NCBI GenBank assembly: GCA_024653205.1
Contig: JANLFO010000008.1
Location: 1-64,000, forward strand
Direction of reading: 5' to 3'
DNA length: 64,000 nt
Origin: Clostridia bacterium
Lineage (GTDB): Bacteria; Bacillota; DSM-521; Neomoorellales; SLTJ01
How positions within the stretch are numbered: position 1 is the stretch's first letter; each line of letters starts with the position of its first letter. Below are positions 1 through 64,000 of the stretch, one piece after another. The position numbers were made by a program, and so were the translations under genes. The notes beneath the pieces are model-generated. The model did no database searches. It worked only from the letters and a program-made list of their open reading frames with translations, and had not been told where the DNA came from.

Positions 1-66
1 AGCACCCGGTACCGCCAGTCAACTCAAGTTAACTCGAAAGTGGGGATACGTCAGGGCCGGGGCCTG

Positions 67-96
67 TTGATGGGCGTGCCTGGGAGGAATTATAAT
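67..96 (+). promoter_or_regulatory. Putative SigA-type promoter of the cob operon
   Basis: TTGATG at 67-72 and a perfect TATAAT at 91-96 are separated by 18 bases. Transcription would begin near 103, which favours the ATG at 132 over the GTG at 114 as the start of the next gene. Nothing else is recognisable in bases 1-66. The assignment rests on the two hexamers only. Confidence 0.5.
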
Positions 97-131
97 TTGA
101 GGGAGGCTTTTTCGTGAAAGGGGTGGGCGGA

Positions 132-746
132 ATGTCGGGGGGCCTAGTGCTGGTTACCGGCGGGGCCAGGAGCGGCAAGAGCCGGTTTGCCGAGAATCTG
201 GCGGCGGCCAGCGGCAGGCAGGTGGTTTACGTGGCCACCGCCGTAGCGGGGGACGAAGAGATGCGGCTGAGGATCGAACAGCACCGTCGGCGCCGCCCGC
301 CAGAGTGGAAGACGGTAGAAGAGCCCAGGCACCTGGCGCGGGTGATGGTCCAATACGATGCGCCGGACCGCGTCCTGTTGGTGGACTGTATGGCGGTCTA
401 CCTCAGCAACCTGCTGCTGGACCGTCTCCCGCGGTACAGCGACCTCGACGAAGATGCTTTTCCCCTGCCCGGCCGCAAAGGGCTGGCCGAGGCGATAGAG
501 GCGGAGATCGGGGAACTGGTGCGCGCGGTCTCGGAAGCAAAGTCCCGAATAATAGCGGTGACCAACGAGGTGGGGTGGGGGCTGGAGCCTGCCTACCCCT
601 TGGGCAGGGCCTACCGCGAATGGCTGGGCTGGACCAACCGCCGTCTGGCCGAAGTTGCCCGGGCGGTGTACCTGGTAGTGTGCGGCCTGCCGGTGGAGCT
701 GAAAGGCCGATCCGTCGAGGCGCGGTGGGAAGATGGCAGTCCATGA
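132..746 (+). CDS. cobU: Bifunctional adenosylcobinamide kinase / adenosylcobinamide-phosphate guanylyltransferase
   Basis: CobU phosphorylates adenosylcobinamide and transfers GMP from GTP to form AdoCbi-GDP in nucleotide-loop assembly of cobalamin. The 204-residue protein has the P-loop GGARSGKS at residues 10-17, the VATAVAGDEEM segment and the following RIEQHRRRRP segment that carries the His guanylated in the family, and NEVGWGL further on. Length fits the family (about 180-205). ATG 132 is preceded by AAAGGGGTGG; a GTG at 114 would add six residues. It opens a same-strand run with cobQ and cbiA. Confidence 0.93.
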   Translation: MSGGLVLVTGGARSGKSRFAENLAAASGRQVVYVATAVAGDEEMRLRIEQHRRRRPPEWKTVEEPRHLARVMVQYDAPDRVLLVDCMAVYLSNLLLDRLPRYSDLDEDAFPLPGRKGLAEAIEAEIGELVRAVSEAKSRIIAVTNEVGWGLEPAYPLGRAYREWLGWTNRRLAEVARAVYLVVCGLPVELKGRSVEARWEDGSP

Positions 747-785
747 GCCTTTGAGAGGCGTATCAGCGCCTGGAGGGCGGAATAG

Positions 786-2342
786 ATGGCCAGATACGTA
801 ATGCTGCAGGGCACCGGGTCTCACGTGGGCAAGAGTATCCTGGCGGCCGCCCTGTGCCGCATATTCTATCGTTGCGGTTACCGCGTGGCGCCTTTCAAGG
901 CCCAGAACATGGCCCTGAACTCCTACGTCACCGCCCGGGGCGAGGAAATGGCCCGGGCTCAGGTGGTACAGTCCTGGGCCGCGGGTATCGAGCCGGAAGT
1001 GGACATGAACCCGGTACTGCTTAAGCCCACCGGGGATTCCCGGTCCCAGGTGGTAGTCCGGGGGAGACCGATAGGCAACGTGGGGGCCTGCGATTACCAC
1101 CGCGATTTCAATCTTCGGCTATTAGACGAGGTAGAGCGGGCTCTGCGGCGTCTTTCCCAACGTTACGAGATTATAGTCATGGAGGGCGCCGGCAGCCCGG
1201 CCGAGGTCAACCTGAAAGAGCAGGAAATCGCCAACATGCGGGTGGCCAAGCTGGTGGGAGCACCGGTGTTGCTGGTGGCGGACATCGACCGGGGAGGTGC
1301 CCTGGCGGCCATCGTGGGCACGCTGGAGTTGCTGGACCCAGACGAGCGCGACCTGGTGGCCGGCCTGATCATCAATAAGTTCCGGGGCGATCTCGAACTC
1401 CTCCGACCCGCGCTGGAGTTCCTGGAGCGGCGAACCGGAAAGCCGGTGCTGGGAGTGATTCCCTATCTGGCCGACCTGGGGCTGCCGGAAGAGGACTCCG
1501 TTGCCCTGGAAGAATACCGCGACACAATTCCGGGCGGGCGGGAACTATCGGTAGCGGTGGTGCAACTTCCCCGTATATCCAACTTCACCGACTTTGACGC
1601 CCTTGCCCGTCAGCCCGGAGTGCGGTTGGCCTACGTGATCGGCCCCCAGTACCTCGGCGAACCGGATCTGGTGATCCTCCCCGGCAGCAAGAACACCATT
1701 GCCGACCTGGAATACTTGCGTCAGACAGGGATGGCGGAACAGATCGTCACCTTGGCCAGAAGAGGCGTTCCGGTGGTCGGCATCTGCGGCGGCTATCAGA
1801 TGCTGGGGCGAGAGGTTAGAGATCCGGAGGGAGTGGAAGGAGCCGCCGAAAGGGCAGAAGGACTGGGCTTGCTGGATGTAGTCACCGTAATCCGACCCGA
1901 GAAGGCTACGTACCGTAGCCGGGGAGTCGTGTGCGGTCCCGGGCCTTTGCTCGGCGGGTGCCGGGGCATGCGGATCACGGGCTACGAAATCCACATGGGC
2001 GAGACCCGACGTCTCAAAACCGCCTCGCCGGCGCTGGTGATCACGCAACGGGGTGAACAAGAAGTCTTCCGGCCCGACGGGGCGGTTAGTCCCTACGGCT
2101 TGGTCTTCGGCACCTACCTCCACGGCCTCTTCGACAACGATGCCTTCCGGCACCACCTCCTGGAGGCGTTGCGGCGGCGAAAGGGCTTGCCCTCTGACGC
2201 CGGAGATTACTGCTACCAGGTAGAATTGGAGAGGAGTTTCGATCGCTTGGCTGCCGAAGTAGCCGCACACCTGGACCTGGCCAGGCTATCGGCGATCATG
2301 AACCTGCCTCGGCCCCTGATCGCCCCGGAAGTGGGAGGGTAA
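786..2342 (+). CDS. cobQ: Cobyric acid synthase (glutamine-hydrolysing)
   Basis: CobQ/CbiP amidates positions b, d, e and g of adenosylcobyrinic a,c-diamide with glutamine and ATP. The 518 residues contain an N-terminal dethiobiotin-synthetase-like ATP fold with LQGTGSHVGKS at about residues 7-17, and a C-terminal class I glutamine amidotransferase domain with the nucleophile motif GICGGYQMLG (Cys at about 333) and a late YLHGLFDN segment carrying the family His. The ATG is preceded by GGAGGGCGG. It follows cobU by 39 bases and ends 3 bases before cbiA, so the three are probably co-transcribed. Confidence 0.95.
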   Translation: MARYVMLQGTGSHVGKSILAAALCRIFYRCGYRVAPFKAQNMALNSYVTARGEEMARAQVVQSWAAGIEPEVDMNPVLLKPTGDSRSQVVVRGRPIGNVGACDYHRDFNLRLLDEVERALRRLSQRYEIIVMEGAGSPAEVNLKEQEIANMRVAKLVGAPVLLVADIDRGGALAAIVGTLELLDPDERDLVAGLIINKFRGDLELLRPALEFLERRTGKPVLGVIPYLADLGLPEEDSVALEEYRDTIPGGRELSVAVVQLPRISNFTDFDALARQPGVRLAYVIGPQYLGEPDLVILPGSKNTIADLEYLRQTGMAEQIVTLARRGVPVVGICGGYQMLGREVRDPEGVEGAAERAEGLGLLDVVTVIRPEKATYRSRGVVCGPGPLLGGCRGMRITGYEIHMGETRRLKTASPALVITQRGEQEVFRPDGAVSPYGLVFGTYLHGLFDNDAFRHHLLEALRRRKGLPSDAGDYCYQVELERSFDRLAAEVAAHLDLARLSAIMNLPRPLIAPEVGG

Positions 2343-2345
2343 GGG

Positions 2346-3749
2346 TTGCGAGTGCCGCGGGTAGCCGTAGCCGGAGTAAAGAGCGGCGTGGGCAAGACCA
2401 CTATTGCTGCCGGGATCATGGCTGCCTTTGCGGGCCGCGGGCTCAGAGTGCAGGGGTTCAAGGTGGGGCCCGACTACATCGACCCCACCTATCACGCGGC
2501 GGCTACCGGCCGGGTTTCCCGAAATCTCGATCCCGTGCTGGTCTCGCCGGAAGCGGTAAAGGAGAGTTTTCTTCGTGCGGCCCGGACGGCAGACCTGGCG
2601 GTCATAGAGGGAGTAATGGGCCTCTTCGACGGCCAGGTCGGTTCGGGTCACGGCAGCACGGCCGAAGTCTGCCGGCAACTCGATACTCCGGTGATACTGG
2701 TAGTAGATGCCTCTTCGCTGGGTCAGAGCGTAGCCCCCCTGATATGGGGCTACAGCCGGTTTGATCCCCGGGTGAGGGTCGCCGGAGTGATCCTCAACTG
2801 GGTGGCCGGCCCACGGCATGCCAGCCTGCTCAGGCAAGCGGTAGAGGGCGGAACCGGTATACCGGTAGTAGGCGTCGTGCCCCGCGAGGAGGCTATGAGC
2901 CTGCCTTCACGTCACCTGGGCCTGGTGCCGGCGGTGGAACGTGAAGACCTGGCCCGGGCCACCCGTCGCCTGGGGGAGATAGCCTCCCGCTACCTGGACC
3001 TGAATCGGATACTGGATCTGGCCCGTGGAGCTCCCGATCTTGAACCCCCGCCCGCCTCCGTCTTCCCGCTGGCGCCACCCAGGCAGCGGTGGCCGATTGC
3101 CGTGGCCCGCGACGCTGCCTTCCACTTTTACTACCAGGACAGTTTGGAGTATCTGGAGGCCCTGGGAGCCGAACTGGTGCCCTTCAGCCCGCTTGAGGAC
3201 CGGTGCCTGCCCGGAGGAGCGGCCGGGGTGTACCTGGGTGGCGGGTTTCCGGAGGTTTTCTTGGAGTCGCTTTCAGCCAACCGTGCCCTCCAGGCCGAGC
3301 TGCGAAGGCGGGCGGCGGAAGGCATGCCCATCTACGCGGAATGCGGCGGTCTCATGTACCTCTGCCGGGAGGTGCGCGACGGGGAGGGCAGGGCCTGGCC
3401 GTTGGTGGGGTTGCTACCGGCCGACTGTTACCTGGAAAGGCGGCTGGTGAGCATGGGTTACCGGCAGGCCACCGTTCTGCGCCGCAACCTGCTTTTCGAC
3501 GCCGGCCGGCGGGTTACGGGGCACGAGTTTCACTATTCGCGTTTGGAGGTAACTACTCCGGACTTTCCCTGGGCCTACGAGGTGGAGGAAGGCCAAAGTG
3601 GGTCCCGCGTAGAGGGATACGCGCGGGGGAACTTGCTGGCCTCCTACCTGCATCTCAATTTCTTGGGCTGCCCGGAGGGAGCGGCAAGGTTCCTGGAGGC
3701 GGCCCGGGGCTATGCCCGAGGCCTTCCGCCGGCGAAGCCTCCGGGCTGA
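2346..3749 (+). CDS. cbiA: Cobyrinic acid a,c-diamide synthase
   Basis: This enzyme amidates the a and c carboxylates of cobyrinic acid (or its hydrogenobyrinic analogue). The 467 residues show an N-terminal P-loop-like GVKSGVGKT at about residues 10-18, the VGPDYIDP segment typical of CbiA/CobB, and a C-terminal class I glutaminase domain with AECGGLMYL (catalytic Cys near 332) and HEFHYSR. The start is TTG at 2346, just after the cobQ stop, with GGGAGGG overlapping the end of cobQ. cbiA (anaerobic) and cobB (aerobic) cannot be separated by sequence alone; an anaerobe is the likelier host. Confidence 0.93.
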
Positions 3750-3886
3750 GATCAGAGCCGGTGCCGGCCGCCCGGGGCGGGTCTCCCGGCCTCGGCCACC
3801 CCCTGCCTCCCGGGGGCAGGGGACAGGCACCAACCGGTGATGCTGCCAATATCCTGTTAGTGATTTCGACTGCCGGGGGGAAGGGC

Positions 3887-4231
3887 GTGCTTTCCGGCGA
3901 GGCGGGCTTCGTAGGCTATGTCACCAACACGGTGTTTCCCGATCCTTTGGGCGAAGCCGAGGAGGCCGTTCTGGTGGAAAGCCTTCTCCGCGGGGACCGG
4001 GAAGCCCGCAACGTGCTCATCGAGAGAAACCTCAGGCTGGTTGCCCATATAGTGAAGAAATTCGAGGGCACCGGAGAAGACCCCGACGATCTTATCTCCA
4101 TCGGCACCATCGGTTTGATCAAGGCGGTCAATACCTTCGATCCTTCCAAGGGTACCAAGCTGGCTACCTATGCCGCCAAGTGCATTGAAAATGACAGGCT
4201 GCGGTCTAAACCTGGCGGGATTTTATGGTAA
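3887..4231 (+). CDS. sigK: Sporulation sigma factor SigK, 5' part of an interrupted gene
   Basis: Residues 10-100 match the N-terminal half of mother-cell Sig[46 protein letters not shown] and [11 protein letters not shown] (regions 1.2-2.3). After CIEN the frame runs into unrelated sequence ([11 protein letters not shown]) and stops at 4231. The missing half lies 34.7 kb downstream. Start GTG 3887 follows GGGGGGAAGG; an in-frame GTG at 3860 lacks a ribosome site. Only about 10 residues precede the conserved GYV block, compared with about 20 in B. subtilis pro-SigK, so a cleavable pro-sequence seems absent. As it stands this half would make an inactive fragment. Confidence 0.9.
4185..4212 (+). 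other. Left attachment site of the sigK intervening element
   Basis: The conserved sigK codons for I-E-N end at 4192 and are followed by GA at 4193-4194; from 4195 the protein no longer resembles SigK. Joining GA here to the base after GA at 38927-38928 rebuilds the codons N-E-I-L-M, exactly the SigK order. Just inside the element at 4202-4210 is CGGTCTAAA, an imperfect inverted copy of TTTAGGCCG at 38918-38926 next to the right end, which could be a recombinase-binding arm. The 2-bp core is inferred from the restored reading frame. Confidence 0.75.
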
Positions 4232-4350
4232 TTCCAGGCCGCCTACGCCCCGGCTCCGGCTGGGAACGGTAGATTGTCGGGCCACTTGCGCCCCGTCCTT
4301 TCATTTGCGATAATAGTTAAGGCGTTAACGATTAGTTGGGAGGCGGGATC

Positions 4351-5814
4351 ATGTTCGCCGTTACCGGCGCCACCGGACACCTGGGCAACAACCTGGTCCG
4401 GATTCTGGTTTCCCGGGGCTATGCGGTCAGGGCCCTGGTTCTCCCCGGCGACAGCCTGCGGCCGCTGGAGGGCCTTGAGGTGGAGATCGTGGAGGCTGAC
4501 GTAAGGGACCTGACTTCCCTGGAGCGGGCCTTCAGGGGAGCGGAGGGGGTCTTTCACCTGGCCTCGGTGATTTCCCTCGCGCCCGGAGATGAGCCCTTGC
4601 TGGAGGCGGTGAACGTGGGAGGCACCGCCAACGTGGTGGAGGCCTGCCGCCGGGCAGGAGTCAGGCGGCTGGTGTACGTGAGTTCCATCCACGCCCTCCG
4701 CGAGCCTGCCGAGGGCGGCACCGTGGACGAGACCTGCTTTGCGGGTCCTGCCGATCTCCCCGACGCCTATTCCCGGACCAAGGCCCGGGCTACGGAGTTG
4801 GTACTGGGGGCCTCCGGTGAGGGGCTGGAGTGCGTGGTGGTGGCACCCACGGGACTTCTCGGCCCGTACGACTATGCGCCCTCGCTGATGGGAAGGGCCA
4901 TTCTGGACGTCGCCCGGGGAAAGTTTGCCGTGACCTTCGACGGCGGGTACGATTTCGCCGATGCCCGGGATGTGGCCGAGGGAATAGTGGCCGCCTGGTT
5001 GCGGGGCCGACCGGGGCAGCTCTACCTCCTCCCCGGAGAGTGGGTTTCGGTGCCGTTCCTGGTGAACACCGTATGCCGGCTGGCGGGCAGGCCGTTGCCG
5101 CGGGTTCACCTGCCGTATTCCTTCATGATGGGCGTGGTGGGGTTGGTGGAGGCCGTGGGCTACCGCTGGATAAACCGGCAGGCGCTGAAGATCCTGGCCA
5201 CCCGGGCCGTAATCTCCTCGGAGAAGGCCCGCTCGGAGCTGGGCTACCGCTCACGGCCGGTGGCGGAGAGCCTTGAGGATACCCTGGCCTGGTTCGAGGC
5301 CCAGGGGTGGCTGCGGGGGGTGCGGGCCCGGGCGGTCGCCAGGCAGGCGGGAAGCGCCGGCGGATTTGAGGCCCTGGTGATGACCGCCAACCGGGTAATC
5401 GAGGCCGGTCAGGCCTGCCTCAACCTCAAGCTCCGGGGGAGCCGGCTCACCGGCGCCGAGGCCAACGTCCTCATGTTTCTGTACACTCACGGCGAGGGAG
5501 TAATCCAGGAGGATATCGTAACCGGCATGGAGCTCACCCGGCCGGCGATCTCGCGCACTCTGAGAGAGCTGGAACGCAAGGGCTACGTGCACCGCTACCC
5601 GGCAGAAAGGGACCGCCGCTCCCGCCAGGTGTTTCTTACCGACAGGGCTTTCGAGGAAAAGGCACGGGTGGAGGAGGCCTATCGCCAGATTGTGGCCGCG
5701 GCCACGGAAGGCATACCGGAGGAGAAGGCCGGGGAGTTCCTGGGCTACCTCCGCCGGGTGGCGGAGAACCTGGACGCCTACCGGAAGGAACTGAAGATGG
5801 ATAAGGCCGGATAG
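4351..5814 (+). CDS. NAD-dependent epimerase/dehydratase fused to a MarR-type DNA-binding domain
   Basis: Residues 1 to about 320 form an extended SDR: nucleotide-binding TGATGHLGNN at 5-14, SSIHAL as the Ser strand and YSRTK as the catalytic YxxxK. From about residue 345 the same frame continues into a winged-helix domain of MarR type (EEDIV-like helix, TRPAISRTLRELERKGYVHR recognition helix and wing, then RDRRSRQVFLT). Sugar-nucleotide or steroid-like substrates are possible for the SDR part, but none can be named. ATG 4351 follows GGGAGGCGG. No frameshift or stop separates the parts. It is the first gene inside the element, 157 bases from the left site, and converges on the LigD polymerase gene. 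Confidence 0.8.
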   Translation: MFAVTGATGHLGNNLVRILVSRGYAVRALVLPGDSLRPLEGLEVEIVEADVRDLTSLERAFRGAEGVFHLASVISLAPGDEPLLEAVNVGGTANVVEACRRAGVRRLVYVSSIHALREPAEGGTVDETCFAGPADLPDAYSRTKARATELVLGASGEGLECVVVAPTGLLGPYDYAPSLMGRAILDVARGKFAVTFDGGYDFADARDVAEGIVAAWLRGRPGQLYLLPGEWVSVPFLVNTVCRLAGRPLPRVHLPYSFMMGVVGLVEAVGYRWINRQALKILATRAVISSEKARSELGYRSRPVAESLEDTLAWFEAQGWLRGVRARAVARQAGSAGGFEALVMTANRVIEAGQACLNLKLRGSRLTGAEANVLMFLYTHGEGVIQEDIVTGMELTRPAISRTLRELERKGYVHRYPAERDRRSRQVFLTDRAFEEKARVEEAYRQIVAAATEGIPEEKAGEFLGYLRRVAENLDAYRKELKMDKAG

Positions 5815-5824
5815 GTCGGGACCG

Positions 5825-6748
5825 TTACCCCCGTATGGAGTAGAGCAGACGGTCCAGGCCCTGCTCCTCCCGCAGCACCGGGGCAAAGACGTCGCCGCGC
5901 CGGGCCAGCATCTCGGGTACGGTGGCCAGGTTGAAACGGAGCGGGTCCAGCTTTTCGTCCTCCAGTTCTTCCCAGGTAAGGGGAAAGGATACGGGCGCTC
6001 CGGGGAGGGGGCGCACGCTGTACACCGAGGCAATGGTCTTGCCGCGCCCGTTTTGGCCCACGTCCAGGTAAACCCGTCCCGAGCGCCGCCGGACCGCCCT
6101 TTCGAGGGTGCAGAGGTCCGGCCAGGCGGCCACGCACCAGCGCGCCAGGGCGGCGAGGGCCCGCCGGACTTCGGCATAGGTGTAGCGGGGAGCCAGGGGC
6201 AGGTAGAGGTGCAGGCCGGTGGCCCCGGAGGTTTTGGGGTAGCACCTCAATCCCAGCCGGTCGAACAGGCGGCCGAGGCGCCGGGCCAGCAACCGGGCCT
6301 CGGCGAAACCCGCCGGCGGGGCGGGGTCGAGATCTACCACGGCAACCGTGGGATGGTCGGGCGCGTTCCACCGGGAGAGCCAGGGATGGATCTCTATCGA
6401 GCCTTGGTTTACCACCCAAAGCAACCCTGCCAGGTCGGCGACCAGCACGTAGGTAACCGCCGGGCGGCGGCCGCCGGAAGGCAGCGGCACCCGGGGCAGC
6501 CAGTCGGGCGCGTATTCCGGGCACTCTTTCTGGTAAAAGGAAGGGCCCCGGATGCCTTCCGGGAAACGGTGCAGCACCAGCGGACGTCCGGCGAGGTGCG
6601 GCAGGAGATAGGAGCTCACCTCCGCGTAGTAGCGCAGGAGATGGGCCTTGGTATAGCCTTCGTCCGGCCAGAACACCTTCTCGGGGTTACTCAGCCCCAC
6701 TTCTAAGCCCTCTACCTTTACGGTCAACCTTGTCCGCGTACTCTCCAC
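5825..6748 (-). CDS. LigD-type DNA polymerase/primase domain protein (NHEJ)
   Basis: Stand-alone homologue of the polymerase domain of bacterial LigD (archaeo-eukaryotic primase fold), which fills gaps during non-homologous end joining. Seen in the 307 residues: LSNPEKVFWPDEGYTK near the N-terminus, the catalytic pair in VVDLDPAPP, SGATGLHLYLPL, and DVGQNGRGKTIASVYSVRP, in family order. The GTG at 6748 gives the expected N-terminus; the frame is open further upstream, but that part does not resemble the family. It is divergent from the ligase gene (72-base gap) and Ku follows that, so LigD is split into separate genes here. No nuclease (phosphoesterase) domain is visible. Confidence 0.88.
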   Translation of the reverse strand: MESTRTRLTVKVEGLEVGLSNPEKVFWPDEGYTKAHLLRYYAEVSSYLLPHLAGRPLVLHRFPEGIRGPSFYQKECPEYAPDWLPRVPLPSGGRRPAVTYVLVADLAGLLWVVNQGSIEIHPWLSRWNAPDHPTVAVVDLDPAPPAGFAEARLLARRLGRLFDRLGLRCYPKTSGATGLHLYLPLAPRYTYAEVRRALAALARWCVAAWPDLCTLERAVRRRSGRVYLDVGQNGRGKTIASVYSVRPLPGAPVSFPLTWEELEDEKLDPLRFNLATVPEMLARRGDVFAPVLREEQGLDRLLYSIRG

Positions 6749-6820
6749 GATGCTTAGATTTGCCGGGACGGTGCGGGGGAATACTTCCTCCGAGACTGCT
6801 TCGTTGAGGAGGGACGGTTC

Positions 6821-7762
6821 GTGGTCGGCCGGAACCTGGTGCCCATGGAGCCGGTAACCTGGCCGGCACCCTTCGACCACCCGGACTGGCTCTTCCAGCC
6901 CAAGTGGGACGGGGTAAGGATCCTCGCCCACGTTCGGGGGCCGGAGGTCCGCCTGATCAACCGGCGGGGCAGGGAGCGGACGGCCCACTATCCGGAAATC
7001 GTAGAAGGGGTTAGGGCGGTTCTTAGGGGCCAAAACGCGGTGCTCGACGGGGAGATGGTCGTGTTCTGGGAGGGGCGGCCGAGCTTCCCCCGGGTCATGC
7101 GGCGCGAGACGGCCGCACCCGGGGGACCGTCCCTGGCCGTACTCCGGCGTACCCTCCCCGCCACCTACATGGTCTTTGACCTCCTCCACCTCGACGGCCG
7201 TGAGCTGATCGGACTGGAGCTGGAAGCACGCCAGGAACTCCTTCGTCGGCACCTCGTCGCCGGCGAGCCGGTGCTGCTGACCGACAGCTTCGATCAGGGC
7301 AGCCGTCTTTTCGCCGCGGTGGAAGAAAGGGGATGGGAGGGTGTAGTGGCCAAGCGGCGGGGCAGCCCGTACCGGTTCGGGAAAAGCCCGCTGTGGCGCA
7401 AGATCAAGGTCAGGCGGCGCCAGCCCTGCGTGGTGGGCGGTTTCACGGTAGCCTCGGGGGGAGTGGTGGGGAGCCTGCTGCTGGGCGTGTGGCGGGAGCA
7501 GGACCTGATGTACGTCGGCCGGGCGGGAAGCGGCCTCGGCGGTGAGGAACGGGAGGCACTTGCCCGGGTTCTGGCGGAAACCGTGCAGCCGGAGTGCCCC
7601 TTCGATCCGGTCCCCCGCATGCGGGGGCCGGCCGTTCGCTGGGTGGCTCCCCTCCTCAGCGTACTGGTGGAGTACGGCGAGTGGACGGAGGGGCTGCACC
7701 TCCGCCACCCGGTGGTCGTGGGTTTCAATCCGGTGCCGGTCAGCGCCTGTCGGCTGCCGTAG
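6821..7762 (+). CDS. ATP-dependent DNA ligase (LigD/LigC ligase domain)
   Basis: The protein seals nicks using ATP. Of 313 residues, K28 in KWDGVR is the adenylated lysine (motif I); DGEMVVF (III), EGVVAKR (IV) and WRKIKV (V) follow, then a short OB-fold region (VVGGFTVASGG, LGVWREQDLMYVGRAGSG). This is the minimal size of NHEJ ligase domains. Start GTG 6821 lies 6-7 bases after GAGGAGGGA; ATG 6845 would remove eight residues. Its 3' end overlaps the 3' end of ku by 23 bases (convergent). With the adjacent polymerase and Ku it makes a full end-joining set inside the element. Confidence 0.92.
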   Translation: MVGRNLVPMEPVTWPAPFDHPDWLFQPKWDGVRILAHVRGPEVRLINRRGRERTAHYPEIVEGVRAVLRGQNAVLDGEMVVFWEGRPSFPRVMRRETAAPGGPSLAVLRRTLPATYMVFDLLHLDGRELIGLELEARQELLRRHLVAGEPVLLTDSFDQGSRLFAAVEERGWEGVVAKRRGSPYRFGKSPLWRKIKVRRRQPCVVGGFTVASGGVVGSLLLGVWREQDLMYVGRAGSGLGGEEREALARVLAETVQPECPFDPVPRMRGPAVRWVAPLLSVLVEYGEWTEGLHLRHPVVVGFNPVPVSACRLP

Positions 7763-8600
7763 CCGCCTTGCGGCCCCGGGCGCTGGCGCGTCCGGCCCCG
7801 GCGCGCCCGGCGCGCGCCGCGGGAGCTCGCTCCTTTTCCGCCTGCTCGATGCTGGCCCGCAGGGCCTCCATCAGGTCCACCACCTTGGCCGGCGCCGGAG
7901 CCGGAGGGACCACTACCTGGCGGCCGGCGATCTTGCCGCCGATCAGTTCTTCCAGGGCCCGGCGGTAGCCGTCGTGGTACTTTTCCGGTTCGAAGGGTGC
8001 GGAAAGGCTTTCCACCAGCCTCTTTGCCATGTCAAGCTCGCGGGGATCAAGGGCTTGCGGGTAATCGATCTCCGGCAGGTTTTCCGGCCGCCTGATCTCG
8101 TCGGCGTAGAGCATGGTTTCCAGCACCAGCGCCCGCCGGTATATCCTCACGCAGGCCAGGGATTCCCGCTGGCGCAGGGCCACCTTGGCCAGGGCCACCC
8201 GGTTGGTGTCGGCCATGGCCCGGTGGAGGAGGGCGTAGGCTTTCTGTCCGCCGTCTCCCGGCGCCAGGTAGTAGGGCCGGCTGAAATACAGGGGATCGAT
8301 TTCTTCCAGGCTCACGAAGTCGCTGATCTCGATGGCCCTGGTGGTGGGCAGGGGCAGAGAAGCCAGTTCCTCCTGCGTAACCACCACGAACTGGCCGCGG
8401 GCGTACTCGTAACCCCGAACGATCTCGTCGGCCCCAACGTCCGTCCCGCAGGCGGGGCAGCGCTTGGCGTAGGTAATGGGAGTATGGCACTTGCGATGCA
8501 GGAGGCGGAAGGAGAAGTCCTTCTCCTCCACCGCCGGATAGACCTTGACCGGGATGTTGACCAGGCCGAAGCTCAAGACTCCGTTCCAGATGCTGCGCAA
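7740..8600 (-). CDS. ku: DNA end-binding protein Ku
   Basis: Bacterial Ku homodimers thread onto double-strand ends and recruit LigD. The 286 residues begin with the family N-terminus RSIWNGVLSFGLVNIPVKVY, contain a CPACGTD cysteine pair and the core through about residue 250, and end in a basic Ala/Arg/Lys-rich tail (ARAGRAGAGRASARGRK) like the DNA-binding extension of B. subtilis-type Ku. Start TTG 8600 follows AAAGGACGG; the frame upstream to 8678 is not Ku-like. In B. subtilis, ku and ligD are expressed in the forespore under SigG; a possible promoter of that type lies at 8651-8680. Confidence 0.93.
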   Translation of the reverse strand: MRSIWNGVLSFGLVNIPVKVYPAVEEKDFSFRLLHRKCHTPITYAKRCPACGTDVGADEIVRGYEYARGQFVVVTQEELASLPLPTTRAIEISDFVSLEEIDPLYFSRPYYLAPGDGGQKAYALLHRAMADTNRVALAKVALRQRESLACVRIYRRALVLETMLYADEIRRPENLPEIDYPQALDPRELDMAKRLVESLSAPFEPEKYHDGYRRALEELIGGKIAGRQVVVPPAPAPAKVVDLMEALRASIEQAEKERAPAARAGRAGAGRASARGRKAATAADRR

Positions 8601-8650
8601 CCCTGTCCGTCCTTTCCCGTTGAGACAGCTCTGCACCGGGCCTCTAGGGA

Positions 8651-8680
8651 AAGTATTCTTCCTCGCGGCAAGTCCCATGC
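8651..8680 (-). promoter_or_regulatory. Possible forespore (SigF/SigG-type) promoter of ku
   Basis: On the minus strand GCATG (8680-8676) is followed after exactly 18 bases by AATACTT (8657-8651). The SigG pattern GnATR-N18-CATnnTA is met at the -35 and in spacing, with two mismatches in the -10. Transcription would begin about 45 bases before the TTG start of ku. The same AATACTT occurs at 6780-6786 before the ligase gene, but without a matching -35. Weak evidence. Confidence 0.25.
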
Positions 8681-8820
8681 GTCTGTACAGGTGTCTGTAA
8701 TAGTTGCTAGGCGCACTTATTTTACTTGAGGAAGGTTACCCACTACCGGCGGCTGGCCCAACTGGCAGAGGAGGTCTTGGGAGGGGAGACAAAACCGTAG
8801 ACGGCTCCGTACTGACCCCC

Positions 8821-10188
8821 CTAGCGGTCGAGGGCCCACCAGCCGATAACGCTGCCGCTGCGCGGCAGTCTGATCCCTTCGCGGGCCTCCAGTTCCCGGG
8901 CCCAGTCGCCCAGGGGGCAGGCGTGGTGGATTATCAGCGGCACGCTATGGGCCGGCAGCACGTCGTAAGGGAGGCCGTAGGCGGCAAAGGTGCGCTGCAT
9001 CTCGGCCAGGCTTTCCGCCGTATCCCAGGGAGTGGGGTGTATCAAACCGTGAACCGATCCCTCGCAGCTGGCGTAAGCCCAGTTGTCCGGAAACTCGTCC
9101 TTGAGCCGGCGCATGAGGTCTACGGCGGCAAGATTTGTTTGCCTGGTCGTTCCCTTGTTGAGGTTGCGCAGGATGCGGTCGTCGAAGGACTCCAGGCCCA
9201 CCGAGGCGAGGCGCAGCAAAATCCCCCTTTCCCGGGCACGCTTCAGAGCCTCGCGGGCGTTATGCTCCTGGCGGACGAACCAGTCGGCCCGCATCACCAG
9301 GTCGACCTGTGAGATCTTGAGGCCCCGGGAGGCGATTTCGTCCAACAGCCGGGGCAGCTGGGGCAAGGGATTCTCGTTGATGAGCTCGAAGGGTATCTTG
9401 CTTCCGTTTTCTTCCGGCAGGGCCCGAATTTGTTCTACCACCACCTCTATGGGGAACCTGCCCGCGTAACCCTTGTCGGTGGCCACGTCGCAGAAGCTGC
9501 AGCCGCGAAGCCTGACCGGGATGGAGCTCTGCTTGCCCAACGCCGTAGGGTAGTCTACGGCAATTTCCTTTGCCGCCACCGCGTAGGGGCAGCCCAGTTG
9601 CTGTATCACCTGGGCGCTTTCCACCTTAAGGGGGACAAGACTTCCGTTGTCTACCCGGTAAAGGTTATCCCAGCGCACGAAGCGGAAAAAGGCGGCATCC
9701 CAGGGCCGCGCCGGATTCCGGCCCCCGCAGGTAACGATTCCCGCACCTTCCGGGGGAAGCGCAGGGTTCTCTTCCTGCAGTACGGGAATAATCTGTTCCG
9801 CCGGCCCCTGTACGGCAAAACTGAAACACCGGTGATAGCCCTGGAAGCGGTGCGGCTCCAGGTCTTTTCCTTCCTCGCCGAGGAAGTCCACCGCCGCCTG
9901 GGGGCCGCCGAGGACGGTAGTGACCCCGTCCTGCTTGAAGGAGGCGGCGAGTTCGAAAAGCTCGGGCCGGCCGCTGAGGGTGGAAAAACCCACTACGGGC
10001 CTATCCTCGCCCAGGTAGGAGTAAATGGCCTTCCTGACCTCGGCGTGGGGCTCCTCTCCCGTGAGCGCCACCACCAGGCACTCGTAGGGGGTGTTCTCCT
10101 GGATTACGGTGGCCGCCAGCTGCGGGCCGAGCATGCCGTAAGTCTGACCCTGAAAGTAACTGGTGATGATGACCATCCTGGGACGCAT
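8821..10188 (-). CDS. B12-binding/radical SAM-like protein with an incomplete cysteine motif
   Basis: The 455 residues resemble cobalamin-binding radical SAM proteins: an N-terminal B12-binding-like Rossmann region (VVGFSTLSGRPELFELAASF, VLGGPQAAV), then a radical SAM-like barrel (RFPIEVVVEQIRAL, LRLASVGLESFDDRILRNLNKG). The cluster motif reads RLRGCSFCD: the CxxC is present, but Arg stands where the first Cys of CxxxCxxC would be. Either an unusual cluster ligand is used or the enzyme has lost SAM chemistry. Start ATG 10188 is preceded by GGAAAGGTGG. It lies downstream of the minus-strand uptake operon, 169 bases from the ATPase gene. Substrate unknown. Confidence 0.65.
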   Translation of the reverse strand: MRPRMVIITSYFQGQTYGMLGPQLAATVIQENTPYECLVVALTGEEPHAEVRKAIYSYLGEDRPVVGFSTLSGRPELFELAASFKQDGVTTVLGGPQAAVDFLGEEGKDLEPHRFQGYHRCFSFAVQGPAEQIIPVLQEENPALPPEGAGIVTCGGRNPARPWDAAFFRFVRWDNLYRVDNGSLVPLKVESAQVIQQLGCPYAVAAKEIAVDYPTALGKQSSIPVRLRGCSFCDVATDKGYAGRFPIEVVVEQIRALPEENGSKIPFELINENPLPQLPRLLDEIASRGLKISQVDLVMRADWFVRQEHNAREALKRARERGILLRLASVGLESFDDRILRNLNKGTTRQTNLAAVDLMRRLKDEFPDNWAYASCEGSVHGLIHPTPWDTAESLAEMQRTFAAYGLPYDVLPAHSVPLIIHHACPLGDWARELEAREGIRLPRSGSVIGWWALDR

Positions 10189-10357
10189 GGTGCGCGGCCA
10201 CCTTTCCCGGCTCGATCTGGCCCAAGCGCCTTTGCCGGCCGCATCCCGCCGTATCGCCTCCCCCAACTTAACACGAGCTTTGAGCCCGAGTCAATGGCAA
10301 ACCGGCCTCACGCTTCCCCCGAATGGCCCGCCTTCGGCAGGCAAGGGAGGCGGTTGA

Positions 10358-11188
10358 CTACTCGAAGGCGGAAGGCACTTGTACCTCCGCCGACTCCGGG
10401 CGGTGGGGTTCGATGCCCGACGATTCCACCGGCACGGCCACCCGGACCCCCGAGGAGGTGAAGTCCACCTGTATCGGCAGGTCGTACACCCGGCTCAGTA
10501 CGCGGTCACACAACACTTCTTCCGACGGGCCCATGGCCACGACGTGCCCGTCGCTTATCAGAGCACAGGAGTCGCAGTAGAGCAGCGCGAGGTTGGGGTC
10601 GTGAACGGTGAGGATGACGGTCAGGCCCTTTTCCCGCGCCAGGCGGCACACGGTGCGCATCACCCTCACCTGATTGTTCAGGTCGAGGTGGGCGGTGGGC
10701 TCATCCAGAAGCAATACGGGGGTGTCCTGGAATATGGCCCGGGCCAACAGGGTGAGCTGGCGCTCTCCGCCGCTCAGTTCCGGAAAGGGCCGGCTTGCGA
10801 GGTGCCCGATGCCCAGTTCGTTCATGACTGCCGCTGCCGCCTCTCGGTGCCTGGCGCTGGGCGCAGCGAAGGTGGGCAGTCTGGGCGCGATCCCCATCAG
10901 GGTGACGTCGATGGCGCGAAAAGGCAGGAAGGCGTCCGTGCCCTGAGGAACCACTGCCATCCTGAGCGCGAGATCCTTGCGCGCCATTTTGGAGATCTCC
11001 CGACCCTGAAACAGTATCCTGCCGCGCATGGGTCTGATGATCCCGTTAATGCACCGCAGCAGGGTAGACTTGCCCGAGCCGTTGCGCCCGAGTATTCCCC
11101 ACACCTTTCCGCCGGAAAAGCGCAGGTAGACGTCCCTGAGAACCGGGCGGCCGTTGTAGCCGCAGTAGAGCCCTTCTATCTCGATCAC
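10358..11188 (-). CDS. ABC transporter ATPase, FecE/BtuD type (uptake operon A)
   Basis: Cytoplasmic ATPase for the FecCD-type permease at 13527-14573. Residues show Walker A GRNGSGKST, Q-loop VVPQG, signature LSGGERQ, Walker B VLLLDEPTAHLDL and H-loop TVHDPN, complete and in order; 276 residues is usual. A C-terminal tail of about 25 residues after PIQVDFTSSG is not part of the fold. It is the last of five tightly spaced minus-strand genes starting at 15634, 7 bases after the stop of the preceding gene. The ligand is unproven; the ModE-like operator ahead of the operon suggests molybdate or tungstate. Confidence 0.88.
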   Translation of the reverse strand: MIEIEGLYCGYNGRPVLRDVYLRFSGGKVWGILGRNGSGKSTLLRCINGIIRPMRGRILFQGREISKMARKDLALRMAVVPQGTDAFLPFRAIDVTLMGIAPRLPTFAAPSARHREAAAAVMNELGIGHLASRPFPELSGGERQLTLLARAIFQDTPVLLLDEPTAHLDLNNQVRVMRTVCRLAREKGLTVILTVHDPNLALLYCDSCALISDGHVVAMGPSEEVLCDRVLSRVYDLPIQVDFTSSGVRVAVPVESSGIEPHRPESAEVQVPSAFE

Positions 11189-11194
11189 CGCGCT

Positions 11195-12409
11195 TCACCG
11201 GCAACCCGCCAGTCCGGGGTTTTGAGTCTCCGAGCCTGCGGCTCCGGGCAGGGCTTCGAGGTCCAGGACCGCCATGGCCCCGTGGTTGTAAAGGGCCCGG
11301 GCAAAGCACTCTACCGCGACCTCACAGCCCGAGGTCGCGTGCGTGAGGATGCTCCTGTTCCCCACGGCGGCCGTCCTGCCTCCACGGTACCTGTGCTGCT
11401 GGGCAATGGTAGCCTGGGGCATTTCCCTGAATACGCCCGAAAACGGGAACGGTTTCTCCTCATCGTCCTCCGCGTAGTAAGGGAAGCCGGGAGGGTATCC
11501 GTTTTCCACAAGGTGCCTTCCGGTAGTGATTGCCAGGTACTGGTTGTCGCCCACCGTGTAACAATACCACCGGCAGGTGTTGGTGATCCTGTGAAAGGGG
11601 AGGGGGAAGGTGGCGCACCCCACTCCCTCGACCAGTATCAGGGCCACCTTTGTGCTGCCTGCCAGCATCCCGGAGACCGCACCGGCTACCGAAGTGAGGT
11701 CGGCGAGTCCCTGAGAGGCGAGCGGTACGGGGCAGTGCAAAGGGATCTCCCGTTCGTATTTCGGCACCAGATAGATGGGCCGGGCACTACTCCCCAGTCC
11801 CCTTAGAACATAACCTTCCTCCGCAACCAGCAGGTAATCCGGGAAGCGGCGATAGAAGAGGAGGTTTCCCCCGAACTCTTTCTGGAAGGATACGCGGTCG
11901 ACAATACGAGCGACCCCCGGCAAGCGGCGTAAGAAAGCCAGGTCCCTCGGCGCAGGTCGGAACAGGCCGGCGTATTGGGCCGGCATTCCGCCTGCTACCG
12001 CCAGGCCTTCCAGACCGGTAAGGTCTACCTGGCCCCGAAGCGGTACCATGCCCCCCAGGCCTACGATGACCGGGGTGAAGTCCGTCTGCACCAGGAAGCG
12101 GCCTATTTCGGCGAATACCTGGTCCACCACCGCCGCGCGCTGCGCGGTGTCCGTCGGGGTAAAGGCGGATACCAGGTAAGGGGTAGCGTAGATCAGCATC
12201 ATGAAGCTCGGGCGGTACCCGTCGACCACATCCAAGGCCACGTCGGTAACCCAGCGGGCAGAGGAAGCATCCAGGTCGCCCGGGAAGGGATGGGCCTTGA
12301 GGAGGGATGCCAGGACCGGCAGCAGAGGGTGCTCCGGCTGCACCTCCCTGCCCCTCTCGAGATCGACCGTAACCTGCCAATCCGTAGCATCTATCACCGC
12401 CAGCTTCAT
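11195..12409 (-). CDS. Conserved protein of unknown function paired with a radical SAM enzyme
   Basis: I do not recognise a named family. The 404-residue soluble protein has no signal peptide. Blocks worth noting are VALILVEGVGCATFPLPF, TAAVGNRSILTHATSGCEVAVECFARALYNHG and, near residue 75, SFMMLIYATPYLVSAFTPTD followed by a helix, which faintly recalls alkaline-phosphatase-superfamily proteins (weak). Its ATG overlaps the stop of the upstream radical SAM gene (ATGA), so the two are translationally coupled. A decayed second copy of the same pair, fused by deletion, lies at 20811-21402 beside another uptake operon, so the pair belongs with this transporter type. SD GGAGGTG supports the start. 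Confidence 0.75.
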   Translation of the reverse strand: MKLAVIDATDWQVTVDLERGREVQPEHPLLPVLASLLKAHPFPGDLDASSARWVTDVALDVVDGYRPSFMMLIYATPYLVSAFTPTDTAQRAAVVDQVFAEIGRFLVQTDFTPVIVGLGGMVPLRGQVDLTGLEGLAVAGGMPAQYAGLFRPAPRDLAFLRRLPGVARIVDRVSFQKEFGGNLLFYRRFPDYLLVAEEGYVLRGLGSSARPIYLVPKYEREIPLHCPVPLASQGLADLTSVAGAVSGMLAGSTKVALILVEGVGCATFPLPFHRITNTCRWYCYTVGDNQYLAITTGRHLVENGYPPGFPYYAEDDEEKPFPFSGVFREMPQATIAQQHRYRGGRTAAVGNRSILTHATSGCEVAVECFARALYNHGAMAVLDLEALPGAAGSETQNPGLAGCR

Positions 12410-13467
12410 AAGGCCCCCACCTCCGGATTGAGCGCGGCTCCTGGTGCCGAACGCTCCGGGCCTTCTGCGGAATGCCACCTGACCGGAGGCCGGGCAATCC
12501 TGATGGGGTGCCCGCAGATACCGCACTTCTGTCCGTCGTCCAGGCGGTGGGCGACGAGTTTTCCTCCGCACCCTCCAAGGCTTATGCGCTCCATGACTTC
12601 GGTCCCGCATTCGGGGCAGTAGGTGCTGACCCAGCGGGAGCCCACAAAATTACCGAAATACACGTAGGGGAGATCCCGGCACACGTCCCGGAGCATAGCG
12701 CTGATTCGGCCGACGTCGGGTCGCTCACGGGAGGCCATCCTGTACTCGGGCAGAAGCCGAAAGACATGCCAGGGTATCCGGGAGTCCAAGCGTTGCAAGA
12801 AGGCGGCGATCTCGGGGATCTCCGAGTCGTTAAGCCCCTCCACTATCGGCGTGGTCACCTCCACGTGGGTAAGGCGGTGGAAGATCTCTATGTTGCGCAT
12901 CACTATGCCCGCCGACGGAACACCCACGTGGCGCCGGTAAAACTCATCCCTTACCGACTTGAGACTCACGTTTACAAAGGCGAAGGACTCACCCATCACC
13001 CTGGTTATTTCCGGAGTGGCGTAGCCGTTGGTGAGTATTCCTACCGGAATACCCGCTCTACCCGCCGTTTTGGCCAGCTCCAGAAGGGAAGGAAGGATCA
13101 CGGTTGGCTCATTCAGCGCGAAAGCGATGTTGTGGCACCCGCTTTGGGCTGCCAGGGCCGGCACGCGTTCCGGGCTGAGTTCGTGCACCAGAAGCCGTGC
13201 AGGATTGCTTCTGACGAGGTAAGCGTTGGAGCAGTAGTCGCAATCGAAATTGCATCCCGCACCGCCCAGTACCAGCGTGCGGCTTCCCGGCTGAAAGTGA
13301 AAGACGGGAAGCGATTCGATGTGACTTACGTAGACCGAGGAATAGCGCCGCGGAAATACCTCCTCCGGCAATTCTGCCTGGGCGTCTCCGGGAGCCCGGT
13401 ACATTCCGCAGAATCCCGTGCGCCCGCCGTCCAGCTGACAGCGTCTTTCGCAGAAAGCGCACTCCAT
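12406..13467 (-). CDS. Radical SAM protein, AmmeMemoRadiSam/PflA-activase-like, in uptake operon A
   Basis: The 353-residue protein has an N-terminal cysteine set (CAFCERRCQLDGGRTGFCGMY) as in AmmeMemoRadiSam-type enzymes, the SAM cluster motif CNFDCDYC (CxxxCxxC) at about residue 75, TNGYATPEI in the barrel, and C-terminal cysteine pairs (YCPECGTE, KCGICGHPI) that may hold zinc or a second cluster. Start ATG 13467 follows GGAGG by 9 bases. It lies 59 bases after the permease and is coupled to the 404-residue partner. The substrate is unknown; placement suggests it modifies the imported ligand or a transporter partner, which is inference. Confidence 0.82.
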   Translation of the reverse strand: MECAFCERRCQLDGGRTGFCGMYRAPGDAQAELPEEVFPRRYSSVYVSHIESLPVFHFQPGSRTLVLGGAGCNFDCDYCSNAYLVRSNPARLLVHELSPERVPALAAQSGCHNIAFALNEPTVILPSLLELAKTAGRAGIPVGILTNGYATPEITRVMGESFAFVNVSLKSVRDEFYRRHVGVPSAGIVMRNIEIFHRLTHVEVTTPIVEGLNDSEIPEIAAFLQRLDSRIPWHVFRLLPEYRMASRERPDVGRISAMLRDVCRDLPYVYFGNFVGSRWVSTYCPECGTEVMERISLGGCGGKLVAHRLDDGQKCGICGHPIRIARPPVRWHSAEGPERSAPGAALNPEVGAL

Positions 13468-13526
13468 GCCGATCGCCTCCATACCCAAAGGTCACACTTG
13501 GGCGCTCCTGTATTCTCCCGTTCCAC

Positions 13527-14573
13527 CTATCCCCACCAGAGGCTTCGCCGGGCGCCCAGGAGGTAGCCAAGGAAGGGCGCGCCGATGCAGGAAGTGACTA
13601 TGCTGATGGGGATCTCGGCGCCGCCAACGCTTCGGGCCAGGGTATCCATGGCGGCAAGAAATCCCGCCCCCATGAAGGCAGAGAAGGGCATCAGAACCAC
13701 GTGGTCTGTGCCCACTACCAGCCGGGCCAAATGCGGCACCACCAGGCCTACCCAGGCGATAGTTCCAGTGGAGGAAACCGATGAGGTTACCACCAGGGTG
13801 CCGAAGAAGATGAAGCAGGCCTGGTAGCGCCTCACATTCAGCCCCAGGGAGAGGGCATCGTGCTCGCCGGCGGCAAGTATGTTGAGCTTCCACCTCAGCA
13901 GGACCAGCACCATCACCCCCAGGCAGACCGGGGGTAAGGTCCAGGCAACCCGGCCCCAGTCGGCGCTGTAGAATCCGCCCATGGTCCAAAAGATGATAGA
14001 AGGGAGGGTTTCGTAAGGATCGGCGATGTATTCCAGAAACGACAGCGCTGCCGAGAAGAGCGAGGAAACGACCACGCCCGCTACCACCATGGTGGTTAAA
14101 GAGCGGCCATCCCCACGGCTCCCCACCTTCCATGAAATGGCAACTGCCGCCAAACCGAAGGCAAATGCACAGAGGGGAATTGCCAGCGGCTGGTGGGTTT
14201 CGGCTCCCAGCGTGATTGCCAGCGCCGCTCCAAACCCGGCCCCGGCGGAAACGCCCAGAATGTCCGGCGACACCAGCGGGTTGCGGAACAGGCCTTGAAA
14301 GGTAGTACCCGCGGCCCCCAGGGCGGCTCCCACCGCCGAGCAAAGGATAACGCGGGGGAGCCGTACTTCCCAGAAGACCGTGGCGGCCGTCTGCGCCTCC
14401 TTGCTGGCCGCGAGAGTTGCCGGGTCCGCCAACCACACGGAGAGGAGATCACCTATGCTTAGGCGATAACGGCCCACAGCGAGCGACACCAGGGCGGCCG
14501 CCAGAAATATGCCCATCCCCCACAGGAGAGAGACGCGCTGGTCCGAGAATTGTCTGGGCACCGGCAAGGCCAC
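13527..14573 (-). CDS. FecCD/BtuC-type ABC transporter permease (uptake operon A)
   Basis: Integral membrane subunit of a type II importer, 348 residues, about ten membrane segments. The family signature is clear: GTTFQGLFRNPLVSPDILGV, SAGAGFGAAL, then a C-terminal IAWVGLVVPHLARLVVG loop that docks the ATPase and GAEIPISIVTSCIGAPFF-like end. The GTG start overlaps the TAG stop of the binding-protein gene. Clear paralogues lie at 18965-19993 and 28430-29440. Known family ligands include siderophores, haem, cobalamin and, in Haemophilus MolBC, molybdate/tungstate. Confidence 0.92.
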   Translation of the reverse strand: MALPVPRQFSDQRVSLLWGMGIFLAAALVSLAVGRYRLSIGDLLSVWLADPATLAASKEAQTAATVFWEVRLPRVILCSAVGAALGAAGTTFQGLFRNPLVSPDILGVSAGAGFGAALAITLGAETHQPLAIPLCAFAFGLAAVAISWKVGSRGDGRSLTTMVVAGVVVSSLFSAALSFLEYIADPYETLPSIIFWTMGGFYSADWGRVAWTLPPVCLGVMVLVLLRWKLNILAAGEHDALSLGLNVRRYQACFIFFGTLVVTSSVSSTGTIAWVGLVVPHLARLVVGTDHVVLMPFSAFMGAGFLAAMDTLARSVGGAEIPISIVTSCIGAPFLGYLLGARRSLWWG

Positions 14574-15634
14574 TACAGCGTGCCCCCGACCTCACTAAAC
14601 GTCCGGCCGTAGAATTCCTTATAGAACGAGTTGGCCTCCTGGAGCGGATCCAGGTCGGCGAAGAGGTCGGGGTGGAGGATCTTGGCCAACCACACCAGAC
14701 CGAGTACCGCCTGGGGCGAGGGGTAGTCCCACGGGGTCAGATCGGACGGGAACCAGAACACGTTCTTGTTCTGGACTGCCTTGATATTCTTCCACCGCGG
14801 GTCCTGCAGAATCTTTTCCGGGCTGGTATCGCTGGCATACTTTACCACCACGATGACGTCCGGGTCCCATTGGATCAACTGTTCGGGCGACACCTCTACC
14901 CATCCGCCCTTCAGGTCGCCGGCCGCGTTTCTGCCGCCTGCGGCTTCGATCAGAAAGTGCTGGTACATCTCTCCCGAAGCTGTGGAGAGGGTCCCCATGG
15001 GTCCTACCAGGTATACCTTGGGCCGGGCGGAGCCCTCCAGCGCCTGGGTCTCAGACTGGATCCTGTCCAGCATCTGCCGATAGTACTGGTTAAACCGTTC
15101 TGCCCTTTCCTCCCGACCCAGGGCGCGGCCGAGATTGGACATGGTATCCATAAGCTGGTCCAGGTCTTCCGCTACCACCCCGAAGACGGTCAGCCCCTTG
15201 CCCGCGAGTTGTTCCACCATCTCCTTGTTGCGGCCCGGGACCAGAACCAGGTCGGGTTTCAAGGCGATAATCTGCTCTACGTTGATTTCCTTGGGACTGC
15301 CTACCGCGGGCAGGTCCTTGAAACCGGGGTGAAGGGCCAGGAAGAATTGATTTGTCCTGGAGGGGGTGTCGATGCCTACCAACCTGTCCTGAACACCTAG
15401 GGCATAGAGAAAATGCGTGGCAATGCCGTAGCTCACGGCGATACGCTCCACCTTCTGGGGCACTTCCACCTGTCGCCCTATCCCGTCGGTGACGGTGACG
15501 GTTTGCGGCCGGTTTTCCTGACCGGTGTCCGCTGACGGTGGACTCTGCGGGGTTCCCGCACATGCCGGAAGAAACGCAGCCAGCACTATCAGAGCGAGAA
15601 CGGATACTGCCAGTCTTCTGGTCCCCGGTTTCAA
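14573..15634 (-). CDS. ABC transporter substrate-binding lipoprotein (uptake operon A)
   Basis: Periplasmic-binding-protein-like (PF01497, FecB/BtuF class) lipoprotein, 353 residues. A signal peptide with lipobox FLPAC precedes QTVTVTDGIGRQVEVPQKVERIAV, the usual N-terminal strand of the family; VEQIIALKPDLVLV and SPEQLIQWDPDVIVV are the two matching lobe motifs. Start TTG 15634 has GGAGG eight bases upstream; the open frame beyond it is not conserved. It is the first gene of the minus-strand operon, 209 bases after the operator at 15843-15866. Confidence 0.9.
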   Translation of the reverse strand: MKPGTRRLAVSVLALIVLAAFLPACAGTPQSPPSADTGQENRPQTVTVTDGIGRQVEVPQKVERIAVSYGIATHFLYALGVQDRLVGIDTPSRTNQFFLALHPGFKDLPAVGSPKEINVEQIIALKPDLVLVPGRNKEMVEQLAGKGLTVFGVVAEDLDQLMDTMSNLGRALGREERAERFNQYYRQMLDRIQSETQALEGSARPKVYLVGPMGTLSTASGEMYQHFLIEAAGGRNAAGDLKGGWVEVSPEQLIQWDPDVIVVVKYASDTSPEKILQDPRWKNIKAVQNKNVFWFPSDLTPWDYPSPQAVLGLVWLAKILHPDLFADLDPLQEANSFYKEFYGRTFSEVGGTL

Positions 15635-15842
15635 ATTGTTTTCCTCCTCCCAGGTACTGATTTCCGCGGCTCCCCGCGGGGTTGCGTCCGTGTGGCGCGC
15701 AACGGCGTGCCCGACCGGCGGCCAATCAAGGCTTGTCTCTGCAGAAACCACCTCCAGCTGCAGGCACCGAGATGCACGGTTCCTCTGCGGGATTGCGGAC
15801 GGCTCGGGCCCGGCCTGCCGGCAGGCAAACCGGGTGCCTCGC

Positions 15843-15866
15843 CGTTATGCCGAGTCTAGCATAGCG
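15843..15866 (-). promoter_or_regulatory. ModE-like operator, site 1, over the promoter of uptake operon A
   Basis: Dyad CGTTATGC-N8-GCATAGCG. On the minus strand TTGACC and, 17 bases on, TAGACT form a promoter whose -10 falls inside the dyad, as expected for a repressor site. Architecture (8-8-8, outer CG, inner TATRY) equals the other four sites in the window and, from memory, the E. coli modA operator CGTTATAT-N8-ACATAACG. Confidence 0.7.
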
Positions 15867-16119
15867 ACTGTCAACGGTCAAGTCCCGGTTGGCCTAATCT
15901 CCCGGTCGGCCTTTCGAGTCGCGGCGGGAATGCACCCCGTCCGCACCATTCCGGCCCCCGGTTTCCGTGACCTGCCCGCGGTGCCCGGCCTGGGCCGGCA
16001 GTGCGAGACGCAGAAAGATCCACATAGGACGAGTATCCGGGAGCGCCGTCCAGGAGCACAGCCGTAGAAAACTATTGCGGACACAGGATCGGGCTGAGGT
16101 CCGTTTGACCTGAAGGCAA

Positions 16120-16143
16120 CGCTATGTCTAAATAAACATAGCG
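16120..16143 (+). promoter_or_regulatory. ModE-like operator, site 2, upstream of the DUF364 gene
   Basis: Perfect dyad CGCTATGT-N8-ACATAGCG. TTGACC at 16105-16110 and CTAAAT at 16128-16133 are 17 bases apart, so the -10 lies in the spacer of the dyad. The DUF364 gene starts 51 bases further on. Confidence 0.72.
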
Positions 16144-16194
16144 CTCTGAGCAATCCCGGCCACCGGGGATTTCAGAGGGGAGGAGCGGTAAGCC

Positions 16195-16986
16195 ATGATG
16201 ATCGACCGGATCATAAGAGCCGCACTGCCGTCGGCTGCCGGCAGACGCGTCCAGGATGTCCGGCTGGGCCTGGGCCTGTGCGGGGTCATGCTGGATGACG
16301 GTTCCTGCGGGGTGAGCTTTGTCTTTCGCAGCGAGATTACCACTCCGCATTGCGCAGTGGTGGACGATCAGGGTGCCCTCGCGGGACGCGAGGTGACCGA
16401 GGTTATACCCTGGGCCGCCGACTATCGCAACCTGGCCCGCGCGTCGATCGGTGTGGCGGTCTTGAACGCGCTTAGCCAGAAGAGCCTGCCCTCGGGGGCG
16501 GCCGAGGGGGATGCACTGGACTGGTTGGAGATAAGCCCCGACGACGTGGTGGGAATGATTGGCTATTTCAAGCCTCTGGTTGAGCCGGTGCGCCAGAAGG
16601 CCAAAGCATTGATGATTTTCGAGCGCCGCCCGTCCGACGACGACCCGGACATTTATCCCGACTGGGCAGAACGGGCTCTGCTGCCGCAGTGCTCTGTGGT
16701 GATTATTTCCGGCACCACCATTATCAATAAGACTGTCGATCAAATCCTGGAATGGTCTACCGGCGCGCGGGAGATAGCCCTGGTGGGCCCCAGCGTGCCT
16801 TTTTATCCCGAAGCCTACCGGGACTCCGGTATTACTCTCCTCGGTGCCTCGCAGGTGGGCCCGGGTTCGGAGCGCGTTATCCTCGATCTGATCGGTCAGG
16901 GAGGCGGGGGGCTCAGTCTTTTCGGCCACCTGAGAAAGGTTACCGTCCGGCTTCCCAGGTGTTTCCAAGGAACTCAGGGCAGATAG
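16195..16986 (+). CDS. DUF4213/DUF364 (putative heavy-metal chelation) protein
   Basis: The 263-residue cytoplasmic protein has an N-terminal DUF4213-like part (IRAALPSAAGRRVQDVRLGL, then the TTPHCAVVDD segment) and a C-terminal DUF364 Rossmann-like domain with VGMIGYFKPLVEP and VVIISGTTIINKT motifs. DUF364 proteins are often found beside metal or cofactor transporters; the chemistry is not established. Start ATG 16195 (followed by a second ATG) has GAGGGGAGGAG upstream. It is the first gene after operator site 2 and precedes a ruined ATPase gene, so this is probably a collapsed uptake operon. Confidence 0.85.
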   Translation: MMIDRIIRAALPSAAGRRVQDVRLGLGLCGVMLDDGSCGVSFVFRSEITTPHCAVVDDQGALAGREVTEVIPWAADYRNLARASIGVAVLNALSQKSLPSGAAEGDALDWLEISPDDVVGMIGYFKPLVEPVRQKAKALMIFERRPSDDDPDIYPDWAERALLPQCSVVIISGTTIINKTVDQILEWSTGAREIALVGPSVPFYPEAYRDSGITLLGASQVGPGSERVILDLIGQGGGGLSLFGHLRKVTVRLPRCFQGTQGR

Positions 16987-17057
16987 CCTTCCCAGAATGG
17001 GGGAGACAATCGCTCACCGGGGCTGCGAAAACTCGATTTCTGGCGAGGTGCGGAGCC

Positions 17058-17600
17058 GTGTCCGATAGAGGGTGGGAGCCTGTCACTCTGGTTCCGCTGG
17101 GACAGGTGGAATCGGATTTTACCCTTTCTGATTCCCCGGAGTATAGCCGGGAAGCCTTCGGAGCCCGTTCGGGAGAAATCACGGTCCTGCTGGGTCCCAA
17201 TGGGTGCGGCAAGACCACTCTCATACGCTGCCTGCAAGGCCGGCTACGCCCCCAGAGCGGGAACGCCACCTGGCGAGGGCGCACGCTGCTGGACATGTCC
17301 CACGTGCAAATTGCCCGAACCATGGCCGTAGTTCCCCAGGAGCATACACCTCTCTTCCCTTTCACGGTTGACCCCAACCTCGCCTATACCTACGCCGATC
17401 ACATCGTCCTCCTGGCCAAGGGCAGGGTGGCGGCTCAAGGCCGCCCTCCGGACGTAATGACCGAATCCCACCTGAGTCAGGCGTATGAGTGTCCGATTCG
17501 GGTTGCCTCTTTCTCCGGCTTTGTGGAGGAGGGCGTCGGGGGCGCCGTTATTAGCCCCAAGTCGGTCGCCCCGCAGCAATATATAAGCGTGGCTCAATGA
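17058..17600 (+). pseudogene. ABC transporter ATPase with internal deletion
   Basis: An open frame of 180 codons retains Walker A (LGPNGCGKTT) and the Q-loop region (VVPQEHTPLFPFTV), then jumps directly into the H-loop tail (DPNLAYTYADHIVLLAKGRVAAQG). About 100 residues holding the signature LSGGE and Walker B are absent, so no ATP hydrolysis is possible. The segment before Walker A is also poor. The intact paralogues at 10358 and 19974 have TVHDPN or TLHDPN at the corresponding place, so the deletion probably ran between short ACGGTT-like matches. The frame was kept, but the product cannot work as a transporter ATPase. Confidence 0.85.
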
Positions 17601-17868
17601 TTGAACCGGGGCCATGGAACGGTCGGGCTTGGCCGAAGTGAGCGGAGCAGACATCGTAGCGGAGCGGTTGCGGAGAAGGGGCTAGACTTTAGGAGGGTGA
17701 ACGCGGGACGGCGTTATGCTGGAGGGGACATAGCGAGACCGGGCTCGCAGGTGGGCACATGAAGATCAGAAGGGAGGAACCGATCAAATGGGCTAATCCG
17801 ATCGAAGGGGTACCAAGCCAAGCAAAGCATTGACGCTGGCAACATCAACAAGCAGGGGGTAAGGAAAT
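17601..17868 (+). other. Leader region of uptake operon B
   Basis: 268 bases between the ruined ATPase and the binding-protein gene. It carries operator site 3 at 17712-17735. A 24-codon frame at 17760-17834 with no family resemblance may be chance. No riboswitch motif was recognised. Confidence 0.4.
17712..17735 (+). promoter_or_regulatory. ModE-like operator, site 3, upstream of uptake operon B
   Basis: Dyad CGTTATGC-N8-ACATAGCG with the same 8-8-8 spacing as the other sites. It lies 134 bases before the binding-protein start. The overlapping promoter is not obvious. Confidence 0.65.
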
Positions 17869-18927
17869 GTGAAAGGACGCAGCTGTAAAGTCAGTGCGTT
17901 GATCCTGACCACAGTTCTGTCTCTGGTATGGCTGGCGGGAGGTTGCGGTCAGCCCGCTACCGGGCCGGCGCAGGGAGGGGCGAAGCCTCAGACCATTACG
18001 GTCACCGACCAGCTGGGTCGTCAAGTAGAACTGCCCGCCAAAATCGAAAAGGTGGCGGCCTTTCACCATTTCGGTGCCAAGCTGATCTACGCCATGGGGC
18101 AGCAGGACAAGCTGGTGCACCAGGCTTTACTCGGCGTGGAAGCCAAGGCGATGGCCAAGGTCGATCCCAAGTTCGCAGCCCTGCCCAACCTGGAGGCCGA
18201 GGGACACGATGTCAATATCGAAAGTGTGGTGGCCCTTGGGCCCCAGGTGGCCTTTGTCTACAGTTCGTTTGATCAAAAGGAACTGGAGGCGCTCGAAAAC
18301 GCCGGCATTAAGGTGATCGGCCTCAGGGGCGAAACCCTGGAGGAGAGCTATGAGGCGGCCAGACTGGTGGGTAAAGTGCTGGGGTGCGAAGACAAGGCAG
18401 AGGCCTATATAAAGTACTGTCAAGACCTGGTGAAAATGGTTCGGGATCGGCTGGCCGACCTGCCTGCCGACCAGCGTCCAAAAGTGCTGTGCGCCGGTCC
18501 CAAGAGCATCTTCACCGCAGCCACCGGGGAAATGCTGCAGTCGACCATGATTGAGCTGGCGGGTGGCAAGAACGTGGCCGCCGAACTCAAGGGGTTCTGG
18601 GCTTCGGTGTCGCCGGAACAGATCGTGCAGTGGAACCCCGACTACATCTTACTGGGTTCCTCGCTGGGCAAGGTTTCCGTGGGTGACGCCCTCAAGAATC
18701 CCGGCCTCCAGACGGTCAAGGCAGTCAAAGAGGGCAAGATATATGCCATTCCCTCGAATATAGGCTGGTGGGACTTCCCGGCCCCACAGTGCGTGCTGGG
18801 CATCGTTTGGATGGCCAAGACCCTGCACCCGGATAGGTTCCGGGATGTCGACCTGACCAAGATGGCCGACGATTACTACAGCCGGTTCTGCGGGTATTCC
18901 TTCACCGCTCTGGGCGGCAAGCTTTAA
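17869..18927 (+). CDS. ABC transporter substrate-binding lipoprotein (uptake operon B)
   Basis: FecB/BtuF-class binding protein, 352 residues, with signal peptide and lipobox LAGGC. It shares QTITVTDQLGRQVELPAKIEKVA and VSPEQIVQWNPDYILL with the operon A protein, and both end with a TALGGKL / SEVGGTL-like tail. The start GTG 17869 follows GGGGGTAAGGA; an out-of-frame ATG overlaps it. It is followed by a permease, an ATPase and the remnant of the radical SAM pair, the same set as operon A in a different order and orientation. Confidence 0.9.
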   Translation: MKGRSCKVSALILTTVLSLVWLAGGCGQPATGPAQGGAKPQTITVTDQLGRQVELPAKIEKVAAFHHFGAKLIYAMGQQDKLVHQALLGVEAKAMAKVDPKFAALPNLEAEGHDVNIESVVALGPQVAFVYSSFDQKELEALENAGIKVIGLRGETLEESYEAARLVGKVLGCEDKAEAYIKYCQDLVKMVRDRLADLPADQRPKVLCAGPKSIFTAATGEMLQSTMIELAGGKNVAAELKGFWASVSPEQIVQWNPDYILLGSSLGKVSVGDALKNPGLQTVKAVKEGKIYAIPSNIGWWDFPAPQCVLGIVWMAKTLHPDRFRDVDLTKMADDYYSRFCGYSFTALGGKL

Positions 18928-18964
18928 ACCGTTCGGTACGGCATAGGTTGACCGGGGGGTTGAC

Positions 18965-19993
18965 ATGAAGAAGGGCTGGAGAACGGGTCTGGTCGTGGCA
19001 CTTATCGGGAGCATAGTTGTGGCCATGAACTCGGGCCGTTACGCCGTCAGTCCCGCCGGGGTACTGAGCATCCTGGCTCACGGCGTGGGTCTGGGGGGCT
19101 TGGTATCCCCACCCACGCCGGAGATGGAAATGGTGTTTTGGAATATTAGGGTGCCGCGTATCCTGGTGGCCTTCACTGTAGGCAGTGCTCTTTCCGTGTC
19201 CGGCGCCGTACTCCAGGCCCTTTTCCGCAACCCCCTGGCGTCGCCCGACATCGTAGGTGTAACCCAGGGCGCCGGGTTTGGAGCTGCGCTGGCGCTTATG
19301 TTCTTCCCGCCCTTGAGCGCGGTGGTGCAGGGCTCGGCGTTCCTGTTCGGTATCCTGGCGGTAAGCATTGCCTACCTTTTGGCCTCCCGAAGCCCGGACC
19401 GCTCGGTGGCGGTATTAGTCATTACCGGCATAGTGGTTTCCGCGGTCTTTCAGGCCGGTCTTTCTCTTCTTCAGTATTTCGCCGACCCCTACGACCAACT
19501 GGCCAAAATCGTCTTCTGGATTATGGGCAGCTTTCAGACCGCCTCCTGGGGCAACGTTCGCACAGTCGTCCCCCTGGTGGCGGCCGGAACGCTGTTACTG
19601 GTGGTGTTCGGCTGGCGATTGAACGTGATGGCGCAAGACGATGAGCAGGCTCTATCCCTGGGAATAAACGTCCCGGCCTGGCGCCTGTTATACGTCTTTC
19701 TGGCCACGCTCATTGTGGCCTCGTCAGTCTCGGCCACCGGCAATATTTCCTGGGTGGGTCTGATCGTACCGCATATCGGCCGCTACCTGGTCGGCTCGGA
19801 ACACCGGCGGTTGGTGGCCACCTCAGCCCTGATTGGGGGGATATTTCTGGTGCTTATGGACACCGCTGCCCGTTCCCTAATGCCAGGGGAAATCCCCATT
19901 AGCATCGTCACCTCGATGGTTGGGGCCCCATTCCTGGCCAGCCTGGTATTGAGCCGAGGAGGTGTGCTCAAGCGTGAGCATACGAGTGGATAG
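18965..19993 (+). CDS. FecCD/BtuC-type ABC transporter permease (uptake operon B)
   Basis: 342 residues, about ten membrane segments. Diagnostic: GAVLQALFRNPLASPDIVGV, TQGAGFGAAL, ISWVGLIVPHIGRYLVG and PGEIPISIVTSMVGAPFL. Start ATG 18965 lies after GGGGGGTTGAC. It overlaps the ATPase start by 20 bases, so translation is coupled. Paralogous to the permeases of operons A and C. Confidence 0.92.
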   Translation: MKKGWRTGLVVALIGSIVVAMNSGRYAVSPAGVLSILAHGVGLGGLVSPPTPEMEMVFWNIRVPRILVAFTVGSALSVSGAVLQALFRNPLASPDIVGVTQGAGFGAALALMFFPPLSAVVQGSAFLFGILAVSIAYLLASRSPDRSVAVLVITGIVVSAVFQAGLSLLQYFADPYDQLAKIVFWIMGSFQTASWGNVRTVVPLVAAGTLLLVVFGWRLNVMAQDDEQALSLGINVPAWRLLYVFLATLIVASSVSATGNISWVGLIVPHIGRYLVGSEHRRLVATSALIGGIFLVLMDTAARSLMPGEIPISIVTSMVGAPFLASLVLSRGGVLKREHTSG

Positions 19994-20786
19994 CCTGGTG
20001 GCCGGCTACGGGGAAACGCAAGTACTGCACGGCGTGGACCTGGTAGTCGAGGAGGGTCAGGTCTGCGCCCTGCTGGGTCGCAACGGTTGCGGAAAGACGA
20101 CGCTGCTGCGCTGTATAAATGCCATCCTCTCTCCCAGGAGCGGCTCGGTAAGGGTTAGAGAGCAGGAGGTACGGCACCTATCTCGTCCCCAGATTGCCGG
20201 GCTGATCAGCATGGTGCCTCAGAGCGCGACGACCGTGTTTGCTTCCACGTGTTTGGAGATGGTTCTACTGGGGGAAACGCCCCGGTTGCGGGTGTGGTCC
20301 TCACCGGGGAAAAGCGCGCGTCGACGGGCCCGGCAGGTGCTGGCAGAAATCGGCATCGAGCACCTGGCAGAGCGACCGTTCACCGAGCTTTCCGGCGGGG
20401 AACGCCAGTTGGTCCTGCTGGCCCGGGCTTTTTTCCAGGACACCCCGGTCATGCTCCTGGATGAGCCCACTTCTCACCTGGATTTCTGCAATCAGCACCG
20501 GGTTATGCATCTCATGCGCCGCACGGCGAAGATGCGGGGCGTAACGGTGCTAGTGACGCTGCACGATCCGAATCTCGCCTTCTACTATTGCGACTGCGTA
20601 GCGATGTTGAGGGACGGCAGGGTGGTGGCCCAGGGCCCCACCGGCCGGGTAATGAAGGACGAAAACCTCAGGCAAGTTTACGGCGACAACATCAAGACCG
20701 ACATCACCAGCGTCGGCCTACCCGTAGTAATTCCGAGAAGCTGCGTGGGGGACGGGAAGCGAGAGCGGTTCTCTTTCTCGGCCTAA
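19974..20786 (+). CDS. ABC transporter ATPase, FecE/BtuD type (uptake operon B)
   Basis: 270 residues with complete motifs: Walker A GRNGCGKTT, Q-loop MVPQS, signature LSGGERQ, Walker B VMLLDEPTSHLDF and H-loop TLHDPN. It is closest in the window to the operon A ATPase, sharing the GIEHLAERPFTELSGGERQL / GIGHLASRPFPELSGGERQL block and an FFQDTP / IFQDTP stretch. Start GTG 19974 has GAGGAGGTG nine to ten bases upstream, preferable to GTG 19962, which lies within that site. Confidence 0.9.
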   Translation: MSIRVDSLVAGYGETQVLHGVDLVVEEGQVCALLGRNGCGKTTLLRCINAILSPRSGSVRVREQEVRHLSRPQIAGLISMVPQSATTVFASTCLEMVLLGETPRLRVWSSPGKSARRRARQVLAEIGIEHLAERPFTELSGGERQLVLLARAFFQDTPVMLLDEPTSHLDFCNQHRVMHLMRRTAKMRGVTVLVTLHDPNLAFYYCDCVAMLRDGRVVAQGPTGRVMKDENLRQVYGDNIKTDITSVGLPVVIPRSCVGDGKRERFSFSA

Positions 20787-20810
20787 CACTCTGTGGGAGG
20801 GGTACCTAGT

Positions 20811-21402
20811 ATGCTGTGCAACTACTGTGAGCGCCGTTGTGACCTTTCCCAAGGCAGGAGCGGCTTCTGCAAGATGTACTTCGAAGAAGAGGGGGTGATT
20901 AAAGAGCGGTTTCCCGACCGGTGGTTCGTGCACTCCGTTTCTCACATTGAGTCCGTCCCTTTCTTTCACGTCTATCCGGGCAGCAGGAGCCTGGTATTCG
21001 GAACCGCCGGCGGCAGTGTCCCCGCCATTACCGACATATGCGGTTTGATCGAAGCCAGGTTGCAGGAACGGCCGGTGGCGCTCATCCTGGTGGAGGGCGT
21101 GGGCATCTCCGATTTTCCCCTGGCCTACCAGCCCTGTCTTAACGGCAAGAAGTGGTATTACTACGAACCCGGTGAAGGTCAGTAGCCTGCCCTCGAATGT
21201 ATTAGGACGCCGCTTCAACGGCAAAAGCGTGGCTGTGGGAAACCGCAGCATGTTCATGCACGTGGCCGGCGGCACGCACCTATCAGTGGAGTGTTTTGCC
21301 CGGATGTTATACAACCACGGAGTCATGGCCGTGGTGGACCGGGACAGGGCCCGATGGCCGGAGCCGGCCGATTTAGATGCGGGAAAGGGAAAGGAGGAGT
21401 AG
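20811..21402 (+). pseudogene. Fusion remnant of the radical SAM enzyme and its 404-residue partner
   Basis: Codons 1 to about 65 match the N-terminus of the radical SAM protein at 12406-13467 (CNYCERRCDLSQGRSGFCKMY, VSHIESVPFFHVYPGSRSLV). Just before the SAM cluster motif the frame passes directly into the C-terminal third of the partner protein (VALILVEGVGISDFPLAY). It stops at 21185; after a second deletion and frame change the partner's end continues (KSVAVGNRSMFMHVAGG, VECFARMLYNHG) to 21402. A start ATG with GGGAGGGG persists. Two deletions thus merged a coupled gene pair like 13467-11195. No radical SAM activity can remain. Confidence 0.85.
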
Positions 21403-21409
21403 TACGGTG

Positions 21410-21907
21410 ATGGCTGTTCACTCCGTGACCGGTTTGGCGGTCAATAAGCATGGGCAGGGACCCAAGCGCACCCGCCCGGCTGCCTGGCTGGGCGCGATCC
21501 TGGCGCTGGCCGTTCTGCTGCTTCCGGCAGGGTGCGGTCAGACGGGGGGCGGAGCGGCTAAGAAAGAGGTGCCCAGCAGCCAGGGTCTCAAGATAATGCG
21601 CGGTGATCAAGTAGTGCGGGAGTTTACCCTGGAAGAGCTCAAGAAGCTACCGCAGGCCACAGTAGAGGCCGACGGCGCCACCTTATCCGGGCCTACGGTC
21701 AAGACGGTCTTGGGGGAGGCGGGCATAACTTCCTGCAATGAGGTGCTGCTGGTCGCCCCCGACGGTTACACGGTCACGCTTACGAACGATCAGCTTACCG
21801 ACGACCTCATTCTTGCCCTGAATGAGCAGGGCGTAAAGGAACTCGTCTCGCCCGCGCTGCCAAAGCAAACGCGCATCCGTGGGCCTGACACCGTTAAGGT
21901 GCAGTAA
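21410..21907 (+). CDS. Lipoprotein with a small sulfite-oxidase-fold-like domain
   Basis: 165 residues: a basic N-terminus, hydrophobic core and lipobox LLPAGC make it a lipoprotein. The mature part (FTLEELKKLPQATVEADG, GPTVKTVLGEAGI, VLLVAPDGYTVTLTNDQL) resembles short forms of the molybdopterin-binding oxidoreductase (SUOX) fold, without the cofactor cysteine that I would expect. It may be a binding subunit for the ECF transporter that follows 14 bases on. Start ATG 21410 (or GTG 21407) has AAAGGAGGA upstream; an earlier in-frame ATG at 21377 overlaps the remnant gene. Family call is tentative. Confidence 0.6.
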   Translation: MAVHSVTGLAVNKHGQGPKRTRPAAWLGAILALAVLLLPAGCGQTGGGAAKKEVPSSQGLKIMRGDQVVREFTLEELKKLPQATVEADGATLSGPTVKTVLGEAGITSCNEVLLVAPDGYTVTLTNDQLTDDLILALNEQGVKELVSPALPKQTRIRGPDTVKVQ

Positions 21908-21921
21908 GGGAGGCCGGGCTG

Positions 21922-22479
21922 TTGGCAAAGGGGCGGTTTTACTTCACTACCTACGATTTGGTGTTGATAGCCATTATGGCGGCAGCCCAGGCGGTATTCG
22001 GTATTGTGGTATCCAAGTTCGGTATGACACTGGGCCACGGCGTCCATTTTCCCGGCGGGTCGATCGTTGGTGGCCTCTATTACGTTTTCATCCTGTTGGC
22101 CCGGGGCCTTACCGGCAAGTTCGGCTCGGCGGTGGTGGCCTGCGAGCTGGAGGCGCTCATCGTGGCGGTGATCGATCCGGGGCGCATGGGTTTCCTGCGT
22201 TTAATCAGCTACCTTCCTTCGGCGCTGGCGGTGGACCTGGTGCCGCTTATTACCCGCGATCACCGGCTGGAGCGGCCGGTACCCAATCTCCTTACCGGCG
22301 GGTTCGGCAACGCCGTGGGCATGTTGACCACGCTCACCTTCTACATGGGGCTACCGTTGGGGTACGTACTGCTGGCCTCGGGAGTGGGGTTTGTTTCGGG
22401 AATGCTTCTAGGCGGCCTGGTGGCGTGGCGGCTGGCTGCTTCGCTGCGCAAGAGCGGGCTCTTGAACCTTGCCGGCTGA
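21922..22479 (+). CDS. ECF transporter substrate-binding (S) component
   Basis: 185-residue membrane protein with about five or six hydrophobic segments, small and without ATPase motifs, of the YkoE/S-component kind (FYFTTYDLVLIAIMAAAQAVFG start). It is followed by a fused double ATPase and an EcfT protein, an arrangement like B. subtilis ykoE-ykoD-ykoC (thiamine precursor uptake). Substrate cannot be read from the sequence; no TPP riboswitch or ModE-like site precedes it. Start TTG 21922 has AAGGGAGG upstream. Confidence 0.75.
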   Translation: MAKGRFYFTTYDLVLIAIMAAAQAVFGIVVSKFGMTLGHGVHFPGGSIVGGLYYVFILLARGLTGKFGSAVVACELEALIVAVIDPGRMGFLRLISYLPSALAVDLVPLITRDHRLERPVPNLLTGGFGNAVGMLTTLTFYMGLPLGYVLLASGVGFVSGMLLGGLVAWRLAASLRKSGLLNLAG

Positions 22480-22516
22480 ATCTTTCCTTTAAGCCCGAGC
22501 GGCGGGAGGCAGGAGC

Positions 22517-24346
22517 TTGATCCGGGTATGCGATCTTTCCTTCCGTTATCCGGGCGCGCCCACCTGGGCGCTCCAGGGGATCAGCTTCGAATTGGCCCGG
22601 GGTCGGGTAGCCCTGGTGCTGGGCAAGAGCGGGTGCGGCAAAAGTACCTTGGCCCTGTGTCTGGGTGGTCTAATCCCGAACGTGATACGTGGAGAGTATC
22701 GGGGGCGGGTCGAGATGGCCGGCTTGAACACCGCGAAATGCCGCCCGGGGGAGCTGGCCACAAAGGTGGGCCTGGTGTTTCAGGATCCGGACAGCCAGTT
22801 GTCCCAGCTTACCGTGGCCGACGAGGTGGCATTCGGTCCGGAAAACCTGCTGGTAGACCCGCGGGAGATACCCCGGCGAGTGCGCTGGGCCCTGGAAAAG
22901 GTCGGACTGGCCGGTTTTGAGCGGCGCTCCGCCCTCCGCCTCTCCGGGGGCCAGAAGCAACGGTTGGTTATCGCCGCCGCCTTGGCCACCGGTGCGCAGA
23001 TCCTGGTGCTCGATGAACCTACTTCGAACCTTGACGGCCGGGGTACGTCGGAGGTGCTGGCCACCCTGGCGGAGTTGCGCCGTCAGGGTCTAACTATGGT
23101 GGTGATCGAGCACCGGGTGGAGGAGATGGTGGAACTGGCGGATGTGGTTATGGTCATGGACAACGGCCGGCTGGTGATGCAGGGTCCGCCGCGACCGCTC
23201 CTGGCCAAGCGCTCCCTCTTCAGGGAATTGGGCCTATCCTACCCCAGTACGGCCGACCTGTACTACTCGGTGTGCCCCGGGGACGGACCAGACCCGCCGC
23301 TCAATCTGGCCGAGCTCCGGTCACGGTTGCCGAGCGGGAGCGGGGGCGGGGTGGAGGTGGCGTTGTCACCTCCTCAGACCGAGGGGGATGGTGAAGACGG
23401 GCTGGAGGGCGCCGGAGGCGCCGGCCCGTGCCGGGCGGCAGCTACAGTACCTCGGGTGGGGAAGCCGGTGGTAGAGGTGGACGGCGTCACCTTCGGCTTC
23501 GAAGACGTACCGGTGCTGGAGGACGTTAGCTTTACCCTGGAACCGGGCACTCTGACCGTGCTTCTGGGGCCTAACGGCAGCGGCAAGACCACCCTGGCCT
23601 TGTTGGTGGCGGGCCTGCTCCGACCTTGGAAGGGGAAGGTGCGGGTGGCGGGCCGGGACCCGGCGGAGGTTCCGGCCCGTGAGCTGGCCTCGTTGGTGGG
23701 GTTGGTATTTCAAAACCCCAACCAGCAGATCGTTCAGGATACGGTTCGGTCCGAGATTCTGCTCGGCCCAAGGGTTCTGGGGCTGGCGGAGGCAGTCGAA
23801 GGGCGCCTGGAAGAACTGCTGGCCTTTCTCGGCCTGGCCGGCCTGCCCCACCGCCACCCGCACACGCTGAGCCTGGGTCAGAAAAAGCGCCTGGCCCTGG
23901 CCACCGCCCTGATCAGCAACCCGCAGGTAATCGTCGTGGATGAGCCCACCACCGGGCAGGAGGCGTTCCTGGTGCGGCAAATGGTCAATCAGCTTCGCCG
24001 GCTGGCCAGCTCCGGCTCCTCGATTCTGGTCATCACGCACGACCTGGGCCTGGCGGCAGAAGTTGCGGACCGAGTACTAGTTCTGGCCGAGGGCAGATTG
24101 CAATATGCCGGCTCCCCGGAAGGTTTCTTTTGCAATCCCCACCTGGTAGAGAAGTGTGCTGCCCGGGTGCCGCCTTTGGTCAGGTTGGTACAAGAGTTGG
24201 GCCTGCCTTTGCGCCCCACGGTGGAGAGCGTGGCCAGATGGTACCGGAGCCACGACGGTGAATCCTTGCGCGGGTATGGCTCCTCAGGCCGAGACGGTTG
24301 GCTTCCGGGGAGGAGGCAGGAGCTTACCCACTTGGAGGTTGGCTAA
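22517..24346 (+). CDS. ECF transporter ATPase, two ATPase domains fused
   Basis: 609 residues. Domain 1 (about 1-250): Walker A GKSGCGKST, LSGGQKQR, Walker B ILVLDEPTSNLD. A Gly/Glu/Pro-rich linker spans roughly 270-315. Domain 2 (about 318-560): Walker A GPNGSGKTT, a signature changed to LSLGQKKR, Walker B VIVVDEPTTGQ and ITHD. Both have VFQDPDSQ/VFQNPNQQ Q-loops typical of ECF (CbiO-like) ATPases. One chain therefore replaces EcfA1 and EcfA2. TTG 22517 follows GGGAGGCAGGAG. The LSLGQ second signature is also seen in some active ECF ATPases. Confidence 0.9.
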   Translation: MIRVCDLSFRYPGAPTWALQGISFELARGRVALVLGKSGCGKSTLALCLGGLIPNVIRGEYRGRVEMAGLNTAKCRPGELATKVGLVFQDPDSQLSQLTVADEVAFGPENLLVDPREIPRRVRWALEKVGLAGFERRSALRLSGGQKQRLVIAAALATGAQILVLDEPTSNLDGRGTSEVLATLAELRRQGLTMVVIEHRVEEMVELADVVMVMDNGRLVMQGPPRPLLAKRSLFRELGLSYPSTADLYYSVCPGDGPDPPLNLAELRSRLPSGSGGGVEVALSPPQTEGDGEDGLEGAGGAGPCRAAATVPRVGKPVVEVDGVTFGFEDVPVLEDVSFTLEPGTLTVLLGPNGSGKTTLALLVAGLLRPWKGKVRVAGRDPAEVPARELASLVGLVFQNPNQQIVQDTVRSEILLGPRVLGLAEAVEGRLEELLAFLGLAGLPHRHPHTLSLGQKKRLALATALISNPQVIVVDEPTTGQEAFLVRQMVNQLRRLASSGSSILVITHDLGLAAEVADRVLVLAEGRLQYAGSPEGFFCNPHLVEKCAARVPPLVRLVQELGLPLRPTVESVARWYRSHDGESLRGYGSSGRDGWLPGRRQELTHLEVG

Positions 24347-24363
24347 GCAGCGAGGGAGCATAT

Positions 24364-25194
24364 ATGCGCGTGAACGACGTGATTACCAGTCTTGAACAAA
24401 TAGTGGGCGACCATCCCTCGACTTCTTCCGGTGGCAGATACGACCCTCGGGCCCAGCTCCTGTGGCTGGGGGTAATGGTGGCATTAGCCTTTGTCTCTAA
24501 ATCCTGGTGGTATCTCCTGATTCTGCTCCTGGTTAACATCTTCTTCGTTTTCTTCTTCGCCGTGCCGTGGGCGAGAATTAAGCCCCTGGTACGGCTTAAC
24601 CTCTATATCCTAGGATTCTGTTTTTCGTTTCAGGTCCTATTCAATTGGGACGGTCCGGCGTTAGTATATCTCATACCCAGAGTCTCTGGCGTTGGCCCCT
24701 TCTGGCCCATTACCACTCAGGGGCTTTACCTGGGGGTATCGATGAGTCTGCGCTATGCCGACATTATTCTGCCCTCAATCGTGTTCAGCTCCGTGGTCCG
24801 CTTCAAAGCGTTGTTGCTGGCCTTCACCTCTCTGGGAGTACCGTACCAATTCGGCTATATGGCTCTTACCGCCCTGCGGTTCATACCGGTCCTGATGCGG
24901 GAGAGCGTCCAGATCCAGCAGGTGCAGCGGCTGCGGGGGCTGGCGTTTGACCGGCGCGGCCTCCGGCACAATCTCACGGTGGCCTATTCCCTAGCCATGC
25001 CGTTGCTGGTAAACTGTGTACTGCGGGCGAGAAACCTCAGCTTGGCACTGGAGAGCCGGGGCTTCAACTCTCACCCCTCGCGCACCGTCACCGAACGGTT
25101 GTGCTGGCAGAAGCGGGACAGTCTCCTGGTCGTGTTCCTACTGCTTCTGGTTATTACGTCCCTCGGGCTCCACTGGAGGCTCCCGTGGTTCTAA
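24364..25194 (+). CDS. ECF transporter transmembrane (T) component
   Basis: 276 residues with hydrophobic segments near 40-60, 75-95 and at the C-terminus, and the coupling-helix region RFIPVLMRESVQIQQVQRLRG, the Ala/Arg-Gly motif by which EcfT grips the two ATPases; a second such motif is ALESRGFN. ATG 24364 follows GAGGGAGC. It completes the lipoprotein-S-AA-T unit at 21410-25194. Ligand unknown. Confidence 0.87.
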   Translation: MRVNDVITSLEQIVGDHPSTSSGGRYDPRAQLLWLGVMVALAFVSKSWWYLLILLLVNIFFVFFFAVPWARIKPLVRLNLYILGFCFSFQVLFNWDGPALVYLIPRVSGVGPFWPITTQGLYLGVSMSLRYADIILPSIVFSSVVRFKALLLAFTSLGVPYQFGYMALTALRFIPVLMRESVQIQQVQRLRGLAFDRRGLRHNLTVAYSLAMPLLVNCVLRARNLSLALESRGFNSHPSRTVTERLCWQKRDSLLVVFLLLLVITSLGLHWRLPWF

Positions 25195-25210
25195 CGAAGG
25201 GAAATTCGAT

Positions 25211-26596
25211 GTGGCCGGACGTTTGGACAGAACCTATACCGACCTGGCGCCTGAGGAGATCAACCGCACCCTTTGGCACCTGAGTTACCCGAGCCTGCTG
25301 GCGCAGGCAGTGCACAACGGCTTTACGGTTTTCGAGGCCGGCCTGGTTGCGCACTACGGTACGGCTGAGCTTGCGGCCTTGAGCCTGGGTTACCCGATCA
25401 CGATGATAATAACCAACCTGGGCTTTGGCCTTGGGATAGGGGCAAATTCCCTCACTGCCCGGCTGGTAGGACAGGGTCGCTGGGAGCAAGCGCGGCAGGC
25501 AGCCTTCTTGGCCCTGACCGTTGCGGTGACGGCAGGGCTGTTGTTGGCCGCCGTGGGCTATCCGGTAACGTGGTGGATTCTCCGGTGGTTACGCACCCCC
25601 GAAGAGACCTTGCGGGCAACCATGGCCTATTTGGCCCCGTACCTAGTGGGAGCCGCGGTTTACTTCCTGCAGGCGGTGGGCACAGGTCTTCTGCAGGGTA
25701 TGGGGCGCATGGCCCAGAGCGCCCGGGTGGTGTTCGCTACGGTGGCGGTGAACGCCCTCCTGGACCCATTCTTGCTATACGGGGTGGGGTTCGTCCCGGA
25801 GATGGGACTGCCCGGGGTCTCCCTGGGTGCGGTGATAGCGAGGGGTGCGAGTGCGGCGCTGGCCTACGGTTGCTACCTACGCGCCAGCGGGCTGTGGCCG
25901 TTGAGCTTTGGGACCGGGCCGGGCTGGACCCTCGCAAAAGACATCCTGTGGGTGGCCGTGCCATCGGCCCTGGCCCGTTCGGCCCAGCCCCTCTGCATGC
26001 TTTTCCTCAACGGGCTACTTCTTTCTCTCGGCGCCGCCGCCGTTGCCGCCCGGGGTGTGGGGGCCCGGATAGAGATGCTGGCCTATTTGCCCGCCCTGGC
26101 CTTCGCCCCTACGGTGCTTGCCCTGACCGGGCAGAACTGGGGCGCCGGTAACGCCTTCATGGCCAGGCAGGTACCGCGATACGCCGCCCGGCTTATCGGA
26201 GCTGTAATGGCGCTCATCGGGCTGTTCGTCCTGGTTGCCCCGGGAGCAGTATGGGATCCCGTAGCCCCGGATGTGGCGCTGCGGGGCCCGGGTTACAGCT
26301 ACATGCGCATTATGGGCGCCAGCTACTTCCTGGTGGGCCTGGACATGATCTACAGCGCCGCCTTGCAGGGCCTTGGGCTGGGCTATCCGCCCATGGTCAT
26401 TACCCTGGTGCGAGTTTGGGGCATTTCCCTGCCGGTCTCGTACCTGCTGGTCAGGTGCTTTGGCATGGGTCCCGAGGGAGTCTGGCTGTCACTGGCACTA
26501 GGCAACTTGTGGGCCGGTGTGGCCGCGCCGGTATGGTTCTGGCATGCGGTGAGTGCCCGTCGCCGGGCCGCGGCTCCTGTCCGGCGCACGCGCTGA
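25211..26596 (+). CDS. MATE family multidrug/metabolite exporter
   Basis: 461-residue, about twelve-segment membrane protein of the MATE (NorM/DinF) family, an Na+- or H+-driven exporter. Two homologous halves are visible; LSYPSLLAQAVHNGFTVFEAG starts helix 1 and SLGYPITMIITNLGFGLGIG follows, as in the family. Start GTG 25211 has AAGGGAAA upstream; a nearby ATG at 25209 is in another frame. It follows ecfT by 16 bases and may share its transcript. What it exports is unknown. Confidence 0.88.
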   Translation: MAGRLDRTYTDLAPEEINRTLWHLSYPSLLAQAVHNGFTVFEAGLVAHYGTAELAALSLGYPITMIITNLGFGLGIGANSLTARLVGQGRWEQARQAAFLALTVAVTAGLLLAAVGYPVTWWILRWLRTPEETLRATMAYLAPYLVGAAVYFLQAVGTGLLQGMGRMAQSARVVFATVAVNALLDPFLLYGVGFVPEMGLPGVSLGAVIARGASAALAYGCYLRASGLWPLSFGTGPGWTLAKDILWVAVPSALARSAQPLCMLFLNGLLLSLGAAAVAARGVGARIEMLAYLPALAFAPTVLALTGQNWGAGNAFMARQVPRYAARLIGAVMALIGLFVLVAPGAVWDPVAPDVALRGPGYSYMRIMGASYFLVGLDMIYSAALQGLGLGYPPMVITLVRVWGISLPVSYLLVRCFGMGPEGVWLSLALGNLWAGVAAPVWFWHAVSARRRAAAPVRRTR

Positions 26597-26750
26597 ACCT
26601 GGCCCGGTCGCCCATGGGGGATGGCCGGGGATTTTCATCCGCAGGCATAGATACCTGCCGGCTGCCGGCAAAGGGCGCCCTTCGAGAGGAGAATGCGCTG
26701 CGAGTGGAGAACCCCCAGGTTGACAGAGTCTTAACCTGGAGGCGTGGGGC

Positions 26751-27377
26751 GTGAGCGCTGCCGAACCGCTCAAAGAGCTGGAGAATCGTTGCCTGGCCTG
26801 TCGGGCCTGCGACCTGAGAAAGTGGTGCCGCCAAGTGGTGTTCGGCGAAGGACGGCCGGACGCGCCGGTGATGTTCGTGGGCGAGGCCCCGGGTGGGGAG
26901 GAAGACCGGATGGGGCGGCCCTTTGTGGGTCCGGCGGGCAGGCTTTTGGATCGGCTGCTGGCCTTTGCCGGGTTCTCGCGGGCGGAGGTCTATATTACCA
27001 ACGTGGTCAAGTGTCGGCCTCCCGGAAACCGCGAGCCCTCCCCTCAAGAGGCCGCGTCCTGCCGCCATTACCTGATGGAGCAGATCCGGCTCATCCGCCC
27101 GAGAATAATCGTCTGCCTGGGAGCACTGGCAGTCCGCAGCCTGGTAGATCCGGAGGCCAGGATTACCAGGGTGCGGGGACAGTGGTTCGAAAGGGATGGG
27201 GCAAAGATCCTGCCCACCTTCCACCCGGCGGCGGTGCTGCGCGACCGGGAGAAGTTGGCTCCGGTGGCGCTGGATTTCAGGAAGGTGGCGGCCGCCCACC
27301 GCGCGCTGGAAGCCCAAGTACGGGCAAGAGAACCCATCAGGGCCGAGCAGCCTTCCTTAGACTTTCCCGATCCTTAA
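26751..27377 (+). CDS. Uracil-DNA glycosylase, family 4 (iron-sulfur)
   Basis: Removes uracil from DNA in base-excision repair. 208 residues with the family-4 features: N-terminal cysteines CLACRACDLRKWC, motif GEAPGGEEDRMGRPFVG, NVVKCRPPGNREP with the third and (after SC) fourth cluster Cys, and the C-terminal HP motif in LPTFHPAAVLR. GTG 26751 follows GGAGGCG. It stands alone between the MATE gene and uptake operon C, and is the second DNA-repair function in the element besides NHEJ. Confidence 0.92.
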   Translation: MSAAEPLKELENRCLACRACDLRKWCRQVVFGEGRPDAPVMFVGEAPGGEEDRMGRPFVGPAGRLLDRLLAFAGFSRAEVYITNVVKCRPPGNREPSPQEAASCRHYLMEQIRLIRPRIIVCLGALAVRSLVDPEARITRVRGQWFERDGAKILPTFHPAAVLRDREKLAPVALDFRKVAAAHRALEAQVRAREPIRAEQPSLDFPDP

Positions 27378-27502
27378 AGGCCTGCCCTATTGTCCGGCCG
27401 GTCTTTTTGGCGGCCCGGCGGCAAGAACCGGCAGGAAAACCGTGTCAAACCGTCGAAGATAAAATTACTGCGCAGTCCGTATCCGGATTTTTTTGTGCAC
27501 CA

Positions 27503-27526
27503 CGTTATATTTGGGTAAGCATAGCG
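27503..27526 (+). promoter_or_regulatory. ModE-like operator, site 4, upstream of uptake operon C
   Basis: Dyad CGTTATAT-N8-GCATAGCG. Its left half-site is identical to the left half of the E. coli modA ModE operator as I recall it. TTGTGC at 27494-27499 with TAAGCA 17 bases on is a possible promoter overlapping the site. The first gene starts 29 bases further on. The rest of the 177-base gap shows nothing else. Confidence 0.72.
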
Positions 27527-27554
27527 AGCCGTAGCGCAAGGGGGATGGGTTTCG

Positions 27555-28433
27555 ATGCGCCTAGCCGTTCTTCCATGGGCGAGAACGCTCTGTTTCATCC
27601 TGTCTGTTACCTTCCTGGGAGCCTGCTTATGTCCACCCGCCCGCGCCGCCGAAGGCGACGGGACGGGCGGAGGGCGCGATGATCCCCTGCAGCTGGTTTC
27701 TTCCAGCCCGGCCGACGGCGAGAGGAACGTAACCCTGCCGCTACAGGCGATAACGCTTTCCTTCAACAAGAACGTGGTCAACGCTAGTGTGAGGGAGGCT
27801 AACCAGCGCTGTTTCTCCCTACATACCCAGGATAATCAGCCGGTACCCATCCGCGTGGATATGGCGGACGATCAAATCGAGCCGGAAAAGAAGCGGGTGG
27901 TTACCTTGGTTCCTCTGGCCGAATTGAAGCCCGGGACTACTTACACGGTGAGAGTGGCTCCCGAGCTACAAAGCAAGAGCGGTGCCACCTTAGGAGAAGA
28001 ATTAACCATTAGTTTTTCTACTGCCGGGGAGCCCGCAAGCCAGCCCAAAGAGGCTACCAAACCGGTAGAACCGGTAGAGCCGGAGGGTTCTGCGTCTGTA
28101 GAGGGATCTGGGGCTCCCGAGCGCTCGGTCCCGGCGGACAAAGAGTCGGCGGCCGGTTCCATCTCCTCCCAGGGCGCGCAAATGCAAGACCAGTCTCCGG
28201 CTGCGGTTGAGTATTCACCGCGCCAGGAAACCTCGCAAAGCGCAAAAACGGAATACCCGCCCGCTCCGGCGACGGACATTCAAACCCAGTCCTTGCCCGC
28301 CGGGCAGACGCCAGCGGCCAACCCAGCATCGGGCGGCACTTCGACGCTGCCGGCGGTCCTGGGTATCCTCGCAGCCGTGGCTATTGCCGCTGCCGTATTC
28401 ATTCGCAGCAGATACAGGAAGGTGGGCCCTTGA
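27555..28433 (+). CDS. Membrane-anchored Ig-like (Big_5/SbsA-type) surface protein of uptake operon C
   Basis: 292 residues: signal peptide (1-30, ending ARA), one Ig-like domain at about 40-155 (SSPADGERNVTLPLQAITLSFNKNV, LKPGTTYTVRV), a long Pro/Glu/Ser/Thr-rich stalk (about 160-260), and a C-terminal membrane helix LPAVLGILAAVAIAAAVFIR followed by basic residues. The stalk suggests the domain is held out from the membrane. A close relative of its Ig domain is in the SLH protein at 32413-33573. Being first in a BtuCDF-type operon with coupled translation (stop overlaps the next TTG), it may hand ligand to the lipoprotein; this is inference. Confidence 0.8.
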   Translation: MRLAVLPWARTLCFILSVTFLGACLCPPARAAEGDGTGGGRDDPLQLVSSSPADGERNVTLPLQAITLSFNKNVVNASVREANQRCFSLHTQDNQPVPIRVDMADDQIEPEKKRVVTLVPLAELKPGTTYTVRVAPELQSKSGATLGEELTISFSTAGEPASQPKEATKPVEPVEPEGSASVEGSGAPERSVPADKESAAGSISSQGAQMQDQSPAAVEYSPRQETSQSAKTEYPPAPATDIQTQSLPAGQTPAANPASGGTSTLPAVLGILAAVAIAAAVFIRSRYRKVGP

Positions 28434-29440
28434 CTTCGAGGAAGCAGAGATGGCTCTACCTGCTACCACTGGTGCCGGTGCTTTTTATCTTCCTCTCTCT
28501 GTTCATAGGAAGATACCCGGTCCCACCCGTGGTGGCGGCCCATATATTGTGGTCCAAGTTTACTGGCGCCCCCGCCGACGTGCCGGACATCAGCCGGACG
28601 GTAGTGTGGGATATCCGCCTCCCCAGAGCGATATTGGGCGCCATGGTGGGGGGAAGCCTGGCGGCGAGCGGTGCTGCCTTTCAGGGCCTGTTTCGCAATC
28701 CCCTGGTCAATTCCGGCATCCTGGGGGTGAGCGCCGGCGCCGGATTCGGAGCTTCCCTGGCCATATTACTCTTCAAAAGCGTAGTCCTGGTATATGCCTT
28801 CGCCTTTGGTTTCGGCTTCCTGGCGGTCATATTGAGCTACCTGATCGGGCGGATTTATCGCTCGACACCCACCATTATGCTGGTTCTGGGCGGGGTCATT
28901 GTGTCTTCTATGTTCCAGGCCTTGATATCATTCATCAAGTACATAGCCGACCCGTACGAAAAGCTTCCGGCTATCGTATTCTGGCTAATGGGGAGCTTGG
29001 CCAGCGCCCGTTTTCAGGACATTATTGTGGCGAGCATACCCATGTCCGTCGGAATGGCAGGTTTGGTCGCTATTAGCTGGCGCATCAACGTGCTCTCCAT
29101 GGGGGATAAGGAGGCACAGACGCTGGGAGTCAATGTGGTCCTGGAGAAGGGGATAGTGATTTTCTGCGCCAGCCTGGCCACGGCCGGCGCGGTGTGTGTC
29201 AGCGGTATTATCGGCTGGGTCGGGTTGGTCATCCCCCATATCGGCCGAATGATAGTGGGAAACGACAACAGGGTGCTGATTCCCACCAGCATGGCCTTGG
29301 GGGGTGCCTACCTGATTTTGGTGGACACGCTGGCCAGGGTGGTTTCCGGATCGGAGATACCCCTGGGCATACTGACCGCTCTGGTAGGAGGGCCTTTTTT
29401 TGTGTACTTGCTGAAAAAGACCAAGGGTGGGGGGTGGTAA
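28430..29440 (+). CDS. FecCD/BtuC-type ABC transporter permease (uptake operon C)
   Basis: 336 residues, about ten membrane segments, with GAAFQGLFRNPLVNSGILGV, SAGAGFGASL, IGWVGLVIPHIGRMIVG and SEIPLGILTALVGGPFFVYL. Start TTG 28430 overlaps the stop of the Ig-like gene (TTGA), after AGGAAGGTGG. Paralogous to the operon A and B permeases; the YIADPYEKLPAIVFWLMGS block is shared nearly word for word with operon A. Confidence 0.92.
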   Translation: MTSRKQRWLYLLPLVPVLFIFLSLFIGRYPVPPVVAAHILWSKFTGAPADVPDISRTVVWDIRLPRAILGAMVGGSLAASGAAFQGLFRNPLVNSGILGVSAGAGFGASLAILLFKSVVLVYAFAFGFGFLAVILSYLIGRIYRSTPTIMLVLGGVIVSSMFQALISFIKYIADPYEKLPAIVFWLMGSLASARFQDIIVASIPMSVGMAGLVAISWRINVLSMGDKEAQTLGVNVVLEKGIVIFCASLATAGAVCVSGIIGWVGLVIPHIGRMIVGNDNRVLIPTSMALGGAYLILVDTLARVVSGSEIPLGILTALVGGPFFVYLLKKTKGGGW

Positions 29441-29441
29441 T

Positions 29442-30281
29442 GTGCCGCCCCTGGTGGAAGTGCGCAAAGTATCCTTCGCCTACGGCCGGCACGAGGTATT
29501 TCGAGACATCAATCTAGAGCTCGAAGACGGCCACATCCTCTGCATATTGGGCCCCAACGGTTGCGGTAAGACTACTCTGCTTGACTGCATCCTGGGAATC
29601 CTTAAACCTACGCGGGGCACGGTACTGGTTAAGGGAAAGCCGGTATCCAGCATTTCTGCCCGGGAGATGGCGCGGCAGGTAGCCTACGTGCCCCAGATTC
29701 ACGAAAGAACCTTCCCTTACCTGGTGAAGGATCTTGTGCTCATGGGCAGGGCATCCTACCTGGGGCTTTTCTCTTCGCCTTCCCGGGAAGACGAGGAGAT
29801 CGCCGAGTGGGCGTTACAGGAAGTAGGTATGAGCCGTTTCAGGGACCGGCCCTATACCCAGCTCAGTGGAGGCGAGGGACAGTTGGTGATGATTGCTCGG
29901 GCTCTGGCGCAGAAGACCCCGATTATCATCATGGACGAACCTACCGCCCACCTGGATTTCCGGCACGAACTTATCGTCCTCGAAACCATGGTCAGATTGG
30001 TTAGGGATACCGGTGTGTCTATCCTAATGGCCACCCATTTTCCCAACCACGCTTTTTTCTTTGAGAATCACAACCTCCCTACCACAGTGGCCATGATGCA
30101 CCGGGCCGGCCTGGCGGCACTCGGCCCTCCCAGCAAGGTACTGTCGGAGGCCAAGCTCCGAGAGGTTTACGGCATCGATGCCCGGACGCTGACCTGCGAG
30201 CTGGACCGGGGCCGTACTCTGAGGTACGTGGTAGCCGTGAACACGCTATCCGGTCACCAGGGGGGTGCATGCGCAAGTTGA
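29442..30281 (+). CDS. ABC transporter ATPase, FecE type (uptake operon C)
   Basis: 279 residues: Walker A GPNGCGKTT, Q-loop YVPQI, signature LSGGEGQL (Gly instead of the usual Arg after Glu), Walker B IIIMDEPTAHLDF and H-loop ATHFPNHAF. It diverges from the A and B ATPases, for example by a VLMGRASYLGLFSSPS segment typical of FepC-like proteins. GTG 29442 follows a G-rich GGTGGGGGGTGG stretch. Its end overlaps the binding-protein start by 13 bases. Confidence 0.9.
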   Translation: MPPLVEVRKVSFAYGRHEVFRDINLELEDGHILCILGPNGCGKTTLLDCILGILKPTRGTVLVKGKPVSSISAREMARQVAYVPQIHERTFPYLVKDLVLMGRASYLGLFSSPSREDEEIAEWALQEVGMSRFRDRPYTQLSGGEGQLVMIARALAQKTPIIIMDEPTAHLDFRHELIVLETMVRLVRDTGVSILMATHFPNHAFFFENHNLPTTVAMMHRAGLAALGPPSKVLSEAKLREVYGIDARTLTCELDRGRTLRYVVAVNTLSGHQGGACAS

Positions 30282-31399
30282 ACCGGCGGGCGGTTATCAG
30301 GCGTTTCACCACCATTGTCTTATTGCTGATAATCCTGGCCGCAGTCGCAGGTTGCAACGGTACGCCTGGGTCGGAAACGGATCGGAAGGCCATTACCGGG
30401 ACCACGCATACCGTAACCGTTACCGACACCCTGGGAAGACAGGTAAAGGTGCCGGCCAGAATCGAGCGCATTGCCTGCTTATGCCCCTTTTCGGGTGACG
30501 CCGCGGTTATGCTAGGGCAGGGCGACAAGATAGTGGCAGTAATAGGGGGGCTGAAGCGGGAGGTGTTGCTGACGGAGATATGCCCCGCGGTTAAGAGCGC
30601 CGCCGTACCGCGGGTGAGCGGCACCATAAACATCGAGGAGCTGATCCGTTGCGACCCGGACGTAGTCTTCGTCAAGAACGACACGGCGCTGAACGAAGCG
30701 GAGGTCGACAAGCTGAACCGGGCGGGCCTGACCTTTGTAGTGGTGGATTTTCGCAGCATGGAAGAGCAGCGGTACGCCATGAGGCTGATGGGCCAGGTTC
30801 TCGGGGCCAGCGAAGAAGCGGAAGAATACAACCGTTACTACGAGAGTTGCCTGGAGCGGGTGCGCAAGGTAGTGGAGCAAATACCGGCGGAGCAGAGAGT
30901 CCGGGTCTATCACTCGCTTAATGAGGCCACTCGCACCGACTACACCCAGAGCCTGCCGGCGGACTGGACCCAGGCGGCGGGGGCCATCAACGTTTCCGTA
31001 AACCAGCAATTGAAACTGGTGGAAAACGAATACTACGCCACCCTGGAACAGATTCTGCAGTGGGACCCGGATGTGATTATTTGCAACGAGCCCGCAACCT
31101 TAGATTACATCATGAGCAACGAGCAATGGAGCCCTCTTAAGGCGGTAAAAAGCCGCAAGGTATACCTGATGCCCATCGGGGTTTCGCGGTGGGGCCATTT
31201 TAGTTCCCTGGAAACGCCCCTGGCGGTACTCTGGACGGCCAAGACCCTGTACCCGGACCGCTTCCGCGACCTCGATATGGTGGCGGAAACCAAGTTCTTC
31301 TACCGCCAGTTCTTCGATCTCGAGCTCTCCGACGAGATGGTTTCTCAAATTTTGTCCGGAGAGGGCCTGCGCTTGCCCAAGCAGGCAGAAGCAAAGTAG
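30269..31399 (+). CDS. ABC transporter substrate-binding lipoprotein (uptake operon C)
   Basis: 376 residues, FecB/BtuF class. Signal peptide with lipobox VAGC, then HTVTVTDTLGRQVKVPARIERIA, INIEELIRCDPDVVFV and LEQILQWDPDVIIC. KAVKSRKVYLMPIGVSRWG and ETPLAVLWTAKTLYPDRF match the lower lobe of the A and B proteins, so all three likely bind similar ligands. A start ATG lies within the end of the ATPase gene. Confidence 0.9.
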   Translation: MRKLNRRAVIRRFTTIVLLLIILAAVAGCNGTPGSETDRKAITGTTHTVTVTDTLGRQVKVPARIERIACLCPFSGDAAVMLGQGDKIVAVIGGLKREVLLTEICPAVKSAAVPRVSGTINIEELIRCDPDVVFVKNDTALNEAEVDKLNRAGLTFVVVDFRSMEEQRYAMRLMGQVLGASEEAEEYNRYYESCLERVRKVVEQIPAEQRVRVYHSLNEATRTDYTQSLPADWTQAAGAINVSVNQQLKLVENEYYATLEQILQWDPDVIICNEPATLDYIMSNEQWSPLKAVKSRKVYLMPIGVSRWGHFSSLETPLAVLWTAKTLYPDRFRDLDMVAETKFFYRQFFDLELSDEMVSQILSGEGLRLPKQAEAK

Positions 31400-31424
31400 G
31401 CAGAGGGAGGAGGCATTACTTGCC

Positions 31425-32171
31425 ATGCGCACCTTTATAGCCATCGACGACACGGATAATATCCATACGAAGCGAGGAACCGGCAAGCTTGCCGCTGCCC
31501 TGGCCCAGATGATTGAGGAGCGCGGGTGGGGACGGGGCAGCCTGATCACGCGCCACCAGCTATACGTGCATCCGGATGTGCCCTATACCTCGCATAACAG
31601 TTCCATGTGCTTTGTTTCGGAGCTGAAAGAAGAATATCTCGGTGACCTGATCGAGCTTGCCGGTGACTTTCTGGCCAAGGAGAGCGCGGAAGGGTCGGAT
31701 CCCGGCCTATGCGTGGCCGTGGCCGGGCGGATCCGCAAGGTGGAGGCACTGGTGGACTACGGGCGAAGGGCCAAGGTTAGCGTGCTCACTAAAGCGGAAG
31801 CATACGGTCTGGCGGAGGAACTGGGAGTGCACCTGTCCGAGCACGGCGGCACGGGCCAGGGGGTGGTGGGCGCCCTGGCTGGGGTGGCGCTCAGGCTAAG
31901 CGGCAACGACGGGAGGGTGAGAGGCAAGCTTCAGGTCGAATCGGAGGCAGGAGTGGCCACGGTCCGGGAGATCCTGAGGCAGGCCCGCGTTTCCCGGGTT
32001 CAGAGCCTGGACGGTCGGGTCTTGGGGAACGACGAGCTGATCAGGTTGGGAGACAGGGTAAAGGCAGTTATGCTGGGCGGAGAGCCGGTACTGCTCGTGA
32101 CACCGTTGGCGCAAAGCGCCGGCGGGGCCAAATGGCAGACCTTGACCAAGGAGCAGCTGAGGGCTTTCTAG
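31425..32171 (+). CDS. TiaS N-terminal-like (ferredoxin-like, DDTDN motif) protein
   Basis: 248 residues. The start RTFIAIDDTDNIHTKRGTGKLA is the signature of the catalytic domain of archaeal tRNA(Ile2) agmatidine synthetase TiaS and of stand-alone bacterial relatives. The zinc ribbon and OB-fold of TiaS are missing, so tRNA modification is unlikely. The middle has YGLAEELGVHLSEHGGTGQGVVGALAGVALRLSGNDGR. Positioned 25 bases after the operon C binding protein with GGGAGGAGG upstream, it seems to be the last operon gene. A nucleotide- or metal-linked role with the uptake system is a guess. Confidence 0.65.
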   Translation: MRTFIAIDDTDNIHTKRGTGKLAAALAQMIEERGWGRGSLITRHQLYVHPDVPYTSHNSSMCFVSELKEEYLGDLIELAGDFLAKESAEGSDPGLCVAVAGRIRKVEALVDYGRRAKVSVLTKAEAYGLAEELGVHLSEHGGTGQGVVGALAGVALRLSGNDGRVRGKLQVESEAGVATVREILRQARVSRVQSLDGRVLGNDELIRLGDRVKAVMLGGEPVLLVTPLAQSAGGAKWQTLTKEQLRAF

Positions 32172-32412
32172 GGAGTTGTTACCGGGAGGTCCCTCGGCGC
32201 GGGCGGGGTTGTGCAGCAGCAGGGCGGTGCATACCGGAAAGGGGGTGGCTAGGCGCAACGACTTTCTGGGCTTCGCGACATACCTACGCTATTCCACCGG
32301 TACATCGATTAGTGCCACCACAGCTTATTGCGCGTAATGGGGGCCGAACCGGAGCGGGCGAAGACCGCCTGGCCCGGGGTTACGCCAAGGCAAAAGAAGG
32401 GGAGGCAGGAGC
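32172..32412 (+). other. Gap before the SLH protein gene
   Basis: 241 bases without a convincing frame, without a copy of the 24-bp dyad and without a clear terminator. The SLH gene may thus be read from operon C or from a promoter that I cannot identify. Confidence 0.3.
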
Positions 32413-33573
32413 ATGTTTCTTAACCGGTTTAGGAAGCGGACTCCGTTGTTCGTTTTCTTATCGGTTCTCTCAATGCTTTTCATGCTTTCTGTGGCCAGTG
32501 CCTGGCCGGCATTCGCCGGCGGCGGAGGGGGCGGCGGTTCTGGCGGGGGTCAGAGCGAACCCTTTGCCTTTATAGGAGCCTACCTCACAACTGTCACCGG
32601 TAATACCTTTGCCGACATTCAGCCACTGACTGGTGCGGAGATTCAATCGGTAATGCCTACCATTAGGTTAGAGTTCAACAAGAACGTGACTTCGGAAACC
32701 GTATGGTCGGAAAATCAGGCCTGCTTCATTCTGCGCGAATCCTCCGGTAACCAGGTGCCTATAATCGTCACCAGGATCGGCACCGGAAGCCAGGATTCGC
32801 CGACCGAGCAGAAACGCAACGTATTCATCGCGCCCCAGACCGAATTAGTCCCGGGTAAAAGCTACGAGATAGTGATTAGTGCGAAACTCAGAGCTCAAGC
32901 CGGGACCGCTCTAGGGGCGGATAAGACGGTCAACTTCTCCGTAGCCCCGGCAGCGGCCCCGCCGGCAGACGGCGCCGCCGGCCAGCCCCAGATCGAGCCG
33001 TCAGCGCCAGTTACATTCACCGACATTGCGGGGCACTGGGCGCAACGGGATATCGAGTTCATGGCCGAAGCAGGTATGGCCGAGGAGGTTGCGCCGGGCA
33101 AATTCGGTCCCTCGGATCCGGTTGGCCGGGCGCAATTTGCGGCCTTCCTGAATCGTTGCCTGGGTATCCAGGAAGTCAGGCCGGAGCAGGGACACTTTAA
33201 GGACGTACCGGCTTCATCCGGATATTACGGCGCGGTGGAAACGTCACTTGCTAACAGGCTAACGGTCGGTTACGGTGACGGCACTTTCAAACCGGACGCA
33301 GGTATCACCCGCCAAGAAGTGGCCTGCGTGATCTCGCGCGTGCTGGCCAGAGCCGGCAGGCCGATCGCGGTTGTCGGGGCGGATGCAACACTGGCCCGCT
33401 TCACCGACGCTTCCCGGGTCAGTTCGTGGGCCGAAGAGGCGGTCGCTGCCGTGGCCAGTCAAGGAATAATGGTGGGTAGGGAAAGCGGGCGCTTCGCTCC
33501 TCAAGATACTATCAATCGAGCCGAGGCCATGGTGATACTGAAGCGCGTGAAGGAATTACTCGGCCGGGCGTAA
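32413..33573 (+). CDS. S-layer-anchored Ig-like protein with three SLH repeats
   Basis: 386 residues: signal peptide to about 37 (ending AFA), Gly-rich linker, an Ig-like domain at about 45-180 related to that of 27555-28433 (IRLEFNKNV, LVPGKSYEIVISAKL), Ala/Pro linker, then three SLH repeats from about 198 (FTDIAGHWAQRDIEFMAEAG; GHFKDVPASSGYYGAVETSL with TVGYGDGTFKPD; FTDASRVSSWAEEAVAAVA with RESGRFAPQD). SLH domains bind pyruvylated wall polymers, placing the Ig domain at the cell surface. ATG 32413 follows GGGGAGGCAGGAG. It probably works with uptake operon C. Confidence 0.85.
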   Translation: MFLNRFRKRTPLFVFLSVLSMLFMLSVASAWPAFAGGGGGGGSGGGQSEPFAFIGAYLTTVTGNTFADIQPLTGAEIQSVMPTIRLEFNKNVTSETVWSENQACFILRESSGNQVPIIVTRIGTGSQDSPTEQKRNVFIAPQTELVPGKSYEIVISAKLRAQAGTALGADKTVNFSVAPAAAPPADGAAGQPQIEPSAPVTFTDIAGHWAQRDIEFMAEAGMAEEVAPGKFGPSDPVGRAQFAAFLNRCLGIQEVRPEQGHFKDVPASSGYYGAVETSLANRLTVGYGDGTFKPDAGITRQEVACVISRVLARAGRPIAVVGADATLARFTDASRVSSWAEEAVAAVASQGIMVGRESGRFAPQDTINRAEAMVILKRVKELLGRA

Positions 33574-33877
33574 GGCACGCTTACAACGTGCCGGTTGTTG
33601 ATAATGTGGACTGATCGGTGGAGGCCCGTCATCCTTCGTCAGGCTGAACCCGGGCGGGGACAGGAATCGACGTAGGATTGGGAGCCAGAACCGCCAGCCA
33701 GGCAAACCGGGTACACACCTGTGCGGGGTTGGCAAGGTCCTGGCCGCCCAATAATGAATGTACATGCATGGTGTTGAAGAATAGAGAAGGCCGGCGCCCG
33801 CTGGCGCAGCCTATGCCTAGGCTGCCACCACGGGGCTCATAGCGAGAATATGCGTGTCCGCCGCGTGCCAGCAAGTA

Positions 33878-33907
33878 TTGACACCCTGGCATGGGGGGCG
33901 CTATGCT
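33878..33907 (+). promoter_or_regulatory. Promoter covered by ModE-like site 5
   Basis: TTGACA (33878-33883) and TATGCT (33902-33907), 18 bases apart, form the best promoter match inside the element. The -10 is embedded in the left half of the operator at 33899-33922, so binding there should block RNA polymerase. Confidence 0.55.
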
Positions 33908-33922
33908 TAAACAAGCATAACG
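33899..33922 (+). promoter_or_regulatory. ModE-like operator, site 5 (orphan)
   Basis: Perfect dyad CGCTATGC-N8-GCATAACG apart from one C/A mismatch of the third base pair; same 8-8-8 layout as sites 1-4. No uptake gene follows directly. Confidence 0.65.
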
Positions 33923-34379
33923 TTTCCGCACCAGGTAGGTCCGAAGGGGCACGCCCTCTTCTCCGGTTCTGGCCGCCTACGGTCGAAGGACCGCCAGCGG
34001 ACTTGCCAGCCTTACCAGGTGCTCAAGGGCGTAGGAAAACTGGCTTGTCTATGGTAGCAGGTACCAGCTTGTGCTTGAGTCTAGTGGATTGTGCCAACCG
34101 TACTAGCTCAATGCGGGTATAGCCCGAAATGTGGGCATAGCCGAGTAGGCATCCCGTCGAGGAGGCTTCCCTGAACGGCCCTTCCGGTTGGAGATGGCTC
34201 CGGTCTTCAATTCGTGTTCCGCCTACGACCTGGGCGGGGAGATTCGGAGATTCAGAAGAAACGCCGTGGGGGAGCAGGTCAAGCAGGGAAGGCAGGTATT
34301 GGGGGTGCTCACCTTCGGTGAAATCAAGAGCCTCGGCCAGCTACTCCTACCTTGAAGAGTAAGGCCGAGGTAGCGGCGG

Positions 34380-36568
34380 GTGGTAGGGTTGGGTCTCCAG
34401 CCATGGCAATTGCTAGCGATTGACGAGCTAACCAGCTTCTCTTTTCCCGCCTCTTGTCAGGACTTGGTGCAGGAAGCAGGGGAAAAGGCGTCCCGGGTAA
34501 TAGGGCTTCGCCGCCTGGCTGCAACTGTGGAGGAAGACGGCAAGACAGTGGAGCTCGGGCGCTGGGGCTTCGGGGACCGTGCTCCTTCAAAGGAACGGCT
34601 TCGGCATCTGGGCAAAGAGGTCCTGGTGCACGTCATGTCTGGCGTGGTGAAGGGACGGATATACCTGGAGCTGGGGCACAGGCCTTCGGCGCAGGAGCGG
34701 TGGGTTCTGAGGCTCTTGGCTCGCCGCTTGGAGGATTTGATCGCCACAAGGGAGATGGCACGGAAGGCCCGGCAATGGGAGCGGGCCTTCCGCGCCGTCC
34801 TCAACAACGTTCACAACGGGGTCTTCATTTTCGAGCCCGGCGGCCAGGTCTTGGAGGTAAACGACTCGGTGCTCGGGCTGTACGGGCTGGCGGACCGGGC
34901 GGAGGCCCTAGGCCGGTGCTTCTGGCGGGACTACTCCGCTCCCGGCTGCCGCCGGGAAGAAGTGGATCGATGGTGGGCCGAGGGGGCGGAGGAGGAAAGC
35001 CTTCACCTGGAGTGGCTGGCCCGGCGCCCCTCCGACGGCTCGGTTTTTGAAGCCGAGGCGCGCTTTGCCAAGGTGGACTTCTGCGGCCGCAAGGCCCTGT
35101 TGGCTACGGTTCGGCATAAGAGGAGGTTTAGGGGCGACCGCGGAGACCTGCTGCGGAGCGTCTTCGACCACAGTCCTACTGCCATGTATATAGTGAGGGA
35201 GGGCCGGTTTGAGATGGTAAATCCGCAGTTTGAGCGGCTTTCCGGCTACTCCCGGGAGGAATTGATCGACCGAGAGTCCTTGAGCCTGGTGTTCCCCGAG
35301 GACCGGGAGAAGGTGCGGCAAGCAGCGGTGCGCATGCTCAAGGGTGCTAACACCCGGCCTTATGAGTTCCGGGTGGTTACCAAGCAAGGCAGCCTCCGGT
35401 GGGTCGAGGAGACGGTCACATCTTGGGAGTACAGCAACCGGCGGGTCACCTTGGGCAGCGTAGTGGACATCACCGAAAAGAAGCGCTTTGCCCAGAGGCT
35501 GGAATATGTCAGCCTGCATGACCAGCTTACGGGGTTATATAATCGCGTCTATTTCGAGGAGGAGCTCCGGCGCCTAAGCAACAGCGAGGACTGCTACCCT
35601 GTGAGCGTGATTGTAGCCGACGTCAACGGCCTCAAACTCGTGAATGACACCCGGGGCCACGAACGGGGGGACGAACTGCTGGTGGCCTGCGCCCGGGTCC
35701 TTCAGCGCACTTTGCGCCGCTCGGACGTGGTGGCCCGAGTGGGGGGAGACGAATTCGTGGCCATTTTGCCCAAGACCGATGAGGCGGCCGGCACGGCCAT
35801 ACTGCACCGGTTGCAGGCGGCGGTGGAGGAGCATAACCACCGGCACCCGGAGCTGCCGTTAAGCGTTAGCTTCGGTCTCGCCACGGCCCGAACGCCGGAA
35901 GAATCCCTGCGGGAAACCTACCGCCAGGCCGACGACCGGATGTACCAGGAGAAGCTGTACTCGGAAACCACTGCCCGCGGTCAGGCCGTCAACGCCCTGG
36001 TGGCCGCCCTGGCGCAGCGGGACCATTTTGCCGAGGGCCACGCCCGGCGACTGGCCCACTGGTGCCGGAAGGTGGGTGAGCGTCTCGGGGCTTTCCAAAC
36101 AGCAACAGGCCAATTTGGCCCTTCTGGCCAGGGTTCACGACATTGGTAAGCTAGGTATTCCGGATGCCGTGCTGTTCAAGCCCGGGCCTTTAAGCAATGA
36201 GGAATGGGAGATCATGCGCCAGCACCCGGAAAAGGGCTACCGCATCGCTCTGGCCACGCCGGAGCTGGCCGGGGTGGCGGACCTCATCCTCAAGCACCAC
36301 GAGCGCTGGGACGGATCGATCAGGGTACCCCTTGGGACTAAAAGGCGAAGAGATCCCTCTCGAGTGCCGCATCCTGGCCATCATGGACGCCTTCGACGCC
36401 ATGGTCAACGAGCGCTGCTACCGCAAGGCCAAGACTCTCGCCGAAGCCATGGAGGAGATACGCCGATGCGCCGGCACTCAGTTCGATCCACGGCTGGCCG
36501 ACTTATTCCTCCAGATGGTGGCCGAGTGCGGGTGGGTGGAAGGTTCCGTCGAGCCTAACCGGGAATAG
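34380..36568 (+). pseudogene. PAS-PAS-GGDEF-HD-GYP c-di-GMP signalling protein, twice frameshifted
   Basis: Frame 1 (34380-36149) encodes an N-terminal region, two PAS-like segments (about 135-240 and 260-365), and a GGDEF domain with intact VGGDEF and an upstream RRSD I-site; it then enters an HD-GYP domain. One extra G in the run 36087-36090 ends frame 1 at 36149. Frame 2 carries VHDIGKLGIPD and HHERWDGS. A tandem GATC duplication (36314-36321) shifts to frame 3, which carries GYPLGLKGEEIPLECR to the end at 36568. As sequenced, a c-di-GMP synthase may still be made, but the phosphodiesterase domain is broken. Both shifts could be sequencing errors. Confidence 0.83.
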
Positions 36569-36758
36569 CCTGACGGGCAGGCTGCAAATTACCGGGTTTG
36601 AGGGAACCAGCCCCTTTCTACATCCATTCTTTTGGGCTTAACCGCTATGTGCCGGGTGATTTTTCGGTAGGCTCGGGAGCCCTGCCTTCACCGGCCGGCT
36701 AGAGAATAGATGCGGGGCAGGCGGCCCGATATATTGGGGGTGAAACCAGGGGGTAAAA

Positions 36759-36848
36759 GTGGTGGGCACTGAAGAGATAAAGAAGGCGGCTGTCCCGATC
36801 CTGAGACGGTACGGTTACCAGGCCCCAGGCTGGAGGGCCCGGGCCTGA
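36759..36848 (+). pseudogene. Possible N-terminal remnant of a MNT-type nucleotidyltransferase
   Basis: A 29-codon frame after AGGGGGTAAAA begins VGTEEIKKAAVPILRRYGY, like the first helix of minimal nucleotidyltransferases (MntA antitoxin class), where a GSVARGE motif should follow; here it stops. Short and unproven. Confidence 0.25.
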
Positions 36849-36898
36849 AATATCGCCACCCCAAGGCGCGGGTAAACCCCGGGCCTTTCGCGTTTTTT
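36836..36898 (+). terminator. Possible rho-independent terminator
   Basis: GGCCCGGG at 36836-36843 can pair with CCCGGGCC at 36878-36885, with a TTTTTT run at 36893-36898. The loop is long (about 34 bases), so confidence is low. Confidence 0.25.
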
Positions 36899-37230
36899 GT
36901 TTCTTGGAGGCCGTGGCGCCGCCACTGGCGGCCGGTTAGCAAGGCCGGCAAGGGGGTGAAGCCGTGTTGAGAAGGCCGAAGAGAGGCAACTGTCTTGCAG
37001 TCATGGGCGAGGCAGGCCGCGTGGTTAGGGTCGTAGGGGTGGTAGAAGTCTAGGGGGAAGTAGGTAGACGGTTTTGAGATTCTTTCATGCGACGGCAGGC
37101 CGGCCAGGGTGAGGATTAACTGCACCCTGGAATTCATGAGCCAACCGACATCTGGAAGAATGAGGCAAGACAGGCTCGGTAGTAGGACAGGGCGGGACCG
37201 GCGTAAGATTTCCCGAAAGGGGGCGCCGGA

Positions 37231-37398
37231 GTGCCGCGCAAGGCCGGGAGGAACGGCAAGGCCAAAGGAGGACGGCTGACGGTGAGGGTGCTGGGAAGCC
37301 CTTCGCCTGAAGCGCTGAAGCAGGCGTACTCGCTGGTGGCCAAGAAGCTGGTGAGGGAGCTGACCCGGGAGTGCGGGCGGCTGTCTACGTCCGAGTGA
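37231..37398 (+). CDS. Small protein overlapping the recombinase start
   Basis: 55 codons. GTG 37231 lies after AAAGGGGG; the basic start PRKAGRNGKAKGGR is followed by VRVLGSPSPEALKQAYSLVAKKLVRELTREC, a plausible amphipathic helix. The end overlaps the recombinase gene by 28 bases in another frame, so translation may be coupled. Short basic frames of this sort precede some clostridial large serine recombinases and could act as excision factors; no function is known to me. Confidence 0.5.
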   Translation: MPRKAGRNGKAKGGRLTVRVLGSPSPEALKQAYSLVAKKLVRELTRECGRLSTSE

Positions 37399-38936
37399 GC
37401 ACCGAGGAGCAGGTGGAGACCGGCTACAGCCTGGCGGAGCAAAGAGAAGCCTGCATCCGCCGGGCCAAGGAACTGGGGGCGACTTCCATAACCGTGTACG
37501 CCGACGAGGGGGTTTCGGGTGCCACCCTGGACCGGCCCGGCCTTTCCGCCCTGCGCCGCGAGGCCCGCTCCGGCCGCATCGAGCTGGTCGTGTGCCGCGA
37601 CCCCGATCGTCTTTCGCGCCGGCTGGCGCACCAGCTTCTTCTCACCGAGGAACTGGAGCGGTGGGGCGTACGGCTGGAATTCATCAGCTTCGAGTGGAAG
37701 GATACTCCCGAAGGTCGCCTCTTTTACGCAGTGCGGGGAGCCATAGCCGAGTACGAAAGGGAGAAGATACGCGAGCGCACCACCCTGGGCAGGCTGCAGA
37801 AGGCCCGTCAGGGAGGTATTCCCGTAGGGCTCGATCTGTACGGGTATACCTACAATCCCGAGACCGGTCGGGTAGAGGTCAGGGAGGAGGAGGTGGCGGT
37901 AGTAAGGGAGATATTCGTCCGGTTTGCCGGCGGTTGGGGTTACAGCGCCATCGCCCGCTGGCTGAACGAGCAAGGGGTGCCTACCAGGCGCAGGAAGGGC
38001 CCGTGGCACCGGCAGGTTGTGGCTCAGATTATCGCCAACAGCGCCTATGCGGGCACCTGGTACTACCGCCGCCGGGACTTTGCCGGAGGCAGGCGGGGCC
38101 AACCGGTCCCGCCCGAGCACTGGATTGCCGTCCCGGTGCCGGCCCTGATCCCGGAGGACTTATGGCTGGCCGCCCGGCAGAAGGCCGAGGCGGCGCGGCG
38201 GTTGTGGGCCAGCCGAGGCAAACACGATTACCTGCTGTCGGGGCTCGTGACCTGCGGTGACTGCGGTTTGCCCATGAGCGGCACCTGGATGAGCTGCTGG
38301 GGGAAACCGGACCGCCGCTACACCTGCCGGCGTCATGCCGCGGGCAGTAGGGGCGGTGGGTGCCGGCCGACGAAGGTGGTACTGGCCCGCCCGGTGGAGC
38401 AGGTGGTGTGGGATCGGGTAAAGGCGTGGCTGGGAGATAGCGAGACCCTGGCGCGGGAGGCCACCTCCGCATGGCCGGATGCGGAAGAGCTGCGGCGGGA
38501 ATTGGCCCGGGTGGATAGACTTCTGGTCGAGACCGAGCGGGGGCGCCAAAACGTGCTGGCCGCTCTGGCCGGGGGCTGGTTCGACCTCGATGCCAGGACG
38601 AGAAACATGCTGGCGGAGCTGAGGCACAGGGCGGAGCGTCTTAACCGACGCAAGAAAGAGATCGAGGCGGAGATAGCGCGGGGTACGGGAGGTGGGCCGG
38701 ACCCGGTCGGATTGCGCCTGGCCGCGGCAAGCCTGCTGGCCGGAATCGACGCCTTTGCCTTTGAGGAGAAGAGAGAGCTGGTGCGCGCCCTGGTCCAACA
38801 GGTTGTGGTGACCGGCCGCCCGAGGGCCGGCGACGCCTGCGGGGATTTAACGGTGACCGTGGTGCCCAGGACGGAAGAGGCACCGGACGGTGGCAATCCT
38901 TTCCGCCGGGCATTGACTTTAGGCCGGAAATACTGA
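37371..38936 (+). CDS. spoIVCA: Large serine recombinase of the sigK element (SpoIVCA-like)
   Basis: 521 residues in the order of large serine recombinases: resolvase domain (RAAVYVRVSTEEQ with the nucleophile Ser at about residue 10, DEGVSGATLDRPGL, CRDPDRLSRRL), the recombinase domain (IREIFVRFAGGWGYSAIARWLNEQGVPTR-like block), zinc ribbon (LSGLVTCGDCGLPM ... YTCRRHA ... GCRPTK) and a coiled coil near 370-440. GTG 37371 is the only sensible start. It lies at the right edge of the element; its last codons (GRKY, stop 38934-38936) contain the attachment site and its stop overlaps the ATG of the 3' sigK part. It should excise the element in the mother cell; the name is by role and position. 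Confidence 0.88.
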   Translation: MRAAVYVRVSTEEQVETGYSLAEQREACIRRAKELGATSITVYADEGVSGATLDRPGLSALRREARSGRIELVVCRDPDRLSRRLAHQLLLTEELERWGVRLEFISFEWKDTPEGRLFYAVRGAIAEYEREKIRERTTLGRLQKARQGGIPVGLDLYGYTYNPETGRVEVREEEVAVVREIFVRFAGGWGYSAIARWLNEQGVPTRRRKGPWHRQVVAQIIANSAYAGTWYYRRRDFAGGRRGQPVPPEHWIAVPVPALIPEDLWLAARQKAEAARRLWASRGKHDYLLSGLVTCGDCGLPMSGTWMSCWGKPDRRYTCRRHAAGSRGGGCRPTKVVLARPVEQVVWDRVKAWLGDSETLAREATSAWPDAEELRRELARVDRLLVETERGRQNVLAALAGGWFDLDARTRNMLAELRHRAERLNRRKKEIEAEIARGTGGGPDPVGLRLAAASLLAGIDAFAFEEKRELVRALVQQVVVTGRPRAGDACGDLTVTVVPRTEEAPDGGNPFRRALTLGRKY

Positions 38937-38940
38937 TGCA
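38918..38940 (+). other. Right attachment site of the sigK intervening element
   Basis: TTTAGGCCG (38918-38926) is followed by GA at 38927-38928, then ATACTGATG, which with the preceding bases reads E-I-L-M in sigK frame. Recombination at GA with 4193-4194 gives I-E-N-E-I-L-M-H-L, matching SigK. The site lies inside the recombinase's last codons. In the excised circle the recombinase frame would run on into element sequence to a TAA at 4311-4313. Confidence 0.75.
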
Positions 38941-39310
38941 CCTTAGAGCACTCAAAAAATACGCCCACGAGGTCTCCCTCTTTGAACCTATCGGCATCGA
39001 TAAGGAAGGCAATGAGGTGACGCTCATTGACGTGCTGGGCACGGAACCGGATGCCGTGGCCGAAGTCGTAGAGCGGGGCTACGATTACGAACGGGTGAAA
39101 CACCACCTGTCAGGACTCCACGATCGAGAACGCCAGGTGCTGGAGCTGCGGTACGGCATTCTGGGAGGGTTGCGGCGCACCCAGAGGGAGATAGCCAGGC
39201 GCCTGGGCATTTCGCGCAGCTACGTTTCGCGCATCGAGAAGAAGGCCATTCAGAAGCTCATCCAGGAACTGGAGAGGACCGCCCCCGACCGGCCCGCTCA
39301 CCAGATATAG
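38929..39310 (+). CDS. sigK: Sporulation sigma factor SigK, 3' part of an interrupted gene
   Basis: From ATG 38936 the frame encodes 124 residues: MHLRALKKYAHEVSLFEPI, GIDKEGNEVTLIDVLG, then region 4 with LHDRERQVLELRYGI, TQREIARRLGISRSYVSRIEKKA, the usual C-terminal half of SigK (end of region 2.4 to 4.2). After excision 308 bases of the 5' part and 382 bases here give a 690-base gene, 229 residues. A separate initiation at 38936 would yield only the DNA-binding half and should not be active. Bases 38929-38935 are shared with the recombinase end. Confidence 0.9.
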
Positions 39311-39476
39311 GGGAGGGCTAGGCCGGACAGGCGTAGGCGATGCACAGCGCCCGGTGGTGGCCGCGTGATATTCTGCCAGTGCTGAGATGGGGGTAGTGTG
39401 GGTTACAAACCGGGTGCTCCTTTATCGGGGAGAAAAAACCGCCGCGTCTGCTAGGGGTGGAGAAGGAGTTGCCGCC

Positions 39477-39797
39477 TTACCGGTTATCGGTCTGGCTCCT
39501 CCTGCCGACCCGCAGCCGGACAAGGTCCATGGCCAGGCATAAGGAGGAACCTCTGCCCCAGGCCTGCCACCTTCGCTTCAAGCCCGCGCCGCAGTACTGA
39601 CCCAGGAAGAACGCGCCCACGAGCGGCGGGAAGCTGAACCAGGCCCAGCCGATACCCAGACTCAGGCGCAGGGCTACTATGGCCGGTACGGGCAAATGAA
39701 TGGCCAACACCCACGGTACGGAAAACCTGGGCACGCCGGCCCGCCAGTAGCCGAAGGGCAGGTTCAGCAAAAGCACCAGAAATACCAGAAAGACCAA
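39477..39797 (-). CDS. Small hydrophobic membrane protein
   Basis: 106 residues, mostly hydrophobic to about residue 75 (FLVFLVLLLNLPFGYWRAG, VLAIHLPVPAIVALRLSL, PPLVGAFFLGQYCGAGLK), giving two or three membrane segments, with a basic tail. I do not recognise a named family. Start is TTG 39797 with a weak ribosome site. It converges with the 3' end of sigK and lies outside the element. Function unknown. Confidence 0.6.
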   Translation of the reverse strand: MVFLVFLVLLLNLPFGYWRAGVPRFSVPWVLAIHLPVPAIVALRLSLGIGWAWFSFPPLVGAFFLGQYCGAGLKRRWQAWGRGSSLCLAMDLVRLRVGRRSQTDNR

Positions 39798-39837
39798 CCT
39801 AAGCGTGGCTTATGGACCCCCTCTGGCAGGGCCGGGC

Positions 39838-39930
39838 TCATGGTTCGACCTCTATCTGGATAATAATCATGATAATCGGCGCCGGCCACATGCCAATCAC
39901 CTTTACGGGTACTACGGCGGTAAACCGCAG
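39838..39930 (-). CDS. Possible very small membrane peptide
   Basis: 30 codons from CTG 39930, which follows a strong AGGAGGACAGG. The product contains VKVIGMWPAPIIMIIIQIEV, one likely membrane segment, and stops 40 bases before the next minus-strand gene. A non-standard start and small size keep this tentative. Confidence 0.3.
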   Translation of the reverse strand: MRFTAVVPVKVIGMWPAPIIMIIIQIEVEP

Positions 39931-39964
39931 TTCCTGTCCTCCTCCCTTGACTCTTCCGGCCCCA

Positions 39965-40885
39965 TTATAGCACGGCGGGGCCCGGGCAGCATTGATCATT
40001 GGGCGAAAGCCGCCGGGCGGCAAAGTTCCAGAAGGCCTCCACGGCTGGCGAAGTTTCCCGACCGCGGCCCACCAGGAAAAGCTCCCTCCTCAGATCCAAC
40101 CCCTTTACCCGCAGTGCTGCCACTTTCCCCAGGTGGACCGATCTTTCCGCCGCCAGATGGGTCACAAAAGACAACCCCAGCCCGGCTTCCACGGCGTTGA
40201 CCACCGCCTCGGTGCTGCCCAGAGTCATCACCGGCTCGGGAAGCCGAATACCCAGGGCGGACAGTCGCTCCACCAGCACCTTCCGGGTGCCCGAGCCGCT
40301 TTCCCTCCAGATAAAGGGCTCTCCCTCAAGATCTTGAGGTGACACCTCCCGTAATCCCGCCAGGCGGTGGGCCGGGGGTACGATCAGGACTATCTCGTCT
40401 TCGGCTAAAGGCCGGAACTTCAATCCTCTGATCGGGCTCTTGGCCCCCACTACCCCCAAGTCCAGCTCTGCCTCCCGCACGCCCTTGAGCACCTCGGCGG
40501 TATCGGCGATGCGCAGGGTTACCTGCAGCCCCGGATACCGGCTTCGGAAACCAGCGATGAGGCGGGGCAGAAGATACTGTCCCGGCGTGGTGCTGGCTCC
40601 CAGCAGGAGTTCTCCCTGCAGGAGCTGCTCCAGCCCGGCAATCTCCTGGCGGGTCCTGTCCAGGCGGCGGAGTACCTCTTTGGCCGTGCGGTAAAAGATC
40701 CGGCCGGCAGGAGTCAGCCTTGCTTCCCGGCCGCGGCGTTCCAGCAGCCGCGCACCGCAGTAACTCTCCAGCGCCGCCAGCTGCTTGCTGACCGCCGGCT
40801 GGGTAAGGTGCAGGGCACGCGCGGCGGCAGAAAGCGTACCGATCTCCACCGTGGTCACGAAGGTCTCGAGCCATTCGAGCTGCAT
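39965..40885 (-). CDS. LysR-family transcriptional regulator (CysL/CbbR-like)
   Basis: 306 residues: N-terminal winged helix (LEWLETFVTTVEIGTLSAAARALHLTQPAVSKQLAALE) and a two-lobe co-inducer domain (LLLGASTTPGQYLLPRLIAGF, ELDLGVVGAK, FIWRESGSGTRKVLVERL). The GASTTPGQYLLP start of the effector domain is typical of CysL/CbbR types. It ends the minus-strand selenium/sulfur cluster, 122 bases after the DUF3343 gene; ATG 40885 follows a GGAGGGTAG stretch. It may act at the T-N11-A dyad 43839-43853. It is not ModE: no TOBE domain and full LysR length. Confidence 0.9.
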   Translation of the reverse strand: MQLEWLETFVTTVEIGTLSAAARALHLTQPAVSKQLAALESYCGARLLERRGREARLTPAGRIFYRTAKEVLRRLDRTRQEIAGLEQLLQGELLLGASTTPGQYLLPRLIAGFRSRYPGLQVTLRIADTAEVLKGVREAELDLGVVGAKSPIRGLKFRPLAEDEIVLIVPPAHRLAGLREVSPQDLEGEPFIWRESGSGTRKVLVERLSALGIRLPEPVMTLGSTEAVVNAVEAGLGLSFVTHLAAERSVHLGKVAALRVKGLDLRRELFLVGRGRETSPAVEAFWNFAARRLSPNDQCCPGPAVL

Positions 40886-41007
40886 GACGCCTACCCTCCT
40901 TTGGGCACCCGCGCTTCGTCCGGTTCCTCCCGGCGCCTCACGGGCCCGGTCCTGACCGGCCGGTCACCCGCCGGGGTTCACCGGCAAATAAGGGTAACCC
41001 TACCCGG

Positions 41008-41286
41008 TTACTGGGGCTCAAAATCCACCACTTCGACCAAGGCCGTGATCAGGCCGGCCTCCCTTATCACCCTGGCCTTACGCTCCAGCTTTACCCCCGC
41101 CAGCGCTTCCAGAGCCGCAAGCTCATGCTCGGTGTCTACCTCCAGGGCCAATCCGCAGAGGGAACTGAGCTCGCGGGGAACGGGAACCAGCCTGACCCTT
41201 ACCCCGGCCTGTCTTGCCGCCTTCTCCGCCTTCAGCGCGTAGTGGGTGGAGGGAAAGGTAAAAAACGTTACTCTCTCGCCTCCCAT
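41008..41286 (-). CDS. DUF3343 protein (putative Se/S carrier)
   Basis: 92 residues (TFFTFPSTHYALKAEKAARQAGV start; LVPVPRELSSLCGLALEV middle with the conserved Cys). DUF3343 proteins are fused to or found next to YedF/TusA and selenium genes and are thought to carry sulfur or selenium. It starts 2 bases after the desulfurase stop, so is in the operon 43764-41008. Confidence 0.85.
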   Translation of the reverse strand: MGGERVTFFTFPSTHYALKAEKAARQAGVRVRLVPVPRELSSLCGLALEVDTEHELAALEALAGVKLERKARVIREAGLITALVEVVDFEPQ

Positions 41287-41288
41287 GG

Positions 41289-42437
41289 TTACCTTCGCAC
41301 CTCTCGGGCCAGCTCCCGCAAAGCCTCCAGGGCCAGATCTATCTCTTGGGCGGTGTTGAAGAACCCGGGGCTGAGCCTTAAGGTGCCGGTTTCAAGCGTG
41401 CCCAGCGTGCGGTGGGCGAGGGGCGCGCAGTGCAGGCCCGGCCGGGTCACAATCTCGTACTTGGCAGCCAGCCAGGCGGCGGCCTCGCCGGGCGATAGGC
41501 CCTGAAGGTTTACGGAGACTACCGGCAGGCGCCCTTCCGGACCTGGCGGCCCGTAAACGGTGAGCCCGGGTATGGTCTTGAGCCCCTCCAGGAGGCGGGC
41601 GGTCAGTTCCCGGTTGTGGCGGGCTATGGCGGCAAGGCCGGTCTGGAGCACGAACCTCACCCCCTCACCCAGGGCGGCAATACCCGGCAGGTTAGGGGTG
41701 CCGCTTTCGAACTTGTCCGGGGCGAAATCTGGCTGATCCAGGCTTTCCGATCGGCTTCCGGTTCCGCCGTATTTCAAGGGCGGCAGCGCTTCGGGGTCTC
41801 GGATGTAGAGGCCGCCGGTGCCCGGCGGGCCGAACAGGGCCTTGTGGCCGGTAAAGGCCAGAAAGTCTATTTCTGCCGCTTCCACGTCAATGGGCACCTC
41901 GCCTGCGGTCTGGGCGGCGTCCACCAGAAAAAGAATCCCGTGCTTGCGGGCCAGCGCCCCCACCTCCTCCACGGGCAGGAGGGCGCCGGTCACGTTGGAA
42001 GCATGGGTCATGGCGATCAGACGGGTATGGGGGCGAATGGCTTCCTGCACCCGAGCCATTTCCAGGCTGCCGGAAGGGCTACAGGGAAGGATAGTGACCT
42101 CCACCCCCTGGGCCGAAAGGGCGGTTAGAGGCCGGGCAACGGAATTGTGTTCTAGACCGGTAGTTATTACGTGGTCGCCGGGCCGGAGCAGGCCCCTCAG
42201 GACCAGGTTCAAAGCCTCGGTGGCGTTGGCGGTGAAGACTATTTTCTCCGGCTCGCCTGCGCCGAAGAGCGCGGCCAGGGTCTCCCGGGTCTCCAGCAGC
42301 AGGCGGCCGGCACTGACCACGCCCGGGTGGCCTCCTCTCCCCGGCGTCCCGGTCAGCGAACGCAGGCACCGGTCGGCGGCCCGGTATACCGACTCGGGTT
42401 TGGGCCAGGTGGTGGCGGCGTTGTTGAGATAGACCAA
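41289..42437 (-). CDS. Cysteine desulfurase family protein (class V aminotransferase)
   Basis: 382 residues. PLP lysine in FLAFTGHKALFGPPGTGGLY; catalytic cysteine in RPGLHCAPLAHRTLGT; VYLNNAATTWPKP at the start, typical of the desulfurase-like group found with YedE/DUF3343. It would release S or Se from (seleno)cysteine. TTG 42437 has GAGGAG nine bases upstream; the open frame to 42683 overlaps the TusA gene and is not conserved. The TTG lies 2 bases after the TusA-like stop. Confidence 0.9.
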   Translation of the reverse strand: MVYLNNAATTWPKPESVYRAADRCLRSLTGTPGRGGHPGVVSAGRLLLETRETLAALFGAGEPEKIVFTANATEALNLVLRGLLRPGDHVITTGLEHNSVARPLTALSAQGVEVTILPCSPSGSLEMARVQEAIRPHTRLIAMTHASNVTGALLPVEEVGALARKHGILFLVDAAQTAGEVPIDVEAAEIDFLAFTGHKALFGPPGTGGLYIRDPEALPPLKYGGTGSRSESLDQPDFAPDKFESGTPNLPGIAALGEGVRFVLQTGLAAIARHNRELTARLLEGLKTIPGLTVYGPPGPEGRLPVVSVNLQGLSPGEAAAWLAAKYEIVTRPGLHCAPLAHRTLGTLETGTLRLSPGFFNTAQEIDLALEALRELAREVRR

Positions 42438-42439
42438 GG

Positions 42440-42673
42440 TTACCGGCTCCTCAGGGTTAGGATGAGGGTCCACTCGCCTCCGGCCGGGCCTTCTTCGGCC
42501 ACGTCGTAGTGGCGGGAGCGGGCGAGGCGGGTGATGTTGTCCTTGGCAGCGGGGGTATCGCCTCGTACTTCTATCACCCCGGCACCCCGATCCATGGCCT
42601 GCTTGGTTTTCACCAGCGGCAGAGGGCAGCTCAGTCCCCGTACATCTAAGGTTTCTTTGAACTGACCGGTCAT
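42440..42673 (-). CDS. TusA/YedF-like sulfur carrier
   Basis: 77 residues with the family motif LDVRGLSCPLPLVKTKQAM, where the Cys carries persulfide (or selenide). SD GGGAGGTG precedes ATG 42673. Between the transporter YedE and the desulfurase it fits a relay for reduced sulfur or selenium. Confidence 0.9.
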   Translation of the reverse strand: MTGQFKETLDVRGLSCPLPLVKTKQAMDRGAGVIEVRGDTPAAKDNITRLARSRHYDVAEEGPAGGEWTLILTLRSR

Positions 42674-42687
42674 TCCTTTTCACCTCC

Positions 42688-43764
42688 CTATGCTTCCCGG
42701 TATGCCAGACCCACGGCTACTGCTACCGCCAAGCCTATCCCTACTGCGATCTGCCCGTACAGGGTGGGTCCGGCCGGGCTGCTGGCCAGCATGAAGTTGT
42801 GGGCCACTCCCGCGCCCACCAGCATGCCCGAGAAGGCGAGTCCGGCATCGCCGTCCCCTTCTCCCCAGAGCACTATCTGCCGCAGCGGGCAGCCGCCCAG
42901 CAATACCGCGCAGACCCCGGTGAGGAACAGACCCAGGAAGTTCCACAGGAAGCTGGTGTGGGCCACCGGCTGGTCGGCAAAGCCGAGGTGGAATTGTCCC
43001 AGGAACAGGTTGGCAACCAGGGCCGCCAGGAAGATGAGGCCGTAGCCCTTGAGCAAGTAGGTATCCCTCACCAGCAACAGGTCCCGGAAACCGGCGCTGA
43101 GGCAGAGCCGCGCCCGCTGGGCCAGCGCCCCTCCGATCAGGCCGGCCACCAGAGAGACTACCAGCGGGGCGTGTAGAGATCCGGGCGGCTTGGCGCTGAA
43201 GAATACCGGCCCTCCGGCCTCGGCGTTGAATACCGGCTTGAAGACGACCAATACCAGCAGGGCGATCATTATCAGGGGCATGGCATAGCCCCCGGCCCGG
43301 AACCGCGACGGGTGAGCGCGGCCCAAATTAAACCCGGCCTTCAGGAATTGCGTTCCGAAGGCCACGCCGGCGAAGAACCCCAGGAGGCCGGCGACGGCGT
43401 TGAGATCGCCTCCCGCCAGGCGCAGTATGGCCCGGAGGGGGCAGCCCAGAAACACCAGGGCTCCGATCATCATGAACATGCCCAGCAGGAACCGGATGAA
43501 GGGCGCGGAGCCCTCTCTAACCCGAAACTCACCGGCGATCACGGCGCTAAGGAAGGCGCCAAGGCCCAGCCCCAGGATCTCCGGCCGGAGGTACTGCACC
43601 GTGGCCGCCCGGTGCAGGCCGAGGGCTCCGGCGATGTCCCGCACGAAGCAGACGATGCAGTAGCCCATGTTGGGGGGGTTGCCCAGCCTCACCAGCAGGG
43701 CGGCGGAAAGCCCTATGACCGCTCCGGTCAGTACAATGAGGAGATTCTTGTTCACCGAATACAT
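42688..43764 (-). CDS. yedE: YedE-family putative selenium/sulfur transporter
   Basis: 358-residue membrane protein with about ten segments and two repeats, each with a GCPLR motif (FLGCPLRAILRLAGGD and LLGGCPLRQIVLWGEGD), the YeeE/YedE signature in which Cys handles the chalcogen. It starts the minus-strand operon; ATG 43764 has GGAGG upstream. In species with selenium use the neighbourhood yedE-yedF-DUF3343 marks selenium metabolism. selD/selA are not in the window, so selenium rather than sulfur is inferred. Confidence 0.87.
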   Translation of the reverse strand: MYSVNKNLLIVLTGAVIGLSAALLVRLGNPPNMGYCIVCFVRDIAGALGLHRAATVQYLRPEILGLGLGAFLSAVIAGEFRVREGSAPFIRFLLGMFMMIGALVFLGCPLRAILRLAGGDLNAVAGLLGFFAGVAFGTQFLKAGFNLGRAHPSRFRAGGYAMPLIMIALLVLVVFKPVFNAEAGGPVFFSAKPPGSLHAPLVVSLVAGLIGGALAQRARLCLSAGFRDLLLVRDTYLLKGYGLIFLAALVANLFLGQFHLGFADQPVAHTSFLWNFLGLFLTGVCAVLLGGCPLRQIVLWGEGDGDAGLAFSGMLVGAGVAHNFMLASSPAGPTLYGQIAVGIGLAVAVAVGLAYREA

Positions 43765-44101
43765 GAACCGAGCCTCCTATGTATTGGTTTGATGGGCATT
43801 GTATTCGGCCTTAAGTGTGAGAATCCTTCATACAGAGAATAACGGATCGTTATAGATCAAACGGCGGAATCCTTCCCGAAGACCATTTCCCTGGCAGCGG
43901 GCCAGGACGCTCGTAGGGCGCAGGGCTTCGGCCGGCAACCGACACCGGGAACAATCCACTCCCCGGACGCGAACCTGCAATAGTCAGGCGCGGTTGCTTG
44001 ATTCCGGCTGCGGGGAAGGCTATCATGGGCGTGGAGATACCGGTCCCGGTAGGCCCGGGCGGCTTGGAAACCGAGGCGCCACGCATAGGGAGTGGGTGGT
44101 A
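43765..44101. other. Divergent region between yedE and iscS
   Basis: 337 bases. Apart from the 15-bp dyad at 43839-43853 and ribosome sites at both edges nothing is recognised; the frame of the right-hand gene is open back to 43994 but not conserved. Confidence 0.4.
43839..43853. promoter_or_regulatory. LysR-type dyad upstream of yedE
   Basis: ATAACG-GAT-CGTTAT is a perfect inverted repeat with T-N11-A (43840 and 43852), the LysR box pattern, 75 bases before the yedE start. The LysR gene at 39965-40885 at the end of the same cluster is the obvious candidate regulator. Confidence 0.45.
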
Positions 44102-45277
44102 GTGTCCCGGCTGGTGTATCTGGACAACAGTGCGACCACGCCGTTACGGCCCGAGGTGCGCGAGGCGATGGTGCAGGCCCTGGAATCTACCTGGGGAAAC
44201 CCCTCCTCCCGTCACGGGCTGGGACTGGCGGCGGAAAAGGCAGTGAACCGGGCCCGGGAGAGCATTGCCCGGGCGCTGGACGTTCTGCCCGAGGAGATCG
44301 TATTTACCTCCGGAGGGACCGAGGCCAACAACCTGGCCCTGAAGGGAGCGGCCCGGGCGCTGAGACGGCGGGGAAGGCACATAATCACCAGCGCGGTGGA
44401 GCATCCCTCGGTGCTCAACGTTTGCCGGCAGCTCGAGGCCGAGGAGGGGTTTGAGGTCACCTACCTGCCGGTAGACGCGGGCGGGGTAGTGGACGCGGAA
44501 GGAGTGGCCCGGGCTCTCCGTCCGGATACGGTGCTGGTCAGCCTCATGCACGTCAATAACGAGGTGGGAGCGATCCAGCCCGTCGAGGAGGTGGGCCGGC
44601 TGCTCGCCGCCCGGCAGGACAAGGTATGCTTTCACGTGGACGCCGTCCAGTCTTTCGGCCGGCTGCGGGTGAAGCCCCGGACCTGGAAGGCGGATCTCCT
44701 GACCCTGAGCGCCCACAAGATAGGGGGTCCCAAGGGAGTGGGCGCGCTCTACGTGCGGCGGGGTACGCGACTGGTGCCCTTAATGAGTGGTGGGGAACAG
44801 GAGGGGGGCTTAAGGCCGGGCACGGAGAACGTTGCCGGTATCGTGGGGTTCGGGACGGCGGCCGAGCTGGCCGTCAGGGAGGCTCCCACGGTAGTGCCGC
44901 GGCTGGCGGCCCTGAGGCAGCGGCTGCGGGAAGGTATTGAGAAGGAGGTGGGAGGGGTCCGGTATAACGGCCCGCCTCCGGAGGCGGCAGCTCCTCACAT
45001 TCTGAACCTCTCCTTTCACGTTCCGGCAGAGTGGCTGCTACATTTTCTGGAGGAGGAAGGCATATACGTATCCAGCGGGGCTGCCTGCCATTCCCGGAGG
45101 CCGGAGCCCAGCCACGTGCTGGTGGCCATGGGCTTGGAAAAGCCCGAACTGGAAAGCGCCATTCGCTTCAGCCTTTCTTTCTTGACTACCGAAGAAGATA
45201 TTGACTACACTATAGCCAAGCTGCGGGGGCTGGTGCCGGAACTTCGCCGGTTGGCCGGGTCCGGTGGCCGTCCCTAG
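44102..45277 (+). CDS. iscS: Cysteine desulfurase, IscS/NifS type
   Basis: 391 residues: VYLDNSATTPLRPEVREAM start, PLP lysine in LTLSAHKIGGPKG, HVDAVQSFG, and catalytic-loop cysteine in YVSSGAACHSRRPEPSHVLVAMG. It supplies persulfide sulfur. With thiI 23 bases downstream it likely feeds 4-thiouridine formation in tRNA. GTG 44102 has AGGGAG upstream; GTG 44096 is an alternative. Confidence 0.92.
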   Translation: MSRLVYLDNSATTPLRPEVREAMVQALESTWGNPSSRHGLGLAAEKAVNRARESIARALDVLPEEIVFTSGGTEANNLALKGAARALRRRGRHIITSAVEHPSVLNVCRQLEAEEGFEVTYLPVDAGGVVDAEGVARALRPDTVLVSLMHVNNEVGAIQPVEEVGRLLAARQDKVCFHVDAVQSFGRLRVKPRTWKADLLTLSAHKIGGPKGVGALYVRRGTRLVPLMSGGEQEGGLRPGTENVAGIVGFGTAAELAVREAPTVVPRLAALRQRLREGIEKEVGGVRYNGPPPEAAAPHILNLSFHVPAEWLLHFLEEEGIYVSSGAACHSRRPEPSHVLVAMGLEKPELESAIRFSLSFLTTEEDIDYTIAKLRGLVPELRRLAGSGGRP

Positions 45278-45300
45278 AAGCGGTCTCGGGGGTGCGGGGT

Positions 45301-46560
45301 ATGTACCAGGTGGTGCTCGTCCGTTACGGCGAGATCGCCCTGAAAGGCCAGAACCGGTACTGGTTTGAGCGCACCCTCCTCAACAACATCCGGCGCCACC
45401 TGAAGGACTTGGGCCCCCGCCGCATAGGAACGGTAAGCGGTCGGGTCATTGTCTCCCTCGACGGCGACTGGGAAGAGGTTAAGGAGCGCCTGGCCCCGGT
45501 ATGCGGTATAGTCTCCTTCAGCCCGGCCCGGGTGGTGGCCAAAGACATGTCGGCCATCTGCCGGGCGGCGTTGGAAGAGATGTCCTCGCTGGCCTTTGAC
45601 GGTCCGGCTACTTTTAAGGTAGAGGCTCGCCGGGCGGACAAGACCTTTCCCTTTACCTCACCGGAACTGGCGCGGGAGGTGGGTGCCTTCGTACTGCGGC
45701 ACCTGCCCGATCTCAAGGTTGATCTTCACCGGCCCCGATACCGCCTTTCGGTGGAGTTGCGGCGGGAGGGCACCTACGTTTACACCCGCGTGGTTCCCGG
45801 CCAGGGCGGGCTCCCGGTGGGAGTAAGCGGCCGGGGGGTGCTGATGCTTTCCGGAGGGATCGATAGCCCCGTGGCCGGATTTTTTGCCGCCCGGCGGGGG
45901 GTAGAGCTGGTTCCCCTGCATTTTCACAGCTTTCCCTTTACCAGCGAGCGCTCCAAGGAAAAGGCGGTAGAACTTTGCCGGGTGTTGGCGCGCTACGCCG
46001 GCCCTTTAAGGCTACACGTCGCCCACTTTACCGACATCCAGAAGGCCATAGTACAGCTCTGTCCGGAGGAACTGCGGGTGACCATCATGCGCCGGATGAT
46101 GCTCCGGGTGGCCACCCGACTGGCCGAGGCGGAGGGTGCCATAGCCATCTTTACCGGTGAGAGCCTGGGTCAGGTGGCCAGCCAGACCATGGAGAGTCTG
46201 GCGGTTATCGGTGCCGTGACCGACCGGCCTGTCCTGAGGCCGCTGATCGGTTTCGATAAGGCGGAGATAGTGGAAAAGGCCCGCGAACTGGGCACCTACG
46301 AGATATCCATCCGGCCTTACGAGGATTGCTGCACGCTATTCGTGCCTCCCCATCCTGCCACCAAGCCCCGGAGGGAGAAGGTGGAGGCGGCGGAGTCGCG
46401 CCTGGACGTAAAAGGCCTGGTGGAGGGCTGCCTGGGCAGAATGGAAATCATAGAGATCGAACCCCGTTTTTCGGGATTTCGGGAAGGATTCCGGGCAGGT
46501 GGGGGAGAAGATGCTTGCCGGCAACGGACGAGCAAGGAAGGGGTAGAAGAGATTGAGTAA
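45301..46560 (+). CDS. thiI: tRNA 4-thiouridine synthetase ThiI
   Basis: 419 residues: N-terminal ferredoxin-like and THUMP domains (LVRYGEIALKGQNRYWFE; RPRYRLSVELRREGTYVYTRVVPGQGG), then the PP-loop pyrophosphatase domain (VLMLSGGIDSPVAGFFAARRG) and ALGTYEISIRPYEDCC-type segment with the Cys of the family. A rhodanese tail is absent, as in most Firmicutes. ATG 45301 with GGGGGTG upstream. It overlaps the next gene by 8 bases. Confidence 0.93.
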   Translation: MYQVVLVRYGEIALKGQNRYWFERTLLNNIRRHLKDLGPRRIGTVSGRVIVSLDGDWEEVKERLAPVCGIVSFSPARVVAKDMSAICRAALEEMSSLAFDGPATFKVEARRADKTFPFTSPELAREVGAFVLRHLPDLKVDLHRPRYRLSVELRREGTYVYTRVVPGQGGLPVGVSGRGVLMLSGGIDSPVAGFFAARRGVELVPLHFHSFPFTSERSKEKAVELCRVLARYAGPLRLHVAHFTDIQKAIVQLCPEELRVTIMRRMMLRVATRLAEAEGAIAIFTGESLGQVASQTMESLAVIGAVTDRPVLRPLIGFDKAEIVEKARELGTYEISIRPYEDCCTLFVPPHPATKPRREKVEAAESRLDVKGLVEGCLGRMEIIEIEPRFSGFREGFRAGGGEDACRQRTSKEGVEEIE

Positions 46561-48523
46561 GAAGCCAACTCCCCCCGGGGTGGACGATCGGCTGCTCAAG
46601 CGGCGGCTGGTGGAAAAGTGGCTGGAAACCTGCCGGCGGGGAGAGGTTAACCCCAGGTATATCGGGAGGGCGGTCAGACGGATATACGACGAGGCCGGGC
46701 GGGTCTTCCTGGAGATCCTCCTCCGGGATCTGGAGGCAGTACACATCCGGGACCGCCACCTGGCCGCCGGGTGCCTCCTGGAACTGCCGCCGGTAGCGGA
46801 GGTAAGGACCGGGCTGCGACAGGCGGTGGCCGACCGGCGGCGGCACCTTTGGGCCCGGGGCATCTGCCTCATCGCCCTGAGCGGCATGGGCGAGCCCATA
46901 GAGGGCATCATGCACCGCTACCCGGAACTGTCCGAGGAATTGCCGGCCGTGATGGCGCGGCAGTACATCGACGCCCTGTGCGACGAAGAACTCAGCAACG
47001 GTCGGGGATGGAGCGATTTCCTGCGCAACCCCGAGGAGGCGCAGATCGAGGTAGTCAACCTGTTGACTACGGTGGGCGACGCCAAGGTGGTGGACTTCCT
47101 GTGGTGGGCGGCGGAGGAGGGCTCCCCGGCGGTAAAGGAGGCGGCGCGCCGGGCTCTGGGGCGGCTGCGGCTTTCCGGGGTAGACGTGGATCGAGGCCGG
47201 GAGACCGGCGAACGCCAGGCTTCTCCCTTGCTGGCGGTTAGGGAAGGCCAGGAGGCCATGCGCCAGTCCAGTCTGGCCCGCGCCATCTTCTATCTTACCG
47301 GTGCGCTCCAGAAGATGCCGGCCGAAGACGAGAGGGGCTTTCCGGTGCGGCTGCAGCTGATCACCGCCCTTCTCCGCGACGGGCAGGTGAGGGAAGCCCT
47401 GCGCCAGTGCGAGGAATTGGCCGTCCTCGCGGGCCCGGACCACTTTTACGGCCAGAAGGCGGAACAGCTTGCCCGGGCCATTCAGGAGGTTCTCAGGTCG
47501 GGCGGCGATGCCGCCGAGTCCGTAGCCCTGGACCCGGTTGAAGAAGCACTTTACGAGTTGCTCCAGGGCCTGCGCGTGCCTGCGCGGGCCCTCGACCGTG
47601 CCTTGGTTATATGGGATAGCTTCCTGCGCTACACGCTGGAGCCCGTGCGCCGGATAGACGATCCCCGCCTGTGGGCGGCGGCGGTTCTGGTGTGTGCCTT
47701 ACTCTGGTTACGGCCGGGCTCTCAGAAGCAGGGAGAACTTGCCCGGGTGCTGGCTGGCCTGCCGGCGGTGGAGGTCAGGCAGAGGGCGGCCCTCATCTGG
47801 AATGCCCTGGGGCTGGGAGAGGACACCCGCTGGCTGCGGCGGGAAATTGCCTATCTGGAGACCCTGAACGGTAGCGGCGGGCAGGACGAGGTAAGTCGCA
47901 CGGTCGAAGAATACCTTACCGAGCTGAGCTGGGATCGGTCTCCCAAGACGGTTCGACGCTACCGGGAGGGACTGGTCCTGTTTCGCGAATACTTGCTGGG
48001 TCAGGCGGAGGTGGGTACGGTGGAAGAGATCACCCCCGAGCACCTGGTGGAGTTCCTGGCCTACTGGTACGTGGGGGCGGAGGGAATAAAGCGTTCTCCG
48101 GCCAAGGCCAAGGCGCTTCTGGGCACCATCCTGAGTTTCTGCCAGTGGCTGGACATCAGGAAGGGGACCGACCTGGTACCCCCTTATTACCCGCTGCACA
48201 AGCAGTTACGGCGCGATCTCCCTCGGGCCCTGACTCTGGCCAGCGTGCTTCCCGGCTCCACTTTTGCCGGACCGCAGCGCTTCGAGCAGCAGGTGAGCGA
48301 TTACTTCCGGATAGAGAGCCTGACCCGGCGTACCATGGCGGTGCAGGGCCTCCAGACGCGGGTGCAGCTGCGCGGCGTGGTGATACCGCCGGAGGGGAAG
48401 GAACTCTTTCGGCCCAACGACATTCTCTACCTCACCGTGGGCAAGCGGAAGCGGCGCTGGTACATCATCGACTCCGGGGCAGTGTTTCCGCCTCTGGCGG
48501 GTTCCTTCGTCGGCCGCGAATAG
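46553..48523 (+). CDS. HEAT-like protein with a recombinase-type core-binding domain
   Basis: 656 residues. The first 230 or so are helical, HEAT-like (LEAVHIRDRHLAAGCLLELP, AVKEAARRALGRLRL); 245-330 looks TPR-like. Residues about 445-535 resemble the N-terminal core-binding domain of tyrosine recombinases (VEEYLTELSWDRSPKTVRRYREGLVLFREYLL, KALLGTILSFCQWL), but no catalytic Arg/His/Tyr domain follows; the end (VQLRGVVIPPEGKELFRPNDILYLTVG) is of unknown type. Start TTG 46553 overlaps thiI. Probably a structural or DNA-binding housekeeping protein. No name can be given. Confidence 0.65.
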   Translation: MSKKPTPPGVDDRLLKRRLVEKWLETCRRGEVNPRYIGRAVRRIYDEAGRVFLEILLRDLEAVHIRDRHLAAGCLLELPPVAEVRTGLRQAVADRRRHLWARGICLIALSGMGEPIEGIMHRYPELSEELPAVMARQYIDALCDEELSNGRGWSDFLRNPEEAQIEVVNLLTTVGDAKVVDFLWWAAEEGSPAVKEAARRALGRLRLSGVDVDRGRETGERQASPLLAVREGQEAMRQSSLARAIFYLTGALQKMPAEDERGFPVRLQLITALLRDGQVREALRQCEELAVLAGPDHFYGQKAEQLARAIQEVLRSGGDAAESVALDPVEEALYELLQGLRVPARALDRALVIWDSFLRYTLEPVRRIDDPRLWAAAVLVCALLWLRPGSQKQGELARVLAGLPAVEVRQRAALIWNALGLGEDTRWLRREIAYLETLNGSGGQDEVSRTVEEYLTELSWDRSPKTVRRYREGLVLFREYLLGQAEVGTVEEITPEHLVEFLAYWYVGAEGIKRSPAKAKALLGTILSFCQWLDIRKGTDLVPPYYPLHKQLRRDLPRALTLASVLPGSTFAGPQRFEQQVSDYFRIESLTRRTMAVQGLQTRVQLRGVVIPPEGKELFRPNDILYLTVGKRKRRWYIIDSGAVFPPLAGSFVGRE

Positions 48524-48540
48524 GCTGGGGGAAACGCGGG

Positions 48541-49056
48541 GTGCCGCTGGGTAAGCTGGGCCGCAGACTGCAACCCGATCTTCAGGTGAATCGCCTCACC
48601 GACGTGCCCCTGGAGAGCCTGTGGCATCGGGGCATACGGGCCCTCATTGTGGATCTGGACAACACCGTAACCTACTGGAACAGCCCGGTTATATCGGAAA
48701 CGGTTCAGGCCTGGTTTCGGGCGGCGCGGGAGCGGGGCTTTGCCCTCTGCCTCAGCTCTAATAACGTGCGTACCCGGGCGGCGGGCATCGCTCAGACCTT
48801 ACAGGTGCCGGTGGTGTCCGGGGCGCGCAAGCCTCGTCGCCGGGCCTTCCGGCAGATGTTGGAAATTTTGGGCAGCCGTCCGGAAGAAACCGCCGTGATC
48901 GGCGATCAGGTATTCACCGACGTCCTGGGGGGCAAGCGGCTGGGGCTCTATACCGTACTGGTGCGGCCGCTGGGCTCGCAGGAGTTTCTGCTTACCCGCT
49001 TTTTGCGCCGTCTGGAGCGGCTGGTCATGCGCTATTGGGGGGCCGGGGAAACTTGA
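48541..49056 (+). CDS. yqeG: YqeG-family HAD phosphatase
   Basis: 171 residues, HAD class III: motif I VDLDNTVTYWN, motif II LSSNN, motif III GARKPRRRAF and motif IV GDQVFTDVLGGKRLG. GTG 48541 after GGGGGAAACG. Its stop overlaps the aroE ATG (TGATG). yqeG next to aroE is a common Firmicute arrangement. Physiological substrate unknown. Confidence 0.88.
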   Translation: MPLGKLGRRLQPDLQVNRLTDVPLESLWHRGIRALIVDLDNTVTYWNSPVISETVQAWFRAARERGFALCLSSNNVRTRAAGIAQTLQVPVVSGARKPRRRAFRQMLEILGSRPEETAVIGDQVFTDVLGGKRLGLYTVLVRPLGSQEFLLTRFLRRLERLVMRYWGAGET

Positions 49057-50006
49057 TGATTACGGGCCGGACCTTCGTCTTGGGCGTGATAGGCTGGCCG
49101 GTAGAGCACAGCGTTTCGCCGGCCATGCATAATGCCGCTCTGGCGGCCTTGAATCTGGACGGGGTTTACGTGGCCTTCCCCGTGCCCCCGGCCGAGGTGG
49201 GTGCGGCCCTAGAGGGGCTTTGGGCCCTGGGAGTGAGAGGGGCGAACGTGACCATTCCCCATAAGCAGGCGGTGCTGCCCCACCTGAGCGGCCTCAGTCC
49301 CGAGGCGCGGGCTGCCGGCGCGGTCAATACCCTGGTTCGCGGGGACACGGGCTGGGTAGGGTATAACACCGACGGCCCCGGCTTCATGCGGGCCCTGGCC
49401 GAGGAACTGGGGTCTCCGACGTCCGGGCTCCGGGCACTACTGCTCGGCGCCGGCGGCGCGGCCCGGGCCGTGGCCTTTGCCCTGGCCGGAGCCGGTGCGG
49501 AGGCCGTCACCGTGGCCAACCGCAGCCGGGAGCGGGGACAGGCTCTGGTGCGGGATCTGGCCGACCGCACCCGGGCTTCGGTACGCCTTGTCCCCTTGGA
49601 ACCCGAAGCGCTGGCCGGGGCCCTTGCCGAAAGCGACCTCCTGGTAAACTGCCTGCCGGTGGGCATGTACCCCCGTTCGGAGGAAATGCCGCCCGTCCCG
49701 GCAGATAAGCTGGTGCCGCCCCTGATGGTCTGCGACCTCATCTACAACCCGCGGCCTACGCGCCTGCTGCTAACCGCCCGGGCGCAGGGCTGCCGGGTCA
49801 TGGACGGGCTGGCCATGCTGGTGGCGCAGGGAGCGCTGGCCTTCGAGCTTTGGACCGGGCGGCAACCGCCCAAAAACGTGATGCGGAAGGCGGCCGAAGA
49901 GGCCTTGGGGCAGGGTGGGGGCCGGGACGGCCGTTTGGACGGCAGCGGGGTGGGTTCAGACCACCCGGCGCGAGAGGCATCCGGGTGCCGATTCCGGGAG
50001 GGGTAG
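49056..50006 (+). CDS. aroE: Shikimate dehydrogenase
   Basis: Reduces 3-dehydroshikimate with NADPH. 316 residues: [30 protein letters not shown] with the catalytic Lys, [15 protein letters not shown] and the nucleotide site [15 protein letters not shown]. The last 30 residues (Gly/Arg-rich) exceed the usual family end. ATG 49056 overlaps the yqeG stop. First of four shikimate genes. Confidence 0.94.
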
Positions 50007-50008
50007 GC

Positions 50009-51196
50009 GTGGGCAGCCTCCGTTTCCTGACCGCAGGAGAGTCGCACGGGCCCCAGCTCACCGTGCTGGTGGAGGGAATACCCGCGGGGCTTTCCCTGGA
50101 GGCAGAATACATAAACGGCTGGCTTTTTCGGCGGCAGCAGGGCTACGGCCGGGGCGGCCGCATGACCATCGAGCGCGACCGCGCGGAGATAGTGGCCGGT
50201 GTCCGGGGCGGGATCACCCTGGGCTCCCCGGTGGCGCTGGTTATTCGCAATCGCGACTGGGAGAACTGGCGCGAAGTAATGGCTCCCGGACCCGAGGCCA
50301 GGCTTCAGGATCGGGTGGTAACCCGGCCCAGGCCCGGCCATGCCGATCTGGCCGGGGCGATGAAATACCGCCATACCGACCTGCGCAACGTGCTGGAGCG
50401 GGCCAGCGCCCGAGAGACGGCGGCCAGAGTGGCGGCCGGCGCGGTGGCGGCACGGCTGTTGGAGGCTGCCGGGGTGGCACTGGCGGGGCACGTGGTTCAG
50501 ATCGGTCCGGTGCGGGCGGAGGTGGGCCTGAATCCGGACGTTCTAGGCCGTGCCCGTTCTTCTCCGGTGTTCTGCGCCGATCCGCAGGCGGAAACGAACA
50601 TGATGGCGGCCATTGACCGCGCCAGGGAAGAGGGGGATACCCTGGGCGGCGTTTTCGAGGTGGTTGCCTGGGGGATTCCGCCCGGACTAGGGAGCTACGC
50701 CCACTGGGACCGGAGGCTGGACGGCAGGCTGGCCCAGGCCCTGATGAGTATTCCCGGAATCAGGGGGGTAGAGATCGGGCTGGGTTTTGCGGCCGCCTCC
50801 CGGCCGGGCTCGGAAGTCCACGACCCGATTTTCTGGGAGCCGGGGCGCGGGTTTTCCCGCGGCAGCAATCACGCCGGCGGGCTGGAGGGCGGGGTCACCA
50901 ACGGCGAGCCCCTGGTGCTGCGGGCGGCGATGAAGCCCATCCCCACTCTGGCCCGGCCTTTGGCCAGCGTGGATCTCCGCGACCGAAAACCGGTTTCGGC
51001 CGCCTACGAGAGGTCGGACGTGTGCGCGGTGCCGGCGGCCAGCGTGGTGGGCGAGGCCATGGCGGCTCTGGTGCTGGCCGACGCCCTCCTGGAGAAGGTA
51101 GGCGGAGATCACCTGGAGGAGCTAAAGCTGAACTTGGAAAACTACCGCCGGTACCTGGCGGCCTTCGGCGGGGTGGAACGAGATAGCCGAGGATAG
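50009..51196 (+). CDS. aroC: Chorismate synthase
   Basis: Converts EPSP to chorismate using reduced FMN. 395 residues: [20 protein letters not shown] (motif 1 with His), [34 protein letters not shown] (motif 2) and [31 protein letters not shown] (motif 3). GTG 50009 lies about 8 bases after GGGAGGGG. Confidence 0.95.
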
Positions 51197-51206
51197 GAAC
51201 ATCGTC

Positions 51207-51737
51207 TTGATCGGCTTCATGGGCGTGGGGAAGACCGCGGTGGGCAGGTACCTGGCCGCGGTTCTTAATCGGCGGTTTGTAGACGTGGACCTGGAGGTGG
51301 AGCGCGTCACCGGGCTCGGAATACCGGAGATCTTCGCCCGGTACGGAGAACCCCGCTTCCGGGAAGAGGAGGCCCGCGCGCTGGCACGCGTATGCCGGCA
51401 CCGGGGACAGGTGATCGCCACCGGCGGCGGAGCGGTGCTGCGGCCGGAGAACGCCGAGGCCCTGCGCCGGGCGGGAGTGGTGGTGTGGCTTAGGGCCGAT
51501 CCGGAGGCCATATACCGACGGGTTGGGCCGGGAGGCGGCCGGCCGCTCCTGGCCGGAGCAAATGCCCGGGAGCGCATTCGGGAATTATTGGCCCAGCGCG
51601 AGCCCTGCTACCGGGCCTGCGCCCATATGGCGGTGGATACTACCGGCCGCTCGGTAGAAGAGGTGGCGGCGGAGATTGTCCGGCGGCTCGGGTTCGCCGG
51701 CGAAGCCGCGCCCGTCGAAAAGGAGGAAAAGCGGTGA
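51207..51737 (+). CDS. aroK: Shikimate kinase
   Basis: 176 residues: P-loop IGFMGVGKTAVGRYLA, DVDLEVE, the GEPRFREEEARAL segment and ATGGGAVLRPEN, all family hallmarks. The most likely start is TTG 51207 with AGGA eight bases upstream; the conserved strand begins three or four residues earlier in the reading frame, but no start codon is available there. Ends with GTGA overlap to aroB. Confidence 0.93.
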   Translation: MIGFMGVGKTAVGRYLAAVLNRRFVDVDLEVERVTGLGIPEIFARYGEPRFREEEARALARVCRHRGQVIATGGGAVLRPENAEALRRAGVVVWLRADPEAIYRRVGPGGGRPLLAGANARERIRELLAQREPCYRACAHMAVDTTGRSVEEVAAEIVRRLGFAGEAAPVEKEEKR

Positions 51738-52963
51738 GGCGGGAGCTGTGGGTAGAGCTGGGGGCGCGGCGTTACCCCATCTACATCGGCCGGGGTATCC
51801 TGGGCGACCTCGGCGGCCTGGTTCGGCTTGTCTCGCCTTCCCCTTCCCCCGTGCTGGTGGTATCCAATTCCACGGTACAGGGACTCTTCGGCGCCCGCAT
51901 CGAGGCCGCCCTCGGCGAGGCCGGCCGGCGCTTCGGGTGGGCCTTGGTGCCCGATTCCGAGGAGGCCAAGAGCCTTTCCGTTCTAGGCGACCTTTACGAG
52001 CGCGCCGTGGCGCTGGGGCTGGACCGGCGCTCGGCGGTAATCGCCCTGGGCGGAGGGGTGGTGGGGGACGTGGCCGGCTTTCTGGCCGCCACCTACCTGC
52101 GGGGCGTGGCCTACGCTCAGATTCCCACCACCCTGCTGGCGCAGGTGGATTCCTCCGTGGGCGGCAAAGTGGCGGTTAACCTTCCCCAGGGCAAGAACCT
52201 GGTAGGGGCGTTTTACCAGCCGCGCCTGGTGCTGGCGGATCTGGACACCCTGGCGAGCCTGCCGGCCCGGGAGTGGCGCTGCGGCCTGGCGGAGGTAGTG
52301 AAGTACGGGGTCATAGGCGATCCGGATCTTTTTGCCCTGCTGGAAGAAAGGGGCTTTGTCCTGGCCGACTTCACGGGCCGCGCCGACGGCGAAGGGACCA
52401 AAGGGGCGCCTGACCAGGTAGACCGATCCCGAAAGCGGCCCGGTGACTCCTCCGAAGCCACGGTCGCCCGAACCCAGGCAGGCGGCTCCTCTCGGCTGGA
52501 CTCTGACGTAGCCGGACTCCTGGAGGAGATCGTGTGGCGGTGCTGCCGTCTAAAGGCCCAAGTGGTGGCCCGGGACGAGCGGGAAGAAGAGGGTCACCGG
52601 ATGATCCTGAACTTCGGCCATACCGTGGGCCACGCCCTGGAAGCGCTGACCGGTTACCGGGACTGGCGCCACGGCGAAGCGGTGGCCGTGGGCATGGCGG
52701 TGGAAGGGTACCTGGCGGTGCTTCTAGGCCGATGGGGCCGGGACGAACTCGACCGGTTGGAATCGCTGTTGCGCCTTTTTTCCCTTCCCACGCGGCTGCC
52801 GCCGGGCCTGGCGCCCGAGGCCATCCTGGCGGCCATGCACCGGGATAAGAAGGTCGTGGGCGGCAATCTTACCCTGGTTGTGCCGCGCCGCCTTGGGGAG
52901 GTGGAGGTGGTGCGCGGGATTCCAGAGGAGAAGGTACTGATGGCCTTGCAGGCGTACGCCTGA
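51734..52963 (+). CDS. aroB: 3-dehydroquinate synthase
   Basis: 409 residues, about 45 longer than usual. NAD site IALGGGVVGDVAGFLAATYLRG, metal/active-site KYGVIGD, and FGHTVGHALE with the zinc His. An insert of about 45 residues (roughly 212-258, codons 52366-52510), polar and Arg/Ser/Gly-rich, separates EERGFVLADF from VAGLLEEIVWRCCRLKAQVV. The insert is in frame. GTG 51734 overlaps the aroK stop. Confidence 0.94.
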   Translation: MRRELWVELGARRYPIYIGRGILGDLGGLVRLVSPSPSPVLVVSNSTVQGLFGARIEAALGEAGRRFGWALVPDSEEAKSLSVLGDLYERAVALGLDRRSAVIALGGGVVGDVAGFLAATYLRGVAYAQIPTTLLAQVDSSVGGKVAVNLPQGKNLVGAFYQPRLVLADLDTLASLPAREWRCGLAEVVKYGVIGDPDLFALLEERGFVLADFTGRADGEGTKGAPDQVDRSRKRPGDSSEATVARTQAGGSSRLDSDVAGLLEEIVWRCCRLKAQVVARDEREEEGHRMILNFGHTVGHALEALTGYRDWRHGEAVAVGMAVEGYLAVLLGRWGRDELDRLESLLRLFSLPTRLPPGLAPEAILAAMHRDKKVVGGNLTLVVPRRLGEVEVVRGIPEEKVLMALQAYA

Positions 52964-53057
52964 GCGGGTGGGACGGCCGGCACTCACCTGAAGGCGCCAG
53001 GAGGCGGAGGGTCTCCTGGTCCCGGGCCGGGCGGCCGGGAAAGGATTGGGAGCCGGG

Positions 53058-54761
53058 GTGAGGGTGGTGCGAAAGCGTCTGGGTGAACTGTTGTTGGAAG
53101 CGGGCTTGGTAAGCGAGGAGCAGCTGGAGCGCGCCCTGGCGGAGCAGAAGGGCACGGGAGAACGGTTGGGGAAGCTGTTGATCCGTCAGGGTGTGGTGAC
53201 GGAGCAGGACATCATCAACCTCCTGGAGGTTCAACTGGGCATACCCCAGGTGCGCCTGCTTCCCGGCTCACTCGACCGCAGTCTGGCCCGCATCCTGCCG
53301 GAACCGCTGGCCAGGCGGTACCTAGTGGCTCCGGTACGCCTGGAGGGGAACCGGCTGGTGGTGGCCATGGCGGATCCTCTGAACGTGACCGCGGTTGACG
53401 ATCTCCGGCTGAGGACGGGGCGGGATATTCTCCCCGCCATCGCCTCCGAAGCGGACATCGAGCGCGCCTTTTCCGAGCTTTACGGCCAGGCCCTGTCTGT
53501 GGAAGAGCTGGCCAGCGCCGAGGAGGGCGAGGGTACGCGGGTACTGCAGGCGGAGGTGTTCGATCTGGACCGTTCGGGCACCGCCGCCGGGGTAGACGCT
53601 CCGGTGGTCAAGTTGGTGAACGGCCTGCTTCAGCAGGCGCTTCGGGAGCGCGCCAGCGACGTGCACCTGGAGCCCATGGCAGAAGGGGTCAGGGTACGCT
53701 ATCGGGTAGACGGCGCCCTGCGGCCGGTCATGACCCTGCCCCGGGCCCACCATGCTCCGGTGGTGTCGCGCATAAAGGTTATGGCCGGCATGGATATAGC
53801 CGAGAAAAGGCTTCCCCAGGACGGCAGAGTGCAAATCCGGGCACAAGGCCGGCAGGTAGACCTCAGAGTTTCGACCCTACCCACCATTTTCGGAGAAAAA
53901 GTCGCCATAAGGCTTTTGGACCGGGCCTCGGCCTATCTGGCCCTGGATGATCTGGGCTTCGGATCGGAGGCGCTGGCCCGCTATCGGAAACTGATCCGTC
54001 GCGCCTACGGTATGATCCTGGTCACCGGGCCCACCGGCAGCGGGAAGACCACCACCCTCTACGCCACTCTGAGGGAGATCAACACTCCGGAGAAGAACAT
54101 CATTACCATAGAAGACCCGGTGGAGTACGTACTCGAGGGCATTAACCAGATCCGGGTTAACCCCAAGGCCGGGCTTACCTTTGCCTTAGGGCTTCGTTCC
54201 ATCCTGCGACAGGATCCCGACGTGATCATGGTGGGCGAAATCCGCGATCGGGAAACCGCGGACATCGCCATCCGTTCTGCCAACACCGGGCACCTGGTGC
54301 TGAGCACCCTCCATACCAATGACGCGGCTGGAGCCCTGACCCGGCTCCTGGACATGGGGGTGGAGCCATTTCTTGTAGCTTCTTCGGTAATTGGGGTGGT
54401 GGCCCAGCGTTTGGTGCGTACCTTGTGCCGGCACTGCCGGCGGCCGTATGAGGTACCGGCCGGTGGAGAGGAGCACCTGCTCCTGGGCGAAGGAATTAAG
54501 ACCCCCCTGACCCTCTACCGGGCGGCGGGTTGCCCCGAGTGTGCGGGAACGGGGTACCTGGGTCGAACGGCCATCCTGGAAGTCATGCCCATGACCAGTG
54601 CCCTGCGACGCCTGGTGCTCGCGCGTGCTTCCGGTGAGGAAATTGCCGCCCAGGCCGTGGCCGAAGGCATGATAACCCTCTGGGAAGACGGTCTGGCCAA
54701 GGTACGCCGGGGGCTGACTACCATGGCGGAAGTGGTTCGGGTAGCATACGCCGGCGAATGA
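53058..54761 (+). CDS. pilB: Type IV pilus assembly ATPase PilB
   Basis: Hexameric motor for pilus extension. 567 residues: N-terminal MshEN-type repeats (RLGELLLEAGLVSEEQLERAL, GKLLIRQGVVTEQDIINLLE; in many relatives a c-di-GMP-binding module), Walker A TGPTGSGKTTTLYA, Asp box LRQDPDVIMVGEIRD, His box, and zinc cysteines CRHCRRP / CPECAGTGYLGR. Several GTG/TTG starts (53046, 53058, 53067) are possible; 53058 follows GGGAGCCGGG. Confidence 0.94.
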   Translation: MRVVRKRLGELLLEAGLVSEEQLERALAEQKGTGERLGKLLIRQGVVTEQDIINLLEVQLGIPQVRLLPGSLDRSLARILPEPLARRYLVAPVRLEGNRLVVAMADPLNVTAVDDLRLRTGRDILPAIASEADIERAFSELYGQALSVEELASAEEGEGTRVLQAEVFDLDRSGTAAGVDAPVVKLVNGLLQQALRERASDVHLEPMAEGVRVRYRVDGALRPVMTLPRAHHAPVVSRIKVMAGMDIAEKRLPQDGRVQIRAQGRQVDLRVSTLPTIFGEKVAIRLLDRASAYLALDDLGFGSEALARYRKLIRRAYGMILVTGPTGSGKTTTLYATLREINTPEKNIITIEDPVEYVLEGINQIRVNPKAGLTFALGLRSILRQDPDVIMVGEIRDRETADIAIRSANTGHLVLSTLHTNDAAGALTRLLDMGVEPFLVASSVIGVVAQRLVRTLCRHCRRPYEVPAGGEEHLLLGEGIKTPLTLYRAAGCPECAGTGYLGRTAILEVMPMTSALRRLVLARASGEEIAAQAVAEGMITLWEDGLAKVRRGLTTMAEVVRVAYAGE

Positions 54762-54779
54762 TCTGGTGGGGAGAGCAAG

Positions 54780-55826
54780 ATGGACCTCGACGCGGTCCTA
54801 CGCGAGGCGGTTCAGCTGGGAGCCTCGGACGTACATATCACCATCGGTTTGCCGCCGGTATTCCGCATTCACGGAGAGTTGCGAAGGCAAGAGCACCTGC
54901 CGGTGGTAACCCCTGCGATGGCGGAGGGTGTGCTTCGGCATCTGGTTTCGGAGGAGCTGTACCGGCGATTTCAGGAGTCCGGGGACATGGACTTCGCCTA
55001 CTCGCTGGCCGGGGTGGGGCGTTTCCGGGTCAACGCCTTCAGACAACGGGGTAGCGTGGGTCTGGCCATGCGATTGATAAACACGCGCATCCCGTCCCTG
55101 GAAGAACTGGAACTGCCTCCGATAGTTGCGGAGTTGAGCCGGCGGACCAAGGGGCTGGTACTGGTCACCGGCCCCACCGGCAGCGGCAAGTCTACCACCC
55201 TGGCGGCCATGGTGGGGCTCATTAACCAGGAGCGGGCCTGCCACATCGTCACCCTGGAGGACCCCATCGAGTACGTGCACCGGCACGGCAAGAGCATTAT
55301 CAACCAGCGAGAAATCGGGAGCGATACCGAGAGTTTCGGCCGGGCCCTCCGGGCCGCCCTCCGGGAGGACCCGGACGTTATCATGGTGGGGGAAATGCGG
55401 GACCTGGAAACCATATCTACCGCGATCACCGCCGCGGAGACCGGCCATCTGGTGCTGGCCAGCCTGCATACCGCCAGCGCCACGCAAACGGTTGACCGGA
55501 TCATCGACGTGTTTCCTCCCCACCAGCAGTCCCAGGTGCGGGTGCAACTGGCCGATACCCTTGAGGGCATCGTTGCCCAGCAACTGCTGACCCGCGCCGA
55601 CCGATCCGGCCGGGTAGTGGCGGTAGAGATCCTGGTTGCCACTCCGGCAGTGCGCAACCTGATCAGGGAGGGCAAGAGCCATCAGCTCCTTTCCGTGATG
55701 CAGACCGGCGCCAGGTACGGGATGTGCACGATGGAAGCCTCGGTGCGGGAGTTGGTGCGTCAGGGCAAGGTAGGAGCCGAGGAGGCGACCCGGGTGCTGA
55801 GCGGGTTGGCCGCTTACCAACCGTAA
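54780..55826 (+). CDS. pilT: Type IV pilus retraction ATPase PilT
   Basis: 348 residues: ASDVHITIGLPPVFRIHGEL start, Walker A TGPTGSGKSTTLAAM, LREDPDVIMVGEMRD, HLVLASLHTASATQT and the PilT C-terminal NLIREGKSHQL signature. Drives pilus retraction, so twitching motility is implied. ATG 54780 after GGGGAG, 18 bases after pilB. Confidence 0.94.
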   Translation: MDLDAVLREAVQLGASDVHITIGLPPVFRIHGELRRQEHLPVVTPAMAEGVLRHLVSEELYRRFQESGDMDFAYSLAGVGRFRVNAFRQRGSVGLAMRLINTRIPSLEELELPPIVAELSRRTKGLVLVTGPTGSGKSTTLAAMVGLINQERACHIVTLEDPIEYVHRHGKSIINQREIGSDTESFGRALRAALREDPDVIMVGEMRDLETISTAITAAETGHLVLASLHTASATQTVDRIIDVFPPHQQSQVRVQLADTLEGIVAQQLLTRADRSGRVVAVEILVATPAVRNLIREGKSHQLLSVMQTGARYGMCTMEASVRELVRQGKVGAEEATRVLSGLAAYQP

Positions 55827-55844
55827 GGAGGTGAGCGGGCCGGA

Positions 55845-57068
55845 GTGCCTACTTACCGTTACCGGGCGCGCGACGCCCACGGCCGGCTTCGCGTGGGTAC
55901 CCTGGAGGCGGAAAACGAGGTGGCCGTGACCCAGGAGCTTCGGCGCCAGCAGTTCTTCCCGGTGGAGGTGAGGCTCCAGCCCGCCGTCGGGCGGCTGCGC
56001 CTGCCCCTCCCTTGGGAGGAGTGGGTTTCACCGCGGCCGAAGAGCGGCGACCTGGCCTTTTTTTGCCGGCAGTTCGCCACCTTAGTGGGCGCCGGCGTGC
56101 CGGTGGTGCCCGGCTTGCGGGCTCTGGCGGAGCAGACCGCCAATCGGGCGCTCAAGACTGCCCTGCGCGGGGCGGTGGGGCGGGTGGAGGGAGGCTCGGG
56201 CCTGGCCGAAGCCCTGGATGCGTTTCCCCGCGTCTTCCCCCGGCTCATGGTGCGCATGGTGGCCGCCGGAGAAGTGGGCGGGATGTTGGACGAGGTTCTG
56301 GAGCGCCTGGCAACCCACTTCGAGCGGGAGCACGAGCTGTACCAGAAGTTGCGCTCGGCCGTCACCTACCCGGCCTTCGTGCTGTTAGCGGCATTGGGAG
56401 TGGTGGCCTTTCTGTTCCTTCACGTATTGCCCACCTTCGGCCAGTTGCTGGCCGGTCTGGAGGCTCCTCTGCCCTTACCTACGGTCATAGTGTTGGCGGC
56501 AGGGGGGGCCGGCCGTCGGTATTGGTATTTGTGGATTGTGCTGTCGGTGGCGGCGGCGCTGGCGGTAAGGCAGCAGCGGCAGACCTCCCGCGGCCGCCAG
56601 CAATGGGATCGCCTGCTGCTGCGCCTCCCCGCGCTAGGGGAGCTATACCGGCAGATTCTCATTTCCCGACTCAGCCGCACCCTGGGCACCCTCCTTCGGG
56701 GCGGGGTGCCGCTTTTGCAGGCCCTGGAGGTGGTAAAAGGAGTGCTGGGGAACGTGGTTCTGGAGCAGGGGCTGGCGCAGGCACAAGAAGGCATCCGCCG
56801 CGGGGAAAGTCTGGCCGGAGCCCTAGGCCGCACCGGGCTTTTCCCGCCCATGCTCACCGAGATGGTGGCCGTGGGCGAAGAGTCGGGAGCTTTAGACCTT
56901 CTGTTGGAACGACTGAGCCTATTCTACGACCGGGAAGTTGACGCGGCCGTGAGTCGGCTTACCAGCGTGGTAGAACCCGTTTTGATTCTTTTTCTGGGCG
57001 GCGTTGTGGGGCTAGTAATGGTATCGGTATTGCTTCCCATGCTGACCCTGATACAGAGCGTTCGTTAG
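55845..57068 (+). CDS. pilC: Type IV pilus inner-membrane platform protein PilC
   Basis: 407 residues with two GspF domains (LAFFCRQFATLVGAGVPVVPGLRALAEQ ...; ISRLSRTLGTLLRGGVPLLQALEVV ...) and three membrane segments (about 168-190, 218-240, 378-400). GTG 55845 has a perfect AAGGAGGTGA ten bases upstream. It ends the pilB-pilT-pilC unit; a 403-base gap with a riboswitch follows. Confidence 0.93.
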   Translation: MPTYRYRARDAHGRLRVGTLEAENEVAVTQELRRQQFFPVEVRLQPAVGRLRLPLPWEEWVSPRPKSGDLAFFCRQFATLVGAGVPVVPGLRALAEQTANRALKTALRGAVGRVEGGSGLAEALDAFPRVFPRLMVRMVAAGEVGGMLDEVLERLATHFEREHELYQKLRSAVTYPAFVLLAALGVVAFLFLHVLPTFGQLLAGLEAPLPLPTVIVLAAGGAGRRYWYLWIVLSVAAALAVRQQRQTSRGRQQWDRLLLRLPALGELYRQILISRLSRTLGTLLRGGVPLLQALEVVKGVLGNVVLEQGLAQAQEGIRRGESLAGALGRTGLFPPMLTEMVAVGEESGALDLLLERLSLFYDREVDAAVSRLTSVVEPVLILFLGGVVGLVMVSVLLPMLTLIQSVR

Positions 57069-57131
57069 CCAAAAAATTTTCCAAACCGAGGCCTGGTTGG
57101 GAGGAGAGCAGCATCGGCAGGCGAAAAAAAA

Positions 57132-57137
57132 TATAAT
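57132..57137 (+). promoter_or_regulatory. -10 box of the pilin promoter
   Basis: TATAAT in an A-rich setting, about 15-20 bases before the riboswitch. A -35 hexamer is not evident, so an activator or another sigma factor may help. Confidence 0.45.
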
Positions 57138-57149
57138 CCTAAATTAGGA

Positions 57150-57240
57150 AGTACCCGAAAGGGCAAACCCGGCGAAAGCCGGGGGCGCAAAGCTACGGGC
57201 CTACGGACGGAATGGTCTAGGGCGGCCGGGCTGCCGAGGT
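57150..57240 (+). ncRNA. Cyclic di-GMP-I (GEMM) riboswitch
   Basis: The conserved aptamer pieces are present in order: GGGCAAACC, the GGCGAAAGCC tetraloop hairpin, GGCGCAAAGCTACGGGCCTA, and GGCCGGGCTGCC as the P3 end. This is the GEMM-I layout with the GAAA loop and its receptor-like helix. It lies between pilC and the major pilin (start 57472). The downstream 230 bases include a 9-bp pairing TGGTTTGCC (57287-57295) with GGCAAACCA (57332-57340) that could be the expression platform; no U-run follows, so translational or other control is possible. Confidence 0.85.
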
Positions 57241-57471
57241 ACGCAACCGCGGCGGCCCGGCCTCTGCATGCTAGCTCTTGGCGGGAAGGTGGTTTGCCCT
57301 GCTGGAGGCCAAAGGCATGGGGTGCCGAGCCGGCAAACCAGCAGCGGGGGTGGTGACCAGGCATTCTGACAATGACGTGGACGTCCTGAGTTATTGCCGA
57401 AATTGGGCGGGGTATGAGGTTCTAGCGGGTAACGGCGTGCGTGTATGACCCTAGGGTAAGGAGGTACGTCT

Positions 57472-58008
57472 ATGCGAAGGCTGCTGAAGCGCGAGCGAGG
57501 ATTTACCCTTATTGAACTGCTAGTGGTAATTGCGATCATCGGCATTTTGGCAGCGGTAATTACGCCTAACGCCTTCCAATCAATTGAGAAGAGCAAGGTA
57601 GCAGCTGCCGAGGCGGACTATAAGGCCATCAAGGCGGCCGCAATGAACTTTTATACGGATACTGGGCTCTGGCCTCCAACCTACACTAGTTCGGTGCCAG
57701 ACTCCTACCTCACCACGACTCCGACGTCGGGTTACAATGGCTGGGCCGGGCCTTACCTCGAGCGTTGGCCCAGCCGCAATCCGTGGGGCGGTGTCTACAG
57801 GTTTTACAATAGTTCGTCCCCCCCTACAGGCCATCCGTGGGGAGCCCTTACTGGTAGCGGCACCTACAGATGGTTATATGTCGATCGAGTACCGGGGGTG
57901 GGCTCAAGCCCAACGGGCGCCGCGGCGAAGCTCAAGAACGATCTGGGAGATGTTGTCTACGTTCCCTCGTCGGGTAACGTACTTTACATCCTAATCTCCA
58001 AGGACTAA
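57472..58008 (+). CDS. Major type IV pilin / GspG-like pseudopilin
   Basis: 178 residues: short leader [10 protein letters not shown], then cleavage before [20 protein letters not shown] with Glu5, the class III signal. The body is Ser/Thr/Pro/Tyr/Trp-rich ([19 protein letters not shown]) with a [22 protein letters not shown] segment like GspG-type calcium-site loops. ATG 57472 after AAGGAGG. Directly under the c-di-GMP riboswitch. Confidence 0.88.
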
Positions 58009-58081
58009 CGAAAGACTAAACCGAAGGTAGCTTTTCAAGGCCTGGGGTTTGGTTTCGGTGGTCCAGGCGGGCTCTACTTGC

Positions 58082-58834
58082 ATGCTGGCTTTCCTCATTC
58101 TGTCGCTAGGTGTAGCTATCGGCAGCTTCCTCAACGTTTGCATCTACCGCATCCCCAGGGGGGAATCGCTGGTATTCCCCCCTTCTCACTGCCCTTATTG
58201 CGGGCACCGGCTTGGGCCGGCGGACCTGGTGCCGGTGCTGAGCTACTTGTGGCTCAGGGGGCGCTGCCGGTATTGCAGGGAGAGGATTTCGCCCCAATAT
58301 CCCCTGGTAGAATTAGGCACCGGCGGCCTTTTCCTGTTGCTCTGCCACCTCTACGGGCCCTCGCCCGAGCTGGTAAGCCGGCTGGTGCTGGCCTCGGGGC
58401 TCTTGGTGGCGGCGCTGATTGACGCGCGCCATTACCGCATCCCCAACCAAGTGGTGGCCTTTCTCGCCGCCAGCGGGGTGGCCCTGAATCTATGGACCCA
58501 GGAACTGGCGTGGTGGCAGGTGGCCGCCGGCGCCGGGATAGGAGGAGGAGTCTTGGCGGCGTTGGCGCTCTTGAGCCGGGGCGGAATGGGTGAGGGCGAT
58601 GTGAAGCTGGCCGGGGCTGTCGGCCTTTATCTTGGTCCGGCCGGAGCAGTGATGACCTTGTTCTTGGCCGCCGCCCTGGGCGCGATAATAGGAGGGCTAC
58701 TGATTCTGCTCGGCCGCCGGGGCCGAAAGGAGCCCATTCCTTTTGCCCCGTTTCTGGCCGTGGCCGCGGTAACGGTTCACACAGCCGGGGAAACACTTTG
58801 GCAATTTTATCTGTCCTGGGCGGGCTGGTCGTAG
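58082..58834 (+). CDS. pilD: Prepilin peptidase / N-methyltransferase
   Basis: Cleaves and N-methylates prepilins. 250 residues: GVAIGSFLNVCIYRIPRGES, zinc cysteines CPYCGHR / CRYCRER of the methylase loop, catalytic Asp in ALIDARHYRIPN and the second GMGEGDVKLAGAVG. ATG 58082 gives the normal N-terminus; TTG 58049 would add eleven residues. Confidence 0.93.
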   Translation: MLAFLILSLGVAIGSFLNVCIYRIPRGESLVFPPSHCPYCGHRLGPADLVPVLSYLWLRGRCRYCRERISPQYPLVELGTGGLFLLLCHLYGPSPELVSRLVLASGLLVAALIDARHYRIPNQVVAFLAASGVALNLWTQELAWWQVAAGAGIGGGVLAALALLSRGGMGEGDVKLAGAVGLYLGPAGAVMTLFLAAALGAIIGGLLILLGRRGRKEPIPFAPFLAVAAVTVHTAGETLWQFYLSWAGWS

Positions 58835-58914
58835 TCCACGAGGCTAGCGAAAGGGATTCTGCCCACGAAAGCCGGAGGTTCCGGGGAGGAAAAGGAGGCC
58901 TAGGCGTCGAAATG

Positions 58915-58938
58915 GGCCCACAGGCGGGCCTTTTGTTT
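58915..58938 (+). terminator. Rho-independent terminator after pilD
   Basis: GGCCC (58915-58919) and GGGCC (58926-58930) form a short stem with a six-base loop, followed by TTTTGTTTT. It separates pilin-pilD from the minor pilin genes. Confidence 0.6.
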
Positions 58939-58971
58939 TCGAACCAGGTTGGACACGAGGGGCAGTAAGCA

Positions 58972-59463
58972 TTGCACGCGTCAAGAGACTGTGGCCTGAC
59001 CTTAGTCGAACTCTTGCTGGTTATGGCGATACTGGGCACCCTGGTGGCGGTAGTGGCGCCCGAGGGCCAACGGTGGGTGCAGGACTACCGACTTAAGGAG
59101 GCGACGGAGATGGTGGCGGCCGACCTTCGCCTGCTCCGCCAGGGGGCCGTAGCCGGAGAGAGTACTAATTGGGAAATACGGTTTAATTTTGCCAGCGATC
59201 CTCACCAATATCTCATCAAACGGGGGCTAGAGATAGGGGGCACCAAGATCGTTAGGCGGCTTCCCAGCGGGATCGCCTTCGAGGGCTCGGTGGTGGTCGG
59301 CAACGGAAAGATTGCTAATGTGGTGCGCTTCAACCTGGAGGGCACGCCCAATTCCGGCTCCATAGACATAACCATCCCTCTGATGGATGAGGTTAGCCGC
59401 CGCCAGCGCTTCGTCAAGGTGGGTGGCACAACGGGCCACATCTGGGTAACTGACCGGCGTTAA
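58972..59463 (+). CDS. Minor pilin / GspH-like prepilin
   Basis: 163 residues with leader ending DCG and LTLVELLLVMAILGTLVAVVAP helix (Glu5 present). The body (EMVAADLRLLRQGAVAGES, EIRFNF) is GspH/FimT-like. Start TTG 58972 after AGGGGCAG is uncertain. First of a four-gene minor pilin set. Confidence 0.83.
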   Translation: MHASRDCGLTLVELLLVMAILGTLVAVVAPEGQRWVQDYRLKEATEMVAADLRLLRQGAVAGESTNWEIRFNFASDPHQYLIKRGLEIGGTKIVRRLPSGIAFEGSVVVGNGKIANVVRFNLEGTPNSGSIDITIPLMDEVSRRQRFVKVGGTTGHIWVTDRR

Positions 59464-59500
59464 GGCGCACCGGGCGGCGGGCCGGAGGGGAGCGGAGGCT

Positions 59501-59950
59501 ATGCCCAAAGGTTACTCAGACTACCGCCCTGTCGCGGCCGGGTTCACCTTCGTAGAGGTGCTGGCGGCCTTGGCGGTCTTGGCCCTGGCGCTGGTGCCCC
59601 TGATGGACTTGTATACCCAGAGCCTGAGAGTGGGTGAGCGGGCGGGGGAAGAGAGTTTGCTCGCCTGGCTGGCGCAGGGAAAGATGGAGCAGTACCTGTA
59701 TTGGTTTCGCCAATACCAGGGTCAAGGGCCCACCTTGGGCCAACGGCTGCAGGGTGACGGAGTTGACCTGGATCCCAGCGATGGGGTGGAGGCAGAGTTT
59801 AGACCCTTTGCCGGGTTTCCGGATTACGCCTACCGGGCCTTCTTGACCCCGGCTTACGGAGACGCCTCCCCGCGCCAGCTACGTAAGCTGAAAGTAGAGG
59901 TCCGGGGGCCTGGAGGGCATCAGGCGGTTCTAACTACCCTGGTGTGGTGA
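59501..59950 (+). CDS. Minor pilin, PilV/GspI-like prepilin
   Basis: 149 residues: VAAG then FTFVEVLAALAVLALALVPL, with Glu5 in the helix. Body short. ATG 59501 after GGAGGGGAGCGGAGG. Adjacent genes overlap or nearly so, as in the minor-pilin operons fimT-pilV-pilW-pilX. Confidence 0.8.
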   Translation: MPKGYSDYRPVAAGFTFVEVLAALAVLALALVPLMDLYTQSLRVGERAGEESLLAWLAQGKMEQYLYWFRQYQGQGPTLGQRLQGDGVDLDPSDGVEAEFRPFAGFPDYAYRAFLTPAYGDASPRQLRKLKVEVRGPGGHQAVLTTLVW

Positions 59951-59966
59951 GGCTGGTGCGGGTGGG

Positions 59967-60566
59967 ATGGCTGCTCTTGCGGCGGGTGACGAGCGAGGGA
60001 AGAAACGATCGGGCCGGCAAAGCGGTTGGTGGCAGGACGGCGCCGGGTTTACACTTCTGGAAATGTTGATCGCGGCGGTTCTGATGGTAACCGTAGTGGG
60101 GGCCGCCTACGCTTTGCTTCAACAGGGGGCCCTCTCCTGGCAAGTGCAGGTGGCCCGGGAGGAGGCACAGGACAGCCTGCGGGTGGCCCTGGCCAGGATG
60201 GGCAAGTATGGCCGGGAGGCAGCGGCGGTGAAGGTGGACGAGAACCACTCGGCTTTAACCCTTAAGTGGTGGGATGCCAACGAAACCAACCCCGACAAGC
60301 AATGGAAGGAGATCCGTTACCAGGTCAAGGACGGAGTGCTCAAGGAGGGGCGGGCGAGCGGCCCCCGCATCGGGTGGCTAATCAATCCCAGCTACAACTG
60401 GCGGGTTCTGGCCGATCGGGTGGTCGGCGCGGAATTTGAGCTGAAGCCTGTCGAAGGAGAGGGCGACTGCCGGTTGGTGGAGATAGCGCTGCGGGCCCAG
60501 GATAGGCGCGGAACCGAACGCCGGGTCAAGGTTGCTTTTCTGGCCAGGGCAGTCTTGCTCCCCTAA
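59967..60566 (+). CDS. Minor pilin, PilW/GspJ-like prepilin
   Basis: 199 residues. A long leader (about 27 residues, polar, ending GAG) precedes FTLLEMLIAAVLMVTVVGAAYALL. The rest (VAREEAQDSLRVALARMGKYGREA) is PilW/GspJ-like. ATG 59967 lies 17 bases after the stop of the previous gene. Confidence 0.8.
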   Translation: MAALAAGDERGKKRSGRQSGWWQDGAGFTLLEMLIAAVLMVTVVGAAYALLQQGALSWQVQVAREEAQDSLRVALARMGKYGREAAAVKVDENHSALTLKWWDANETNPDKQWKEIRYQVKDGVLKEGRASGPRIGWLINPSYNWRVLADRVVGAEFELKPVEGEGDCRLVEIALRAQDRRGTERRVKVAFLARAVLLP

Positions 60567-60588
60567 GTACAGGGAGGATAGGCGGTCG

Positions 60589-61851
60589 GTGCCGAAGATG
60601 GGGCGGGGAGTGAGCACGAAAAGGGCGGGTGCGCTACCCAGGGGCCTTCTCGGTCAGCGGGGTGTGGCCCTGGTAACGGTGTTGTTGGCCCTGGCTGTGT
60701 TGTTAGGATTGGGTCTGGCCGGGTTGAGTCTGGCCCTCACCTACCGGGAGTTGAGCAACACGGAGCTGAGGAGCCTGCAGGCCTTCTACGCTGCGGAAGC
60801 GGGGTTGGCTGCGGCCCTGGCGGCGCTGGGTGCCGATTGGTCCTGGTCGGGATATCCCGGCGATGATCTTCCGCCGGAGGCGGCGCTGCTGGAGGGCGAG
60901 GGCGCAAGGATCCGAGAGATTAAAGTGGAGGACCTGGGAGACATGCTCCAGATCGAGGCTCAGGGTGAGGCCGGCGGCCGGACGCGCCGGGTGGCGGCTT
61001 GGGTCCAGAGGCCGGCGTGGGCGTATGGCCTGGTCTTGGGTGCGCAGGAGGCGGTCGGGTTTACCGGTAACACCTTTCTCCGGGGCACTCTGGTTTTCGC
61101 CGGGGACGTGGAGATCGGTCCTTCGGTTCAGGTAGGTGACAGCGAGGCCAGGGACGGCTGGATCATCTCCGGAGGAAACGTGACCAATAAGGGCCGGATC
61201 TACGGTGGGGTAAGAGCTGTGGGGGAAATCAAGACCCTCAATCCCGGAGTGATCGAGGGCACCGTCCAAGAGAACGCCCCTCCTTTCCTGCCAGGGTTTT
61301 CCGCGCCTGACATGACCGCCTACCGCGACAGGGCGGCACAGGTAATCCGGGGGGACCTGGCGTGGGGCCAAGACGAACTGCAGGCGTTTATTGACGCCCA
61401 TACTCCCGACGGGGCGGTTCTGTTTGTGGAGGGGAAGCTTACCCTTGGGAGTGAGGGGAACAAAGAGAGTCATGGAAACAAAGCCATCGCCTACAGCGGC
61501 CGCGCCGTCCTGGTGGCGACGAACGGCATCGAGATAGCCGCCGATATAGTGAGGGCCGAAGGCGCCGAGGCAACCAGCGCCCTCGCCTTGATCGCTGGCG
61601 GAGACATCGAGGTGGGTAACCACGAAGTGCAGGCCGTGCTGTGGACGGGATCCAACCTCAAGGTCCACAGCCAGACCAAGATTGTGGGGGCGGTGGCAGC
61701 ATGGAATCTGGATCGCCAGGGTGAGGCCGATCCAATGTTCGAACTTTCTTATGACGGGCAACTAGTGGGCCTATTCTTGGGCCCTGGCTCGCCCCTTCTT
61801 TCCTCCGCGGTCGCTCCTCGGATTGTCCGTTGGTGGACGAAGGATTTGTAA
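60589..61851 (+). CDS. PilX-like pilus assembly protein
   Basis: 420 residues. N-terminal GQRGVALVTVLLALAVLLGLGLAGL and YRELSNTELRSLQAFYAAEAGLAAAL are typical of PilX/GspK-type proteins, which lack a strict prepilin Glu5. The remainder (about 150-420) looks like repeated beta strands (GNTFLRGTLVFAGDVEIG, WIISGGNVTNKGRIYGG, LIAGGDIEVGNHEVQAVLW), as in polymer-forming or polysaccharide-lyase-like shells. GTG 60589 after AGGGAGGATAGG; ATG 60598 also possible. Confidence 0.75.
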   Translation: MPKMGRGVSTKRAGALPRGLLGQRGVALVTVLLALAVLLGLGLAGLSLALTYRELSNTELRSLQAFYAAEAGLAAALAALGADWSWSGYPGDDLPPEAALLEGEGARIREIKVEDLGDMLQIEAQGEAGGRTRRVAAWVQRPAWAYGLVLGAQEAVGFTGNTFLRGTLVFAGDVEIGPSVQVGDSEARDGWIISGGNVTNKGRIYGGVRAVGEIKTLNPGVIEGTVQENAPPFLPGFSAPDMTAYRDRAAQVIRGDLAWGQDELQAFIDAHTPDGAVLFVEGKLTLGSEGNKESHGNKAIAYSGRAVLVATNGIEIAADIVRAEGAEATSALALIAGGDIEVGNHEVQAVLWTGSNLKVHSQTKIVGAVAAWNLDRQGEADPMFELSYDGQLVGLFLGPGSPLLSSAVAPRIVRWWTKDL

Positions 61852-61862
61852 GGGGTGGGAAG

Positions 61863-62876
61863 GTGGGTAGGGGGCTAAGCGCCTTCCGGGTGGGTCGTCG
61901 CAGTTATCTCGGCTTCGATTTGGGGGCCTCGGCGGTGCGGGCGGTGGAGGTAGTCGGGCTTGGGAAGCGGTGGCGGGCCCGGACGGCGGTAACCCAGGCC
62001 CTTCCGCCGGGCGCAGTGGCTGACGGAGCGGTACGGGCTCCGGCGGTGGTGGCGGAAATTCTAAGAGATTTGGCGGCCGGGCAAGGGTGGCTGGGACGCA
62101 AGGCATTTGCCTCCGTGGGCGGCAGCCGCCTCATTACCCGGCACTTGCGCCTGCCCCTTATGCCCCGGGCGGAGCTGGAACGGGCCCTGAGGTATGAGGC
62201 CGAGCAGTATTTGCCGGTGGGGATGGCGGAGCAGAGCGTGGATTTTGCCTTGCTGGGGAAGGAGCGGGACGAAGAGGGGGAAATGTGGGCGGTGCTGCTG
62301 GCCGCCGTTCCCTTGGAAATGGCCCGCAGCTATGCGCAAGTGTTTGAGGCGGCAGGGCTCTCGTTGGTGGCACTGGATATCGTGCCCCTGGCCTGGCAAC
62401 GGGTGCTGGTCGCGGCGCTGGGCGATTCCCCGGCGGAGCGGGCGGTGGGGGTAATCGACCTGGGGTATTCCTGCACCCACATAGTGATTCTGTACGGCTC
62501 CCAGGTGGAGCTGTGCCGCTCGCTGCCCCAGGGCTGGGGGTCGTCGGCTGCGGCTTCGACGGCTTACGAGGTGGCGGCCACCGCGGCAGCGGCAAATCCG
62601 GCGCCCTCCGCGGGCCGGGCCTGGGAGGATGCCTTAGAGGGCATTTCCTACGAGGTGCGCCGCTCGGTGGATTTCTTTCGGGCCCAGCGGCGGTCCGCAG
62701 GCTGGGGTAGCCTATACCTCAGCGGTGCCTTAGGCCAGTCTTCGGAAGTCTGCTCCTGGCTGGAGGCGGAGATCGGGTTGCCGGTTAAGCCCCTATGGCC
62801 CTTGATGGAAGGCCTGTCCGTGGATCCGGAAGCAGCCGTGGCCCTGGGAACCGCGTTACGGCAGGTGATACCTTAG
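61863..62876 (+). CDS. pilM: Type IV pilus assembly protein PilM
   Basis: 337 residues, actin-like ATPase: YLGFDLGASAVRAVEV (phosphate 1), LRYEAEQYLPVGMAEQSVDFALLG and GVIDLGYSCTHIVILYGSQVELCRSLPQG (phosphate 2 region). Cytoplasmic partner of PilN. GTG 61863 lies after GGGGTGGGAAG; the gene start precedes by an open frame that overlaps the prior gene. Its stop overlaps the pilN GTG. Confidence 0.9.
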   Translation: MGRGLSAFRVGRRSYLGFDLGASAVRAVEVVGLGKRWRARTAVTQALPPGAVADGAVRAPAVVAEILRDLAAGQGWLGRKAFASVGGSRLITRHLRLPLMPRAELERALRYEAEQYLPVGMAEQSVDFALLGKERDEEGEMWAVLLAAVPLEMARSYAQVFEAAGLSLVALDIVPLAWQRVLVAALGDSPAERAVGVIDLGYSCTHIVILYGSQVELCRSLPQGWGSSAAASTAYEVAATAAAANPAPSAGRAWEDALEGISYEVRRSVDFFRAQRRSAGWGSLYLSGALGQSSEVCSWLEAEIGLPVKPLWPLMEGLSVDPEAAVALGTALRQVIP

Positions 62877-63418
62877 TGCCGGCGGTCAATCTTTTGCCTC
62901 CCGAGTTACGGCCCCACCCCCGAAGCCTGCCCTGGCGGCAGGTGGCGCTTTTGGCGGTGTGCCTGGCCGTCGCCGCCGGGCTGGGCTTGGCGGGTGCCAC
63001 TTATTGGCGCCTGGTGCAGGAGCTGCAGGGGGCGACCGTGGCCAGAGCGGGGGTAGCGGAGAAGGCCACGGAAGCCGAAGAATTGGAACGGCAACTCGCC
63101 CAGATCGGCCAGGAACAGGCGGCCCTGGAGGAAGTGCTTCAGAAGCGCTTTCTGTGGTCTCGCTTTTTGGCGGACCTGCGGGCTAGCATGCCTGAGGAAG
63201 TTTGGCTGACGGATCTCTCCCTTCAGGCGGCAGACCTCACTTTGGAGGGCGGCGCCGAATCGCCTTTAGGAGTGGCCCGGTTTGTGGAGCAACTGGCGCT
63301 GCTGGACGGCGTCCGGGAGCCGAAGTTGGTGAAGGTGGAAGGGGATTCGGAGTTGAAATTCACCGTAAAGGCAGTATTGGAAAGACCTCTGCTGCCGGAG
63401 CGAGGGGAAGGGGATTGA
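62876..63418 (+). CDS. pilN: Type IV pilus assembly protein PilN
   Basis: 180 residues. PAVNLLPPELRP is the N-terminal PilN motif that binds PilM; a membrane helix (about 22-44) and a coiled coil (about 55-95) follow. GTG 62876 overlaps the pilM TAG. Confidence 0.88.
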   Translation: MPAVNLLPPELRPHPRSLPWRQVALLAVCLAVAAGLGLAGATYWRLVQELQGATVARAGVAEKATEAEELERQLAQIGQEQAALEEVLQKRFLWSRFLADLRASMPEEVWLTDLSLQAADLTLEGGAESPLGVARFVEQLALLDGVREPKLVKVEGDSELKFTVKAVLERPLLPERGEGD

Positions 63419-64000
63419 GCCGCACCGCGCGGGAGAAGCAGCTCTTGCTCCTCCTATGTCTGGTTCTAGGGGCGGTGACCTTCTACCGCCTCGGGGCTGG
63501 CGTGGCCTGGCCCCGGTACCTCCAGCTCCGAGAGTCGGTAGCCGGGGAGCGCCAGGCTCTGGTTCGGGCGCAGTACCAGGCCCAACGCCTGCCGGAGCTC
63601 AAGCAAGAAACGGCCAGGGCCGAGGCCGCCCTCGCGGAAGTCCGCCGGCCTTTTCAGACGGTGGGGCAGGCCGGGCCGCTTAACTGCGTCTTGGGCTTGC
63701 TACCTGCGGGTTTGGAGGTAAGGGAGCTGGTGCCGGGGGCGGAGGTGGACCAAGGGTTCTATCGGGTCTATCCCCTCCGTCTGAAGGTGGCGGGTCCTTA
63801 CGAGGAAGTGGAGGCCTTCCTGGAGAGAGTGGAGGAGCTACCGATTTACGTCCGGGACCTTCGGATGAGCCTCGCCGAGGAAGGGGCCGGGATCGAGGCA
63901 GAGCTCGACCTAGACGTATTCTTCCAGGCCCTTGCCTCGCCCGCCCTCAGGGAGGTGCCCGGTGCGGTGCAAAGGAACCCGTTTGAGCCCCTGTCGGCGG
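63415..64000 (+). CDS. pilO: PilO-like pilus assembly protein, cut by the window end
   Basis: The frame is open from TTG 63415 (overlapping the pilN stop, TTGA) to the last base, 195 codons so far. One membrane segment near the start (LLLLLCLVLGAVTFYRL), a coiled coil, and then an alpha-beta region (LRLKVAGPYEEVEAFLERVEEL) as in PilO. A rising PxxxNPFEPL near the end suggests a linker to further PilP-like sequence. Position after pilM-pilN supports PilO. Confidence 0.8.
   Translation, partial: MSRTAREKQLLLLLCLVLGAVTFYRLGAGVAWPRYLQLRESVAGERQALVRAQYQAQRLPELKQETARAEAALAEVRRPFQTVGQAGPLNCVLGLLPAGLEVRELVPGAEVDQGFYRVYPLRLKVAGPYEEVEAFLERVEELPIYVRDLRMSLAEEGAGIEAELDLDVFFQALASPALREVPGAVQRNPFEPLSA

What the first reader, a model, noticed from the sequence alone, without database searches (positions are those of the whole stretch)
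3887..39310. A ~34.7-kb skin-type element splits sigK and carries metabolic and repair cargo rather than a prophage
The two SigK halves (3887-4194 and 38929-39310) face the same way and join at a shared GA into a 690-base, stop-free gene with the conserved I-E-N-E-I-L-M-H-L order. A large serine recombinase sits at the right edge. Known skin elements (B. subtilis, C. difficile) are phage-like. I find no phage genes here, but NHEJ, uracil repair, ECF, MATE and three ABC uptake systems.
Basis: partly seen in the sequence, partly recalled or inferred. Interest (0 to 1): 0.95.

Follow-up and report, generated by a model that had tools for sequence, protein, structure and literature searches.

The report
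Excisable DNA insert splitting sigK
In this spore-former the gene for a late sporulation switch protein is cut in two by a 34.7-kb insert that carries its own DNA-cutting recombinase and ordinary bacterial genes, including what appears to be the cell's only copy of a DNA-end-repair gene, so the mother cell probably snips all of it out each time it makes a spore.

Summary
sigK is split at codons CIEN|E; its halves share a GA dinucleotide (4193-4194, 38927-38928). Joined in silico they score 334 bits against the SigK model (cut-off 298.65); no intact second sigK was found. The insert is 34,734 bp, ends in an open large serine recombinase (LSR), and its two ends form an inverted repeat centred on GA (16 of 30 positions, p about 0.001). 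In G001, of the same family, sigK is uninterrupted here.

"Uracil repair" was not found; NHEJ, MATE, an ECF system and three FecBCD-type ABC systems are there.

What is new lies around it. Close LSR relatives occur in 25 of 398 phylum genomes (this one included), in 21 at sigK. Thirteen inserts resolved end to end share the site, the GA core and a small ORF beside the LSR, yet range from 1.8 to 50 kb: the cargo is optional, and ORF plus LSR looks like the working unit. Here the insert encloses host genes, including the only Ku copy found. A second, related LSR splits an NDP-sugar pyrophosphorylase gene. Excision itself is inferred, not shown.

The parts
3887..4194 (+). sigK 5' half (start uncertain; GTG 3887, or 3860 in frame upstream)
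   Evidence: TIGR02846 157.6 bits, positions 13-114
4193..4194 (.). attL core dinucleotide GA
   Evidence: inverted-repeat symmetry of the reconstructed attP and intact joined codon
4336..5814 (+). NAD-dependent sugar epimerase (HpnA-like) fused to a MarR domain
   Evidence: Pfam/NCBIfam
5825..6769 (-). LigD-type primase-polymerase; the frame is open to 7708 but the part upstream overlaps the ligase gene on the other strand; start uncertain
   Evidence: PF21686 280.7 bits; TIGR02778 over cut-off; frame read
6821..7762 (+). ATP-dependent DNA ligase (NHEJ)
   Evidence: PF01068 + PF04679; 63% to G001:C581
7740..8678 (-). Ku; only Ku match in this genome
   Evidence: TIGR02772 316 bits; one match in G000, ortholog in G001 71%
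8821..10266 (-). radical SAM protein; ortholog in G001
   Evidence: PF04055; 70% to G001:C65
10358..15751 (-). FecBCD-type ABC uptake system 1 (ATPase 10358-11188, permease 13527-14573, binding protein 14573-15751) with an unknown protein 11195-12610 and an AmmeMemoRadiSam-like radical SAM enzyme 12406-13488 (below the model's cut-off)
   Evidence: Pfam/NCBIfam
16195..20786 (+). DUF364/DUF4213 metal-chelation protein, partial ABC ATPase frame (16752-17600), FecBCD-type ABC system 2 (17869-20786)
   Evidence: Pfam
22517..25194 (+). ECF transporter: double ATPase and CbiQ-like T component
   Evidence: TIGR04520 over cut-off; PF02361
25016..26596 (+). MATE efflux transporter (start uncertain, overlaps previous frame)
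   Evidence: PF01554, TIGR00797
27555..33573 (+). Ig-like protein, FecBCD-type ABC system 3 (28430-31399), TiaS/methanogenesis-marker-11-like protein (31425-32171, below cut-offs), SLH-domain protein (32413-33573)
   Evidence: Pfam/NCBIfam
34380..36558 (+). PAS-GGDEF and HD regulatory proteins; similar genes in G001
   Evidence: Pfam; 66% and 82%/63% (two HD frames) to G001:C434, a further copy at C479
37231..37398 (+). 55-aa ORF overlapping the start of the LSR; candidate recombination directionality factor
   Evidence: a small ORF stands directly before the LSR in 13 of 13 resolved inserts; dN/dS 0.18 and 0.29 in two pairs of 38 and 45 codons; no Pfam or PHROG match
37371..38936 (+). large serine recombinase, 521 aa, invariant Ser10; its stop codon lies past the attR core
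   Evidence: Resolvase + Recombinase + Zn ribbon; alignment
38927..38928 (.). attR core dinucleotide GA
38927..39310 (+). sigK 3' half
   Evidence: TIGR02846 157 bits, positions 112-226

Best explanation
It is a skin-type, developmentally excised element. Shown here by sequence: sigK is cut at codons CIEN|E; an open serine recombinase lies inside the insert; the insert ends form an attP-like inverted repeat around GA; joining at GA restores a full-length, family-typical SigK. Inferred: in vegetative cells and in the forespore sigK stays split; in the mother cell, at mid-sporulation, the LSR assisted by the small ORF product beside it recombines attL with attR, releases a 34.7-kb circle and makes sigK whole; the circle is lost with the mother cell and the spore inherits the split gene. 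Because excision is confined to a terminal cell, the insert can hold any DNA, including host genes that vegetative cells keep and the mother cell discards. The conserved working unit is the LSR plus the small ORF; the cargo is interchangeable.
For: Joined SigK over the equivalog cut-off and no second SigK. attP symmetry on GA in G000 and in all 13 of the 14 inserts tested that have a related LSR. A genome of the same family has sigK uninterrupted at this site, beside the at2-thiI gene block that lies near G000's C-half. LSR open with the invariant Ser10; the S10A form of the C. difficile LSR is reported inactive (PMC5025042). Related LSRs evolve at dN/dS 0.10-0.15 in 4 of 4 pairs, two of them from inserts of 1.8-2.3 kb. 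The sigK LSRs fall together in the tree and their divergence follows that of SigK (Mantel r 0.80, p 0.0001, 13 genomes). The genome has further sporulation-type sigma-factor matches (not assigned one by one) and SpoIIID. In C. difficile an LSR plus a 72-aa mother-cell RDF are reported necessary and sufficient for excision (PMC5025042, passages).
Against: No excised junction or circle has been seen; there are no reads or expression data. A scan for a sigma-E-type promoter (consensus recalled) upstream of the LSR gave nothing beyond chance in 12 of 13 inserts, G000 included. The small ORF as RDF is inference from position and weak conservation only. The start codon of the sigK 5' half is uncertain. 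That the organism sporulates is inferred from genes only.
Confidence: 0.85

Rival explanations
1. A dead insertion: sigK is permanently broken and the lineage no longer completes sporulation through SigK.
For: Excision cannot be shown from sequence. Some relatives have no SigK match at all (7 of 61 genomes without a match at E<=1e-30, one of them only 58% complete).
Against: Both halves keep in-frame SigK sequence with 75% (97 codons) and 69% (59 codons, to G001's contig end) identity to G001, close to thiI (74%); LSR, att symmetry and small ORF are intact; SpoIIID is present.
Confidence: 0.08
2. An ordinary mobile island (IME, ICE or prophage relic) that happens to sit in sigK, with no developmental role; excision serves transfer.
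For: Related LSRs occur in phages, 7 of 80 viral loci examined carry a SigK half near the LSR, and the Alicyclobacillus sigK phage has the top-ranked phage match (38%). The G058 insert has phage- or plasmid-like genes.
Against: No phage structural genes in the families shown by PHROGs and no relaxase or type IV secretion in Pfam hits of the called cargo; cargo includes genes that look vertically inherited; inserts of 1.8 kb with no other ORF of 300 aa or more persist, and their LSRs are under purifying selection.
Confidence: 0.05
3. Assembly or chromosomal rearrangement artefact: unrelated chromosomal DNA joined between two sigK pieces.
For: Draft genome of 51 contigs; part of the cargo is host DNA; sigK lies inverted relative to at2-thiI between G000 and G001.
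Against: Both junctions lie inside one 109-kb contig, on the exact dinucleotide used by 12 other inserts, and the insert ends form an inverted repeat.
Confidence: 0.02

Closest known systems
skin element of Bacillus subtilis (sigK, SpoIVCA)
   Same: Splits sigK and carries a serine recombinase; its published AATGA recombination sequence (PMC10745906 passages) is also what the host side reads here (4190-4194), so the site is probably the same (inference).
   Different: 48-kb prophage-like insert; here no phage structural genes were found, host-type genes lie inside, and the relation of this LSR to SpoIVCA was not tested.
skin-Cd of Clostridioides difficile (CD1231 LSR, CD1234 RDF)
   Same: LSR plus a small RDF coded inside the insert; excision in the mother cell (PMC5025042, passages).
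   Different: Reported as prophage-like, at another position and orientation in sigK (PMC10745906); its RDF gene is a separate gene, not numbered next to the LSR gene.
island IV in sigK of Bacillus cereus biovar anthracis
   Same: 22-kb sigK insert with no phage evidence, shown to excise and circularise during sporulation (PMC10745906, passages).
   Different: Different position in sigK (nucleotide 195); [quoted passage not shown]
gin element in gerE of Bacillus cereus
   Different: Different gene; three recombinases; lower GC than host, described as exogenous.
Alicyclobacillus phage MMB025 and Clostridium perfringens phage phiS63 (sigK-integrated)
   Same: Integrate in sigK; MMB025 LSR is the top-ranked phage match to this LSR (38%).
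   Different: Infectious phages; published core motif TCTC for MMB025 (PMC13141910, passages).

Membership tests
sigK-intervening (skin-type) element | Insert splits sigK and a short shared core restores the frame | tested here: met
sigK-intervening (skin-type) element | Serine recombinase coded inside the insert | tested here: met
sigK-intervening (skin-type) element | No other intact sigK; empty site in relatives | tested here: met
   G001 uninterrupted at the site; 42 of 61 genomes over the SigK cut-off
sigK-intervening (skin-type) element | Excision in the mother cell during sporulation | not testable with these tools
   needs reads, PCR or expression data
sigK-intervening (skin-type) element | Mother-cell control of recombinase or RDF (sigma-E, SpoIIID) | tested here: inconclusive
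   SpoIIID gene present; promoter scan not above chance in G000
prophage | Terminase, portal, capsid or tail genes | tested here: not met
   31 proteins against PHROGs, 25 of 29 families shown; the tail and endolysin hits are SLH domains
integrative conjugative element | Relaxase and type IV secretion genes | tested here: inconclusive
   none among Pfam matches of the called cargo frames; no dedicated conjugation search was run
large serine recombinase attachment system | attP inverted repeat around a central dinucleotide | tested here: met

The most novel reading that the evidence does not exclude
A two-gene switch (small ORF plus sigK-specific LSR) has been a long-lived, mostly vertically inherited part of sporulation control in many families of this phylum. 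Its smallest form is a 1.8-kb insert holding little else, so the interruption itself is what is selected. In the window's genome the switch has come to enclose host genes, among them the only Ku copy found, which makes the split gene hard to lose and means that the mother cell discards NHEJ genes each time it sporulates. Sister LSRs have moved to other genes (NDP-sugar pyrophosphorylase, ligD), giving one genome two such rearrangements.
Probability: 0.5. Interest if true: 0.78.

Novelty: new variant of a known kind. Interest (0 to 1): 0.62.

Why it matters
Whether sigK inserts are tolerated parasites or selected parts of sporulation is open (PMC10745906 states that the function of the insertion remains unclear). 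Inserts of 1.8-2.3 kb that hold little more than a recombinase and a small ORF, keep the same site and dinucleotide, and have LSRs under purifying selection make the question testable without cargo as a confounder. The small ORF is a defined candidate for the directionality factor, which is hard to find by sequence. The window's own insert suggests that the excised DNA can include host genes of core type, which would change how such elements are annotated: as programmed deletions in the mother cell, not only as mobile cargo.

Tried and rejected
Tried without result: (1) sigma-E promoter scan upstream of the LSRs with a recalled B. subtilis consensus: only 1 of 13 (G327) below p 0.05. (2) 'Uracil repair' cargo: no Pfam or NCBIfam support in the frames scanned; 12406-13488 is AmmeMemoRadiSam-like, 31425-32171 is TiaS/methanogenesis-marker-11-like. 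(3) The insert as a prophage or ICE: not supported. (4) Distinct base composition: GC of the insert 0.626 against 0.649 in the flanks of the window; no sharp boundary. (5) G043's 2.4-kb sigK insert as a member of the same group: its LSR is only 27% identical and its ends are not symmetric around the assumed core (9 of 30, p 0.54); left out of the 13. (6) G047 first looked split; its two pieces end at contig ends and their sequences overlap, so it is probably only an assembly break. (7) How host genes came to lie inside the insert was not resolved; G001 has its NHEJ genes on a contig away from sigK, with its polymerase gene itself cut by a sister LSR. (8) The sigK locus lies inverted relative to at2-thiI between G000 and G001; cause unknown. 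(9) Rfam found no RNA family in window 3800-39400.

Own errors corrected: one search read minus-strand loci in the wrong orientation, redone; one search used a SigK C-half query out of frame, redone; one search stopped because one LSR was not extracted, redone. In the tree the sigK rows share a fork with support 94/94, just under the tool's mark for a firm branch, with two rows then labelled unknown inside it; one of these (G168) proved to be at sigK, the other is a second LSR copy near sigK in G306. Some branches are long.
Full report
1. What is there. The window is contig C8, bases 1-64000, of a 2.455-Mb draft genome in 51 contigs. The SigK model TIGR02846 finds two halves in C8, positions 13-114 and 112-226 of the model, and no intact SigK elsewhere; the best other match, C13:33785, stays below the cut-off and lies beside a second sigma-factor match. 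The halves share GA (4193-4194, 38927-38928). Joined there, the frame gives CIENEILMHLR and 334.1 bits against a cut-off of 298.65. The insert is 34,734 bp.

2. The recombinase and its sites. The LSR (37371-38936) has Resolvase, Recombinase and zinc-ribbon domains and the invariant Ser10. Its stop codon lies beyond the attR core, so excision would change its last residues (read). The sequence that the circle would carry at its junction is an inverted repeat centred on GA: 16 of 30 positions pair against 7.3 expected (p 0.0008; 0.0010), while attL and attR do not pair.

3. Relatives. Of 61 genomes, 42 have SigK over the cut-off. SigK in two pieces meeting at the same place was seen in G000, G009, G014 (on two contigs), G016, G041, G043 and G058; G027 is split at another place. 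In G001, of the same family, SigK reads through the site without interruption up to the contig end. The LSR was found at E<=1e-110 in 25 of 398 genomes of the phylum, this one included, at 27 places. Checking the surroundings, 21 places (21 genomes) are at sigK, 2 in an NDP-sugar pyrophosphorylase gene (G000, G372), 2 in ligD (G010, G265), and 2 unassigned (a second copy in G306, and G332). Of the 21, both SigK halves were seen in 14; in 7 (G096, G137, G189, G194, G237, G306, G339) one half was seen beside the LSR in the stretch looked at. By name, Desulfocucumis palustris NAW-5 has such an insert of 3.2 kb, and a Bacillota MAG has the 5' half and an LSR at its contig end.

4. Thirteen inserts end to end. 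Of 14 inserts analysed (12 from the genome set, D. palustris, and G043), 13 have GA on both sides and a significant inverted repeat (p 0.0175 or lower); the 14th (G043) has a distant LSR and fails. Sizes: 1,778, 1,780, 1,794, 1,802, 2,106, 2,286, 3,186, 3,723, 19,460, 19,873, 22,300, 34,734 and 49,802 bp. In the six inserts under 2.3 kb the only ORF of 300 aa or more is the LSR. In all 13 a small ORF lies directly upstream of the LSR, inside the insert (G058 only, the other 12 again); counted from the first possible start it has 45-90 aa, and true starts are uncertain. Its common pattern is a hydrophobic strand (V-R/K-V-V-Y/F), an acidic or glycine-rich turn, then A-Y/F-R-x-L-A-K/R-K; identity between distant members is low (16-25% to the first row) and D. 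palustris keeps only the second part clearly. A similar ORF stands beside the NDP-gene LSR and the ligD LSR of G010. dN/dS is 0.10-0.15 for four LSR pairs, and 0.18 and 0.29 for two ORF pairs of only 38 and 45 codons. The ORF is thus a candidate for the directionality factor; in C. difficile this role is held by a 72-aa protein without database relatives (PMC5025042, passages). This is inference.

5. Inheritance. In a tree of 36 LSRs the 21 sigK rows share one fork (94/94) with two rows then labelled unknown inside it, next to the NDP (99/94) and ligD (100/100) LSRs. LSR and SigK identities correlate over 13 genomes (Mantel r 0.80, p 0.0001); much of this comes from close relatives, and at long distance LSR identity levels off near 50%. 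The top-ranked of 728 phage records is 38% identical (Alicyclobacillus phage MMB025, itself in sigK; 10 of 728 listed). Among 80 viral loci the best full-length matches are 36-38%, one partial match 48%, and 7 of 80 carry a SigK half near the LSR. A sigK-integrating phage is a plausible origin (inference).

6. Cargo. No viral structural genes were found. It holds an NHEJ set (polymerase, ligase, Ku), radical SAM enzymes, three FecBCD-type systems, an ECF system, MATE, an SLH protein and GGDEF/HD regulators. Ku occurs in 19 of 22 genomes of the order; in G000 its only match is inside the insert, 71% identical to G001's and 50-55% to the others. Polymerase, ligase, the first radical SAM protein and GGDEF/HD also match G001 at 63-82%, in the range of thiI (74%) and at2 (75%). 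I read these as host genes now lying inside the insert (inference); the GGDEF/HD pair has more than one relative in G001, so its orthology is less sure. The transport genes gave no DNA match in G001 at E<=1e-5. In sister inserts the cargo differs: phage- or plasmid-like in G058 (48 of 50 frames given); reverse transcriptase, transposases and ABC genes in the pooled set of G009, G016 and G041 (62 of 65 frames given); next to none in the short ones. The frames left out lie across the borders of fetched stretches.

7. A second rearrangement in the same genome. The LSR at C15:24034-25524 (55% identical) stands directly before the 3' part of an NDP-sugar pyrophosphorylase gene; the 5' part is on C17:47539-48195. 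The pieces join at GG with a 15-of-30 inverted repeat (not tested against shuffles). Both run to contig ends in the right orientation, so the insert would be at least 44 kb; contiguity is not shown. The gene is uninterrupted over the site in 18 of 22 genomes of the order; G000 and G001 are split, G017 has stops, G020 has only a partial match. G001 shows the same break. In G372 both parts lie on one contig, about 8.8 kb apart.

8. Against the reading. No excised molecule has been observed; promoter evidence is lacking; the small ORF is untested; the genome is a draft.

9. Literature. Searches. Read: PMC5595907 (abstract, sections 5 and 11), passages of PMC10745906, PMC5025042, PMC13141910 and PMC3533761. 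'sigK' with 'Moorella' and 'sporulation' gave 6 papers, 'skin element' with 'Desulfotomaculum' 2 (on arsenic genes), seen as listings only, apart from PMC3533761. I saw no description of recombinase-only sigK inserts in these; most subscription journals are outside the library.

10. Verdict. By sequence a skin-type element, a new variant of a known kind. The most useful results are the nearly cargo-free relatives, the small ORF and the enclosed host genes.

Noticed in passing
G000:C17:47539-48195 and G000:C15:22190-25524 (L125, L114): Second split gene in the same genome: NDP-sugar pyrophosphorylase cut at 'WCDIG', with an LSR 55% identical to the sigK LSR directly before the 3' part; also split in G001 (L289) and, on one contig, in G372 (L290).
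   Followed up: partly
G010:C6:127367-128839 (L088), G265:C54 (L153), G001:C581 (L122): Related LSRs split the LigD-type polymerase gene of the NHEJ set at a 'GxIE' site in three genomes.
   Followed up: partly
G014:C10 (L100, L191): A more distant LSR (about 30%) stands directly before a fragment that reads like SpoVAD (recognised by eye, no search run).
   Followed up: no
L092, L093, L101, L102 (G012, G004, G010, G020): A different LSR (32%) stands before the last dozen codons of sigK ('IEKKAIQKLLKEL'), while SigK matches there stop at position 219-220: a further insertion site at the sigK 3' end; G009 appears to have both.
   Followed up: partly
G048:C37:44027-46143 (L081): SigK match starts at position 62 with an LSR (31%) right beside it: possibly another site in sigK, near the nucleotide-195 site published for B. 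cereus biovar anthracis.
   Followed up: no
G027:C22:361722-405463: sigK split at yet another place, near codon 140 ('DKEGNE'), with about 43 kb between the halves.
   Followed up: no
G035:C1:589174-589503 and 613868-614524: A duplicate sigK 5' half with an attL-like arm ('PGGIYW') 24 kb before an intact sigK.
   Followed up: no
G020:C71 and G009:C3:378135 (L089, L099): Near-identical LSRs standing before an apparent 3' fragment of another conserved gene ('TLHIVDPKNPGAVDEI'); not identified.
   Followed up: no
window 26826-27245: Stretch between MATE and the Ig-like gene that matches two contigs of G001 and one of G003 at 66-74% DNA identity; no Pfam match for frame 26744-27682 and no Rfam family.
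   Followed up: no
window 36724-36845: Remnant of an MNT-type nucleotidyltransferase (by eye), matching DNA upstream of another LSR in G001:C576.
   Followed up: no
window 16752-17600: Partial ABC ATPase frame overlapping the DUF364 gene, possibly a broken or frame-shifted ATPase.
   Followed up: no
window 786-3749: Two CobQ/CobB-type amidotransferase genes just left of sigK; with the metal and corrinoid-type uptake genes inside the insert they may belong together.
   Followed up: no

Follow-up and report, generated by a model that had tools for sequence, protein, structure and literature searches.

A radical SAM gene pair beside FecCD-type importers and its putative role in molybdenum and tungsten supply

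In the stretch of clostridial DNA analysed here (64,000 nucleotides, hereafter the window), the genes of a radical SAM protein and of a 404-residue partner lie inside an operon for a FecCD-type ABC importer, which raises the question of what such a pair contributes to an uptake system. The initial annotation had placed the pair in the uptake system, had supposed that it perhaps processes an imported organic ligand, and knew of no described pathway of this kind. In the literature searched, we likewise found no described pathway for the pair. We propose that the pair belongs to a molybdenum/tungsten supply system, with a probability of about 0.78.

The gene pair in the window

The reading frames and the junction (...GCC TTATGA AGCTG...), in which the stop codon TGA and the start codon ATG share ATGA, agree with the annotated overlap and with the position of the pair between the permease and ATPase genes of operon A, all on the minus strand (Table 1). 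The radical SAM frame ends at 12406 and starts at 13488 (TTG) or 13467 (ATG, MECAFCERRC...). The set of genes for a FecCD-type ABC importer is complete in operon A. The decayed second copy of the pair that had been noticed beside operon B was also recovered: positions 20808-21044 correspond to residues 7-87 of the radical SAM protein (51% identity), and positions 21018-21345 to residues 235-334 and 340-385 of the partner, in two frames and with an internal stop. The relic lacks the middle of the pair, and the CxxxCxxC motif is gone with it. A B12-type radical SAM gene located downstream (8821-10266) was left out of the analysis because no match to it was among those listed by tblastn in the related loci.

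Table 1. Coordinates of the gene pair, the importer operons and the ModE-like palindromes in the window
Feature	Position	Strand	Remarks
ABC ATPase, operon A	10358..11188	-	PF00005 106.8 bits
404-aa partner	11195..12409	-	no Pfam or NCBIfam family; derived alkaline-phosphatase-superfamily fold (predicted)
Radical SAM enzyme	12406..13467	-	PF04055 73.5 bits; TIGR04337 160.1 bits, under cut-off 220
FecCD permease, operon A	13527..14573	-	PF01032 282.3 bits; top PDB match 2nq2 HI1471, 231.3 bits
Substrate-binding lipoprotein, operon A	14573..15751	-	PF01497 129.9 bits; HI_1472 third PDB match, 114.7 bits
ModE-like palindrome, in front of operon A	15843..15866		CGYTATRY-N8-RYATARCG
ModE-like palindrome, in front of DUF364	16120..16143		CGYTATRY-N8-RYATARCG
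DUF364/DUF4213 protein	16195..16986	+	PF04016 129.1 bits; PF13938 62.9 bits
ModE-like palindrome, in front of operon B	17712..17735		CGYTATRY-N8-RYATARCG
Substrate-binding lipoprotein, operon B	17869..18927	+	PF01497 107.2 bits
FecCD permease, operon B	18965..19993	+	PF01032 287.2 bits
ABC ATPase, operon B	19962..20786	+	NCBIfam ABC ATPase matches
Decayed radical SAM and partner relic, 3' of operon B	20808..21345	+	two-frame matches, internal stop
ModE-like palindrome, in front of operon C	27503..27526		CGYTATRY-N8-RYATARCG
Operon C (third FecCD/ATPase/binding-protein cluster)	28430..31399	+	PF01032 283.9 bits; PF00005; PF01497 76.4 bits

Co-occurrence of the pair and importers in related loci

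A contig scan with the single protein gave no relatives, and a profile of nine closer sequences gave 34 loci. The dataset used below consists of 36 loci, that is, 39 non-redundant loci minus three with only a fragment of the partner (L066, L067 and L069); eight duplicate records (L037, L039, L043-L046, L049 and L051) were counted once. The computed co-location of the two genes is close: a radical SAM gene was found near the full-length partner in 34 of the 36 loci, and the other two loci both lie at a contig start (just before the partner in L055 and inside the first partner copy in L041). In L063, a single open frame of 766 amino acids joins the radical SAM protein and the partner, and in L035 and L062 the two genes are on opposite strands. 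Since the gap between them is at most 45 bases in 30 of the 34 loci, a RiPP system with its precursor encoded between the radical SAM protein and the partner is unlikely; a precursor at another place is still possible.

FecCD genes were found near the pair in 28 of the 36 loci, at most 3.3 kb away, and in 22 of the 23 loci that extend 3 kb or more in each direction. Fourteen such genomes, about 33.9 Mb in total, contain 66 FecCD genes, or about one per 510 kb, so that a FecCD gene within about 3.3 kb would be expected by chance in roughly 2% of cases. Correlations of the distances in the window and 26 loci gave r = 0.905 for the radical SAM protein and the partner and 0.556 for the partner and FecCD. 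Most of the eight loci in which FecCD is missing are truncated by contig ends, although L030 is not, and in L070 and L061 no transporter was present among the proteins tested. Whether the pair occurs mostly away from transporters, which would speak against its membership in the uptake system, was examined in the 36 loci, and this is not so; the annotated membership is supported.

Regulatory signals, importer identity and neighbouring genes

The Moco/Tuco riboswitch (RF01055) was found in 18 of the 36 loci and lies upstream on the operon strand in 16, of which 15 lack P3 by inspection and one could be either. Thus, 15 pair loci have the P3-lacking type in front of the operon. According to the part of Regulski et al. 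2008 that was available (PMC2408646), the P3-lacking class goes along with tungsten-cofactor use, and genes for transport and of unknown function are mentioned for Syntrophomonas wolfei; the term radical SAM occurs zero times in that paper. Because RF01055 is present in 116 of 199 genomes of the phylum, its presence alone says little. No RF01055 was detected in the window, at the gathering score or at E <= 5, or in any of the 12 loci titled Desulfobacterota (Deltaproteobacteria).

In the window, the ModE-like palindrome occurs five times against 0.24 expected, a comparison that is too favourable because the palindrome was first spotted in this window. Independent support comes from sites elsewhere in the genome, of which three precede a molybdenum hydroxylase operon by 0.15-1.6 kb and one precedes moeA by about 0.3 kb, and from the Escherichia coli ModE consensus, ATCGNTATATA-N6-TATATANCGAT, which the 24-base architecture of the palindrome fits (PMC545781, in the part available). 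The whole genome has 10 sites with three or fewer mismatches, and the reversed control has none. The two best ModE-like proteins in the genome match TIGR00637 with 79.8 bits (in a frame of 111 amino acids) and 69.3 bits, under the cut-off of 98.5. Over 47 stretches, the strict palindrome was found four times (two after the partner in L042, one in L060, and one about 8.6 kb away from the partner in L056), and simulations gave 0 or 1. Among the 12 Desulfobacterota loci, one has either signal (L060, the strict palindrome). Most of the loci without a riboswitch thus show no metal signal. The molybdenum/tungsten signal is an addition to what the initial annotation had read from the sequence alone.

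Among PDB entries, the operon A permease matches HI1471 best (2nq2; 231 bits, the next match having 175), which we take to be MolB. HI_1472, presumably MolA, is the third match of the binding protein, and the first is a protein annotated as an iron-complex protein. Operon A has the same architecture as MolBC-A, the FecCD-type (Type II) molybdate/tungstate importer of Haemophilus influenzae, which transports bare molybdate and whose description, in the part available, mentions neither a radical SAM enzyme nor the partner (PMC4031551). The relatedness to HI1471 and HI_1472, together with the regulatory and neighbourhood evidence, makes operon A a candidate molybdate/tungstate importer. By score, the closest of the named families in NCBIfam are BtuC/FecCD, which, like the first match of the binding protein, would fit ordinary iron-siderophore, heme or cobalamin importers with the pair as a passenger. 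The molybdenum/tungsten-type riboswitches and palindromes, HI1471 as the nearest solved permease, the MOT1, FmdE and DUF364 neighbours described below, and the lack of any cobalamin riboswitch at the gathering score in the window and the 36 loci make this explanation extremely improbable.

The molybdate transporter MOT1 was found near the pair in three loci (L030, L042 and L052, each scanned) and FmdE also in three. In one neighbour cluster, TrmO_N is alone in five of the six members, and a TrmO-FmdE fusion was seen only in one L057 copy. The proposed association of the partner family with FecCD operons and DUF364 was observed for FecCD as given above, and for DUF364 in seven loci besides the window among the loci clustered, the rest lacking it. 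DUF364 (PF04016, putative heavy-metal chelation), which adjoins the window operons, is thus accessory, and molybdate and tungstate transport belong to the context published for it (PMC2954201, in the part available).

The presence of the importer and the pair in one operon, and of TonB-type receptors in five loci (two Pfam-scanned, one with 222.5 bits against the siderophore-receptor cut-off of 223.5), would agree with the pair processing an organic ligand that enters via the FecCD importer, releasing molybdenum or tungsten in the cell. However, MOT1 adjoins the pair in L030 and L042, in neither of which FecCD was found on the stretch covered, which weakens this idea, and the nearest solved permease is HI1471, of an importer that carries bare molybdate. 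We consider it quite improbable. Of the function supposed in the initial annotation, membership in the uptake system is thus supported, the processing of an imported organic ligand is conjectural, and the regulation points to molybdenum/tungsten supply.

It is somewhat unlikely that the pair repairs, salvages or remodels molybdopterin or tungstopterin at low cofactor, with its proximity to importers resulting from a common signal only. L030, in which the riboswitch lies directly in front of genes in the order radical SAM-partner-MATE and no FecCD was found, is consistent with such a role, as are the change of transporter type to MOT1 while the pair stays, and the nucleotide pyrophosphatases/phosphodiesterases among the fold relatives of the partner (see below). 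Nevertheless, the pair adjoins an importer in 28 of the 36 loci, no cofactor-synthesis gene was seen among the scanned neighbours, and the radical SAM protein scores far below the cut-off for the GTP 3',8-cyclase MoaA (TIGR02666, 36 bits against 284). Against the proposed supply role itself, no molybdoenzyme was seen among the scanned neighbours.

The two proteins and their proposed role

The radical SAM protein is a member of its superfamily by the PF04055 match and CxxxCxxC, and this motif, four N-terminal cysteines and five C-terminal cysteines are invariant in 14 sequences. Its best NCBIfam match is TIGR04337, the AmmeMemoRadiSam radical SAM family (residues 8-329, E = 6.2e-47), and the same family was matched again by the L063 homologue. 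This could indicate a relative of AmmeMemoRadiSam whose target for modification is a protein, such as the importer or a molybdoenzyme. That system is defined by its AMMECR1 and Memo partners, whereas the adjacent partner is neither by any Pfam match, and the scores (160.1 bits; 151.5 bits in L063) do not reach the cut-off of 220. Such a role is very unlikely, although AmmeMemoRadiSam is the best-scoring named relative.

The partner proved as unrecognised as had been annotated: neither Pfam nor NCBIfam gave a match at E <= 1, no Pfam family is common to its 35-36 relatives, and PDB sequence searches gave chance-level matches only. Structure prediction, which had been proposed for the partner, gave an AF2 model with pLDDT 91.5 and a fold like that of the alkaline phosphatase superfamily. 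Foldseek matched the model to 1ei6 (E = 9.0e-6), and VIA placed residues 1-251 on residues 135-407 of the 1ei6 chain (Z 10.2, rmsd 3.9, 224 aligned). A profile match by hhalign between residues 10-262 and the superfamily had P = 5.3e-6, with a profile set that was picked by script and includes at least one non-phosphodiesterase protein (L078). The core fold thus covers about two thirds of the partner, and the C-terminal third (about 252-385) is outside the match. In this superfamily, D-x3-H and DH are metal ligands and Thr/Ser is the nucleophile. In the window partner, by one pairwise profile alignment, the D of D-x3-H corresponds to a gap, the H to Ser and DH to Leu-Gly, and the N-terminal region bearing the nucleophile is unaligned in native order by VIA and hhalign. 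The model resembles the fold that nucleotide pyrophosphatases and phosphonoacetate hydrolase share within the alkaline phosphatase superfamily, in a derived form with other residues or a gap where the hydrolases carry their metal ligands.

A circular permutation, in which the C-terminal third would correspond to the N-terminal portion of alkaline phosphatases that the partner lacks, was attractive by motifs but was not supported: with the C-terminal part on its own hhalign returned P = 0.13, rotation of the profile lowered the score from 52.6 to 46.3, rotated sequences had no convincing PDB or Pfam match, and a model of the C-terminal part in isolation was of low quality (pLDDT 59.5). A glycyl-radical enzyme was set aside, since the predicted fold differs and no glycyl motif was seen.

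For the metal, the direction of regulation and the chemistry of the pair, we infer the following. The radical SAM protein and the partner would be the two closely linked components of one enzyme, encoded within a molybdenum/tungsten supply regulon. Scarcity of molybdate/tungstate or of the pterin cofactor would release the genes from repression, presumably exerted through the ModE-type palindrome in the window genome and through the Moco/Tuco riboswitch in 16 of the 36 relatives, and a MolBC-like FecCD importer would be made together with the pair. The partner may hold an anionic substrate (an oxyanion, a phosphorylated pterin or a metal chelate), on which the radical SAM protein would perform its chemistry. 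The most likely step, which we put forward only tentatively, is the making or remodelling of a small molecule carrying molybdenum or tungsten.

Tungsten and molybdenum are required by syntrophic and acetogenic anaerobes, and to our knowledge the known uptake routes Mod, Tup, Wtp and MolBC need no enzyme. A conserved pair that has no described partner family and is controlled in many hosts by elements sensing cofactor or metal would imply a new chemical step, either in acquiring molybdenum or tungsten or in keeping their cofactor. A more specific and distinctly unlikely version is that the pair makes a dedicated metallophore, a radical-SAM-made chelator of molybdenum or tungsten induced by low tungsten or molybdenum cofactor, which would leave the cell, perhaps through the MATE protein encoded after the pair in L030, and be re-imported loaded via a TonB receptor (where an outer membrane is present) and the FecCD importer. 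The gene set named here offers a way to ask whether anaerobes make such chelators, and Ammonifex thiophilus and Syntrophomonas wolfei subsp. methylbutyratica are cultured hosts of the pair.

The radical SAM gene and its partner as a unit

The stop codon of the radical SAM gene and the start codon of the gene for its 404-residue partner share the bases ATGA in the window sequence, and both genes lie on one strand in operon A, with FecCD permease and binding protein genes 5' of the pair and an ATPase gene 3' of it; the overlap and the place between permease and ATPase are as the initial annotation had described. Its decayed second copy beside the second FecCD importer (operon B) was also found: the relic after operon B is the start of a radical SAM gene fused to pieces of the partner, in two frames and with an internal stop. 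The gene order of operon B (binding protein, FecCD, ATPase, relic) is that of the intact operons of L047, L064 and L065 (L numbers denote further stretches of DNA, among them the loci with partner homologues), and its proteins are 52-62% identical to their counterparts there.

The partner is rare: within the phylum it is encoded by 13 of the 398 genomes, and among near relatives by 2 of 61 (this genome counted in both). A nine-sequence profile picked up 34 loci, assigned by genome title to Bacillota, Deltaproteobacteria, Actinomycetota, Chloroflexota and Spirochaetales; the hosts include Ammonifex thiophilus, a Moorella mulderi MAG, Syntrophomonas wolfei subsp. methylbutyratica and a Desulfuromonas. 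After the removal of eight duplicate records and three fragments, 36 loci with a full-length partner were considered, and a radical SAM gene was present at 34 of them. In L063, one open frame of 766 residues holds both proteins, though translation may also start internally, and in L035 and L062 the pair is split onto opposite strands. Distances across the window and 26 loci correlated strongly between radical SAM and partner (r = 0.905) and also between partner and FecCD (r = 0.556) and radical SAM and FecCD (r = 0.522); none of 999 permutations reached any of the three values. The unit is the radical SAM protein together with its partner. The further radical SAM protein 3' of operon A was not among the tblastn matches listed for the related loci.

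Other neighbours of the pair are DUF364 (seven loci), class I methyltransferases (six), TonB receptors (five, two of them scanned), TrmO_N proteins (five) and FmdE (three, all scanned). TrmO_N stands alone in L032, L056, L060, L068 and once in L057, where only the other copy is fused to FmdE. The paper on the DUF364 structure had already tied this family to the transport of molybdate and tungstate, and to chemistry of a pterin- or siderophore-like kind (PMC2954201).

Coordinates of features in the window and in other stretches
Feature	Stretch	Position	Strand	Remark
Radical SAM gene	window	13467 (ATG) to 12406	-	open frame extends to TTG 13488
Partner gene	window	12409 to 11195	-	
Palindrome	window	15843		before operon A
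Palindrome	window	16120		before DUF364
Palindrome	window	17712		before operon B
Palindrome	window	27503		before third FecCD cluster
Palindrome	window	33899		
Frames resembling an NHEJ set	window	5251-8678		LigD polymerase, ligase, Ku; by eye
Radical SAM protein, 481 aa	window	8821-10266	-	3' of operon A; without good named family
Apparent decayed ABC ATPase	window	16752-17600	+	directly after DUF364; Pfam match spans first 80 of 137 profile positions, frame then shifts to ATPase-like tail
ECF-type importer (PF09819, dual ATPase, CbiQ) and MATE exporter	window	21922-26596	+	after operon B relic
Third FecCD cluster	window	27555-33573	+	with Big_5/CopC-like and S-layer-type proteins; behind the ModE-like palindrome at 27503
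c-di-GMP-I-GGC riboswitch	window	57153-57239	+	69.8 bits
TrmO_N-FmdE fusion	L057	7332-8216		
Moco riboswitch	L033	16709-16922		directly 5' of class I methyltransferase, whose cluster recurs near the pair elsewhere
Moco riboswitches	L073 (G000:C30)	2176-2296, 8446-8565		only two found in this genome

The importer and its replacement

The association of the pair with FecCD importers, which the initial annotation took to imply a shared function, extends to other genomes: FecCD and a binding protein were each present at 28 of the 36 loci, and of the 23 loci flanked by 3 kb or more on each side, only L030 was without FecCD (22 of 23 with it). This closeness is far beyond chance, since 14 genomes with the partner hold 66 FecCD genes, which amounts to one in about every 510 kb.

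Among solved structures, the operon A permease is closest to HI1471 of Haemophilus influenzae (231 bits), followed by a heme permease (175 bits) and, lower, BtuC (132 bits). For the binding protein, HI_1472 ranked third (115 bits), behind an 'iron complex' protein (186 bits) and an unnamed protein (130 bits). We take HI1471 and HI_1472 to be MolB and MolA. MolBC-A is described as importing molybdate, with tungstate also bound by MolA (PMC4031551). A MOT1-type molybdate transporter adjoins the pair in L030 and L042, with no FecCD on the examined stretch of either (the L042 contig stops 0.96 kb past the partner), and L052 has both transporters; the importer around the pair can be exchanged. The proposed tie to an uptake system is supported. 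The processing of an organic ligand arriving through the importer is the less likely reading, since the relative of the importer takes up molybdate without a ligand and MOT1 can replace FecCD. A MATE gene, a type also seen after the operon B relic, lies 3' of the pair in L030.

Metal and cofactor signals

The operons of the window and 16 related loci carry regulatory signals for metal or cofactor. The palindrome CGYTATRY-N8-RYATARCG occurs five times in the window against 0.24 in shuffled sequences, a control generous to the pattern, which was drawn from sites first seen there. Allowing up to three mismatches, the genome has ten sites (one poor), and the reversed pattern none; three lie 0.15-1.6 kb 5' of an operon encoding a large subunit with MoCoBD domains, and moeA has one some 0.3 kb 5' of it. 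The E. coli ModE consensus has been published as ATCGNTATATA-N6-TATATANCGAT (PMC545781). The two best ModE-like proteins of the genome score under the family cut-off. The strict palindrome was found four times in 47 related stretches (twice in L042, 3' of the partner; in L056, distant from the operon; and in L060, 5' of a TonB receptor-methyltransferase-FecCD operon), against 0 or 1 in each of ten simulations. Because it is so seldom found there, most loci lacking the riboswitch show no signal of the metal.

An Rfam scan of all 36 loci detected the Moco/Tuco riboswitch (RF01055) at 18: upstream on the operon strand at 16, between partner and FecCD in L023, and as two copies on the opposite strand in L059. 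By our own inspection, stem P3 is absent from 15 of the 16 upstream copies (that of L063 being ambiguous in this respect) and present in the L023 copy; Regulski et al. associated copies lacking P3 with tungsten-cofactor genes (PMC2408646). The scan gave no RF01055 at the 12 Desulfobacterota loci, nor was any found at the window operons. RF01055 is present in all 13 partner genomes searched, but also in 116 of the 199 genomes scanned across the phylum; its position, not its presence, is the evidence for the metal. The riboswitches of L073 sit among consecutive genes for large repeat proteins that appear to be exported (the one scanned has Big_2).

Partner fold and possible role of the pair

The partner, modelled from an alignment of 36 sequences (pLDDT 91.5, pTM 0.91), has a derived fold. 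The top structural match was phosphonoacetate hydrolase, with a Foldseek E of 9.0e-6 and a Z of 10.2 (rmsd 3.9 over 224 aligned residues). Relatives of nucleotide pyrophosphatases came next with Z of 8-9, values of 7 to 8 being common for unrelated models. A single comparison of the partner profile with PF01663-type proteins encoded in other genomes yielded P = 5.3e-6 for residues 10-262. In this alignment, the D of D-x3-H is opposite a gap, while its H is aligned with Ser and DH with Leu-Gly. Both motifs are metal ligands of the alkaline phosphatase superfamily, and since their positions are gapped or replaced, the partner is probably not a phosphatase. G350, H357, G361, E367, C368 and Y374 are invariant in its C-terminal third.

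The initial annotation knew of no described pathway of this kind. This agrees with the papers listed from the open-access literature on radical SAM enzymes with the Moco riboswitch, FecCD/molybdate transport, AmmeMemoRadiSam, Syntrophomonas/tungsten, Moco RNA with tungstate transport and the alkaline phosphatase superfamily, in which we did not find the pair, and none of the papers listed on 'molybdophore'-type compounds was on such a system; the absence of a description is thereby only weakly supported. At low levels of cofactor or metal, the importer and the pair would be expressed together, the partner may hold an anionic substrate on which the radical SAM protein would act, and the product might be a small molecule carrying molybdenum or tungsten. 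Nearly as likely, the pair works on the pterin cofactor itself.

Two divergent copies of the partner were seen in each of L024, L040, L041, L056 and L068, which suggests paralogues with distinct roles.

Follow-up and report, generated by a model that had tools for sequence, protein, structure and literature searches.

Dyads and genes in the window

The analysed window (the whole stretch of 64,000 nucleotides) contained five exact 24-bp matches to the dyad CGYTATRY-N8-RCATARCG. No match occurred in 100 dinucleotide shuffles of the window, and permitting up to three mismatches added three weak matches. The first-pass annotation had placed the five dyads correctly and its consensus fits exactly at each of them. 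They are listed here, without strand:

15843-15866: ModE-type dyad CGTTATGCCGAGTCTAGCATAGCG, ahead of the PBP-FecCD pair on the minus strand; promoter-like sequence (9/12) on the minus strand
16120-16143: ModE-type dyad CGCTATGTCTAAATAAACATAGCG, heading the DUF364 gene; promoter-like sequence (9/12) on the plus strand
17712-17735: ModE-type dyad CGTTATGCTGGAGGGGACATAGCG, heading a PBP-FecCD-ATPase-ECF run; no readable promoter
27503-27526: ModE-type dyad CGTTATATTTGGGTAAGCATAGCG, heading a Big_5-FecCD-ATPase-PBP run; no readable promoter
33899-33922: ModE-type dyad CGCTATGCTTAAACAAGCATAACG, covering the -10 of TTGACA-18-TATGCT, before a PAS-GGDEF gene

The genes behind the dyads were identified as follows:

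13527-14573, minus: MolB-like FecCD permease (Pfam; best solved relatives)
14573-15751, minus, likely start near 15631: MolA-like PBP (Pfam; best solved relatives)
16195-16986, plus: DUF364/DUF4213 gene, putative heavy-metal chelation (Pfam)
17869-20786, plus: MolA-like PBP, MolB-like FecCD permease and ABC ATPase (Pfam; PDB relatives)
21410-21907, plus: lipoprotein with a PruR/sulfite-oxidase-like fold (weak PF00174; relatives; model and Foldseek)
21922-22479, plus: ECF S component PF09819 (general Pfam match)
22517-24346, plus: fused double ECF ATPase, part of the ECF importer 21922-25194
24298-25194, plus: CbiQ-type T component, part of the same importer
25016-26596, plus: MATE-family exporter (Pfam), start uncertain, overlapping the CbiQ frame
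27555-28433, plus: Big_5/CopC-like secreted protein (Pfam)
28430-29440, plus: FecCD permease of the 27503 run (Pfam; PDB relatives)
29427-30281, plus: ABC ATPase of the 27503 run (Pfam)
30269-31399, plus: PBP of the 27503 run (Pfam; PDB relatives)

Each dyad had been thought to precede an uptake unit. This held for 15843, 17712 and 27503, while 16120 heads the DUF364 gene followed by a broken ATPase (16752-17600), a decayed copy in which an internal deletion removed the counterpart of about residues 97-201 in the intact paralogue (19962-20786). It did not hold for 33899: no uptake gene lies behind this site, its nearest downstream gene being PAS-GGDEF at about 460-480 bp, and a search for a hidden target found no gene in the leader and, as sole repeat, the start of the GGDEF paralogue. 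Similarly, the dyads were said to cover the -10 wherever a promoter could be read, which was clear at 33899 and plausible at 15843 and 16120; at 17712 and 27503 no promoter was readable. The region 33899-36149 thus combines the best promoter-dyad of the window with a PAS-GGDEF gene, of which a paralogue with 71% identity is located on contig C5. A link between Mo/W and c-di-GMP signalling is possible at this dyad.

Two further reading frames accompany the transporter genes. Within the 17712 operon, 20793-21185 is an N-terminal fragment of the radical SAM protein encoded at 12406-13488, a decayed duplicate with 52% identity; behind the 27503 transporter genes, 31425-32171 displayed weak likeness to methanogenesis marker 11 and to a TiaS domain. 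The window also harbored CobQ/CobB-like amidotransferase genes of the cobalamin pathway (786-3749), LigD primase-polymerase and Ku genes (5825-8678), a serine recombinase with a sigma-70 region 4 protein as possible mobile-element genes (37371-39310), and a c-di-GMP-I-GGC riboswitch (57153-57239, 69.8 bits).

The E. coli operator and sites in the host genome

The E. coli modA operator given in the first-pass annotation was correct: in strain MG1655, CGTTATATTGTCGCCTACATAACG ends 20 bp before modA and fits CGYTATRY-N8-RCATARCG exactly. The published E. coli ModE consensus, ATCGNTATATA-N6-TATATANCGAT, has its core in common with the window dyads (PMC545781). An operator of the CGNTATAT-N8-ATATANCG type was displayed by the five window sites and by E. 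coli modA alike, the host dyads being its TATG variant.

The host assembly (2.46 Mb) contained seven exact sites, of which five were in the window, and none for the reversed pattern; other genomes of the 300-genome phylum set never exceeded three exact sites. With the refined pattern CGNTATGYN8RCATANCG and at most one mismatch, 11 host sites were obtained versus 0 in controls. A looser pattern with two mismatches gave 14 in the host genome versus 5 in the control, so that two-mismatch sites rest on their context. Sites outside the window were:

C9:88236: precedes a 4-hydroxybenzoyl-CoA reductase operon (TIGR03194 over cut-off)
C9:88651: precedes mop, a 71-residue molbindin (TIGR00638 over cut-off)
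C9:79711: precedes a second DUF364 gene
C9:89687: close to the end of the contig, without an evident target
C23:10473: precedes moeA
C30:19546: precedes tupA (two mismatches)
C4:83: precedes tupB (two mismatches)

Matches on contigs C7 and C39, located in or near the coding sequences of rpsD and gpr, were taken as chance. Host targets thus included Mo/W transport, cofactor and enzyme genes. The modABC operon itself (C3) was without a site, as only a match with three mismatches, at chance level, was found there. The regulon, initially described as lying inside the element, is genome-wide and extends to other contigs. The sites predicted near mod/tup/moa-type genes were encountered both in this genome and across the phylum.

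At four of the 12 host sites (33899, C9:79711, C9:88236 and C30:19546), the -10 of a promoter scoring at least 10/12 falls within the dyad; flank shuffles averaged 0.06 such sites. This arrangement would fit repression by occlusion.

Distribution in other genomes

Exact dyads were detected in 41 out of 300 phylum genomes. Among 35 exact-dyad loci from other Bacillota genomes, 28 displayed a Mo/W gene within 1.2 kb according to tblastn, where modA, tupA/B, a MOT1-like transporter, MolA-type PBPs, yqeB and modE were counted; in two of these 28 (L050 and L051) the gene was 520 and 1184 bp from the site. The other seven had no such neighbor. A motif lying mainly at iron or cobalamin genes, named beforehand as an argument against Mo/W control, was not the pattern observed, since a single locus out of 35 (L042, among the seven) adjoined a cbiM-like gene, identified by eye.

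ModE domains were present in 27 of the 41 motif genomes versus 63 of the 259 others (Fisher p=4e-7, relatedness uncorrected). In the surroundings of 80 ModE-N genes, taken from named genomes across many phyla, 22 sites with at most one mismatch were found versus 0 in controls; the genomes concerned include Moorella stamsii and Carboxydocella. At five loci (L034, L044, L045, L053 and L060), a ModE DNA-binding domain fused to a PBP/TupA-like domain was encoded near the dyads. Such fusions are possibly an alternative way of sensing Mo/W.

The candidate regulator

The host encodes two stand-alone ModE DNA-binding domains, one of 111 residues on contig C9 and one of 132 residues on contig C3, the latter adjoining modA. 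The former is:

G000:C9:74316-74651: ModE-N, 111 residues, recognition helix SYRQAWG

Their matches to TIGR00637 (E=2.6e-22 and 4.9e-19) stayed under the curated NCBIfam cut-off, which was likewise not reached by any match in the 300 phylum genomes. When a profile was built on the C9 protein, it recovered the E. coli ModE structures 1b9m and 1o7l. The genome therefore does encode a ModE-family DNA-binding protein, the absence of which would have spoken against the proposal. Neither protein contained a TOBE domain; in the host, TOBE was restricted to Mop and a TupC-like ATPase. The C-terminal molybdate-binding TOBE domains of ModE are thus lacking, and the name ModE is valid for the DNA-binding half only. 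Stand-alone ModE DNA-binding domains were previously reported in Desulfovibrio, where the sensing mechanism was called unclear (PMC545781). Genes for ModE-N and Mop adjoin in three distant genomes.

Recognition helices with SYR were associated with TATG half-sites (18 out of 19) and those with SYK or SYS mostly with TATA (8 out of 14), in small samples whose half-sites are not independent. As host sites are of the TATG type, the C9 protein (SYRQAWG) is favored over the C3 protein (SYNKAWY). TaoR and TunR were rejected as binders: the host genome had no regulator of the HTH-PBP_like or integrase-TOBE kind, and its PBP_like matches were MoeA-, PstS- and TupA-like proteins.

Operator identity, Mo/W targets throughout the genome and promoter overlap at several sites together support the dyads as operators, and the comparative evidence gives good support to the ModE-type Mo/W regulon that was originally proposed. 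The dyads are very probably operators bound by a regulator of the ModE type. The C9 ModE-N is the likeliest candidate and is predicted from these sequence data to repress, as a split ModE, genes for Mo/W acquisition. Arguments on the other side are the missing sensing domain of this protein, the modABC operon without a site, the dyad-free homologues of the window PBP and DUF364, the mixed FecCD and DUF364 families, and the dyad at 33899, which has no evident Mo target.

Substrate of the FecCD systems and alternative readings

Families FecCD and Peripla_BP_2 serve mostly iron and B12, and FecCD/DUF364 systems are commonly annotated as iron or B12 uptake. In the window, each of the three permeases had MolB (HI1471) as its best solved relative, ahead of BtuC by about 100-134 bits. 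MolA was among the top three solved relatives of the window PBPs (fourth row by fold) and, of the binding proteins with a published oxyanion ligand, ranked highest, the iron protein YiuA being not far behind. MolB and MolA were thus the nearest characterised relatives of the window systems. No cobalamin riboswitch was found in the window. Two genomes of the host's order carried Moco/Tuco riboswitches at homologous operons, composed of MolA-DUF364-FecCD (L188) and DUF364-FecCD-ATPase (L156); cobalamin riboswitches were found near one homologous PBP locus (L196) and at the host C33 DUF364 locus (L153). The FecCD and DUF364 families are therefore mixed in riboswitch context. Earlier work on genome context connected DUF364 with genes for molybdate, tungstate, vanadium and iron (PMC2954201).

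The likeness to MolA and MolB and the riboswitches on homologous operons suggest that the window FecCD systems are probably Mo/W importers. The dyads could also be ModE sites in front of systems carrying iron-siderophore, haem or cobalamin, with an indirect Mo control that would, for instance, match iron or B12 supply to demand. The usual cargo of these families, the closeness of YiuA in fold, the CobQ/CobB-like genes at 786-3749 and the cobalamin riboswitches at some homologues all agree with such a cargo; it is nevertheless unlikely given the rank of MolB for each permease and its margin over BtuC, the placing of MolA, the Moco/Tuco riboswitches on homologous operons of the same order, and the lack of a cobalamin riboswitch in the window. 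Concerning the binder, the C3 protein is a ModE domain as well and might occupy the sites, alone or in common with its paralogue. This is decidedly improbable, as it carries a different recognition helix (SYNKAWY), TATG half-sites are associated with SYR helices, and the modABC operon beside it has no such site. Finally, the dyads could be repeated DNA that spread with duplicated transporter genes and has no operator function; duplicated and decayed genes do lie between the sites, and 33899 has no uptake target. However, the copies share their half-sites only, not their centers or flanks, and the motif also stands at unrelated Mo genes, on further contigs as well as in other phyla, which makes such a spread extremely improbable.

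Returning to operators of a ModE-type regulator, their targets seemed to vary between lineages. No motif with at most one mismatch was found at homologues of the window PBP (28 loci of other genomes). DUF364 was rejected as a general ModE target, since about 30 DUF364 loci (relatives and the host C33 paralogue) had no motif; a DUF364 scan of named genomes also found nothing. The PBP and DUF364 targets of the window therefore look lineage-specific, with MolA-type targets at L052 and L058 as exceptions for the PBPs.

The ECF cassette with a PruR-like lipoprotein

Gene order suggests that the ECF genes belong to the 17712 transcript. A survey with the S component retrieved the cassette in 62 out of 399 phylum genomes. 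The 41 best-scoring loci of the survey list (L211-L251) were read and, within the fetched stretches, displayed mobB in 29, the lipoprotein in 31, CbiQ in 30 and ModE-N in five. These loci contained five exact dyads versus 0 in each of six control patterns, and nine with one mismatch versus 0-2. Dyads were located directly upstream of the cassette in three loci (L211, L212 and L214). A Moco/Tuco riboswitch was present upstream on the same strand in 12 of 19 scanned cassette loci, and in none of the three dyad loci. Genome G072 has a tupA-dyad-modE locus, after which come two more dyads and then lipoprotein, S component, ATPases, CbiQ and MobB.

The window cassette is without mobB, and its S component had no NCBIfam model, the match being to the general Pfam family. 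Its lipoprotein is divergent, sharing 36% identity with one relative across 74 residues. In Foldseek, the lipoprotein model (pLDDT 75, pTM 0.58) was closest to PruR, followed by sulfite oxidase and YedY-type proteins, with TM of about 0.5. The riboswitch authors named "sulphite oxidase" genes under P3-lacking Moco RNAs among possible exceptions (PMC2408646); these genes could encode PruR-like lipoproteins of the present kind.

A tentative reading, which we consider rather doubtful, is that the 17712 cassette represents a new Mo/W-linked pterin importer, taking up a molybdopterin-related piece or a Mo/W-chelating pterin and switched by ModE dyads or Moco/Tuco riboswitches according to lineage, with a split ModE sensing through Mop as regulator. 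The DUF364 protein may then make, and the MATE protein export, the chelator.

Proposed mechanism and comparison with known systems

Under sufficient Mo/W, the C9 ModE-N would occupy the dyad and block RNA polymerase at the -10. Under low Mo/W the dyads would be vacated, and the MolBCA-like FecCD systems, the ECF importer with its PruR-like lipoprotein and TupAB would be made. A regulator devoid of TOBE domains must depend for sensing on a partner or some other signal, and the separate Mop, itself under a dyad, would be the best candidate partner. The combination of a classic ModE operator with a sensor-less regulator makes it directly testable how ModE fragments sense Mo/W. It also provides regulatory grounds for classing some FecCD/DUF364 systems as Mo/W systems, and it brought to light an ECF cassette that is widespread and linked with mobB, Moco/Tuco riboswitches and ModE.

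Like the E. coli ModE regulon (modABC, moa), the present one displays the 8-8-8 operator and a related DNA-binding domain; unlike it, the regulator is without TOBE domains, modABC is without a site, and FecCD, DUF364 and an ECF importer are among the targets. The single ModE DNA-binding domain is shared with Desulfovibrio, whose site consensus differs (CGGTCACG-N14-CGTGACCG), whereas the host retains the E. coli-type operator (PMC545781). Haemophilus MolBCA (HI1470-1472) is likewise a FecCD-type ABC importer, and MolA and MolB are near relatives of the window proteins; in contrast to it, three systems are found here under ModE-type dyads, with Mo/W as predicted substrate. The cassette has the S, A and T subunits of ECF importers, and its lipoprotein model resembles PruR pterin-binding proteins. 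The literature searched contained no ECF importer of this type with a link to Mo/W or pterins, and the cassette differs from known ECF importers by its linkage to mobB, Moco/Tuco riboswitches and ModE dyads.
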